Of a DNA stretch of 64,000 nt, positions 1 through 64,000 are shown piece after piece; the stretch's first letter is position 1, and each line of letters opens with the position of its first letter. The stretch covers positions 310,001 through 374,000 of the forward strand of contig JAQGEQ010000326.1 of the NCBI GenBank assembly GCA_034620365.1, in the 5' to 3' direction. The DNA is from Pegea sp. RAD2-039 (taxonomy: Eukaryota > Chordata > Thaliacea > Salpida > Salpidae). Position numbers and translations under genes: made by a program. The notes beneath the pieces are model-generated. The model ran no database searches, was not told the DNA's origin, and saw nothing but the letters and a program-made list of their open reading frames with translations.

Positions 1-3000
1 ATAATAGGAACTAAAAATACAAACAAATCTGACGTATAAGTAATGAAACAAAACGGTTCAAAAACGTTCTAGCAATTTAAAGCAGTTTCATGGATTAGAT
101 TAAAATGGACTGGTAATAAATTAGCATTTATTAGTTCTCCTGTTTCACGTATAAAGTTACAAAATAAGGAAAGCGATTTAAACTGTTTTAGCAACTCAAT
201 ATGTTAATTTTGAATATGTTAATTTCAAAAAACCAATCGGGTAAGTTATGAACTAGTACTATTGGAGATGATTTTATTTCATATAGTAGATTATTTATAA
301 TAGTTTTAGAATATCAACATTCAAAAGGTTAATAAATCTTAAACTAAAAGTATAATTTTAAATTATCCTTATTAGTTAGTTCTTGGTAACCTGAAACTAA
401 TTTAAAGTTAGTGATTACTTTTCTCATTAAGATAAAAGCAGATTTCTATTTTATCTAGAAAATATAGGTTACTTGTAGAAATTTTATTTTATTTTTATGT
501 AATCATCGATCTCTAACAACCAGATAACCACAAACATTAAACGGAATACACCGCATATAAGAACTAAATTTTCTTTCACTACAATTGTCACAATTCGTCC
601 CGATGTAATCTGTACTATATTGTGTTTCTTGCTGTAAAGTTCAGATTATAGCGGGTCAAATAATCATAACATTCAATTGCAAGCTTTGCTTAGGCTGTCA
701 GTTTGATTCTCTTACAGCCAGATCACCAGCAATCATGTGACAACAAAGCAAGTCTATGATACCGGTTGTGTTGTCAGCTTTTTATGTGGCTAACTCACAT
801 TATGAATTTTATAGCAAAGTTGTTATAAAGGGGATGTTTAATTAACAAAACATTAGTTTTCTATTTCAACCATTTTCAAATGAGATTGTTTCAACAAATA
901 CTGATGACATAATTCAGTTAGTTAGGGGTTGTTTAATTGTTGACTAATTGTATAGATTGTAAACTTATTTTAGCTTAAATTTAACTTAATTGTAAACTAA
1001 ATTTTGCTTTATTTAAAAAGTATTCAAAATATGAAGCACATTTCTTTTAAGTTTTATTTTTTATTTAAAACTGTGAGGATAAAATCTTATAAGAAAGCTA
1101 TAAGATAGCAGATTCATTTTCAAAATAACTGAAGATAATTGATTTGAAAACACCTTAAAAAACAGTGTGAAAAAACTTGCGCTTGTCAATATATATTTTC
1201 AACCATTATCAAATGAGATTGTTTCAACAAATACTGATGACATAATTCAGTTAGTTAGGAGTTATTTAAATGTTAAATGATTGTAAAAATGAAGGGTTAT
1301 TGAAGGACTTTTATAAACATTCAAAACTATTTAAAAATAATAAACTAAATTTAAATAAAAAAAAAGTTAATTGATATCCACTTAATTGTTAACTGGTTTC
1401 AGTGATTATTTTTCTAATAATACTTTTCTAATTCATTAGTAAAGGTCTATTTTATTAGAAAAACATCTTCACTGTTTAAAATTTACTTTAAAATTTCTCC
1501 TAACACATCTCGATTTCAAGTCCACTAATATAATTTCATTTTCAAAGCTTTTAAAATGTAGATTATCATTGAATTACATTTATGTAATATGTTAATGACT
1601 ACAAATTAAAAATATACAGTTTGTTTATTAAACAATTTGACTACAGAAAACGATAAACCGTCAAAAAAGCTAAAAAATGCAAAAAAAAAAATCTTTAATA
1701 AAATTAATCGATAGATTATGTCTAGAACGTAATTATATGTAAATTCTAAGCTTTTTTTAGAATTTTAAGGTATCATTTATTACTCAAAATAAAATCCTAA
1801 ATTTGTTGTTTTATATTACGTAATCTTTTTAATTAAAATGTTTGTTTGAGAAAACTAATTAAAGTGTTAAAGTGTTCTTAATTACAAAAAATCTATCAGT
1901 CTAATAGTTTTTTGTCTACAATATTTCAAACCATCTTATATGTTTATATTAATTTAACTTTATTGTATAATTGTATTAATGTGAAAATTTAGTCTAGAAA
2001 ATTTCTAGTAATTGACTTCTCTCAGTAGCTAAAGAAAGTTATTGTGAGTCAAAATTTGGTGTAATAAATTGCTATTACATTTGTAATAATATATATGATT
2101 ATTGTTTGCAGTTAAAATGTTTATTTTTATAAACATTATGATTTTTGGCTAAGATATCGTGTGGATAGATGTGTTAAATCAACTTTTCGTTCATCTAATA
2201 AAATTTCCAGTTTTCTAATATTGTAAACAATAAACTGAATTATTTGTACAAAATATTTTTTATGAATTAAATTCTACATAATGGTTTTTTACGTCATCCA
2301 CAAACTTGTGCTAATTATTAAAAACCATATTTTAAAGATAAACTAAAAGATTTTTCAAAAAATTCGGTGAATTTGTAGATTGCATAATTAAAAGACAACG
2401 GCAAAGTAAAGTTTCTAGATGTTTTGGTTTTATCTTGTTTGCTGAAAGTAATTCAGTTGAAAAAGTATTTGTGTTTAGATATACTGAAAGTAATTTAAGA
2501 AAAATGAAATATTATTAAATCGAAATTAACAACTTATAATAATACTATTTTAAAATAGTTTAAACTGAACTTATTGGCAAACATTAAGCAAATTTTTCTT
2601 CTTCTGACGTAATAACTGGCTTGCTAACAAAGTTTAAGAAAATTATATAATTATTTCAATTTTTCATCAACTCAATCTTTTAAGTTAGTTTTAACCATTC
2701 GGGTAATAAACAGCTTAGTGCTATATCAGAAGGGATTAATTATGATGCAATATGATTTATCAAAATATATTTATTTCTAAAATGAAATGATAAACAAAAT
2801 AATATTAGGTTTGAAAAAAGAGATTTTAAGAATTAAAACTTTATTTACTTGAAATTTTTTTGAGTATCTACTAAAAACTGAAGTTTCAATTAAAAAAATA
2901 AAACAGATTGCAAAGAGTAATAAGTTGCATAAATTTAAAATGTTTTAAACGGATTTCTAAACAAAAACTAAAATTTATCAGCAGTTTGCACAACATTGAT

Positions 3001-3431
3001 TAACTAAGAGATTAAAATCTAAATACAGAAGCTTTTTGGTAATAAATAAAGGACATTAAAAAACTTGTGGGTTTAAGAAAACTTGGAATAAGATAAAAAC
3101 AAGTTATAGTTCGTTTACAAAAAAAATACGAACCGCCGATCACAAACAGTAAAAAATAACTTTTCAAATCAGCATCATTTACTGTAACATACACCATTTG
3201 ATCAATAAAACAAATATTAATTAAATAAAAACAACTCAAACTGAAAAAACAATTTTAAAAATTATATTTTTAAACCCTCTGATCTTCACAAAGCTATTTA
3301 TTTCTTCTTATAAATTGCAAGTAAACTTTGACCAGCAAAATGATCTCACTTTTTCTGAGAAACATGAATCATTTCATGGCGTAATCGACATGAATTTCAA
3401 CTAAATTTTTTTTCACAATTAAAACATATTC
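1..3431 (-). repeat. Type A 3' flank, copy 1 (downstream of G1)
   Basis: This long noncoding stretch lies downstream of the minus-strand gene G1. The same sequence is present inverted at about 11.1-14.2 kb after G2, in direct orientation at about 61.0-64.0 kb, and shortened at about 49.8-51.2 kb after G7. A more complex block at about 510-790 is especially well kept between copies. Two ~63-bp direct repeats sit at about 863-930 and 1197-1259. I see no convincing gene; a 75-codon open frame on the minus strand at 3012-3239 is not kept in the other copies. Confidence 0.8.
863..1259. repeat. Pair of ~63-bp direct repeats flanking ~270 bp
   Basis: Two near-identical ~63-bp sequences, beginning TTTCAACCATT, occur at about 863-930 and 1197-1259 in the same orientation. 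The copy of this flank at 61.8-62.2 kb has the same pair, but the inverted copy at 13.27-13.34 kb has only one. Its outer flanks match the left of repeat 1 and the right of repeat 2. That is the pattern expected from recombination between the repeats, deleting one repeat and the spacer. Confidence 0.75.
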
Positions 3432-4812
3432 CTATGGTTTCTCGCCGGTATGAGTCCTTTCATGAGTTACAAGATTGGAATTATGACTAAATTTCTTTTC
3501 ACAAACAATACATTCATATGGCTTCTCACCAGTATGAGTTCTTTCATGAATTAAAAGACTGGAATTACGTGCAAATTTTCTTTCACAAACTATACATTCA
3601 AATGGCTTCTCACCAGTATGAGTTCTTTCATGAATTAAAAGACTGGAATTAAGTGCAAATTTTCTTTCACAAACTATAAATTCATATGGCTTCTCACCAG
3701 TATGAGTTCTTTCATGAATTAAAAGACTGGAATTACGTGCAAATTTTCTTTCACAAACTATACATTCAAATGGCTTCTCACCAGTATGAGTTCTTTCATG
3801 AATTAAAAGACTGGAATTAAGTGCAAATTTTCTTTCACAAACTATACATTCATATGGCTTCTCACCAGTATGAGTTCTTTCATGAAATAAAAGACTGGAA
3901 TTACGTGCAAATTTTCTTTCACAAACTATACATTCAAATGGCTTCTCACCAGTATGAGTTCTTTCATGATTTAAAAGAATAGAATTATCTGCAAATTTTC
4001 TTTCACAAACAATACATTCATAAGGCTTCTCACCAGTATGAGTTTTTTCATGACTTGACAAATGGGCTTTCTGACTAAACTTTCTTTCACAAACAATACA
4101 TTCATATGGCTTCTCACCAGTATGAGTTCTTTCATGAATTAAAAGACTGGAATTACGTGCAAATTTTCTTTCACAAACTATGCATTCATATGGCTTCTCA
4201 CCAGTATGAGTTCTTTCATGAGTTAAAAGACTAGATCTATGACTAAATGTTCTTTCACAAACAATGCATTCATATGGCTTCTCACCAGTATGAGTTCTTT
4301 CATGGCTTAACAAATGTGCGTTTTGACTAAACTTCTTTTCACAAACAATGCATTCATATGGCTTCTCACCACTATGAGTTCTTTCATGACATAACAAATG
4401 GGTTTTTTGACTAAATTTTCTTTCACAAACTTTACATTCATATGGCTTCTCACCAGTATGAGTTCTTTCATGATAAATAAGCTGAGATTTGCATTTATAT
4501 TTCCTGTTACAGTCTAAGCATTCATATTTGATTTTGAAATTAGATGATAGTTTATTTTCTTCATTATTTTCTTTCCCTTTGAATGCTTTCCTATCACTGT
4601 TAGTGTCTTTAAAGGGGAAACTTGTAGTTGTTGGAATTTCTTTAGTATTATTTAAACTAGTTTGATCAGCATGACGTTTATGCAAGCTATGTACTCCACC
4701 AGAAGTGTTTACCAAATTTGTCTCTTCCGCAGTTTTATTATTAAAACTTTTCTCATCATCATCTGATGACAGTTCTCTTTCGGTCAAATTTGCTCTCTTC
4801 TATCATATTCAT
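3432..4812 (-). pseudogene. G1: C2H2 zinc-finger gene, N-terminal frameshift
   Basis: This is a member of the cluster's ZNF family. The ATG homologous to the other copies lies at 4810-4812. Compared with them, about 2 bp are missing in the codons for the KRK motif (around 4780), so translation from that ATG stops within about 17 codons. The downstream frame stays open for some 450 codons but contains no methionine, so it could only be used through non-AUG initiation, frameshifting or splicing from elsewhere. It encodes the standard N-terminal region, the leader finger (CLDC) and 12 more CX2CX12HX3H fingers. One finger has lost its first zinc cysteine (YEFIVC; Phe codon at 3678-3680). The frame ends at a TAG in the linker after finger 13, as in G2 and G7. 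The array itself has no stops, so the break is either recent or a sequencing error. Confidence 0.85.
3434..3940 (-). repeat. Two-finger (168-bp) internal repeat in G1
   Basis: Fingers 8 to 12 of G1 alternate between ARNSSLL and ALNSSLL helices. The linkers alternate in step: HTGEKPF before ARNSS fingers and HTGEKPY before ALNSS fingers. The repeating unit is therefore a pair of fingers (168 bp), which points to a recent duplication of a dimer rather than of single fingers. Confidence 0.75.
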
Positions 4813-7800
4813 TTTCTAGTTATTAGGCTAGATTTAAAGAAAAAAAAATTAAATCTAAAATGTCTCTACGAAATCATAAAAAAAAATTGTTTTTACATAA
4901 TATAAAATATTTTAACTACAAACATTGATTTTTAAGTGATATAATATTTTCATATGATATACAAAGTTTGTTTACCAATGCTAACAAACAAGCTTAATTA
5001 ATGTTTTTTAAAAGTCTAAACCAGAAACTTATCATGTTCTATGTACATAATGCTAAATAAAAAGAACTTTCGATTAACAAATTTTTGTAAACTTTTGCAA
5101 GTATTTTCACAAATTGTTGGTTATAGTTCAATATTTAGACACCAAAATATCCACTTCTATAATAAATAAATAGAAGAACATTTTTCTATGGAAAAGGCAT
5201 TATTGCGTTACATGTAGCAGTTACGAGGGCAATAAACGTTTGTTTGTGAAAATGATAACATGAGTTCAGAAACTAAAAATTAAGAAGTATGTAAGAAATT
5301 TAAAATTTAATAGAGTTCAAAATAGAACAAAAAGTTACTCCTTAAGTATAAAGATTTTATGAAAATGTCTTTAACAATTTTAGTTATTTATCTCAAATTG
5401 AAGTCCTCTTAATCTGAAGTCCTTTTATGATGTTACATTAATAGAGACCAACGAGTATTTTAAAATCATATCCAACTAATTGCAATTATTTTTAATTACA
5501 AAAATACAAAAGTAAGAGACTCTTTTAATCAAAAGTCAAGACTTGATAGAGACTTATTAGGATTAGACGATATTTAATTTAGACACGATAAGCTCAACTT
5601 TAAAAACATACATATTTAAATATCATGAAAATGTATACAGAATTTATAACTGACAATCCTACATAATCTAACCAAAATTTAATCTAACCATTTATGTCAA
5701 AACGGAATACCTGCAAAAACTTCACAAAAATCAATACTAGCAATTGTCTAATAAAATTAAGCAAGCTACATAAGTTTACAAAACATCAAAAATCATTCAT
5801 GATCATCTAACACCAATCGTTTTTCTATATTGGCATTAAGTTTACAAGTAGCTAAAGAGGCAAAAAAGAGCAACAAACCTTATAATTTATAAAAAATTAT
5901 GATAATATATATAACACAAATGACTTACCAAACATATAAACTTTTGGTCAAAGTCTTCTTAAGAATATTTATATATGGTTGATTTACAAAAGTGATTTAT
6001 TAATCTTCAAAACAGTTGAGAGAAATTATAATTTTGAAAGCAATGTTAGAAGTATAAATTTGTTTGTATGTAAATTATGATGACAGAATCAAAGTTCTAG
6101 AAGCTTCTGCTGTTTGGGTTTTGTAGCTTGTCGATTATTATTTTGATGCTTTTACTGCTTTGCTATTAATATTTGTTGTGCATTAAAATTTTTCAGCAAT
6201 ATTGAGTAACTTCAAATCTAAACTTCTTACGGGGCTATGTTAGTGCAGCTTGCATTCTTTTTTTGTTTATTATAAAGCTACATAAAAGTTTTAATTTTCT
6301 AGAAAGTTCTTTTAAACATTAATCATTTAAACTTTTTTTGTAGAAACTAAAGAAAAACATTTTTTATCCTACAAAAATTTAATCCAGATTAAGTTCTAAA
6401 TGAAAAAAAAACTTTCTTAAAATTGATACTTTTACAGTTCGATTTTTGTTTGAGGTCGATAATTGTTATTAGAAAGCTCTTAAAAATATTGTAGAAAAAC
6501 ATTTAACATTGTAATAAAAAAATTATTTTCTTGCATTTCCTAATGACTTATTTATATTTCTTTTATTTTTCAGATTTTATTTGATTTATTCATTTATTAA
6601 ACTTTGAATGTTACATTTTTTTCTTTCTTAATTTCCAATTTGATTAAGTATAAAATGTGTTGTTTGTGAGAATGTGGTTTAGCAAGAGGTGCTCTTTTCA
6701 GACACCCTCCTTTTCGTTTATTGCAATAAATAAAGAAAAATTATGATTAAAGCATCTTTTATTTAGTATCGTTAGATAATAAAAAACATTTCATTACTTG
6801 AGTCCAAGTCAAAATTGTTATGGAGTTTTGTTCTTTTTGCTGTTACGAGCTGTCGAATTTTCTGGTAAACTAAAAAAAATAAATGATTACAAGCTGTTAG
6901 TTGTTAAACGATTATATTTGAAATGTTTTAGTTTTTCATTTTATTCAATTTATTAATTCATGCTGTTACTAATTGTTTGGTTATTTTGAAATACTTACCA
7001 TGTCATTTATTAGACTTTCATAAAAATCCAATTACCAAAAAACGTATCAAAACGTAAAGTTATTTTAAAATTTCAAATAAAGATTTTGTTTATAAATTAA
7101 GAACCTTAAAAAGCAATATCTACAAATAAATTGATGTGAAATGAGGTAAAGAAAACAATCAATAAAACTTTTCTCACAAAATTTAATTAATTTATTTTTA
7201 TACAACCTTTTTGTAAACCACAAACTCAAAACTTAGAATAACCCATTTTAACCCCCAAATAACGTGAAGATACTGTGTAAAGCGGTTACTGCAACCAGGG
7301 AGAAAGTCACAGTATCTTCATGTGGCCCCATTTGCAACATCAATTTAAACATTTAAAAAAGATCTTTGTCTGCTAGCCTTGCTCAACGCTTAGAAAGAGT
7401 TGAATGAAGTCTTTCTCTGATTGAATCAATCCACTGAAATGAATTGTATCAGAAACTCTAATCTGTGTTTAGAAAATTGACTAAAGTTATTTTTTAGACA
7501 CTAGACATTGATAAAGCAAAATTAATTTATATATCTGTTTATTGAGATGTTGTATTCCAGTTACTTTGGCTGCTATATTCTCACTATTTATTACTTATTA
7601 ACGATTATGTAATTATTTATCTTGTAAATATATTTATTATAATTTTTGATCAAATTTATCAATTTAAGAATAAAAACTAAATAGTTTTTAAAAAGCAAAT
7701 AAATAATTCATCTAATTTTTAAAACTTTAGATCTTAACCCAGTCACTTCTTCATGTTTTTAAATACAATAGCAACCTAATATAAAGTTAAATATGAAAAA

Positions 7801-9870
7801 CTCAATTAAAGAAAATCAATAATTTAATACCCTTGTAGTTTATAAGAATTGTATAACAGATAAGTCAATAAAAACTAACAAAATTTAATTCAAATCTAAT
7901 AATTTGCCAAGAGTTTTTAGCTAAAAATTTTATTTTGAATAGTATTGAAAATCTGATATTAAAACTCCATATCTGAAAACTTTCATATTTAGCTCTATTG
8001 AATTGGTAAAAGGAAACTAATTACGAAGATAACTAACAAAACACTACTAACAAACCACTGTCGACTACAGAATGAAATAGGTATATAGAGTAATAGGGGA
8101 TGAAACAATTACGTAGATGGTAAAATATTCTACTATCACTACTAACAATAACAACACTACTTTTCCACTTATTGTTTGTATCTTTGTGAATTAAAATATA
8201 CTTCTTACTGCTATTCTTGAAATTCTATCTTAACACTTTACATAATCATTTCTTTGTAGTTGGTACATAGTTGTTATATCACTTTAATATTCTTTTTTGT
8301 GAAATCAAGTTATTCTAGCAATTAATTACTGTATTCAGTCAAACACACCCTCGAAATCATCCGTAAATAATAATACCTTTTAGAATAGTTTTTTAGAGGT
8401 TTTATAAAAAAAAACTTTAAATGATTAATATCTATAAGTACTTCTTGAAATTTATTCTTTGTTTGTAACTTTGAAAAATATAAAATACACAAAATAATGT
8501 AAACTGAATGAACAAATACTCTTACAAAGTTTGGATTTTGCAGTTACTTGATAATAATCAAAAGATGTATTGTACTATAATATTGAGAACAAAGCAGTAA
8601 AAGCATCAAAATGTTAATCAGCAAACAACAAAATCATAATAGCAAAAGCTTCTATAACTTTGATAACCTCATCAGAATTTGCGTGCAAAGAATGTTTTGT
8701 TTCTAACACTGCTTTCAAAATTATTATTTCTCCAAACTGTTTTGAACATTAGAAGATCACTTTTATAATTCAAACATATATATATATATTCTTAAGAAGA
8801 CTTTGACCAAAAGTTATTATGTTTGGTAACGTCATTGTGTTATATATATTATCATAATTTTTTTTTAAATTATAAGGTTTTGTTGCTCTCTTTTGTCTCT
8901 TTTAGTTACTTGTAAACTTAATGTCAATAGAGAAAAATGATTGTTGTTAGATGATCATGAATGATTTTCGATGTTTTGTAAACTTATGTAGCTTGCTTAA
9001 TTTTATAGGACAATTGTTAGTATTGATTTTTGGGAAGTATTTGCAGGTATAGCGTTTAGACATGAACTTTTTTAAAATAAAAATTTGTAGTAAATGTTTA
9101 TAACAGTCAAAATATTAGACTTTAAGTCAATCTTTGTTCGTTTATATTGGCTTGTAAGTTATAAATTCAGTATACATTTCCATGATATTTAAATATCTAT
9201 TTTTTGAGGTTGAGCTTATCGTTTCTAAATTAAATCTAATGTATATTCAATAAGTCAATATTAAGTCTTGACTTTTGATTAGAATATTCTCTAACTATAA
9301 CTAAAATATAATATATAAACATAACTAAGTATATATGTAATTAAAAATAACTAGAAATAGTTTGATATATTTTTTGATTAATCGTTGCTCACTATTAATG
9401 TAAATTCATACAAGTGAACTCTATTGAGGACTTTACACTTGAATATGAGATAAATAACTGAAGATTAAAACCTGTAAAATTAATTTTATCTTTTTGTTGA
9501 TCTATTTTAAACACTGTTAAATCTTATAATTATTAAATTCTTTTTAATTTTTAGTTTCTGAACTCATGTTATCATTTTCACAAGCAAACGTGTTTTGCCC
9601 TCGTAACTGCTACATGTAAAACAATATAGCCTTTTCTATAGAATAATTTTTTTCTATTTATTTATTATAGAACTGGATATTTTGTTGTCAAAATATTGAA
9701 CTATAACCAACAATTTTTGAAAATACTTGCAAAAGTTTACAAAAAATTGTTCTTCAAACTCGTTTTAAATAAAAATATGTATATCGAACATCATAAGTTT
9801 CTGGCTAAGACTTTTTCAAAACATGATATAAACTTGATTGTTATCATTAGTAAACAAACTTTGTTCATCA
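4813..9870. repeat. Head-to-head spacer G1/G2 with long inverted-repeat arms
   Basis: Sequence upstream of G1 (about 4.8-6.25 kb) is found inverted upstream of G2 (about 8.5-9.9 kb). Shared landmarks include a GCCCTCGTAAC block (5216-5230 and 9597-9610) and an AAGAAGACTTTGACC block (about 5950 and 8790). Together with the two genes and the type A flanks, this makes a palindrome with arms of roughly 5.5-6 kb around a centre near 7.4 kb. The central part holds remnants resembling the upstream region of the C subfamily (about 7.78-8.45 kb) and a GC-richer conserved block at 7.24-7.44 kb. I see no gene in this spacer. Confidence 0.75.
7240..7445. repeat. GC-richer conserved block with a hairpin
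   Basis: This block stands out from the AT-rich spacer. Related copies are at about 32.49-32.67 and 36.91-37.12 kb. Only this copy has the 13-base TGAAGATACTGTG (from about 7264) followed by its exact reverse complement ending at about 7321, which could fold into a hairpin with a loop of about 30 bases. No tRNA boxes or transposon coding sequence were recognised, so its nature is unknown. Confidence 0.5.
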
Positions 9871-9949
9871 CATAAAAATAATATATCACTTAAAACTAAA
9901 ATTATTTTTTATGCACATTTTAAAATTAAAAAAGTTTTATTTTCTTCAG
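9871..9949 (+). promoter_or_regulatory. TATA-like box and splice-acceptor-like site of G2
   Basis: CATAAAAATAATATATCAC starts 94 bp before the G2 ATG; other copies have TATAAAA at the same place. A pyrimidine tract ending TTTTCTTCAG closes 15 nt before the ATG. Both are kept across the family, so they are likely functional. A TATA box at this distance leaves only about 60 nt of leader, so the CAG could be a cis 3' splice site or a trans-splicing acceptor. Confidence 0.5.
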
Positions 9950-9964
9950 CCTTTTAACTTGAAA

Positions 9965-11095
9965 ATGAACTTGATACAAGGCAGCAACTTTGCACGAAAA
10001 AGAAAACTGTCATCAGATGATGATGAAAAAAGTTTTAATAAGAAAAATGCAGAAACGAAAATTTTGGTAAACACTTCTTGTGGAATATATAACTTGTATA
10101 AAAGTCATGCTGATCAAAATAGTTTAAATAATACTAAAGAAATTCCAACAACTACAAGTTTCCTTTATAAAGAGACTAACAGCGATAAAAAAGCATTCAA
10201 AGGGAAAGAATATAATGAAGAAAACAAACAATCATCTAATTTCAAAATCAAATATGAATGCTTAGACTGTAACAAGAAATTTAAATTCAAATCTCAGCTT
10301 GTTTATCATGAAAGAACTCATACTGGTGAGAAGCCATATGAATGCATTGTTTGTGAAAGAAAATTTAGTCATAGATCTAGTCTTCTAAGTCATGAAAGAA
10401 CTCATACTGGTGAAAAGCCATATGAATGTACAGTTTGTGAAAGAAAATATTGTCATCGATCTAGACTTTTAAATCATGAAAGAACTCATACTGGTGAGAA
10501 GCCATATGAATGTATTGTTTGTGAAAGAAAATTTGCACAAAAATCTAATCTTTCAATTCATGAAAGAACTCATACTGGCGAGAAGCCGTATGAATGTATA
10601 GTTTGTGAAAAGAAGTTTAGTCAAAACACCAATTTGTTAAGTCATGAAAGAACTCATACTGGTGAGAAACCATATGAATGTCTTGTTTGTGAAAGAAAAT
10701 TTGCACAAAAATCTAGTCTTTCAAGTCATGAAAGAATTCATACTGGCGAGAAACCATATGAATGTATTCTTTGTGAAAAGAAGTTTAGTCAAAAGTCTAG
10801 TCTTCATTGTCATGAAAAAACCCATACAGGTGAGAAGCCATATGAATGCATTGTTTGTGAAAGAAAATTTGGTCATAAATCTAGTTTTCTATGTCATGAA
10901 AGAACCCATACTGGTGAGAAGCCATATGAATGTATTGTTTGCGGAAGAAAATTTACTCATATTTCCAATCTTTTAACTCATGAAAGAACTCATACTGGTG
11001 AGAAGCCATATGAATGTGCTGTTTGTGGAAGACGTTTTGCTCGAAATTCCACTCTTGTAACTCATGAAAGGACTCATACCGGCGAGAAACCATAG
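9965..11095 (+). CDS. G2: C2H2 zinc-finger protein, 10 fingers, intact
   Basis: Predicted 376-residue nuclear DNA-binding protein. Residues 1 to about 90 are low-complexity: a basic RKRK stretch near residue 12 (candidate nuclear localisation signal), an acidic SSDDDEKS patch, then Ser/Thr/Lys/Asn-rich sequence. The leader finger CLDC...H follows, then nine CX2CX12HX3H fingers joined by TGEKP linkers. The start is the ATG (MNLIQ) shared by all fuller family members. The frame does extend 18 codons upstream, but that extension is broken in G7 and G9 and crosses a splice-acceptor-like CAG. The protein ends at a TAG replacing the Tyr codon after TGEKP, with a decayed finger behind it. Fingers 4-6 are nearly the same as fingers 8-10 of G7. 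It is head-to-head with G1. DNA binding is inferred from the fold; the target is unknown. Confidence 0.85.
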   Translation: MNLIQGSNFARKRKLSSDDDEKSFNKKNAETKILVNTSCGIYNLYKSHADQNSLNNTKEIPTTTSFLYKETNSDKKAFKGKEYNEENKQSSNFKIKYECLDCNKKFKFKSQLVYHERTHTGEKPYECIVCERKFSHRSSLLSHERTHTGEKPYECTVCERKYCHRSRLLNHERTHTGEKPYECIVCERKFAQKSNLSIHERTHTGEKPYECIVCEKKFSQNTNLLSHERTHTGEKPYECLVCERKFAQKSSLSSHERIHTGEKPYECILCEKKFSQKSSLHCHEKTHTGEKPYECIVCERKFGHKSSFLCHERTHTGEKPYECIVCGRKFTHISNLLTHERTHTGEKPYECAVCGRRFARNSTLVTHERTHTGEKP

Positions 11096-11190
11096 GAATA
11101 TGTTTTTTGTGAAAAGAAAATTTAGTTGAAATTCAAGTCAATTACGCCATGAAATGATGCATGTTTCTTAGAAAAAGTGAGATGATTTTG
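11096..11190 (+). pseudogene. Decayed terminal finger after the G2 stop
   Basis: After the TAG at 11093-11095 the sequence still reads like a last finger: TGTGAAAAG, then TTTAGTTGAAATTC, then CGCCATGAAATGATGCAT. It contains an extra base and a TGA. The same remnant follows G1 (about 3433-3360) and G7 (about 49830-49910). Type B genes keep a working terminal finger at the matching place. Confidence 0.65.
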
Positions 11191-14100
11191 CTGGTAAAAG
11201 TTTACTCACCATTTATAAGAATGAATAATTAGCTTTGTGAAAATCAGAGGGTTTAAAAATATAATTTTTAAAATTGTTTTTTCAGTTTGAGTTGTTTTTT
11301 TTTCATCAATATTTTTTTTATTGATCAAATGGTGTATGTTACAGTAAATGATAATTATTTGAAACGTTTTCTATTTTTATTATTTGTGATTGGCGGTTTG
11401 TATTTTTATTTGTAAACGAACTATATCTTATTTCGTTCTTTGTCCAAGTTTAGTTGTTTAGTTTTCAAACCCTCAAGTTTTTTTTTGTCTCTTATTTATT
11501 ACCAAAAAGCTTCTGTATTTAAATTTTAAGTTCTTAGTTAATCAATGCTGTGCAAACTGCTGATAGATTTTAGTTTTAACAAATCCGTTTAAAACTTTTT
11601 AAATTTCTGCAACTTATTACTCTTCACAATTTTTTTTTTATTTATTTAATTGAAAATTCAGTTTTTAGTAGATACTCAAAATAATTTCAAGAAAATAAAG
11701 TTTCATTCTTAAAATCTTTTTTTTCAAACCTAATGCTATTTTGTTTATCATTTCATTTTAGAAATAAATAGTTTTAATAAATCATATTGCATCATAATTA
11801 ATCCCTTCTGCTATAGCACTTAGACGTTTATTACCCGAATGGTTAAAACTAACTTGAAAGATTGAGTTGATGAAAAATTGAAATAATTATCTAATTTTCT
11901 TAAACTTTGTTAGCAAGCCAGTTATTACGTCAGAAAAAGAAATACTTGCTTAACGTTTGCCAGTAGGTTCAGTTTAAACTATTTTATAATAGTATTATTT
12001 TAAGTTGTCAATTTAGATTTAATAATATTCTTTTTTTCTTAAATTACTTTCAGTATATCTAAACACAATTACTTTTTCAACTGAATTACTTTCAGCAAAC
12101 AAGATAAAACCAAAACATCTAGAAACTTTACTTTGCCGTTGTCTTTTAATTATGCAATCTACAAATTCACCGAACTTCTTGAGAAAATCTTTTAGTTTAT
12201 CTTTAAAATATTTTTTTTAATAATCAGCACAAGTTTGTGGATGACGTAAAAAACCATTATGTAGAATTTAATTCATAAAAAATATTTTGTACTTCAGTTT
12301 ATTGTTTACAATATTAGAAAACTGGAAATTTTATTAGATGAACGAAAAGTTGATTTAACACATCTATCCACACGATATCTTAGCCAAAAATCATAATGTT
12401 TATAAAAATAAACATTTTAACTGCAAACAATAATCATATATATTATTACAAATGTAATAGCAATTTATTACACCAAATTTTGACTCACAATAACTTTCTT
12501 TAGCTACTGAGAGAAGTCAATTACTAGAAATTTTCTAGACTAAATTTTCACATTAATACAATTATACAATAAAGTTAAATTAATATAAACATATAAGATG
12601 GTTTGAAATATTGTAGACAAAAAACTATTAGACTGATAGATTTTTTGTAATTAAGAACACTTTAACACTTTAATTAGTTTTCTCAAACAAACATTTTAAT
12701 TAAAAAGATTACGTAATATAAAACAACAAATTTAGGATTTTATTTTGAGTAATAAATGATACCTTAAAATTCTAAAAAAAGCTTAGAATTTACATATAAT
12801 TACGTTCTAGACATAATCTATCGATTAAATTTATTAAAGATTTTTTTTTGGCATTTTTTAGCTTTTTTGACGGTTTATCGTTTTCTGTAGTCAAATTGTT
12901 TAATAAACAAACTGTATATTTTTAATTTGTAGTCATTAACATATTACATAAATGTAATTCAATGATAATCTACATTTTAAAAGCTTTGAAAATGAAATTA
13001 TATTAGTGGACTTGAAATCGAGATGTCTTAGGAGAAATTTTAAAGTAAATTTTAAACAGTCAAGATGTTTTTCTAATAAAATAGACCTTTATTAATGAAT
13101 TAGAAAAGTATTATTAGAAAAATAATCACTGAAACCAGTTAACAATTAAGTGGATATCAATTAACTTTTTTTTATTTAAATTTAGTTTATTATTTTTAAA
13201 TAGTTTTAAATGTTTATAAAAGTCCTTCAATAACCCTTCATTTTTACAATCATTTAACATTTAAATAACTCCTAACTAACTGAATTATGTCATCAGTATT
13301 TGTTGAAACAATCTCATTTGAAAATGGTTGAAATAGAAAACTAATGTTTTGTTAATTAAACATCCCCTTTATAACAACTTTGCCATGAAATTCATAATAT
13401 GAGTTAGCCGCATAAAAAGCTGACAACACAACCGGTATCATAGACTTGCTTTGTTGTCACATGATTGCTGGTGATCTGGCTGTAAGAGAATCAAACTGAC
13501 AGCCTAAGCAAAGCTTGCAATCGAAAATTATGAATATTTGACCCGCTATAATCTGAACTTTACAGCAAGAAACACAATATAGTACAGATTACATCGGGAC
13601 GAATTGTGACAATTGTAGTGAAAGAAAATTTAGTTGTTATATGCGGTGTATTCCGTTTAATGTTTGTGGTTATCTGGTTGTTAGAGATCGATGATTACAT
13701 AAAAATAAAATCAAATTTCTACAAGTAACCTATATTTTCTAGATAAAATTGAAATTTGGTTTTATCTTAATAAGGAAAGTAATTACTAACTTTAAATTAG
13801 TTTCAGGTTACCAAGAACTAACTAATAAGGATAATTTAAAATTATATTTTTAGTTTAAGATTTATTAACCTTTTGAATGTTGATATTCTAAAACTATTAT
13901 AAATAATCTACTATATGAAATAAAATCATCTCCAATAGTACTAGTTCATAACTTACCCGATTGGTTTTTTGAAATTAACATATTCAAAATTAACATATTG
14001 AGTTGCTAAAACAGTTTAAATTGCTTTCCTTATTTTGTAACTTTATACGTGAAACAGGAGAACTAATAAATGCTAATTTGTTACCAGTCCATTTTAATCT

Positions 14101-14230
14101 AATCGATGAAATTGCTTTAAATTGCTAGAATATTTATGAACCGCTTTTTTTTCATTACTTAAACGTCAGATTTGTTTGTATTTTCAGTTCTTACGTTTTC
14201 ACACATATATTTCTTCACAAAATAATATAG
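11191..14230 (+). repeat. Type A 3' flank, copy 2 (inverted relative to copy 1)
   Basis: Noncoding flank downstream of G2, matching copy 1 (1-3431) read on the opposite strand. It lacks one of the two 63-bp repeats and the ~270 bp between them (single repeat at about 13270-13335). The more complex block kept in all full copies is at about 13.33-13.70 kb. It meets the type B flank of G3 near 14.2-14.3 kb. No gene seen. Confidence 0.8.
13570..13690 (+). other. Possible very old zinc-finger relic in type A flank
   Basis: One plus-strand frame reads CDNCSERKFSC followed by more Cys residues and a stop. The DNA around GTGAAAGAAAATTTAGT matches the finger consensus of the active genes over about 20 bases. 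There is no proper C2H2 spacing, so this could be a coincidence in a conserved block. The same block lies at about 560-640 (inverted) and 61.47-61.56 kb. Confidence 0.25.
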
Positions 14231-15968
14231 GATTTGTACATTTTAATGTCAGATTTTTTTTTCTGTAGATCCTTTTGAGCGCTTGTGACTTTTGATGGTT
14301 TTCCATCTTTAAATCTCGAACAACGGAATAAGTTGCTAAATAAAATCGAATGAATTTCTTCTTTAAATTCTTTCGTATATCTTAGTTTTCTTAATCTAAT
14401 TCCAATACATCAGACGTACTGATAAATGTTGATTTGTTACATTGATGGTTTTATGAATGATTTTAAACTAATAATTGAGAATTGATAAATCTTCACAAAA
14501 AAAAATTACAAAAAACAACGGTACAAAAAGTGCGATGTGTATCTCAAAAAACTATAAAATAATAAAATTTAAAAGAGTATATCAAATTTGAGGTAAAAAT
14601 TTTTATTTAATTTTTATAACTTAAAAATACTAAATCACATTGTAAGACTTTATACCAAGATTAACAATTATTTAAAATTCACTCTTTGTGAAGGTATCTG
14701 TCTTAAGACATTTCGGCTGTTTTGTTGGTATTTAAGCAACTTTAACAATTAATAAATAAAATGTTTTTATAATTTATAGTAAATAAGATTTAGTGGTAAA
14801 TTCTTCATTCCAAACAAATGTTATTTCATAAGACTTTTTCATAAGATTATTTCAACTAAGGAATAATATCTTTATAGTTATAATCAGTTACTGCATCGAT
14901 GGTTTGGTTAGGTGTTTTGGTTTGTTGTGATAATTAGAGTTCCATTTAAATTAGCAACTTAATGGTTGGTTCGATAATTAGAATTACCAAGAGCTGAAAT
15001 GGATCTACAGTTATGTATCTAACGCAGAAGTAGTAAACCGAACAGCTTAAAACACTCTAGCAACTTGCTTACAAAAATATTAATCGTAAAGTTTAAAAAT
15101 GATACAGTAGTAACCGATAAGAAAATATTAGTTTTTCTGCCGTACTTCTGAAGTTATAAAATTATAAAATAATTTAAACTATTTAAAAAACTCAATCTGT
15201 TAAATTTGATCTAACTATTTGGGTAAGAAATAGTCAAGTTTTATAGAAGATGATTTATTTATGATGATGTAATTGTCGATAATATGGAATGTTAAAAAAC
15301 TTCATTTTCTAAATTTATAGTATGAAAAGGATAATAACGTTTATTGTTATTATCTCTAACAAGCATTTCAAGAATGGAAATAGATTTTAAGATTTCAAAA
15401 ATTAGTTCTCATAAAAATTGCAATAATTACTAAAAACTGTAGTTCTACTTTCATAATAAAAACAAAACACAAAATTAATCAGTTTTACAAACATATAAGG
15501 ATTTAACGAATCTTTAGATGGTAACTAAAAAGTAACCACAATTTCGACTGCCTGTATCAACTAAGAAAATATAATTACTTTCAAAAACTTGTTGAAAAAT
15601 AATAGAAGATGTTAACAAATACTTAAAATACAAACTTTGAAAATTAAGGAATACAAACAAATTTTTTAATAGTTTACAAAAATAATTCTCGAAAATAACA
15701 ACATGAGACTACCAACTTTAATTCAAAGTAAAATATTAAATTTAAAACCATTATTATGTATTGTAGACTTACACACTATTTCAATAATAGAGCAATCATT
15801 AAAATAGTTAATTAAAGCATAAATTGCAACAACCAGCCAAACAAAAAATCATTATTTTGTTTCCTTTAAACTCCAAGATCTTTATATAGTTAAGTTACTT
15901 TTTAGTTTAAAAATATTTTTATTTATCCATACTTGAATTGTGAGTAAACATTTACCAGCAAAATGATT
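14231..15968 (-). repeat. Type B 3' flank, copy downstream of G3
   Basis: Noncoding flank downstream of minus-strand G3. It matches, in reverse, the flanks after G4 (23.24-25.0 kb), G6 (41.1-42.9 kb) and G9 (59.2-61.0 kb), and in the same orientation the flank of G8 (53.4-55.26 kb). Short open frames seen in some copies are interrupted in others, so I call no gene here. A TTTATT at 15918-15923 (AATAAA on the minus strand) may serve G3; the AATAAA used at this position in sister copies is mutated here. Confidence 0.8.
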
Positions 15969-17351
15969 TTACTTCTTCTGATTAAAATGAGTTCTTTTGT
16001 GGTATGAAAGACTGGAATTACGAGCAAATTTTCTTCCACAAACAATACATTCATATGGCTTCTCACCAGTATGGGTTCTTTCATGACATAACAAATGGGT
16101 TTTTTGACTAAACTTTCTTTCACAAACAATACATTCATATGGCTTCTCGCCAGTATGAGTTCTTTCATGATTTAAAAGACTGAAATTATGTGCAAATTTT
16201 CTTTCACAAACAATACATTCATATGGCTTCTCACTAGTATGAGTTCTTTCATGACTTAAAAGATTAGATCTATGACTAAATCTTCTTCCACAAACAGCAC
16301 ATTCATATGGCTTCTCACCAGTATGAGTTCTTTCATGACTTAAGAGACTAGATCTTTGACTAAATTTTCTTTCACAAACAATGCATTCATATGGCTTCTC
16401 ACCAGTATGGGTTCTTTCATGACATAACAAATGGGTTTTTTGACTAAACTTTCTTTCACAAACAATACATTCATATGGCTTCTCGCCAGTATGAGTTCTT
16501 TCATGATTTAAAAGACTGAAATTATGTGCAAATTTTCTTTCACAAACAATACATTCATATGGCTTCTCACCAGTATGAGTTCTTTCATGACTTAAAAGAT
16601 TAGATCTTTGACTAAATTTTCTTTCACAAACAATGCATTCATATGGTTTCTCACCAGTATGAGTTCTTTCATTACATAACAAATGGGTTTTTCGACTAAA
16701 CTTTCTTTCACAAACAATACATTCATATGGCCTTTCACCAGTATGAGTTCTTTCATGACATAACAAATGGGTTTTTTGACTAAACTTTCTTTCACAAACA
16801 ATACATTCATATGGCTTCTCGCCAGTATGAGTTCTTTCATGACTTAAAAGACTAGATCTTTGACTAAATTTTCTTTCACAAACAATGCATTCATATGGTT
16901 TCTCACCAGTATGAGTTCTTTCATGACATAACAAATGGGTTTTTCGACTAAACTTTCTTTCACAAACAATACATTCATATGGCTTCTTGCCAGTATGAGT
17001 TCTTTCATGATAAACAAGCTGAGATTTGAATTTAAATTTCTTGTTACAGTCTAAGCATTCATATTTGATTTTGAAATTAGATGATTGTTTGTTTTCTTCA
17101 TTATTTTCTTTCCTTTTGAATGCTGTTTTATGGCTGTTAGTCTCTTTATAATGGCAACTTGTAGTTGTTGGAATTTCTTTAGTGTTATTTAAACTAGTTT
17201 GATCTGCATGACTTTTATACAAGCTATATACTCCACCAGAAGTGTTTGCCAAAATTTTCTTTTCTGCAGTTTTCTTATTAAAACTTTTTTCATCATCATC
17301 TGATGACAGTTTTCTTTTTCGTGCAAAGTTGCTGCCGTGTATCAAGTTCAT
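15969..17351 (-). CDS. G3: C2H2 zinc-finger protein, 13 fingers, intact
   Basis: Predicted 460-residue nuclear DNA-binding protein. The start is the family ATG (MNLIHGSNF) at 17349-17351, 15 nt after a CAG acceptor-like site. The N-terminal ~90 residues carry RKRK and the acidic SSDDDEKS patch, followed by the leader finger and 12 more C2H2 fingers. The last finger has the HKRTHF terminus and a short basic tail typical of type B genes. One finger has Asn in place of its first zinc histidine (HLLCN; codon at 16671-16673), so it probably does not fold. The block SQKTH-SQRSS/SHRSN-AHNFS recurs along the array, suggesting duplication of multi-finger units. Linkers vary slightly (TGKKP, TGERP, TSEKP). 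It is head-to-head with G4. Confidence 0.87.
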
Positions 17352-17366
17352 TTTCAAGTTAATAGG

Positions 17367-17442
17367 CTGAAGAAAAAGAACTTTCTTAATTTTCAAATGT
17401 GCATAAAATAGTTTTACTTTTAAGTGATATATTATTTTTATA
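17367..17442 (-). promoter_or_regulatory. TATA-like box and acceptor-like site of G3
   Basis: Read on the minus strand, TATAAAA lies at 17436-17442, 91 bp before the ATG, and TTTTTCTTCAG ends at 17367. The arrangement is the same as in G2, G4, G5, G6, G7 and G9. Confidence 0.5.
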
Positions 17443-20260
17443 TGAACAAAGTTACTTTACTAATGATAACAATCAAGTTTAGATCAAGTTTTGTAAAAGT
17501 CTTAACCACAAACTTCTGATATTCTATATACATATTTTTGTTTAAACCGAATTTGAAGAAAAATTTTTTGTAAACCTTTCCGAGTATTTTCACAAATTGT
17601 TGGTGATAGTTCAATATTTAGACAACAAAATTTCCAATTCTATATTAAAGAAATAGAAATAAATTCTTCTATAGAAAAGGCATTATTGTTTTACATGTAG
17701 CATTTTTGAGGGCAAAACACGTTTGCTTGTGAAAATGATAACATGAGTTCAGAAACTAAAAAATAAAAAGTATTTAATAGATATAAGATTTAACAGTGTT
17801 TAAAATAGATCAACAAAAAGATAAAATTAATTTTACAGGTTTTAATCTTCAGTTATTTATCTCATTTTCAAGTGTAAAGTCCTCAATAGAATTCACTTGT
17901 ATGATGTTACATTAATAGTGAGCAACGATTAATCAAAAAATATATCAAACTATTTCTAGTTATTTTTAATTACATATATACTTAGTTATGTTTATATATA
18001 AATTATATTTTAGTTATAGTTAGAGAATATTCTAATCAAAAGTCAAGATTTAATATTGACTTATTGAATATACATTAGATTTAATTTAGAAACGATAAGC
18101 TCAACCTCAAAAAATACATATTTAAATATCATGGAAATCTATATAGAATTTATAACTTACAAGCCAATATAAACGAACAAAGATTGACTTAAAGTCTAAT
18201 ATTTTGACTGTTATAAACATTTACTACAAATTTTTATTTTAAAAAAGTTCATGTTTAAACGCTATACATGCAAATACTTCCCAAAAATCAATACTAACAA
18301 TTGTCCTATAAAATTAAGCAAGCTACATAAGTTTACAAAACATCAAAAGTCATTCATGATCATCTAACAACAATCATTTTTCTCTGTTGGCATTAAGTTT
18401 CAAAGTAATAAAAAGAGACAAAAGAGAGCAACAAAACCTTATAATTTAAAATAAGTTACGATAATATATATAACACAAATGACGTTACCAAACATAATAA
18501 CTTTTGGTCAAAGTCTTCTTAGGAATATATATATAGGTTTGATTTATAAAAGTGATTTATAAATCTTCAAAACAGTTTGGAGAAATTCTAATTTTGAAAG
18601 CAATGTTAGAAACACAAAAATCTTTGCACGCAAATTCTGATGATAATATTAAAGTTATAGAAGCTTTTGCTATTATGATTTTGTTGTTTGCTGATTAACA
18701 TTTTGATGCCTTTACTGCTTTGTTCTCAATATTTTAGTACAATAAATCTTTTTATTATTATCAAGTAACTGCAAAATCCAAACTTTGTAAGAGTATTTGT
18801 TCAATCAGTTTTTATTATTTTTAGTATTTTATATTTTTTAAAGTTACAAATAAACAATAAATTTCAAGAAATACTTATAGATATTAATCATTTAAGGTTT
18901 TTTTTTTTAAAAAACCTCTAAAAGCTATTCTAATAGGTATTATTATTTTTTGATGAGTTTGTGGGTATGTTTGACTGAATACAGTAATTAATTGCTAGAA
19001 TAACTTGATTTCACAAAAAAGAATATTAAAGTGATATAACAACTATGTACCACCTTCAAAGCAATGATTAAGTGAAGTATTAAGATAGAATTTCAAGAAT
19101 AGCAGTAAGAAGTACATTTTAGTTCACAACGCTACAAACAATAAGGTTGAAAAGTAGTGTTGTTATTGTTAGTAGTGATAGTAGAATATTTTACCATTTA
19201 CGTAAATGTTTCATCCCCTATTACTCTATATATTTAGTTCATTCTGTAGTCGGCACTGGTTTGTTAGTAGTCTTTTGTTAGTTTTCTTCGTTATTAGTTT
19301 TCTTTTACCAATTGAATAAAGTTAAATATGAAAGTTTTCAGATATGGAGTTTTAATATCAGATTTTCAATACTATTCAAAATAAAGTTTTTAGATAAATG
19401 CTCTTGGCTTTCAAATTATTAGAATTGATTTAAATTTTATTAGTTTATATTGCCTTATCTGGTTATACAATTCTTATAGATTACAAGGGTATTAAATTAT
19501 TGATTTTTTTAATTGAGCTTTTCATGTTTAACTTTCTTCTGTATTTTATTTTGTTTTTAAAGTTTCAATTTTTATTTCCATTTATTTTCTGCATTATAAG
19601 TAAATCAAAATCAACACTTAAATTTGAATTTATTGAGTATATTGAAAATATTGAGTTTATTATATTTATCATTAAAACATAAAGAAACACTTTTAATACG
19701 TTTTTTGAATTAATTGTTGCTCTCAATGTATGTTACATCATAAATTTAAATTTTATTGAAAAATTAACAATTAGATATTGGATAAAACCATTTAAAATTG
19801 TTTTCTTAAAATCTTAAAAAGTAGGGTCTACTTTGTTTTCATCTGTTTGAACCGTTTCAATCTTTTTCCTTCTTGCATACATTATAATATTTATTTGCAA
19901 CTTCTTTTAATATTTCCACAAGCAAATGATGTTTTGTTCTCATATGTGCTACATGTAAAACAACAACAATGTCTTTCTAATAGAAGAGGCTTTTTTGTTA
20001 CAATACAAACCTCAATAATTTACTATTTCAATTTTGAAATATAAGTAACAATTGTTTTTTGTTTATTGCAAAATATTATCAAGATTTTGTGTTTTAAAAA
20101 TTCATTTTAAATACAATCTGTTTATAAAACATGATAAGTTTCTGTTTCAGCGTTCTAGAAAAGTTTTTTTTAAACGTGATTGATTTATAGTTACAATTAT
20201 CATAAAAACCTTTAGATATATCACCTTAAGAAAATGAAAAAATCATCCATCAAAATTTAA
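17443..20260. repeat. G3 upstream arm and old C-type upstream sequence
   Basis: From 17.4 to about 18.8 kb the sequence is the G3 upstream arm, with an inverted counterpart before G4 at about 20.5-21.8 kb. From about 19.3 to 20.26 kb it resembles the sequence upstream of the C remnants at 37.8-38.4 and 45.8-46.8 kb, and more distantly the normal gene upstream region (TGCTACATGTAAAACAA around 19950). A 60-codon hydrophobic open frame at 19500-19682 is AT-rich chance sequence carried along by duplication. No gene called. Confidence 0.6.
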
Positions 20261-20279
20261 TAAACTATCTATTGTTTCA

Positions 20280-20430
20280 TTAACATTTTATTTAAATGTT
20301 TAATGAAAAGCCATATGAAAATATTGTTTGTGAAAGAAAGTTTAGTCGAAATTCAAATCGTTGCCATGAAAGAATTTGCAAAAAAAAGTTAAAAAAGAGT
20401 TAAAAAAAAGATCTGATGATCTGTAAATGT
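20280..20430 (+). pseudogene. C-subfamily zinc-finger remnant
   Basis: A single finger is still readable: [19 protein letters not shown] followed by CHERICKKK. The first cysteine is lost (Asn), and the N-terminal region and other fingers are gone. The finger and the upstream sequence match the C remnant at 37.47-37.84 kb. It is a dead relic lying between G3 and G4. Confidence 0.65.
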
Positions 20431-20459
20431 TCTTTTGGAAAACCCGTATATTATGTAAA

Positions 20460-21848
20460 TAGTTAAAATATGTAAAAAAAATGCAAGCTGCACTAACATA
20501 GCCTCTTAAGAAGTTTAGATTTGCAGTTATTCAATATTGCTGAAAAATTTTAATGCACAACAAATATTAATAGCAAAACCGTAAAAGAATAATAATAATA
20601 ATCAACAAGCTACAAAATCCAAACAGCAGAAGCTTCTAGAACTTTGTTTCTGTCATCATAATTTACTTACAAACAATTTTATGTTTCTAACAATGCTTTC
20701 AAAATTATGATTTCTCTCAACTGTTTTGAAGATTAATAAATCACTTTAATAAATCAAACATATTTATATATATTCTTAACAAGACTTTGACCAAAAGATT
20801 ATATGTTCTGTAACGTCATTTGTGTTATATATATTATCATAATTTGTTTTAAATTATTAGGTTTTGTTGCTCTCTTTTGTCTTGAATAGTTACTAGTAAA
20901 CTTAATTTTAAAATAGAAAAATGATTGGTGTTAAATGATCATGTTGATTTTTGATATTTTGTAAACTTATGTAGCTTGCTTAATTTTATAAGACAATTGC
21001 TAGTATTGATTTTTGTGAAGTTTTTGCAGGTATTGCGTTTAGACATTAAATTTTCAAATCTTTTTAAAATAAAAATTTGTAGTAAATGTTTATAACTGTC
21101 AAAATATTAGACTTTAAGTCAATTTTTGTTCGTTTATATTGGTTTGTAAGCTATAAATTCTTTATACACTTCCATGATATTAAAGTATTTATTTTTTTTA
21201 GTTGAGCTTAAATTAATTCAATAAGTCAAAATCAACTCTTCAATTTTCATTAGAATATTCTCTAACTATAACTAAAATATAATATATATATATAAATATA
21301 ATTAAGTATATTTGTAATTAAAAATAACTAGAAATAGTTTGATATATTTTTTGATTTATTGTTGCTCACTATTAATGTAACATCATACAAGTTAATTTTA
21401 TTGAGGACTTTACACTTGAATATGAGATAAATAACTGCAGATTAAAATCTGTAAAATTAAGGTTTAACATCCTGTTGATCTATTTTAAACATTGTTAAAT
21501 CTTGTAATTATACTATACTTTTTAATTTATAGTTTCTGAACTCATGTTATTATTTTCACAAACAAACGTGTTTTGCCCTCGTAACTGCTATATGTAAAAC
21601 AATAATGCCTTTTCTATAGAAGAATTTATTTCTTTTTATTTAATATAGAATTATATATTTTGTTGTCTAAACATTAAACTATAACCAACAATTTATGAAA
21701 ATACTTGCAAAAGTTTACAAAAAATTGTTCTTCAAATTCGTTTTAAATAAAAATATGTATTTAGAATATTACAAGTTTCTGAATAAGACTTTTACAAAAC
21801 TTGATCTAAACTTGATTGTTATCATTAGTAAACAAACTTTGTATATCA
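20460..21848 (+). repeat. G4 upstream arm
   Basis: This is the inverted counterpart of the G3 upstream arm. It carries the landmarks seen before every family gene: AAGACTTTGACCAAAAG (about 20780), TATGTAGCTTGCTTAATTTT (about 20965), and TTTTGCCCTCGTAACTGC (about 21570). No open frame is shared between copies, so the conservation reflects recent duplication, possibly with regulatory content. Confidence 0.7.
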
Positions 21849-21927
21849 TATAAAAATAATAAATCACTTAAAACTAAAATTATTTTATATGGACAATTTA
21901 AAATTAAAAAAGTATTTTTTTTTTCAG
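21849..21927 (+). promoter_or_regulatory. TATA-like box and acceptor-like site of G4
   Basis: TATAAAA lies at 21849-21855, 93 bp before the ATG. A long T-tract ending TTTTCAG closes at 21927, 14 nt before the ATG. Confidence 0.5.
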
Positions 21928-21941
21928 CTATTAACTTGAAA

Positions 21942-23240
21942 ATGAACTTGATACAAGGCAGCAACTTTGCACGAAAAAGAAAACTGTCATCAGATAATGA
22001 TGAGAAAAGTTTTAATAATGAAACGGCAAAAAAGAAAATTTTGGTAAACACTTCTTGTGGAGTATATAGCTTGTATAAAAGTCATGCTAATCAAACTACT
22101 TTAAATAAGACTAAAGAAATTCCAACAACTAGAAGTTTCCCTTATAAAGAGACTAACAGCGATAAAAAAGCATTCAAAGGGAAAGAAAATAATGAAGAAA
22201 ACAAACAATCTTATAATTTCAAAATCAAATATGAATGCTTAGACTGTAACAAGAAATTTAAATTCAAATCTCAGCTTGTTTATCATGAAAGAACTCATAC
22301 TGGTGAGAAGCCATATGAATGTATTGTTTGTGAAAGAAAATTTAGTCGAAAAACCCAGTTGTTATACCATGAAAGAACTCATACTGGTGAGAAGCCATAT
22401 GAATGTATTGCTTGTGGAAAAAAATTTGCACATAATTCCAGTCTTTTAATTCATGAAAGAACTCATACTGGTGAGAAACCATATGAATGTGTTGTTTGTG
22501 AAAGAAAATTTAGTGATAGATCTAATCTTTTAAGTCATGAAAGAACTCATACTGGTGAGAAGCCATATGAATGTATTGTTTGTAAAAGAAAGTTTAGTCA
22601 AAAACACTATTTGCTATATCATGAAAGAACTCATACTGGTGAGAAGCCATATGAATGTATTGCTTGTGGAAAAAAATTTGCACATAATTCCAATCTTTTA
22701 ACTCATGAAAGAACTCATACTGGTGAGAATCCATATGAATGTATTGTTTGTGAAAGAAAATTTAGTCAAAAAACCTATTTGTTAAGTCATGAAAGAACTC
22801 ATACTGGTGAGAAGCCATATGAATGTATTGCTTGTGGAAAAAAATTTGCACATAATTCCAATCTTTTAACTCATGAAAAAACTCATACTGGTGAGAAGCC
22901 ATATGAATGCATTGTTTGTGAAAGAAAATTTAGTCAAAAAACCCATTTGTTAAGTCATGAAAGAACTCATACTGGTGAGAAGCCATATGAATGTATTGCT
23001 TGTGGAAAAAAATTTGCACATAATTCCAGTCTTTTAATTCATGAAAGAACTCATACTGGTGAGAAACCATATGAATGTGTTGTTTGTGAAAGAAAATTTA
23101 TTGATAGATCTAATCTTTTATGTCATGAAAGAACTCATACTGGTGAGAAGCCATATGAATGTATTGTTTGTGAAAGAAAATTTGCACATAATTCTAGTCT
23201 TTCATACCACAAAAGAACTCATTTTAATCATAAGAAGTAA
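21942..23240 (+). CDS. G4: C2H2 zinc-finger protein, 12 fingers, intact
   Basis: Predicted 432-residue nuclear DNA-binding protein starting at the family ATG (MNLIQGSNF). The open frame continues 42 codons upstream through the T-tract and acceptor-like CAG; that part is not kept in sister genes and is not counted. The N-terminal low-complexity region (RKRK, acidic patch) is followed by the leader finger and 11 fingers. Fingers of the [12 protein letters not shown] type alternate with [11 protein letters not shown] type along the middle of the array, so a two-finger unit was probably duplicated. One linker is TGENP. The last finger ends HKRTHFNHKK. It is head-to-head with G3 and has a type B 3' flank. 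Confidence 0.88.
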   Translation: MNLIQGSNFARKRKLSSDNDEKSFNNETAKKKILVNTSCGVYSLYKSHANQTTLNKTKEIPTTRSFPYKETNSDKKAFKGKENNEENKQSYNFKIKYECLDCNKKFKFKSQLVYHERTHTGEKPYECIVCERKFSRKTQLLYHERTHTGEKPYECIACGKKFAHNSSLLIHERTHTGEKPYECVVCERKFSDRSNLLSHERTHTGEKPYECIVCKRKFSQKHYLLYHERTHTGEKPYECIACGKKFAHNSNLLTHERTHTGENPYECIVCERKFSQKTYLLSHERTHTGEKPYECIACGKKFAHNSNLLTHEKTHTGEKPYECIVCERKFSQKTHLLSHERTHTGEKPYECIACGKKFAHNSSLLIHERTHTGEKPYECVVCERKFIDRSNLLCHERTHTGEKPYECIVCERKFAHNSSLSYHKRTHFNHKK

Positions 23241-25330
23241 AATCATTTTGCTGGTAAACGTTTACTCACAATTCAAGTATGGGTAAATGAAAATATGTTT
23301 AAACTAAAAAGTAAATATTTAAAGATCTTTGAGTTTAAAGGAAACAAAATAATAATTTTTTGTTTGGCTGGTTGTTGCAATTTATGCTTTAATAAAGATA
23401 TTTTAATGATTGCTCTATTATTGGAATAGTGTGTAAGTCTACTATAAATAATAATGGTTTTAAATTTAATATTTTACTTTGAATTAAAGTTGGTATTCTC
23501 ATGTTGTTATTTTCGTGAATTATTTTTGTTAACTATTAAAAAAAATTTTTTACTCCTTAATTTTCAAAGTTTGTATTTTAAGTATTTATTAACATCTTGA
23601 ATTATTTTTCAACAAGTTTTTGAAAGTAATTATATTTTTTTAGTTGATAAAGGCAATGGAAATTGTGGTAACTTTTTAGTTACAATCTAAAGATTCGTTA
23701 AATCCTTATATGTTTGTAAAACTGAATAATTTTGTGTTTTGTTTTTTTTATGAATGTAAAACAACAGTTTTTAGTAATTATTGCAATTTTTACAAGAAAA
23801 CTAATGTTTGAAATCTTAAAATCGTTTTCCTTTTTTAAAATGGTTGTTGCAGATAAAAACAATAAACGTTATTATCCTCTTCATACTATAAATTTAGAAA
23901 AAGAAGTTTTTTAACATTTCATATTATTGACAATTACATCATCCTAAATAAATCATCTTCTATAAAACATAACTATTTCTTACCCAAATAGTTAGATCAA
24001 AATTAACAGATTGAGTTTTTTAAATAGTTTAAATTACTTTAAAATTTTGTAACACCAGAAGTAACGGCAGAAAAACTAATATTTTCTTATCGGTTACTAC
24101 TGTATCATTTTTAAACTTTACGATTAATATTTTTGTAAGCAAGTTGCTAGAGTGTTTTAAACTGTTCTGTTTTCTACTTTTACGTCAGATATATAACTGT
24201 ATCTATTTCAGCTCTTGGTAATTCTAATTATCGAACCAACCATTAAGTTGCTAATTTAAATGGAACTATAATTATCCAAACAAACCACAACAAACCAAAA
24301 CACCTAACCAAACCATCGGTGCAGTAACTGATTATAACTATATACAGACTAATCCTTAGTTGAAATAATCTTATGAAAAAGTCTTATGAAATAAAATTTT
24401 TTTGGAATGAAAAATTTGCCACTAAATGTGAACTAATAAATAATAAAAATAATTATTTAAAGTTCCTAATACCAACAAAACAGCTAAAATATCTTGAGGA
24501 TGATACCTTCCAAAGAGTGAATTTTAAACAATTTTTAATCTTGGTATAAAGTCTTACAATATGAGTTAGTATTTTTAAGTTAAAAAAATTAAATAAAAGT
24601 ATTTGCCTCAAATTTTAAATACTTTTTCAAGTTTTAAAATTTTATAGTTTTTTGAGATACCCATCGCACTTTTTGTAGCGTTGATTTTTGTAATTCTTCT
24701 TCTGAAGATTTATCAATTATTAATTATTACTTTAAAATCATTCATAAAACCATCAATGTAACAAATCAACATTTCTTAGTACGTCTGATGTATTGGAATT
24801 AGATTAAGAAAACGACAATATAACAAAGAATATAAAAAAGGAAATTCATTCTATCTCATTTAGCAACTTATTCCGTTGTTCGAGATTTAAAGATGAAAAA
24901 CCATCAAAAGTCACAGGCGCTCAAAAGGATCTACAGAAAAAAAAAATCTGACATTAAAATGTACAAATCCTGTATTAATTTGTGAAGAAATATATGTGTG
25001 AAGAAATAGGAACTAAAATACAAACAAATCTGACGTATAAGTAATGAAACAAAACGGTTCACAAACATTCTAGCAATTTAAAGCAATTTCATCGATTAGA
25101 TTAAAATGGATTGGTAACAAATTAGCACTTATTAGTTCTCCTGTTTCACGTATAAGGTTACAAAATAAGGAAAGTAATTCAAACTGTCTTAGCAGCTCAA
25201 TATGTTAATTTTGAAGATGTTAATTTCAAAAGACCAATCTGGTAAGTTATTAACTAGTACTATTGGAGATGATTTTATTTCATATAGCATATTATATATA
25301 ATAGTTTTAGAATATCAACCAAATTTTGTA
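23241..25330 (+). repeat. Type B 3' flank of G4 and short type A junction
   Basis: This noncoding flank is shared with the other type B genes to about 25.0 kb. It is followed by about 270 bp matching the outer end of the type A flank (compare 25.03-25.32 kb with 20-310). A 60-codon frame at 23732-23914 has a counterpart at 59666-59848 but is broken in the 41.6 kb copy, so it is not called a gene. Confidence 0.75.
23391..23396 (+). terminator. Poly(A) signal of G4
   Basis: AATAAA 151 bp after the stop codon. The same hexamer in the same context follows G6 and G9. Confidence 0.5.
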
Positions 25331-25361
25331 TATGGTTTGTTATATAAAATTTGCATTAAAT

Positions 25362-26540
25362 AAAACCAGAAATCTACAACTAATTTCTAAAATCAAATAA
25401 GTAATGTCAATAAAAAAAGTCCAGATTACTAAGAAACGAAAGTTGTAAAATCTAACTGTGACTAAAAGAAGGTTCGGAAAAACTACATAAGTGGTAAGGT
25501 TACAAACCAGCAAAAAATAATTAGGCAAAGATCATATTATATTAATTGATTTTTAGATAAAATTGTATATAAGCTTCCTTCAACATAGAAAGAATTACTT
25601 CAAGGGTCTCTTTATCATAGGCGTTTTAAGTTATTTTGTTTTTAAATAAACTACAGAGTACAATAATTTGCTCTTACGACAATTATAGGCTACAAAATTA
25701 TGTTATCAAATATTTTGATGTTCTTAAAAAGAAATATATAATTTTGTCAATTTTTGTTTGTTTTATCTAATAACTTAAACTGTATAGATCAGTTTTAGTT
25801 TCATTAATAGGTAAAGTTAAAGCAGAGCAACTTTTTATATAAATGTAGTTGATACACTTAGCTAATAGCCATCATTTTTGAGTTATATTTCATTTAAGTA
25901 AAATTATTTTTGCTACTTGATAGAAAAACAAGTAAATTTACTAAAGTTTAATAAAACCAGAAATCTACAACCAATTTCTAAAATTTAATTTCAAAAAAGT
26001 AAACTCAATAAAAAAAAATCAAGATTACTAAGAAACTAAAGTTGCAAAATCCCACCGTGACTAAAAGAATGTTCGGAAAAACTGCATAAGCAGTAAAGTT
26101 ACAAGCCAGCAAAAAATGATTAGGTAAAGATCAAAGTATCTTAATTGAATTTTAGATAAAATTGTATATAAGTTTCCTTCAACTTAGAAAGAATTACTTC
26201 AAGGGTCTTTTTATCACAGGCGTTTTAAGTTAATTTTTTTAAATAAACTACAAAGAATAATAATTTACTCTTATGACAATTAAAGTTTACAAAATTATGT
26301 TATCAAATATTTTGAAGTTCTTAAAAAGAAATATATAATTTTGTCAGTTTTTTGTTTGTTTTATCTAATAACTTAAACTGTATAGATCAGTTTTAGTTTC
26401 ACTAATAGGTAAAGTTAAAGCAGAGCAACTTTTTATATAAATTTTTGCTGCTTGATACACGTAGCTAATAGCCTTCATTTTTGAGTTATATTTCATTTAA
26501 GTAAAATTACTTTTGCTCTTTGATAGAAAAACAAGTTCTA
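25362..26540. repeat. ~590-bp tandem duplication at the edge of segment D
   Basis: Two successive copies start at about 25362 and 25953, each with AATAAAACCAGAA. They differ at several places, for example AACTGTGACTAAAAGAAGG in copy 1 and CACCGTGACTAAAAGAATG in copy 2. Segment D at 43.2 kb keeps a single unit like copy 2. The inverted one at 52.9-53.4 kb begins like copy 1 and ends like copy 2. No gene seen. Confidence 0.75.
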
Positions 26541-28144
26541 CTTTATTTGTATTTGTACAAATAAAACGTGTTAAAAATACAACAAAATAATATACATTTC
26601 AAAAAGAAGTTAGATGAGTCACCTTTATATCGTCGTTTGAAATTTCTGACAAAAGTTATATCAGAAACTGTGATCTGAGATTCACGGGCTGACTGAAAGT
26701 TTCAAAATTGAAAGAGAAAAATTGATTAACATAATCGTAGTAAAAAGTTAAAAGTAGAGATGAAAAAAATTGATATTAAAACTTAAAAACAACATTTTCT
26801 TTGATTTGTTTACTGCAGATACTTAAACCTTTTATCAGCAAATGAATAAAAGCAATATAAAAAAAGTTTCTAAGAAAAAGCTGAATATCATCGTAACAAT
26901 GTCTATCAATAAAATTTGTTTTAGATAATAAAATTAAAAATAAGCTTTTGTTCAAAATCAGCAGCGGTTTTTGCAATCCTCTTAATACGTAAATAATATT
27001 GTGAATTGTTTCCAAAAAAGTGAAATAAAAGGCTTTTTAGAGTTACTAACCATTATTAACCAGTTTCAAAGGATAATTCTAATAAAACTTGGAACAGTTT
27101 TTGAATTAGTAAAGTAATATCATTGTTAGCAGATACATTTTTAAGAGAATAGTTAGCTTGAACTAGTTTCAAAAAATCATCACAAAAAAATTGTGTTTGA
27201 AAACGTTATGTGTGACGTAATCAAAAAAACATTATTTTACAAAATATTCAAATAATGCAAAGTATAATTCACTACTAGTATATAATTATGTAAATATTAT
27301 CTAAGTATATAATATTATATAATAACTATAAAACTAAGTTTAATCAACTGTTTTCCTAAAATACTTAAATAAGTTTAGAATAAAATCAAAAAATATTGTC
27401 AAATAAAATTAGATTTTAATATTTATTTTTCAGCCACAACATGTCGCTGTAATAAGTTTATTTTCATAATTTGTAAAATTGTAAATTTCTCCTTAGATCT
27501 GTTGGATAAATAGTCTTAGACTTTGAACTTGAAAGACTTTATTTTTTAATATTTGTAAAAATTTTATTCAAACTAATACAAATATCTTTATATAAAAAAT
27601 ATGTTTAGTTTTAACGAATTACTTAAAAAAGTTTAAACTCAAAAGTATTTTGCACCTAGAAATAAGATACAGTCTTCTATAAGATTGATGTCAGAGAAAT
27701 AAAGTTTGTCTAACGGTTTTTAATAAATCAAACTTATAGAGAAAAAGAAAAGTTTGAAAAAGTACTTTCCTCCTGACAAATACTAGATCGAAAGAAATTA
27801 ATAAAACAAAGAACTATTTTTTAGTTCAACAAAATGCTCAGCTAGTTGTCATCCACACTAGCAATATTTTGAAATCGACAATCTGTCGATTACCTTTATA
27901 AAAAATTGAATTTCTGAAAATATATTATTTTCAACTCTTGTTGTTAATAAAACCTTTAAATTTGAATATAATAATCGTAATATTGGTAGACTACCATTAG
28001 TATATTTGTAATAAATTTATTATTTCACTTAGTTGTTTTATAAAAGTTTTTTTCTTTCTAGTCTTCGATAAACTTTTTGTAGAAAATTAATTTAATTAAG
28101 TAAAAAAAGTAATTTAAAATTGTTCTCAAAGGAAAACATTTTGT
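25953..28144. repeat. Segment D, copy 1
   Basis: About 2.2 kb repeated with high similarity at 43200-45406, and partly, inverted, at about 52190-53420. On the minus strand two adjoining stretches (about 27180-27075 and 27015-26776) read as plausible peptide, with ANNDITLLIQK and IHNIIYVLRGL. The second is open for 79 codons in both D copies, but from a TTG and with many amino-acid differences. I do not recognise it; it may be a relic of an unknown gene or element. Confidence 0.6.
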
Positions 28145-31100
28145 ATAAAAAGAGAAGGATAATTTTGATTTATATTTTTTAGTCTTTAATATTAATCAGT
28201 ATTTGATTTTATTTTCCTACAAATCTTATCATAATTTAAATCTTTTAAATTGTTTGTATATCTTATCATTAGTAAATGTTTTTTTTGTTTCTATCCTTAT
28301 TTTTCTTCTAAATATTATTCTTATTAGTATTCTTCTTGTATTTATTCTTTCTTCTTGTATTTTCTATCATTATTATATATGTTATAAGAACTTAGTTTAA
28401 TTTTTAAAAACTAATTCAAATATAAAATTGTTTATTTTCTGTAACTAAAACCACTTTTTTATATAATTAGAACAATTTATTTAACGATATTTTAGTTTTA
28501 ATTGTTTTAGTCGTAAAAGTTGACGCTAGACGTCGCTGATGATAAATAACTTTACAAACGTTGCATTGCTTCAGGCTATGTTCTTGTATAGTTTTTCCAA
28601 CTCAGTAATTCTCTAAATTAAAAAAAAAAGTATTAAGTTGAGTTCTGTATCTAAGATTTTTGCAGAAGTAAAAGTTCTATATTAGATATTACATCATCAG
28701 TATCTTTGATATTTGCACTGCTTAGTTATTTTAATTCTGATACACAATTTAAGTTGATCAAAATTAGCTAACAGATTGTTTCACTGAATTGAAAAACCCT
28801 AAAAAAACCTAGAAATTAGTTTCAGATTAGTTTTTTAACTACGTGTAAGGTTTAAAATAAAATAAAAAAGGTGACCCTATAATAGTTTTATTTCATATTT
28901 TGTAAAATTATAATTTTTGTATTCTTAGATCTGTTAGATAAATAGTATAGCTCACAGACTTTGAACTTACAACAAAAGTATTATGCAACTATCAGTAAGT
29001 TATAATTTTCTATAAGACTAATGTCAAAGAAATAAAGTTTGTCTCAAAATTTTTAATAAATGAAACTTTTAGAGAAAAATAAAAGTTTACAAAAATACTT
29101 TCCTCCAGACAAATACTAGATTGAATGAAATTCGTAAAGCAGAGAAATAGTTATCAAGTTATTGCACAGCTATGAAAACTTTTTTCCTTTAACATTTTGG
29201 AATCGACAATCTGTCGATGAACTTTAAATAGATTTGACATTCTGCAAAATATTATTTTCAACTCATGTCATTAATACCAACATTTGAAAATACATTCAAT
29301 AACACAACGTATTTAATAGATAAGATAAATCATATTTTCTTGTTCTAAACGGTGGTTTCTTTTCTTTAATTGGGAAAAAATGATTTTGAGTTAAGTATAA
29401 TAATATTCTTCGTAAGAAAAATTTTTTATTTTAAAATTGAACCAACAAACACTAAATTGAAGCAAGTTTATGAAAACCATAAAAGTTATTAAACAATGTT
29501 TCTGAAAAGTATTTTTTCTGAAATTTGAAAATTGTTTTTTATTTTGAAGTTGAATTATTTTCAACGAATCTTAACTGTTCAATCTCTTAAAGGTTTTTTT
29601 AAATTTGTTTCATGAGTTTCATCCATCAAAACAGATTTAATGAAAAATTTTATAAGAAATTATTAATAAAAAAAAATCGTTGTTTAAAACGATGAAGGCA
29701 AATTAATTATTTAATAAAAATATTTGAAATTACTCATACTAAGTTCAATCGAAAAATTGTTCAATGAAAAAATTAATTTTATTCAAATCCAAAGAATAAT
29801 CGTTAAATTAAAATAATTTTGTACAAACTACGAAGTCAACATCTATTGAACTGGTAATGATTGTATATAATGTGAGCACAACAAAGTTTAACAATTTATT
29901 TAAAGTAATATTGCAGAAATTATCAAAGTTCTGATCACCTATTAAAAAAGGTTATTTTGTTGAGAAAGTCTTAAAGGTTGTATCAGTTGATGGAAGCAAG
30001 TAGATGACGAAAAAGTTCTTTTGCTTTCATATAGCAACACGATGCAGTGACAAAAAATCAGAAAATTTTAATTCATTAACCCAGTTTATTATTTTTGTTG
30101 CACTATCCTGAGTTTTTCCAATCAAAGAGATTTTCTTATATTTATTTATTATTAATTCATTAAATCAAGTTATATAGTAATAATTTATCAGCAATTTGGA
30201 GTCAAATTAAGTTGCTAATGTTACATTTCACTGACTTTGTTAATCTTAGTTAATTAATCTCCAGTTGATTTATTTTTCATCAAATTTAATATATTACACA
30301 AAAGTTCTGCTGAAAAACTCTCTTCTTTTAAAATATATTTAGAATTTTTAGATATTCATATAACGATATCTAGAAGAATATCTTCTAGAGTATATTCGTT
30401 TTTTATCGATCTTGTAACTGCTGATTACTGAAACTATGTTTTAACTCTAAAATCAACAAAACTATTGAATTAGTAAGACTTCGGAAGCAATTTTCATTGA
30501 AAAACTAAAAAGATAACTGTTAACTACGTATATTTTTATAGTTGGACGAGGATATGATAATTATATACTTTTATTGTTTTGAGAGTTGGCTTCGTTTATA
30601 TTAGGAGAATCCACATAGCCATAAAAGGCATTTAAAGATGAATTCTTTTAAATATTATAAAAGTAAGACAATGGGGGGAAGATTAACTACAGCGAAACAA
30701 ATTGTTAGACTATTGTGTTTTGTTGATTAGCAACAGATCTGACGTATAAATAATAAAACCAAATAGTTCGTAAAGATCTTATCCAATAAAAAAGTTTAAA
30801 ATAAACTAAATGCTAAACAACCAGCAAAATATGGTTCATCTGATGTTTTTCCAAATTTAAAAATGATTAAAAAGTCACTTAATTTTTTATCAACCTATAA
30901 TTTTAAGTCTGATGTAAACATTTGGGTAATAAATGACTCAGTACTGAAGCAGATGAGAGTAATTATGATGATTGAATTGTTGATTAAATGTATTATTAAG
31001 ATACATTTATTTTTAATATGAAATGATAAAAAGAAACCATTAAATTGAAAAATAGATAGTTTAACATCTAAACTTTAGTTTCTTGCAACTACACTCAAAA

Positions 31101-31790
31101 GTAGTTACTAATCTCTATATTAATCTGCTAATGAAATTCTACTAAGAGATAATATTAACAACAAAAAATCTTAGATATCATAATAAAAATACTATAATAT
31201 AATTAATAATTATATATTAATATTAAAATTAGTTAAAAAAATTAATTGTTATTAAAAAATTAATTATTAAAAATTAACTAATTATTTTATCTTTCGGTTT
31301 GGTTATTTATTAGATAAACCTTGAAAAATGAATAAATCAACTGAAATCTGAAAAATAGAGGAAATATAAATAAATCATTAGGAAATATTTGAAATTATCT
31401 TTTAAGGTTATATCTATTATAATATTAAATAAATCTGTAAATATTATTTAATCTTTACCAGTCAAAATCAGAGTTGATATATAATATAAGATTATGTAAT
31501 TTCTAAAACGATGAACTCATTTTTAAAACATTTAATTGATATTTTAACAACTTCTCATTTATGGTTGTGGTTCATCCACCACAAGATACATAAGAAGAAA
31601 TATAATTGTTATTAGAATGTCAAAAAAAAATAACGATATTGCTAGTGGCGGTTTAATAAGGAAATATTAGAAAATTAATCTTTTATCACAAAGTTAAATG
31701 GTTTTAAAAAACCTTATTAAGACCTTATTAGACCTCAAACAAAAAATGAACTGTACAAATATACTACTTTTCTGTAACTTTGTAAGAATC
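28145..31790. other. AT-rich intergenic region, mostly unassigned
   Basis: About 28.86-29.30 kb is a diverged second copy of 27.44-27.96 kb (segment D), sharing CTTAGATCTGTT and AATCGACAATCTGTCGAT. Around 31.15-31.30 kb is very AT-rich low-complexity sequence. The rest shows no finger remnants, no credible coding frames and no repeats that I can match inside the window. Confidence 0.5.
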
Positions 31791-34080
<2,290 letters not shown>

Positions 34081-34095
34081 TTTCAAGTTAATAGG

Positions 34096-34174
34096 CTGAC
34101 GAAAAAAAAAGTTTTTTAGTTTTCAAATGTCCATACAAAATAATTTTAGTCTTAAGTGATATATTATTTTTATA
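34096..34174 (-). promoter_or_regulatory. TATA-like box and acceptor-like site of G5
   Basis: Minus-strand TATAAAA lies at 34168-34174, 94 bp before the ATG. A pyrimidine tract ending TTTTCGTCAG closes at 34096; the CGTCAG form is shared with G9. Confidence 0.5.
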
Positions 34175-37100
34175 TGAACAAAGTTAGTTTACTAATGATA
34201 ACAATCAAGTTTAGAACAAGTTTTTTAAAAGTCTTAACCAGAAATTTTTGTCGTTCAATATACATATTTTTATTCAAATCGAATTTGAACAAGAATTTTT
34301 TGTAAACTTTAGCAAGTATTTTCACAAATTGTTGGTTATAGTTTAATATATAGAAAACAAAATATCCAATTCTATATTAATAAATAGAAAAACATTCTTC
34401 AATTGAAAAGGCTTTATTGTTTTACATGTAGCAGTTACGAGGGCAAAACAATTTTGCTTGTGAAAATGATAACATGAGTTCAGAAACTAAAAATTTAAAA
34501 GTATGTAATAAATGTAAGATTTAACAGTGTTTAAAATAGATCAACAAGAATTTAAACCTTAATTTTACAGATTTTAATCTGCAGTTATTTATCTCATATT
34601 CAAGTGTAAGGTCCTTAATAGAATTAACCTGTATGATGTTACATTGATAGTGAGCAACGATTAATAAAAAAAATATATCAAACTATTTCTAGTTATTTTT
34701 AATTACAAATATACTTATTTATATTTATATATATCTATCATATTTTAGTTATAGTTAGAGAATATTTTAATGAAAATTCAAGAGTTGATATTGACTTATT
34801 GAATTAAATTAAAAATGATAAGCTCAACTAAAAAAAATAAATACTTTAATATCATGGAAGTGTACAAAGAATTTATAGCTTACAAGCCAACATAAACGAA
34901 AAAAAATTGACTTAAAGTCTAATATTTTGACAATTATAAACATTTACTACAAACTTTTATTTTAAAAAGATTTGAAAATTTAATGTCTAAACGCAATACC
35001 TGGAAAAACTTCACAAAAATCAATACTAGCAATTGTCTTATAAAATTATGCAAGCTACATAAGTTTACAAAATATCAAAAATCAACATGATCATTTAACA
35101 CCAATCATTTTTATATTTTAAAATTAAGTTTACTAGTAACTATTCGAGGCAAAAGAGAGCAACAAAACCTTATAATTTAAAATAAGTTATGATAATATAT
35201 ATAACACAAATGACGTTACCAAACATAATAACTTTTAGTCAAAGTCTTCTTAAGAATATATATATATATGTTTGATTTATAAAAGTGATTTATTAATCTT
35301 CAAAACAGTTGAGAGAAATTATAATTTTGAAAGCAGTGTTGGAAATAAAAAATTGTTTGTAGGTAAATTATGATGACAGAATCAAAGTTCTAGAAGCTTC
35401 TGCTGTTTGGGTTTTGTAGCTTGTTGATTATTATTTTGGTGCTTTTACTGTTTTGCTATTAATATTTGTTGTGCATTAAACTTTTTCAGCAATATTGAGT
35501 AACTTCAAATCTAAACTTCTTAAGAGGCTATGTTAGTGCAGCTTGCATTCTTTTTTTGTTTATTATAAAACTACATAAGAGTATAAATTTTCTAGAAGTT
35601 TCTTTTAAACATTAAACATTTAAACTGTTTTTGTAGAAACTAAAGAAAAACATAAGATCAAGCTGAAATTTTTTATCCTACAAAAACTTAATCCAGATTA
35701 AGTTCTAAAAGAAAAAAAACTTCCTTAAAACTGATACTTTTACAGTTCGATTTTTGTTTGAAGTCGATAATTGTTATTAGAAAGCTCTTAAAAATATTGT
35801 AGAAAAACATTTAACATTGTAATAAAAAAACTATTTTCTTGTATTTCCTAATGACTTATTTATATTTCTTTTATTTTTCAGATTTTATTTGATTTATTTT
35901 TTTATTAAACTTTAACTAAAAAATAACCTATAAATAAACCAAAATATAAAATGATTTGCATTACAAAATAAATAATAATCTATAACTTTGAGATTACTCA
36001 TAGTGATTCAATATTAAAAATAATTATCTATTAATTTTGGTATAAAGCAGAAAGTTTGCGTATACTTGTTATCAACAAACGGCTATATATTATTTCACAT
36101 AAATCAATCCTAAAAACCTAGAATTTTTAGTTTACTAATATACGTTGTCACATGCTTAAGTGTGATTAATTTATTGTATTTACGATTTGGTTAAGCAACA
36201 ATGCAATTAAACAGATAAAATAAGCTAACAAGAATAGATGAGATTGGAATTATAACAATCATTTTGAAGTCTACTGATATGCCAAGCGTTACATATTTTT
36301 CTTTCTTAATTTTCAACTTAATTAAGTATAAGATGTGTTGTTTGTGAGAATATGGTTTAGCAAGAGGTGCTCTTTTCAGGCACCCTCCTTTTCGTTTATT
36401 GCAATAAATAAAGAAAACTTATGATTAAAGCATCTTTTATTTAGTATCATTAGATAATAAAAACATTTCATTACTTGAGTCCAAGTCAAAATTGTTATGG
36501 AGTTTTGTTCTTTTTGCTGTTACGAGCTGTCGAATATTCTGGTAAACTAAAAAAGATAAATGATTACAAGCTGTTAGTTGTTAAACGATTATTTTTGAAA
36601 TGTTTTTGTTTTTCATATTATTCAATTTACTAAGTAATGCTGTTACTAATTAATTGGATGTTTTTAAATACTTACCTTGTTATTTTTTAGATTTGCTTAA
36701 AAATCAAATTACCAAAAAAGTGATCAAAACGTATAGCTGTTTTAAAATTTAAATTAAACATTTTATTTAGAAATTAAGAACCTTAGAAAGCAAAACCTAA
36801 AAATAAATTGACCTGAAATGATGTAAAAAAAACAATCAATAAAACTTATCTCACCGAAATTGATTAATTTATTTTTCTACAACCTTTTTGTAAACCACAA
36901 ACTCAAAACTTAGAATAACCCATAAAAGCCCCCAAATAACGTGAAGATACTGTGCAAAGCGGTTACTGCATCCAGTGAGAAGGTCACAGTGGCCCCATTT
37001 GCACCATCAAATTAAACATTTAAAAACGACCTTTGTCTGTTAGCCTTGCTCAACGCTTAGAAAGAGTTAAATGAAGTCTTTTTCTTACTGAATCAATCCA

Positions 37101-37440
37101 CTGAAATGAATTGTATCAGAAACTGTAATCTGTGTTTAGAGAATTGACTATAGATATTTTTTAGACACTAGACATTGGTACAGCAAAATTAATTTATATA
37201 TCTGTTTATTGAGATCTTATATTTCAGTTACTATGGCTGTTATATTCTCACTATTTATTACCTATTAACGATTATGTAATTATTTATCTTGTAATTAGGT
37301 TTACTATAATTTTTGATCAAATTTATCAATTTAAGAATAAAAACTAAATAGTTTTTAAAAAGCAAATAAATAATTCATCTGACTTTTAAAAGTTTAGATC
37401 TTAACCCAGTCACTTCTTCATGTTTTTAAATACAATAGCA
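34175..37440. repeat. G5 upstream arm and spacer
   Basis: The sequence from about 34.2 to 35.6 kb mirrors the G6 upstream arm (about 38.9-40.3 kb). From 35.6 to 37.4 kb it matches the G1/G2 spacer (about 6.2-7.8 kb) in direct orientation, including the GC-richer block at 36.91-37.12 kb without the hairpin. No gene seen. Confidence 0.65.
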
Positions 37441-37466
37441 ACATAATATACGGGTTTTCCAAAAAA

Positions 37467-37835
37467 ATTTACATTTACAGATCAACATATTCTTTTTCAC
37501 ATTTGCATATTCTTTCATTGTGTAAACGATTTGAATTTCGACCACACTTTCTTTCACAAACTATATATTCAAATGGCTTCTCACCAGTGTGAGTTCTTTC
37601 GTGAATTGTAACTTTAGATTTGGATTTTAAATGTTTGTTACAAACTATGCATTCATAATAGTTCCTGAAATAAGATTTATTTTTTTTACAAGTCTGGTTT
37701 CTTTTTCTTTGTCTACTTTTTGTAGTCTTGCTATTATCTTAATAAGAGTAAGGTGCACTTATTTTATCTCTATTTGTATTGTTAAAACTAATTTGATCTA
37801 CGTGATACCCTTATAAAAGGAGTTTTAAACTAAAT
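37467..37835 (-). pseudogene. C-subfamily zinc-finger gene remnant, two fingers
   Basis: On the minus strand an open stretch reads SRQRKRNQTCKK, then a leader-like finger CIVCNKHLKSKSKVTIHERTH, a TGEKP linker, and a second finger EYIVCERKCGRNSNR with its first cysteine replaced by Tyr. It ends CEKEYVDL and a TAA at about 37467. A TAA interrupts the N-terminal region upstream, so the gene is dead. The layout (charged N-terminal region, leader finger, fingers) matches the main family at low similarity, which marks C as an older sister group. Confidence 0.7.
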
Positions 37836-40294
37836 ATTAAGCTATATACAAGAAAGAAAAAGGTTCAAACAGTTTAAACAGATGCAATCAAATTATACCC
37901 TACTTCTAAAGATTTTAAGAAAATATTTTGAAATAGCGTTATCCAACATCTAAGTGTTAATTTTTCAATAAAATATAAATTTATGATTAACATACATTGA
38001 GAGCAACAATTAATTCAAAAAACGTATTAAAAGTGTTTTTTATGTTTTAATGATAAATATAATAAACTCAATATTTTCAATATACTCAATAAATTCAAAT
38101 TTAAGTGTTGATTTTGATTTACTTAATATGCAGAAAATAAATGGAAATGAAAATTGAAACATTAAAAACAAAATATAATACAGAAGAAGTTTAAGACTGA
38201 AAGCTCAATTAAAGAAGATCAATAATTTAATCACCTTGTAATTTATATGAATTGTATAACAGATAAGGCAGAATAAACTGACAAAATTTAATTCAATTCT
38301 AATATTTTGACAGCCAAGAACATTTATCTAAAAATTTTATTTTGAATAGTTTTGAAAATCTGATAATAAAACTCCATATCTGAAAACTTTCATATTTAGC
38401 TTTATTGAATTTGTAAAACGAAACTAATAACGAAGATAACTAACAAAACACTACTAACAAACCAGTGTTGACTACAGAATGAACTACATATATAGAGTAA
38501 TAGGGGATGAAACACTTACGTAAATGGTAAAATATTCTACTTTCACTTCTAACAATAACAACATTACTTTTCAACCTATTGTTTGTAGCTTTGTGAATTA
38601 AAATGTACCTCTTACTGCTCTTCTTGAAATTCTATCTTAACACTTCATCTAATCATTGCTTTATATGTGGTACATAATTGTTATATCGTTTTAATATTCT
38701 TTTTTGTGAAAGCAAGTTATTCTAGCAATTAAATACTGTATCAGCCAAACAAAACTACGAAATCATCCAAAAATAATAATATCTTTTAGAATAGATTTTC
38801 AGAGGTTGTATAAAAAAAAATTGAAATGAATAGTATTTATAAGTGTTTTTTAAGATTTATTCGTTGTTTGTAACTTTAAAAAATATAAAATATTAAAAAT
38901 AATACAAAGTGAATGAACAATATTCTTACGAAGTTGGATTTTGCAGTTACTTTATAATAATAAAAAATTGAAAAGTACTAAAATATTGAGAACAAAGCAG
39001 AAAAATCATTAAAATAATAATCAACATTCAACAAAATCATAATAGTAAAAGCTTCTATATCTTTGATATTATCATCAGAATTTGCGTGCAAAGATTATTT
39101 TGTTTCTAACATTACTTTCAAAATAATATTTTCTCCAAACTGTTTTGAAGATTAATAAATCACTTTTATAAATCAAACATATATATATATTCTTATGAAG
39201 ACTTTGACCAAAAGTTTATATGTTTGGTAACGTCATTTGTGTTATGTTTATTATTATAATTTTTTTTTAGATATAGGTTTTGTTGCTCTCTTTTGTCTCT
39301 TTTAGTTACATGTAAACTTAATGCAAATATAGAAAAATGATTGTTGTTAGATGATCATGAATGATTTTTGATGTTTTGTAAACCTATGTAGCTTGCTTAA
39401 TTTTATAAGAAAATTGCTAGTATTGTTTTTGTGAAGTTTTTGCAGATATTTCGTTCAGACATTAAATTTTCAAACCTTTTTAAAATAAAAATGATTAGTA
39501 AATGTTTATAACTGTCAAAATATTAGACTTTAAGTCAATTTTTCTTCGTTTAATATGGCTTGTAATTTAATATGGCGATAAATTCTTTATACATTTCCAT
39601 GATAGTTTAATATGTATTTTTTTTTGATTTAAACTTATCATTTTTAAATTAATTATAATTGAATGTAATTCAATGAGTCAAAATCAACTCTTAATTTTCA
39701 TTAAAACATTCTTTAACTATAACTGAAATATATATATAAATATATAAATTAAACTAAGTATATTTGTAATTAAAATAACTAGAAAAAGTTTATATTTTTT
39801 TATTAATCGTTGCTCACTATTTATGTACCATCATACAAGTTAATTTTATTGAGGACTTTACACTTGAATATGAGATAAATAACTGCAGATTAAAATCTGT
39901 AAAATTAAGGTTTAAATTCTTGTTGATCTATTTTTAACTCTTTTAAATCTTACATTTATTACATACTTTTTAATTTTTATTTTCTGAACTCCTGTTATTA
40001 TTTTCACAAACAAACGTGTTTTGCCCTCGTAACTGCTACATGTAAAGCAATATTATCTTTTCTACAGAAGAATTTTTTTTTCTATTTATATATTATAAAA
40101 TTGGATATTATGTTGTCTAAATATTGAAATATAATCAACAATTTGTGAAAATACTTGCTATAGTTTACAAAAAATTGTTCTTCAAATTCGTTTTAATGAA
40201 AATATGTATATAGAACATCATAAGTTTCTGGTTAAGACTTTTACAAAACTTGATCTAAGTTTGATTGTTATCATTAGTAAACTAACTTTGTTCA
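37836..40294. repeat. C upstream sequence, then G6 upstream arm
   Basis: About 37.84-38.9 kb matches the C upstream sequences near 19.3-20.2 and 45.8-46.9 kb. About 38.9-40.3 kb is the standard gene upstream arm, inverted relative to that of G5 and very close to that of G7 (46.9-48.6 kb). No gene seen. Confidence 0.65.
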
Positions 40295-40373
40295 TATAAA
40301 AATAATTTATCACTTAAAACTAATATTATTTTATATGGACATTTTAAAATTAAAATATATTTTTTTTCTTCAG
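40295..40373 (+). promoter_or_regulatory. TATA-like box and acceptor-like site of G6
   Basis: TATAAAA lies at 40295-40301, 94 bp before the ATG. TTTTTTCTTCAG ends at 40373, 15 nt before it. Confidence 0.5.
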
Positions 40374-40388
40374 CCTATTAATTTGAAA

Positions 40389-41100
40389 ATGAACTTGATA
40401 CGAAGCAGCAACTTTGCACGAAAAAGAAAACTGTCATCAGATGATGATGAGAAAAGTTTTAATAATAAAACTGCAGAAAAGAAAATTTTGGTAGACACTT
40501 CTGGTGGAGTACATAGCTTTTATAAAAGTCATGCTGATGAAAATAGTTTAAATAATACTAAAGAAATTCCAACAACTACAAGTTGCCATTATAAAGAGAC
40601 TAACAGCGATAGAAAAGCCTTCAAAGGGGAAAGAAAATAATGAAGAAAACAAAAAATCATCTAATTTCAAAATCAAATATGAATGCTTAGACTGTAACAA
40701 GAAATTTAAATTCAAATCTCAGCTTGTTTATCATGAGAGAACTCATACTGGTGAGAAGCCTTATGAATGTATAGTTTGTGAAAGAAAGTTTAGTCGAAAA
40801 CACCATTTGTTAGGTCATGAGAGAACTCATAATGGCGAGAAGCCATATGAATGTGTTGTTTGTGAAAGAAAATTTGCACAAAGATCTAGTCTTTTACGCC
40901 ATGAAAGAACTCATCCTGGTAAGAAACCATATGAATGTATTGTTTGTGAAAGAAAATTTGCACTTAACTCCAGTCTTTTAAGTCATGAAAGAACTCATAC
41001 TGGTGAGAAACCATATGAATGTGTTGTTTGTGGAAGAAAATTTAGTCAAAATTCCAGTCTTTCATACCACAAAAGAACTCATTTTATTCATAAGAAGTAA
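40389..41100 (+). pseudogene. G6: short C2H2 zinc-finger gene with one-base insertion
   Basis: The family ATG (MNLIRSSNF) opens a normal N-terminal region. An extra G in the AFKGK motif (about 40626-40629; sister genes have GGG) shifts the frame to a TAA at 40638-40640. Past the insertion the sequence is clean: leader finger and four fingers (SRKHHLL, AQRSSLL, ALNSSLL, SQNSSLS), ending HKRTHFIHKK. Linkers include HNGEKP and HPGKKP. Fingers 2-4 and the HNGEKP linker are shared with G7. With the shift ignored it would be a five-finger protein of about 236 residues, the shortest in the cluster. One base in a G run could be a sequencing error. Confidence 0.83.
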
Positions 41101-43199
41101 AATCATTTTGCTAGTAAACGTTTACTCACAATTCAAGTATTGATAAATGAAAATGTGTTTAAACTGATGAGTAACTTAACTATATAAAGAGATTTGAGTT
41201 TAAAGAAAACAAAATGATAATTTTTTGTTTGGCTAGTTGTTGCAATTTATGCTTTAATAAAGCTATTTTAATGATTGCTCTATTATTGAAATAGTGTGTA
41301 GGTCTACAATAAAAAATAATGGTTTTAAATTTAATTTTTTACTTTATATTAAAGTTGGTATTCTCATGTTGTTATTTTCGTAAATATTTTTTGTAAACTA
41401 TTGAAAAATTTTGTATTCCTTAATTTTCAAAGTTTGTATTTTAAGTATTTGTTAACATCTTCTTTTATTTTTCAACAAGTTTTTGAAAGTAATTGTAATT
41501 TTTTAGTTGATAAAGGCAGTCGAAATTGTGGTTACTTTATAGTTACTCTCTAAAGATTCGTTAAATCCTTATATGTTTACATAACTGATTATTTTTGTGT
41601 TTTGTTTTTATTTTGAAAGTAAAACTACAGTTTTTAGTAATTATTGCAATTTTTATGAGAACTAATTTTTGAAATCTTAAAATCTATTTCCATTCTTGAA
41701 ATGCTTGTTAGAGATAATAACAATAAACGTTATTATCCTTTTCATACTATAAATTTAGAAAATGAAGTTTTTTAACATTTCTTATTATCGACAATTACAT
41801 AATCATAAATAAATCATCTTCTATAAAACTTGACTATTTCTTACCCAAATAGTTAGATCAAAATTAACAGATTGAGTTTTTTAAATAGTTTAAATTATTT
41901 TATAATTTTATAACTTCAGAAGTACGGCAGAAAAACTAATATTTTCTTATCGGTTACTACTGTATTAATTTTAAACTTTTCGATTAATATTTTTGTAAGC
42001 AAGTTGCTAGAGTGTTTTAAGCTGTTCGGTTTACTACTTCTGCGTTAGATACATAACTGTAGATCCATTTCAGCTCTTGGTAATTCTAATAACCGAACCA
42101 AACATTAAGTTACTAATTTAAATGGAACTCTAATTATCCAAACAAACCACAACAAACCAAAACACCTAACCAAACCATCGATGCAGTAACTGATTATAAC
42201 CATAAAGATATTATTCCTTAGTTGAAATAATCTTATGAAAAAGTCTTATGAAATAACACTTTTTTGGAATGAAGAATTTACTACTAAATCTAAACTTTAA
42301 ATAATAAAAATAAGTATTTAAAGTTGCTAATACCAACAAAACAGCTAAAATATCTTAAGGATGATACCTTCCAAAGAATGAATTTTAAACAATTTTTAAT
42401 CTTTGTATAAAACTTTACAATATGAGTTAGTATTTTTAAGTTTAAAAAATTAAATAAAAGTATTTGCCTCAAATTTGAAATACTCTTTGTGTTTTATTTT
42501 TTTATATTTTTTTGAGATACACATCGCACTTTTTGTACCGTTGTATTTTGAATTTTTTTTTGTGAAGATTTATCAATTCTTAATTATTACTTTAAAATCA
42601 TTCATAAAACCATCAATGTAACAAATCAACATTTATCAGTACGTCTGATGTATTGGAATTAGATTAAGAAAACTACAATATAACAAAGAATATAAAAAAG
42701 GAAAAACATTCTATCTCATTTAGCAACTTATTCTGTTGTTCGAGATTTAAAGATGAAAAACCATCAAAAGTCACAGGCGCTAAAAAGGATCTACAGAAAA
42801 AAATCTGACATTAAAATGTACAAATCCTGTATTAATTTGTGAAGAAATATATGTGTGAAGAAATAGGAACTAAAAATACAAACAAATCTGACGTTTAAGT
42901 AATGAAACAAAACGGTTCAAAAACATTCTAGCAATTTAAAGCAATTTCATCGATTAGATTAAAATAGACTGGTAACAAATTAGCATTTATTAGTTCTCCT
43001 GTTTTACGTATAAAGTTACAAAATAAGGAAAATAATTCAAACTGTCTTAGCAACTCAATATGTTAATTCTTAAGATGTTAATTTCAAAAGACCAATCGGG
43101 TAATTTATGGACTAGTACTTTTGGAGATGATTTTATTTCATATAGTATATTATATATAAAAACTTTATAATATCAACCAATTTTTTTATCCGGTTTTTC
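41101..43199 (+). repeat. Type B 3' flank of G6 with type A end
   Basis: Matches the flanks of G4 and G9, and those of G3 and G8 inverted. From about 42.87 to 43.18 kb it carries the outer type A sequence, then enters segment D. The 60-codon minus-strand frame at 42290-42472 has relatives at 53887-54075 and 60291-60533 but is interrupted in the G3 flank, so it is not called. Confidence 0.75.
41256..41261 (+). terminator. Poly(A) signal of G6
   Basis: AATAAA 156 bp after the stop, in the same context as in G4 and G9. Confidence 0.45.
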
Positions 43200-45406
43200 A
43201 AAAAAAATCTACATTTAATAAAACCAGAATTCTACAACAAATTTCTAAAATTTAATTTCAAAAAAGTAATGTCAATAAAAAAAAATCAAGATTACTAAGA
43301 AACTAAAGTTGCAAAATCCCACCGTGACTAAAAGAATGTTCGGAAAAACTGCATAAGCAGTAAAGTTACAAGCCAGCAAAAAATGATTAGGTAAAGATCA
43401 AATTATCTTAATTGATTTTTAGATAAAATTGTATATAAGTTTCCTTCAAGTTAGAAAGAATTGCTTCAAGGTTTATCACAGGCGTTTTAAGTTAATTTTT
43501 TTAAATAAACTACAAAGAATAATAATTTACTCTTATGACAATTAAAGTTTACAAAATTATGTTATCATATATTTTAATGTTCTTAAAAAGAAATATATAA
43601 TTTTGTCAATTTTTTGTTTGTTTTATCTAATAACTTAAACTGTATAGATCACTTTTAGTTTCACAAATAGGTAAAGTTAAAGCAGAGCAACTTTTTTTAT
43701 AAATTTTTGCTGTTTGATACACTTAGCTAAAAGCCTTCATTTTTGAGTTATATTTCATTTAAGTAAAATTACTTTTGCTATTTGATAGAAAAAAAAGTTC
43801 TACTTTATTTGTATTTGTACAAATAAAACGTGTTAAAAGTACAACAAAATAATATACATTTCAAAAAGAAGTTAGATGGGTCGCCTTTATCTCGTCGTTT
43901 GAAGTTTCTGACTAAAGTTAAATCAGAAACTGTGATCTGAGAACCATTGGTTGACTGAAAGTTTTCATAATTGAAAGAGAAAAATTGATTAACATAATCG
44001 TAGTAAAAAGTTAAAAGTAGAGATGAAAAAAATTGATATTAAAATTTAAAAGCAACTTTTTCATTGATTTGTTTACCTCGGATATTTAAACCTTTTATCA
44101 TCAAATGAATAAAAGCAGTATAAAAAAAGTTTCTAAAAAAAAGCTGAATATCATCGTAACAATGTCTATCAATAAAATTTATTTTAGATAATAAAATTAA
44201 AAATAAGCTTTTGTTCAAAATCAGCAGCGGTATATGCAATCCTCTTAATACGTAAATAATATTGTGAATTGTTTCCAAAAAAGTGAAATAAAAGGCTTTT
44301 TAGAGTTACTAACCATTATTAACCAGTTTCAAAGGATAATTCTAATAAAACTTGGAACAGTTTTTGAATTAGTAATGTAATATCATTGTTAGCAGATACA
44401 TTTTTAAGAGAATAGTTAGCTTGAACTAGTTTCAAAAATTCATCACAAAAAAATTGTGTTTGAAAACGTTATGTGTGACGTAATCAAAAAAACATTATTT
44501 TCCAATATATTCAAATAATGCAAAGTATAATTCACTATTAGTATATAATTATATAAATATTATCTAAGTATATAATATTATATAATAACTATAAAACTAA
44601 ATTTAATCAACTGTTTTCCTAAAATACTTAAATAAGTTTAGAATAAAATCAAAAAATATTGTCAAATAAAATTAGATTTCAATATTTATTTTTCAGTTAC
44701 AACATGTCGCTGTAATAATTTTATTTTCATATTTTGTAAAATAGTAAATTTCTCCTTAGATCTGTTTGATAAATAGTCTAAGACTTTGAACTTGAAAGAC
44801 TTTATTTTTTAATATTTGTAAAAATTTTATTCAAACTAATACAAATATCTTTATATAAAAAATATGTTTAGTTTTAACGAATTAATTGAAAAATTTGAGC
44901 TCAAAAGTATTTTGCACCTAGAAATAAGATACAGTCTTCTATAAGATTGATGTCAGAGAAATAAAGCTTGTCTAACAATTTTCAATAAATCAAACTTATA
45001 GAGAAAAAGAAAGGTTTGAAAAAGTACTTTCCTCCTGACAAATACTAGATCGAAAGAAATTAATAAAAGAAAGAACTATTTTTTAATTCAACAAATTGCT
45101 CAGCTAATTTGCCTCCACACTAGCATTATTTTGAAGTCGACAATATGTCGATAAACTTTATAAAAAATTGAATTTCTGAAAATATATTATTTTCAACTCT
45201 TGTTGTTAATAAAACCTTTAAATTTGAATATAATAATCGTAATATTGGCAGACTACCATTAGTATATTTGTAATAAATTTATTATTTAACTTAGTTGTTT
45301 TATAAAAGTTTTTTTCTTTCTAGTCTTCAATAAACTTTTTGTAGAAAATTAATTTAATTAAGTAAACAAAGTAATTTAAAATTGTTCTCAAAGGAAAACA
45401 TTTTGT
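43200..45406. repeat. Segment D, copy 2
   Basis: Direct repeat of 25953-28144, with only one ~590-bp unit at its start. The 79-codon minus-strand frame (44039-44278) is present, again starting at TTG. Copy 2 ends at about 45406 and passes within about 75 bp into a C-type remnant, so the two D copies have different right-hand neighbours. Confidence 0.75.
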
Positions 45407-45479
45407 AAGAGTTCTAATTAATTCATTCTTGCTACTGAAAGAAGATTTATTTTAATTACATATCTGATATAATTTTCTT

Positions 45480-45745
45480 TGTTTGCTTTTGTAGTCTTGC
45501 TAATATCTTCACAAGAGCAAGATGCACTTATTTTATCTCTGTTTGTATTTTTTAAACAAGTATGATCTACGTGATATCCTTATAAATCGTGACTATACTT
45601 GTGCTATATGCTCCGCTAGAAAAGTTTTGCAAATTTGTCTATTTTGCGGTATTTTTTTTGTTAAACTGTTCTTACTATCATCCAATGAAAAGTTTTTTTT
45701 CATTCTGTTTTTTGTCGTTCATAAAATTGTTCGTTTACTTAATAA
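45480..45745 (-). pseudogene. C-subfamily N-terminal remnant
   Basis: Read on the minus strand, ATGAACGAC near 45715 begins a decayed copy of the N-terminal region: an NEKKLFIG-like stretch, SKNSLTKK, and a tail with DKISA and SKTTKANK matching the 37.5 kb remnant. Stops and frameshifts are present and all fingers are missing; the homology ends at about 45480, near the edge of segment D. Its 5' side faces G7, so they form a head-to-head pair. Confidence 0.6.
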
Positions 45746-48605
45746 TCTAAATTGATAGATAAACTTTTTATTATTAAAACGAAAAATTTAAGGAATATGT
45801 TAATGAAATAATAGATAGTTTATTAAGTTTTGATGGATGAGTTTTTTCATTTTCTTAAGTTGATATATTTAAAGGTTTGTATGCTAATTGTAAATATAAA
45901 TCAATCACGTTAAAAGAAAACTTTTCTAGAACGCTGAAACAGAAACTTATCATGTTTTATAAACAGATTGTATTTAAAATGAACTTTTACAACACAAAAT
46001 CTTGATAATATTTTGCAATAAACAAAAAATAATTGTTACTTATATTTCAATATTGAAATATCAAAATATTGAGGTTTATATTGTAACAAAAAAGCCTCTT
46101 ATATTGGAAAGACATTGTTGTTGTTTTACATGTAGCACTTATGAGAACAAAACATCATTTGCTTGTGGAAATATTAAAAGGAGTTGTAAATTAAATATAA
46201 TAATGTATGCAAAAAAGAAAAAGGTTCAAACAGTTCAAACAAAGTAGACCCTACTCTTAAAGATTTCAAGAAAACAATTTTAAACAGTTTTATCCAATAT
46301 CTAAGTGTTAATTTTTCAATAAAATTCAAATTTATGTTGTAACATACATTGAGAGCAACAATTAATTCAAAAAACGTATTAAAAGTGTTTTTTATGTTTT
46401 AATGATAGATATAATAAACTCAATATTTTCAATATACTCAATAAATTCAATTTTAAGTGTTGATTTTGATTTACTTATAATGCAGAAAATAAATGGAAAT
46501 GAAAATTGAAACTTTAAAAACAAAATAAAATACACAAGAAAGTTAAACATTAAAAGCTCAATTAAAAAAATCAATAAATTAACAACCCTTGTAATTTATA
46601 AGAATTGTATAACCAGAAAAGGCAATATAAACTAATAAAATTTAAATCAATCCTAATAATTTGACAGTCAAGAACATTTATCTAAAAATTTTATTTTGAA
46701 TAGTATTGAAAATCTGATACTAAAATTCCATATCTAAAAACTTTCATCTTTAACTTTATTCAATTTGTAAAAGGAAACTAATAACGAAAAAAACTAACAA
46801 AACATTACTAACAAACCAGTGTTGACTACAGAATGAACTAGGTATATAGAGTAATAGGGGATGAAACAATTACGTAGATGGTAAAAAATTCTACTTTCAC
46901 TACTAACAATAACAACACTACTTTTCCACTTATTGTTTGTAGCTTTGTGAATTAAAATATACTTCTTACTGCTCTTTTGAAATTCTATCTTAACACTTCA
47001 CTTAATCATTGCTTTGAAGGTGGTACATAGTTGTTATATCACTTTAATATTCTTTTTTGTGAAATCAAGTTTTTCTAGCAATTAATTACTGTATTCAGTC
47101 AAACACACCCACAAACTGATCCAAAAATAAATATAACTTTTAGAATAGTTTTTCAGAGGATTTATAAAAATAAAAATAAATGATTAATATCTGTAAGTAC
47201 TTCTTGAAATTTATTGTTTGTTTACAACTTTTAAAAATATAAATTACTCAAAATAATAAAAGTGAATGAACAAATACTCTTACAAAGTTTGGATTTTGCA
47301 GTTACTTTATAATAATAAAACAGCAAAAGCATCCAAATAATAATCAACAACCAACAAAATCAAAATAGTAAAAGCTTCTTTAACATTGATGTTATCATCA
47401 GAATTTGCATGTAAAGATTGTTTTGTTTCTAACATTACTTTCAAAATTAGAATTTCTCCAAACTGTTTTGGAGTTTAATAATGCTTTTTTATGTATCAAA
47501 TATATATATATTCTTAAGAAGACTTTTACCAAAAGTTTATATGTTTGGTAACGTCATTTGTGTTATATATATTTTTAGAATTTATTTTAAATTATAAGGT
47601 TTTGTTGGTCTCTTTTGTCTCTTTTAGTTACTTGTAAACTTAATGCAAATATAAAAAACGATTGTTGTTAGATGATCATGAATGATTTTTGATGTTTAGT
47701 AAACCTATGTAGCTTGCTTAATTTTATAAGAAAATTGCTAGTATTGTTTTTGTGAAGTTTTTGCAGATATTTCGTTCAGACATTAAATTTTCAAACCTTT
47801 TTAAAATAAAAATTTGTAGTAAATGTTTATAACTGTCAAAATATTAGACTTTAAGTCAATTTTTCTTCGTTTAATATGGCTTGTAAGCGATAAATTCTTT
47901 ATACATTTCCATGATAGTTTAATATGTATTTTTTTTTAATTTAAGCTTATCATTTTGAAATTAATTATAATTGATTGTAATTCAATGAGTCAAAATCAAC
48001 TCTTAATTTTCATTAAAATATTCTTTAACTATAACTGAAATATATATATAAATATATAAATTAAACTAAGTATATTTGTAATTAAAATAACTAGAAATAG
48101 TTTATATTTTTTTATTAATCGTTGCTCACTATTAATGTAACATCACACAAGTTAATTCTATTGAGGACTTTACACTTGAATATGAGATAAATAACTGCAG
48201 ATTAAAATCTGTAAAATTAAGTTTAACTTCTTGTTGATCTATTTGTAACTCTTTTAAATCTTATAATTATTACATACGTTTTAATTTTTATTTTCTGAAC
48301 TCCTGTTAATTTTTTCACAAAAAAACGTGTTTTGCCCTCGTAACTGCTACATGTAAAGCAATATTATCTTTTCTATAGAAGAATTTTTTTTTCTATTTAT
48401 ATATTATAGAAATGGATATTAGGTTGTCTAAATATTGAACTATAATCAACAATTTGTGAAAATACTTGCTTAAGTTTACAAAAAAATGTTCTTCAAATTC
48501 GTTTTAATGAAAATATGTATATAGAACATCATAAGTTTCTGGTGAACACTTTTACAAAACTTGATCTAAGTTTGATTGTTATCATTAGTAAACTAACTTT
48601 GTTCA
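45746..48605. repeat. C upstream sequence and G7 upstream arm
   Basis: About 45.75-46.85 kb is C-type upstream sequence, inverted relative to 19.3-20.27 kb. About 46.85-48.6 kb is the gene upstream arm, very close to that of G6. The small frames at 46002-46247 and 46392-46574 lie in this duplicated AT-rich sequence and are not supported as genes. Confidence 0.65.
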
Positions 48606-48683
48606 TATAAAAATAATATATCACTTAAAACTAAAATTATTTCATATGCATATTTTAAAATTAAAAGATATTTTTTTCTTCAG
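48606..48683 (+). promoter_or_regulatory. TATA-like box and acceptor-like site of G7
   Basis: TATAAAA lies at 48606-48612, 93 bp before the ATG. TTTTTTTCTTCAG ends at 48683. Here the frame upstream of the ATG is closed by a TGA just before it, which supports starting all family genes at MNLI. Confidence 0.5.
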
Positions 48684-48698
48684 CCTATTTACTTGAAA

Positions 48699-49829
48699 AT
48701 GAACTTAATACAAGGCAGCAAATTTGCACGAAAAAGAAAACTGTCATCAGATGATGATAAAAAAAGTTTTAATAATAAAACTGCAGAAAAGAAAATTTTT
48801 GTAAACAATTCTGTTGGAGTACATAGCTTCTATAAAAGTCATGCTGATGAAAATAGTTTAAATAAGACTAAAGAAATTCCAGCAACTACATTTCTCCCTT
48901 ATAAAGAGACTAACAGCAATAAAAAAGCATTCAAAGGGAAAGAAAATGATGAAGAAAACAAACAATCATCTAATTTCAAAATCAAATATGAATGCTTAGA
49001 CTGTAACAAGAAATTTAAATTCAAATCTCAGCTTGTTTATCATGAAAGAACTCATACTGGTGAGAAGCCTTATGAATGTATAGTTTGTGAAAGAAAGTTT
49101 AGTCGAAAACACCATTTGTTAGGTCATGAGAGAACTCATAATGGCGAGAAGCCATATAAATGTGTTGTTTGTGAAAGAAAATTTGCACAAAGATCTAGTC
49201 TATTACGCCATGAAAGAACTCATACTGGTAAGAAACCATATGAATGTATTGTTTGTGAAAGAAAATTTGCACTTAACTCCAGTCTTTTAAGTCATGAAAG
49301 AACTCATACTGGTGAGAAGCCATATGAATGTATAGTTTGTGAAAGAAAATTTAGTCAAAAATCTAGTCTTTTAAGTCATGAAAGAACTCATACTGGTGAA
49401 AAGCCATATGAATGTACTGTTTGTGAAAGAAAATTTTGTCATCGATCTAGTCTTTTATGTCATGAAAGAACTCATACTGGTGAGAAGCCATATGAATGTA
49501 TAGTTTGTGAAAGAAAATTTAATCAAAATTCCAGTCTTTTAAGTCATGAAAGAACTCATACTGGTGAGAAGCCATATGAATGTATTGTTTGTGAAAGAAA
49601 ATTTGCACAAAAATCTAATCTTTCAATTCATGAAAGAACTCATACTGGCGAGAAGCCGTATGAATGTATAGTTTGTGAAAAGAAGTTTAGTCAAAACACC
49701 AATTTGTTAAGTCATGAAAGAACTCATACTGGTGAGAAACCATATGAATGTCTTGTTTGTGAAAGAAAATTTGCACAAAAATCTAGTCTTTCAAGTCATG
49801 AAAGAATTCATACTGGCGAGAAACCATAG
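48699..49829 (+). CDS. G7: C2H2 zinc-finger protein, 10 fingers, mosaic, intact
   Basis: Predicted 376-residue nuclear DNA-binding protein (MNLIQGSKFARKRK). The N-terminal region, leader finger and fingers 2-4 (SRKHHLL with the rare HNGEKP linker, AQRSSLL, ALNSSLL) match G6. Fingers 8-10 (AQKSNLS, SQNTNLL, AQKSSLS with the rare HERIH) match fingers 4-6 of G2 almost base for base. It then jumps straight to the type A end, with TGEKP followed by TAG. The gene is therefore a join of a G6-like front and a G2-like back, and by coincidence it has the same length as G2. Fingers 5-7 (SQKSS, CHRSS, NQNSS) lie between. The full frame is open, so it may be active. It has a type A 3' flank. Confidence 0.87.
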   Translation: MNLIQGSKFARKRKLSSDDDKKSFNNKTAEKKIFVNNSVGVHSFYKSHADENSLNKTKEIPATTFLPYKETNSNKKAFKGKENDEENKQSSNFKIKYECLDCNKKFKFKSQLVYHERTHTGEKPYECIVCERKFSRKHHLLGHERTHNGEKPYKCVVCERKFAQRSSLLRHERTHTGKKPYECIVCERKFALNSSLLSHERTHTGEKPYECIVCERKFSQKSSLLSHERTHTGEKPYECTVCERKFCHRSSLLCHERTHTGEKPYECIVCERKFNQNSSLLSHERTHTGEKPYECIVCERKFAQKSNLSIHERTHTGEKPYECIVCEKKFSQNTNLLSHERTHTGEKPYECLVCERKFAQKSSLSSHERIHTGEKP

Positions 49830-51220
49830 GAATATGTTTTTTGTGAAAAAAAAATTTAGTTGAAATTCAAGTCGATTACGCCATGAAATGATGCAGGTTT
49901 TTTAGAAAATGTGAGATCATTTTGCTGGTAAATGTTTACTCACAATTTATAAGAATGAATAAATAGCTTTGTGAAGATCAGAGGGTTTAAAAATATAATT
50001 TTTAAAATTGTTTTTTCAGTTTTAGTTGTTTTTTTTTTCAATATTTTTTTTATTGATCAAATGGTGTATGTTACAGTAAATAATAATGATTTGAAAAGTT
50101 ATTTTCTTTTATTGTTTGTGAGCGGCGGTTTGTATTTTTTTTTCTAAACGAACTATATCTTTATTCGTTTTTATTCTAAGTTTTTTTAAACCCACAAGTT
50201 TATTAATGTCCTTTATTTATTATCAAAAAGCTTCTGTATTTATATTTTAATTTCTTAGTTAATCAATGCTGTGCAAACTGCTGATAGATTTTAGTTTTTT
50301 TTTAGAAATCCGTTTAAAACTTTTTAAATTTCTGCAACTTATTACTATTTGCAATTTGTTTTTATTTTTTTAATTGAAACTTCAGATTTTAGTAGATACT
50401 CAAAATAATTTCAAGAAAATAAAGTTTTAATTCATAAAATCTTTTTTTTCAAACCTAATGCTATTTTGTTTATCATTTCATTTTAGAAATAAATACTTTT
50501 TAATAAATCATATTACATCATATTTAATCCCTTCTGCTGTAGCACTTAGACGTTTATTACCCGAATGGTTAAAACTAACTTAAAAGATTGAGTTGATGCA
50601 AAATTGAAATAATTATCTAATTTTCTTAAACTTTGTTAGCAAGCCAGTTATTACGTCAGAAGAAGAAATACTTGCTTAACGTTTGCCAGTAAGTTCAGTT
50701 TAAAATATTTTATAATAGTATTATTTTAATTTGTCAATTTAGATTTAATAATATTCTTTTTTTCTTAAATTACTTTCGGTATATCTAAACACAATTACAT
50801 TTTCAACTGAATTACTTTCAGCAAAAAAGATAAGACCAAAACATCTAACTTTATTTTGCCGATGTCTTTAAATAATGCAATCTACAAATTCACCGATTTT
50901 TTTAAAACATCTCTTAGTTTATCTTTAAAATATGTTTCTTAATAATCAGCACAAGTTTGTGGATGGCGTAAAAAAACCATTATGTTGAATTTAATTCATA
51001 AAAAAATGTTTCAAAAATACTTCAGTTTATTATTTACAATATTAGAAAACTGAATATTTCATTAGATAAACGAAAAGTTGATTTAACACATCTATCCACA
51101 CGATATCTTAGCCAAAAATCATAATGTTTATTATAAACATTATAAATTATGTTTATAATAATTAACATTTTAACTGCAAAGAATAATTTTAAATTATTAC
51201 AAATTTAATAGCAATTTTTT
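49830..51220 (+). repeat. Type A 3' flank, shortened copy (after G7)
   Basis: Matches 11.1-12.47 kb after G2, including the decayed terminal finger just after the stop, then breaks off near 51220. A small palindrome, AATGTTTA-TTA-TAAACATT, sits at about 51124-51142 where the other copies have TTTATAAAAATAAAC. Confidence 0.75.
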
Positions 51221-52189
51221 AACGTTTTTGTAACGTTTTTTCACAATTTGTTTAAAAGCATTTTTCAAATATATTTAAGAAAATGTTTGGAAATTCTGGA
51301 AGTGCATTTCGAAAAAACAACTTTGAAATTTAAAAACTTAAATTGGTAATTCAAATTTGAAGTAAATATTTTTGTTTAAATGATTTAAATCTAAATATAC
51401 AAATTCAAATTTATAACTTGATACTACGATGAAAAATTGTTTAAAAATTACGTTTTCGAATGGTGTCATCATGGAGTCATTTTGTTTTTTATGTTGAAAT
51501 TACCAACTTTACATAATTGTTTTTATTTTTTATTATTTAGAATTAGTTATATTTAATATTATTTGTTGTGCTTAGTATGATCATTGAAACAATTTAACTT
51601 GTTTTGCTTGTTTCAAATACTTTATTCTAAAACAAATGTTATTTCATAAGATTATTCTACCTTTGGAACATATTCCTTATGGTTACTAAATCAGTGCTTT
51701 GCTTAAAAAATTTAATTTTTTATCATTTGAGAAAAATCAATTTCAGTTTACCTCATTGATAATCAATCAAGGATAACTTTATTCTCTGGTTCTATCACAA
51801 TTTGGTTACTGTTATCAAGCAAGGTAGGTATTTTAGACTTCTCCTTAATCTTTTAACTAGCAATTGTATTACATGACATATCTTAAAAAATAATTTTAAA
51901 CATTCTTGACATACCAAAAAGTAAAAGTTTTTAAATAATCATCTACTTTAAGCCAATTGAAGGTTTGTATTCTTCTAATGCCATTTGGAAAGATCTCTTA
52001 ACATAAATTTTTAACTAAATCAAAATAAATGAAAAGTGAAATATTGATTCTGATGTGATTTGTTTTTTGGATTATCTTGCTCTGCTATTCTTATATAAAA
52101 TAATGCCAAGAATTTGCTTGATTGGGGTTTTAAGTACTTTAACTAGGTCATGTTGAAACAAATTTATGTTATCCTCCCTAACACCATTT
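51221..52189. other. Intergenic stretch without recognised content
   Basis: Sits between the broken type A flank and the inverted segment D remnant. I see no finger remnant, no long frame and no match to the other repeats in the window. It may be older segment D or unique DNA. Confidence 0.4.
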
Positions 52190-53420
52190 ATTCACTTAAA
52201 AATTTATCTGCTAACAATGATATAACTTTACTAATTCAAAAACTGCTTTAAGTTTTATTACAAATATCCTTTGAAGCTGGCTAATAATGGTTAGTAATTC
52301 TAATAAGCCTTTTTTATTTCAAGTTTTTGATAATAATTCACGATATTTTTTAAGTCTTAAGAGGATTGTAAAAACCGCTGCTCATTTTGAACGAAAGCTA
52401 ATTTTTAATTTTATTATTTAAAATAAATTTTATTAATGGAAATTTTGAAGATGATGTTCAGCTCTTTTCTTAAAAACATTTTTTATATTACTTTCATTCA
52501 TTTGCTGATAAAAGGTTTAAATATCCGAGGTAAACAAATCAATGAAAAAGTTGTTTCTAAGTTTTATTATCATTTGTTTTTCATCTTCATATCATTTTAA
52601 CTTTCTACTACGAGTTAGTTAATCAAATATTCTCTTTTAATTATGAAAACCTTCAGCAACCCGTGAATCTCAGATCACAGTTTCTGATAAAACTTTTGTC
52701 AGAAACTTCAAACGACGAGATAAAGGCGACTCATCTAACTTCTTTTTGAAATGTATATTATTTTGTTATATTTTTAACACGTTTTATTTGTACAAATACA
52801 AATAAAGTAGAACTTGTTTTTCTATCAAATAGCAAAAATACCTTTACTTAAATGAAATATAACTCAAAAATGAAGGCTATCAGCTACGTGTATCAAGCAG
52901 CAAAAATTTATATAAAAAGTTGCTCTGCTTTAACTTTACGTATTAATGAAACTAAAACTGATCTATACAGTTAAGTTATTAGATAAAACAAACTAAAATT
53001 GACAAAATATATATTTCTTTTTAAGAACATCAAAATATTTGATAACATAATTTTGTAGCCTATAGTTGTCGTAAGAGCAAATTATTGTACTCTGTAGTTT
53101 ATTTAAAAACAAAATAACTTAAAACGCACGTGATAAAGAGAACTTTGAAGTAATTCTTTCTAACTTGAAGGAAGCTTATATACAAATTTATCTAAAAATC
53201 AATTAAGATAATATGATCTTTGCCTAATCATTTTTTGCTGGTTTGTGTAACCTTACCACTTATGCAGTTTTTCCGAAACTTCTTTTAGTCACAGTTAGAT
53301 TTTACAACTTTCGTTTCTTAGTAATCTGGACTTTTCTTTATTGACATTACTTCTTTGATTTTAGAAATTGGTTGTAGATTTCTGGTTTTATTTAATGTAG
53401 ATTTTATATCAAAAACCATA
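52190..53420. repeat. Segment D, inverted partial copy
   Basis: Reverse-orientation relative of 25.36-27.17 and 43.2-44.45 kb, more diverged than the other two. It keeps the TCTGCTAACAATGATAT and GATAAAAGGTTTAAATATC landmarks. Its single ~590-bp unit looks like a hybrid of the two tandem units at 25.36-26.54 kb. The peptide-like frames of the other copies are broken here. Confidence 0.7.
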
Positions 53421-55264
53421 TAAACAATTGGTTGATATTATAAAATTTTTATATATAATATATTATATGAAATAAAATAATCTCCATTAATACTAGTCCA
53501 TAACTTACCCGATTGATCTTTTGAAATTAACATCTTCAGAATTAACATATTGAGTTGCTAAAACAGTTTGAATTGCTTTCCTTATTTTATAACTTTATAC
53601 GTAAGACAGGAGAACTAACAAATGCTAATTTGTTACCAGTCCATTTTAATCTAATAGATAAAATTGCTTTAAATTGCTAGAACGTTTTTGAACCGTTTTG
53701 TTTCATTACTTATACGTCAGATTTATACGTGTATTTTTGTTCTTATTTCTTGACACATATATTTCAAAGTAATAATTGAGAATTGATAAATCTTCACAAA
53801 AAAAAATTAAAAAAACAACGGTACAAAATGTGCGATGTGTATCTCAAAAATCTATAAAATAATAAAACTTAAAGAGTATTTCAAATTTGAGGCAAATACT
53901 TTTATTAAATTTTTTTAACTTAAAAATACTAACTCATATTGTAAAGTTTTATACAAAGATTAAAAATTGTTTAAAATTCACTTTTAGGAAGGTATCATCC
54001 TTAAGACATTTTGGCTGTTTTGTTGGTATTAGCAACTTTAAATACTTATTTTTATTATTTAAAGTTTACATTTAATGGTAAATTCTTCATTCCAAACAAA
54101 TTTTATTTCATAAGACTTTTTCAGGAGATAATTTCGACTAGGGAATACTACTCTCTTTATAGTTTAAATCAGTTACTGTATCGATGGTTTGGTTAGGTGT
54201 TTTGGTTTGTTGTGGTTTGTTTTGATAATTACAGTTCCATTTAAATTAACAACTTAATGGTTGGTTCGATAATTAGAATTACCAAGAGCTGAAATGGTTA
54301 TACAGTTATATATCTAACGTAGAAGTATTAAACCGAATAATTCAAAACATTCTAGCAACTTGCTTACAAGAATATTAATCGTAAAGTTTAAAAATGATAG
54401 AGTAGTAACCAATAAGAAAATATTAGTTTTTCTGCCGTACTTCTGAAGTTACAAAACTATAAAGTATTTTAAACTATTTAAAAAAGTCAATCTGTTAATT
54501 TTGATCTAACTATTTGGGTAAGAAAAAGTCAAGTTTTATAGAAGATGATTTATTTATGATGATGTAATTGTCGATAATATAAAATGTTAAAAAACTTCTT
54601 TTTCTAAACTTATAGTATGAAGAGGATAACAACGTTTATTGGTTTTATCTCCAACAAGCATTTTAAGAAAGGAAATAGATTTTAAGATTTCAAGAATTAG
54701 TTTTCTCATTAAAATTGCAATAATAACTAAAAACTGTCATTTTACTTTCATAATAAAAACAAAACACAAAATTAATCAGTTTTACAAACATATAAGGATT
54801 TAACGAATCTTTAGAGAGTAACTAAAAAGTAACCACAATTTCGATTGCCTTTATCAACTAAAAAAATTTAATTACTTTCAAAAACTTGTTGAAAAATAAT
54901 AGAAGATGTTAACAAATACTTAAAATACAAACTTTGAAAATTAAGGAATACAAACAAATTTTTTAATAGTTTACAAAAAAGATTTACGAAAATAACAACA
55001 TAAGAATACCAACTTTAGTTTAAAGTAAAAAATTGAATGTAAAACCTTTATTATTAATTGTAGACCTACACTATTTCAATAATAGAGCAATCATTAAAAT
55101 AATTTATAAAAAGCATAAGTTGCAACAACCTGCCAAACAAAAAGTTATTATTTTGTTTCCTTTAAACTTAAAGATGTTTGCATAGTTAAGTTACTTATCA
55201 TTTTAAACACTTTTTCATCTTTCCATACATGAAATGCGAGTTAACAGCTACCAGCAAAAAGATT
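53421..55264 (-). repeat. Type A end and type B 3' flank of G8
   Basis: About 53.44-53.76 kb is outer type A sequence. From about 53.765 kb it is type B flank in the same orientation as after G3, with about 240 bp missing at the join compared with 14.22-14.46 kb. Small frames at 53887-54196 are not conserved in all copies. Confidence 0.7.
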
Positions 55265-55570
55265 TTAACTTTTATGATTAATATGAGTTCTTTCATGACT
55301 TACAAGATTAGATTTTTGACTAAATTTTCTCTTACAAACAAGACATTCATATGGCTTCTCACCAGTATGAGTTCTTTCATGAATTAAAATACTGGAATTA
55401 TGTGCAAATTTTCTTTCACAAACTATACATTCATATGGCTTCTCACCAGTATGAGTTCTTTCATGGCATAACAAATGGGTTTTTTGACTAAACTTCTTTT
55501 CACAAACTATACATTCATATGGTTCCTCACCAGTATGAGTTTTTTCATAAATTAAAAGATTAGAATTATG
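55265..55570 (-). pseudogene. G8: zinc-finger array fragment, 3' end only
   Basis: On the minus strand this holds the end of one finger and three complete ones (SQKTHLL, AHNSSIL, SQKSNLV), closing with HERTHINHKS and TAA. There is no leader finger, N-terminal region or start; a TAA precedes the first readable finger. One linker is TGEEP. Homology stops at about 55570, where a plus-strand C remnant begins, so the 5' part was lost in a rearrangement. The ending resembles G9 (NIHKS). It cannot make a family protein on its own. Confidence 0.8.
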
Positions 55571-57863
<2,293 letters not shown>

Positions 57864-57942
57864 TATAAAAATAATATATCACTTAAGACTAAAATTATTT
57901 TGTATGGACATTTGAAAACTAAAAAAGTTTTTTTTTCGTCAG
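57864..57942 (+). promoter_or_regulatory. TATA-like box and acceptor-like site of G9
   Basis: TATAAAA lies at 57864-57870, 94 bp before the ATG, and TTTTTTCGTCAG ends at 57942. Both remain intact although the gene is dead, so transcription may continue. Confidence 0.45.
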
Positions 57943-57957
57943 CCTATTAACTTGAAA

Positions 57958-59172
<1,215 letters not shown>

Positions 59173-60990
59173 AATCATCTTGCTAGTAAACGTTTACTCA
59201 AAATTCAAATATGGAAAGATGAAAACATTTTTAAACTAAAAAGTAACTTAACTAAAAAGAGATCTTTGAGTTGAAAGGAAACAAAATAATAATTTTTTGT
59301 TTGGCTGGTTGTTGCAATTTATGCTTTAATAAAGCTATTTTAATGATTGCTCTATTATTGAAATTGTGTGTAAGTCTACTATAAATAATAATGGTTTTAT
59401 ATTTAATTTTTTACTTTAAACTAAAGTTGGTATTCTTATGTTGTTATTTTCGTACAGCTTTTTTGTAAACTATTGAAAAATTTTGTATTTCTTAATTTTC
59501 GAAGTTTGTATATTAAGTATTTGTTAACATCTTCTTTTATTTTTCAACAAGTTTTTGAAAGTAATTGTAATTTTTAGTTGATAAAGGCAGTCGAAATTGT
59601 GGTTACTTTTTAGTTACCCTCTGAAGATTCGTTATATCGTTATATGTTTGTAAAACTGATTATTTTTGTGTTTTGTATTTAGTATGAAAGTAAAACTACA
59701 GTTTTTAGTAATTATTGCAATTTTTATGAGAAAACTTATGTTTGAAATCTTAAAATTTATTTCCTTTCTTAAAATGCTTGTTGGAGATAAAAACAATAAT
59801 TGTTATTATCCTCTTCATACTATAAATTTAGAAAAAGAAGTTTTTTAACATTTCATATTATCGACAATTACATCATCATAAATAAATCATCTTCTATAGC
59901 ACTTGACTATTTCTTACCCAAATAGTTAGATCAAAATTAACAAATTGAATTTTTTAAATAGTTTAAATTACTTTATAATTTTGTAACCTCAGAGGAACGG
60001 CAGAAAAACTAATATTTTCTTATCGGTTACTACTCCATCATTTTTAAAACTATACGATTAATATTCTTGTAAGCAAGTTGCTAGAGTGTTTTAAACTGTT
60101 CTGTTTAATACTTTTACATCAGATATATAACTGTATCTATTTCAGCTCCTGTTAATTCTAATCTTCGAACCAAATATTATGTTGCTATTTTAAATGGAAC
60201 TCTAATTATCCAGAGAAACCACAACAAACCAAACCATCGATGCAGTAACTGATTATAACTATAAAGAGATTATTCCGTATTAGAAATAATCTAATGAAAA
60301 AGTCTTATCATATAAAATTTGTTTGGAATGAAGAATTTACCACTAAATTGTGAACTAATAAATAATAAAAATAAGTATTTAAAGTTGCTAATACCAACAA
60401 AACAGCTAAAATATCTTAAGGATGATACCTTCCAAAAAGTGAATTTTAAACAACTTTCATTCTTGGTATAAAACTTTACAATGTGAGTTATTATTTTTAA
60501 GTTAAAAAATGTAAATAAAAATATTTGCCTCAAATTTGCAATACTCTTATAAGTTATAATATTTTATAGTTTTTTGAGATACCCATTGCATTTTTTGTAC
60601 CGTTGTTTTTTGAATTTTTTTATGTGAAGATTTATCAATTCTTAATTATTACTTTAAAATCATTCATAAAACCATCAATGTAACAAATCAACATTTATCA
60701 GTACGTCTGATGTATTGAAATTAGATTAAGAAAACTAAGATATAAGAAAGAATTTAAAGAAGAAATTCATTCGATTTTATTTAGCAACTTATTCCGTTGT
60801 TCGAGATTTAAAGATGGAAAACCATCAAAAGTCACAAGCGCTCAAAAGGATCTACAGAAAAAAAAAATCTGACATTAAAATGTACAAATCCTGTATTATT
60901 TTGTGAAGAAATATATGTGTGAAAACGTAAGAACTGAAAATACAAACAAATCTGACGTTTAAGTAATGAAAAAAAAGCGGTTCATAAATA
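59173..60990 (+). repeat. Type B 3' flank of G9
   Basis: Matches the flanks of G4 and G6 directly and those of G3 and G8 in reverse. It joins the type A flank at about 60.95-61.0 kb, mirroring the junction at 14.2 kb. Short frames at 59666-59848 and 60291-60533 are not kept across copies. Confidence 0.75.
59328..59333 (+). terminator. Poly(A) signal of G9
   Basis: AATAAA 156 bp after the final stop, in the same context as in G4 and G6. Confidence 0.45.
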
Positions 60991-63900
60991 TTCTAGCAAT
61001 TTAAAGCAATTTCATCGATTAGATTAAAATGGACTGGTAACAAATTAGCATTTATTAGTTCTCCTGTTTCACGTATAAAGTTACAAAATAAGGAAAGCAA
61101 TTCAAACTGTTTTAGCAACTCAATATGTTAATTTTGAATATGTTAATTTCAAAAAACCAATCGGGTAAGTTATTAACTAGTACTATTGGAGATGATTTTA
61201 TTTCATATAGTAGATTATTTATAATAGTTTTAGAATATCAACATTCAAAAGGTTAATAAATCTTAAACTAAAAATATAATTTTAAATTATCCTTATTAGT
61301 TAGTTCTTGGTAACCTGAAACTAATTTAAAGTTAGTAATTACTTTTCTCATTAAGATAAAAGCAGATTTCTATTTTATCTAGAAAATATAGGTTACTTGT
61401 AGAAATTTGATTTTATTTTTATGTAATCATCGATCTCTAACAACCAGATAACCACAAACATTAAACGGAATACACCGCATATAACAACTAAATTTTCTTT
61501 CACTACAATTGTCACAATTCGTCCTGATGTAATCTGTACTATATTGTGTTTCTTGCTGTAAAGTTCAGATTATAGCGGGTCAAATATTCATAATTTTCAA
61601 TTGCAAGCTTTGCTTAGGCTGTCAGTTTGATTCTCTTACAGCCAGATCACCAGCAATCATGTGACAACAAAGCAAGTCTATGATACCGGTTGTGTTGTCA
61701 GCTTTTTATGCGGCTAACTCATATTATGAATTTCATGGCAAAGTTGTTATAAAGGGGATGTTTAATTAACAAAACATTAGTTTTCTATTTCAACCATTTT
61801 CAAATGAGATTGTTTCAACAAATACTGATGACATAATTCAGTTAGTTAGGGGTTGTTTAATTGCTGACTAATTGTATAGATTGTAAACTTATTTTAGCTT
61901 AAATTTAACTTAATTGTAAACTAAGTTTTGCTTTATTTACAAAGTATTCAAAATATGAAGCACATTTCTTTTAAGTTTTATTTTTTATTTAAAACTGTGA
62001 GGATAAAATCTTATAAGAAAGCTATAAGATAGCAGATTCATTTTCAAAATAACTGAAGATAATTGATTTGAAAACACCTTAAAAAACAGTGTGAAAAAAC
62101 TTGCGCTTGTCAATATATATTTTCAACCAGTATCAAATGAGATTGTTTCAACAAATACTGATGACATAATTCAGTTAGTTAGGAGTTATTTAAATGTTAA
62201 ATGATTGTAAAAATGAAGGATTATTGAAGGACTTTTATAAACATTTAAAACTATTTAAAAATAATAAACTAAATTTAAATAAAAAAAAGTTAATTGATAT
62301 CCACTTAATTGTTAACTGGTTTCAGTGATTATTTTTCTAATAATACTTTTCTAATTCATTAGTAAAGGTCTATTTTATTAGAAAAACATCTTGACTGTTT
62401 AAAATTTACTTTAAAATTTCTCCTAAGACATCTCGATTTCAAGTCCACTAATATAATTTCATTTTCAAAGCTTTTAAAATGTAGATTATCATTGAATTAC
62501 ATTTATGTAATATGTTAATGACTACAAATTAAAAATAAACAGTTTGTTTATTAAACAATTTGACTACAGAAAACGATAAACCGTCAAAAAAGCTAAAAAA
62601 TGCCAAAAAAACAAAATCTTTAATAAATTTAATCGATAGATTATGTCTAGAACGTAATTATATGTAAATTCTAAGCTTTTTTTAGAATTTTAAGGTATCA
62701 TTTATTACTCAAAATAAAATCCTAAATTTGTTGTTTTATATTACGTAATCATTTTAATTAAAATGTTTGTTTGAGAAAACTAATTAAAGTGTTAAAGTGT
62801 TCTTAATTACAAAAAATCTATCAGTCTAATAGTTTTTTGTCTACAATATTTCAAACCATCTTATATGTTTATATTAATTTAACTTTATTGTATAATTGTA
62901 TTAATGTGAAAATTTAGTCTAGAAAATTTCTAGTAATTGACTTCTCTCAGTAGCTAAAGAAAGTTATTGTGAGTCAAAATTTGGTGTAATAAATTGCTAT
63001 TACATTTGTAATAATATATATGATTATTGTTTGCAGTTAAAATGTTTATTTTTATAAACATTATGATTTTTGGCTAAGATATCGTGTGGATAGATGTGTT
63101 AAATCAACTTTTCGTTCATCTAATAAAATTTCCAGTTTTCTAATATTGTAAATAATAAACTGAAGTATTTGTACAAAATTTTTTTTATGAATTAAATTCT
63201 ACATAATGGTTTTTTACGTCATCCACAAACTTGTGCTGATTATTAAAAAAAATATTTTAAAGATAAACTAAAAGATTTTTTCAAGAAATTCGGTGAATTT
63301 GTAGATTGCATAATTAAAAGACAACGGCAAAGTAAAGTTTCTAGATGTTTTGGTTTTATCTTGTTTGCTGAAAGTAATTCAGTTGAAAAAGTAATTGTGT
63401 TTAGATATACTGAAAGTAATTTAAGAAAAAAAGAATATTATTAAATCTAAATTGACAACTTAAAATATTACTATTATAAAATAGTTTAAACTGAACTTAC
63501 AGGCAAACGTTAAGCAAGTATTTGTTTTTCTGACGTAATAACTGGCTTGCTAACAAAGTTTAAGAAAATTAGATAATTATTTCAATTTTTCATCAACTCA
63601 ATCTTTTAAGTTAGTTTTAACCATTTGGGTAATAAACGTCTAAGTGCTATAGCAGAAGGGATTAATTATGATGCAATATGATTTATCAAAAAGTATTTAT
63701 TTCTAAAATGAAATGATAAACAAAATAGCATTAGGTTTAAAAAAAGAGATTTTATGAATTAAAACTTTATTTTCTTGAAATTATTTTGAGTATCTACTAA
63801 AAACTGAAGTTTCAATTAAAAAAATAAAAACAAATTGCAAAGAGTAATAAGTTGCAGAAATTTAAAAAGTTTTTAACGGATTTCTAAACAAAAACTAAAA

Positions 63901-64000
63901 TCGATCAGCAGTTTGCACAGCATTGATTAACTAAGAACTTATAATCTAAATAAAGAAACTTTTTGATAAAAAATAAAGGAAAATAAAAAACTTGTGGGTT
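60991..64000 (-). repeat. Type A 3' flank, copy 3 (direct copy of 1-3100)
   Basis: Very close to the first 3.1 kb of the window in the same orientation, including both 63-bp direct repeats (about 61787-61853 and 62121-62184). By analogy a minus-strand type A gene like G1 should begin just beyond the right edge of the window. No gene inside this stretch. Confidence 0.8.

Follow-up and report, generated by a model that had tools for sequence, protein, structure and literature searches.

A cluster of C2H2 zinc-finger genes in Pegea

The window analysed here is a 64,000-nucleotide stretch of the salp Pegea sp. RAD2-039 (assembly GCA_034620365.1, 105.7 Mb in 387 contigs) covering positions 310001-374000 of contig JAQGEQ010000326.1, hereafter C255; positions prefixed with C255 are contig coordinates, and all others refer to the window. 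Base counts give a G+C content of 24.6%. A scan for arrays of two or more C2H2 fingers located nine arrays, on strands - + - + - + + - + from left to right. Ten open frames of at least 100 aa were found, all of them within finger genes or crossing the arrays in another frame, and no frame of this length, read with start codons, lies elsewhere in the window; an Rfam scan of the window returned no family at the gathering score. The features are listed below, with the upstream regions assigned to 5′ types X and Y, the two kinds of 3′ flank denoted F1 and F2, and the tail-to-tail joint denoted J.

3432..4799, minus strand: finger gene G1, 5′ type Y, 3′ flank F2; open frame with an unclear start
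9911..11095, plus strand: open finger gene G2, 5′ type X, 3′ flank F2
15969..17351, minus strand: open finger gene G3, 5′ type X, 3′ flank F1
21942..23240, plus strand: open finger gene G4, 5′ type Y, 3′ flank F1
32812..34080, minus strand: finger gene G5, 5′ type Y, 3′ flank neither F1 nor F2; the frame departs from the finger pattern after ten fingers
40389..41100, plus strand: broken finger gene C in two frames, 5′ type X, 3′ flank F1
48699..49829, plus strand: open finger gene G7, 5′ type X, 3′ flank F2; head-to-head partner gene gone
55265..55570, minus strand: three-finger remnant G8, F1 flank
57958..59172, plus strand: finger gene G9 with internal stops, 5′ type Y, 3′ flank F1
6400..8612, unstranded: G1/G2 centre, spacer piece 6400-7780 leading into distal X arm 7788-8612, a short variant of the spacer/X-arm joint
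18700..20470, unstranded: G3/G4 centre, distal X arm 18700-19530 leading into spacer 19560-20470, opposite in polarity to the G1/G2 centre
35712..39015, unstranded: G5/C centre, spacer 35712-38160 leading into distal X arm 38200-39015
45782..47320, unstranded: orphan centre of G7, spacer remnant 45782-46514 leading into distal X arm 46544-47320
3..3302, minus strand: 3′ flank F2 of G1, with J at 3-318
11220..15884, unstranded: tail-to-tail block, F2 of G2 11220-13880, J 13879-14193, F1 of G3 14210-15884
23320..25319, plus strand: 3′ flank F1 of G4 and J
41185..43177, plus strand: 3′ flank F1 of C and J
53431..55179, minus strand: 3′ flank F1 of G8 and J
59260..64000, unstranded: tail-to-tail block, F1 of G9 59260-60911, J 60928-61242, then F2 from 61241, which runs past the window end and flanks a minus-strand gene of a second finger subfamily at C255:375.1 kb

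The window is part of a much larger array. When the start of G4 served as query, the best 150 of 1,092 candidates were scored, and the 143 rows used included at least 108 copies above 90 bits, all of them on four contigs (C255 42, C254 33, C60 28 and C89 5), and the best row outside these contigs, again among the best 150 of 1,092 candidates, reached 75.6 bits. The many paralogues are treated here as one genomic cluster, the mutual adjacency of the four contigs being an assumption. Of their 1,752 kb, 324 kb was read including the window, made up of 294 kb from C255 plus 10 kb from each of the other three. On C255, C254 and C60 the cluster comes close to the contig ends, and assembly there was therefore probably hard. 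Retroelement-like open frames occur inside the cluster at C255:24555-27170 and C255:36056-40053, with reverse transcriptase recognized by eye and a PHD-like first frame in the latter; one such frame sits within the spacer of a head-to-head pair. In that spacer it is adjoined by a long simple repeat, C255:27238-27819, which reads as (LFIY)n.

Most of the genes have open frames. Counted from the assumed start, the frame of 26 of the 33 copies read is open for 290 aa or more and encodes at least six fingers, and G1 is open too. In total 275 fingers precede the first stop in the 33 copies, arranged in tandem with TGEKP-type linkers, and zf-C2H2 was recognized by Pfam in all three of the proteins scanned (G2, G3 and G4). 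The same scan, taken up to E = 0.1, detected neither KRAB nor ZAD in G2, G3 or G4, only zinc-finger families and weak matches overlapping them, and no other N-terminal domain rose above the Pfam cut-off in these three. A genome search for ZAD returned no match, as did the same search of control genomes; the outcome was identical for Chitin_bind_4, and COX1 likewise gave no match in a search to which 8 of 14 control genomes responded. Across the 275 fingers, variation peaks at DNA-contact positions 6, 3 and -1: the entropy is 2.22, 1.39, 2.36 and 2.76 bits at contact positions -1, 2, 3 and 6, respectively, and 0-1.93 bits at non-contact positions. A crude pN/pS, with codons holding several differences split 70/30, amounts to 0.65 at contacts, as against 0.62 for helix positions 1 and 5 and 0.34 for all other positions; since the contact value does not exceed 1, it is no demonstration of positive selection. 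The genes would encode working transcription factors.

Mirror-image layout of the window

Self-comparison of the window confirmed that long inverted matches link the arrays. The earlier note had described five head-to-head pairs with several kb of mirrored upstream sequence between the partners. G1/G2 and G3/G4 conform to this description, forming imperfect inverted repeats centred at ~7.3 and 19.6 kb. G5 and C are likewise head-to-head and mirrored, with their centre at 37.2 kb; the note had paired G5 with a gene G6 and C with G7, but with nine arrays found by the scan its G6 and C are indistinguishable. C and G7 lie on the same strand and are instead related by a direct match (91% over 3,090 columns), and of the pair that once included G7 only a spacer piece at 45.8-46.5 kb survives, with no partner gene. 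G8 and G9 mirror one another in their 3′ flank and fingers but not upstream. The extent of mirroring was also overstated, as it covers the gene and ~1.5 kb per arm, beyond which the spacer is non-mirrored. The claim that two dissimilar 3′ flank types meet tail-to-tail proved correct at ~13.9-14.2 and 60.9-61.2 kb, and a third such meeting is found at the left edge of the window.

The mirror around G1/G2 extends beyond the left edge of the window and spans 23 kb in all (C255:305.8 to 328.8 kb). In steps of 400 bp its arms are 79-100% identical, the outermost 2.8 kb at 94-100%, the middle part at 87-100% and the core at 79-86%; some outer stretches reach 97-100%. Local alignment of ten head-to-head pairs gave 78-91% identity between the joined arms. 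Fold-back artefacts give near-identical arms, and the possibility raised at the outset that the palindromes are products of assembly is accordingly unlikely. The mirror-image layout is real, and it is unusual for a finger cluster.

Two arm lineages and a shared pair spacer

Homology upstream of the genes extends for ~1.5 kb between most copies and reaches farther only within types; the X and Y labels were assigned from this reach, ahead of the tree test. In a tree of the shared 1.3 kb upstream, built from 31 of the 33 copies read (two were left out for short arms), the 12 Y copies fell on one side of a branch with support 94/98 and 15 X copies, together with four unlabelled ones, on the other; a smaller tree of C255 copies only does not resolve this branch. 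The nearest relative of one Y copy, 29p, is an X-side copy, 387p, which is itself mixed. Seven of the ten head-to-head pairs are X-Y, two are X-X and one is unclassed. With X-X in two of the nine classed pairs, some head-to-head pairs must have arisen otherwise.

Spacer sequences, each read from X to Y, were compared among eight pairs, namely all seven X-Y pairs plus 78/85. Every one of the 28 comparisons revealed shared colinear sequence, which amounted to 40-100% of the shorter spacer and to 90% or more of it in 11 cases. The G3/G4-type spacers, which include those of the C89 and C254 pairs, have in common with the G1/G2-type spacers, which include that of 122/128, only ~680 bp on the X side, or 42-43% of the shorter spacer, and the longer spacers, found in 19/29, 78/85 and G5/C, contain pieces of both types. 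The remainder of the differing spacers is read as insertions and deletions; alternatively, the Y side may have arisen a second time. Of the distal X ends, 14 of 18 enter one and the same spacer piece within 40 bp, three enter another within 8 bp, and the last enters neither piece. Among the 14, two are located in a 3′ flank that lacks a gene start.

Pairs have also been copied as a whole. G3/G4 aligns as one block, across the spacer, with the C89 pair in inverted orientation (93.3%, 6,386 columns) and with the C254 pair in direct orientation (90.2%, 7,029 columns). Consistent with such copying, head-to-head spacings fall into discrete classes, with 40 spacing pairs agreeing within 40 bp as compared to 11.8 after jittering, a count as high being reached in none of 2,000 trials. 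No such classes were detected among tail-to-tail (3 vs 4.4) or same-strand (2 vs 2.8) spacings.

Most simply, the pair would thus be one inherited unit that acquired later insertions and deletions. The two arm lineages, the colinearity of the spacers in every comparison and the copying of whole pairs with their spacer speak against the earlier view that each palindrome came from an inverting event of its own. Likewise, the separate junction that an ODIRA-like fold-back model would leave at each palindrome is not what the distal X ends display, with 14 of 18 at one joint and three at its variant. In combination, these observations indicate that the mirror layout is mostly inherited, rather than newly made at each palindrome.

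Similarity between partners

If palindromes formed by ODIRA-like fold-back, or were maintained by conversion between their arms, partner arms would be expected to be more alike than non-partner arms. The proximal upstream arms of X-Y partners are 88.3% identical on average (seven pairs), as compared to 88.6 ± 2.2% in 221 non-partner X-Y comparisons, and the partner is the nearest relative in none of the seven pairs. Only the C254 partners are raised (91.2%, second of 30). The gene conversion between palindrome arms that the earlier note had envisaged is thus not seen in the upstream arms.

Stretches of 97-100% identity between the G1 and G2 copies of F2 were considered as a candidate for conversion between mirror partners, and were rejected as not partner-specific because comparable identity extends to a third copy at C255:372 kb and, over part of the stretch, to one at 166 kb. 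A patch of ~400 alignment columns within F2 is 98-100% identical in all four copies compared (at roughly 1700-2200 and 12200-12800 of the window, as estimated from alignment columns, and at C255:372 kb and 166 kb). Beyond it, identity stays high in three copies and falls to 83-94% in the fourth. The patch may reflect conversion or may be a conserved element.

Reassortment of the 3′ flanks

The two kinds of 3′ flank do not track the two upstream types. The combinations X-F1, X-F2, Y-F1 and Y-F2 were found in 10, 8, 6 and 2 copies, respectively, in a classification that leaves two F2 copies unlabelled, omits two of the 33 copies for short flanks and rests on a tree with a warning of long branches. 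The 3′ flanks of three further Y copies stand apart, two of them starting with 220-280 bp of F2. Four of the 15 pairs of copies compared (350p/358p, 43p/136m, 343m/367p and C89_60p/326m) are related at the 5′ side and carry different 3′ flanks, and in all four the match breaks off within ~70 bp of the shorter array's end. The reassortment would be explained most simply if copies, be they direct or inverted, exchanged sequence through their finger repeats, the exact crossover points being invisible within near-identical fingers. Occurrence of all four combinations is what inverted-repeat recombination predicts for flanks of the repeat; exchange between direct copies predicts likewise.

The sequence that follows J is also variable. 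Among the 17 J ends with at least 600 bp beyond them, a common follower occurs after 12, in some cases over only ~290 bp, and F2 follows after three, all of which lie in the window or at its edge and one of which is inverted (96-98% identity). A second rare follower was found twice, in opposite senses, at 95.7%.

Just to the right of the window, at C255:375119-375478, lies the second-subfamily finger gene, the start of which is 38% identical. Its F2 flank is ~97% like the G2 probe and the flanks of G1 and G2, which suggests exchange between subfamilies through the fingers. Many genes with F2 (G1, G2, G7 and others) end in the linker HTGEKP followed immediately by a stop, and those with F1 end differently; F2 thus looks as if it was joined onto the array inside a linker.

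Orientation across the cluster

Over the whole cluster, neighbouring strong copies lie on opposite strands in 72 of 104 cases (37 head-to-head, 35 tail-to-tail and 32 same-strand), a count that passes over second-subfamily genes lying between copies. Shuffling of the strands gave 53.9 ± 5.1 alternations and reached 72 in 9 of 20,000 trials. The genome's other zinc-finger clusters were grouped by hand from a listing of the best 150 of 2,448 candidates; in them, 17 neighbours within 30 kb are on the same strand and 2 on opposite strands (Fisher p = 2e-6 against the present cluster). Opposite orientation is therefore far more frequent here than in the other clusters listed. The latter, on C8, C3, C6 and C92, are mostly one-stranded and constitute a useful internal control.

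On a tree of 26 C255 copies the strand requires 10 changes, at least six of which are forced by well-supported branches, and shuffled strands require about the same (mean 8.8). All four of the two-row clades drawn on the tree join copies on opposite strands. Same-strand relatives also occur, such as the direct copies 19m/78m (96.3% over 5,667 columns). Orientation is thus close to random among relatives on C255. As to the inverting mechanism proposed in the earlier note, inverting events are needed repeatedly, but a separate one for each head-to-head palindrome is not, since duplication of a divergent pair by itself yields alternating strands.

Discussion

The locus is an unusual form of lineage-specific zinc-finger cluster. 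The two arm lineages, the common order of their spacers, the copies of whole pairs in both orientations, the changes of strand among close relatives and the reassorted flanks are all present in the sequence as it stands, and their most probable explanation, held with reasonable but far from complete confidence, is that the main amplified unit is an old divergent X/Y paralogue pair which was copied in both orientations with exchange through the finger repeats. Most simply, one early inverted duplication of a gene with ~1.5 kb of upstream sequence would have created the pair, for which we infer a single origin. Segmental duplications would later have multiplied the pair, whole or in part, in both orientations, with insertions and deletions arising in its spacer. 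Exchange between copies through the 84-bp finger repeats could have flipped blocks and joined 5′ halves to different 3′ flanks. For the inverting step, inverted gene copies may have engaged in homologous exchange or in copying of the repair type; in these sequences an inversion that came later would look the same as an inverted duplication.

It is conceivable, if rather doubtful, that the X-Y pair was duplicated only directly and that every inverted copy goes back to a subsequent inversion by recombination, inverted duplication playing no part. Direct copies such as 19m/78m are known, duplication of a divergent pair gives alternating strands, and crossovers within the arrays would fit the reassorted flanks. 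Conversely, the occurrence of three J-F2 joints within 64 kb, one of them inverted at 96-98%, would require many well-placed inversions, as would the opposite strands of all four sister pairs drawn on the C255 tree.

A more far-reaching proposal, offered as speculation that is unlikely to be right, is that the head-to-head pair is a self-propagating unit, the arms and finger repeats of which drive copying in both orientations. If so, each event would re-pair promoters with new arrays and 3′ ends, and the cluster would be a specificity-shuffling device.

The earlier reader's view, that each palindrome was made separately by fold-back (through hairpin-capped breaks or template switching at forks, in an ODIRA-like manner), is improbable. 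Strand changes are indeed frequent among close relatives, and the 23-kb G1/G2 mirror, with its outer parts more alike than its core, fits an old inverted pair at which a newer copying event turned back. Still, the pair spacers keep one order, most distal X ends share one joint, partners are not sisters, and whole pairs recur as blocks on three contigs. Such a model moreover predicts small interrupted inverted repeats at the joints together with inverted triplications, whereas the spacers here are shared and old.

An assembly artefact from fold-back reads or mis-joined haplotypes, for which the nearby contig ends and the 97-100% stretches of the G1/G2 mirror might speak, is very improbable given that joined arms differ by 9-22% in ten pairs, that the same pair recurs on three contigs and that neighbour spacings, compared by eye, failed to line up as they would if the contigs were allelic duplicates. 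Equally far-fetched is the idea that a mobile element with long inverted termini carries the X-Y pair: the inverted arms around a spacer resemble one, and retroelement-like frames lie in the cluster, one of them in a head-to-head spacer, but all 108 rows above 90 bits are on the four contigs with nothing above 75.6 elsewhere among the best 150 of 1,092 candidates, and the window has no frame of at least 100 aa outside the finger genes.

Vertebrate KRAB-type clusters resemble the Pegea cluster in their many paralogues, TGEKP linkers, variation at contact residues and occasional broken copies. They differ in that neither KRAB nor ZAD was detected here in the three proteins scanned, the unit is a divergent pair and the strands alternate. 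Young duplicates in C. elegans are described as including adjacent gene copies in inverted orientation (PMC2728529); inverted adjacency is common to both cases, but in Pegea what has been amplified is the pair itself, and it is old. In yeast, recombination between inverted repeats is reported to have inverted the intervening DNA in half of the replication-associated recombinants (PMC8748988), as demonstrated there with an engineered barrier and here only deduced from sequence. A literature search, the scope of which excluded most subscription journals, found no publication describing this cluster.

The growth of zinc-finger families is usually attributed to unequal crossover in same-strand tandem arrays. 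The Pegea cluster shows an inverted pair as growth unit, and it would allow testing of whether inverted repeats speed the turnover of finger specificity, with the other listed clusters of the same genome as internal control.
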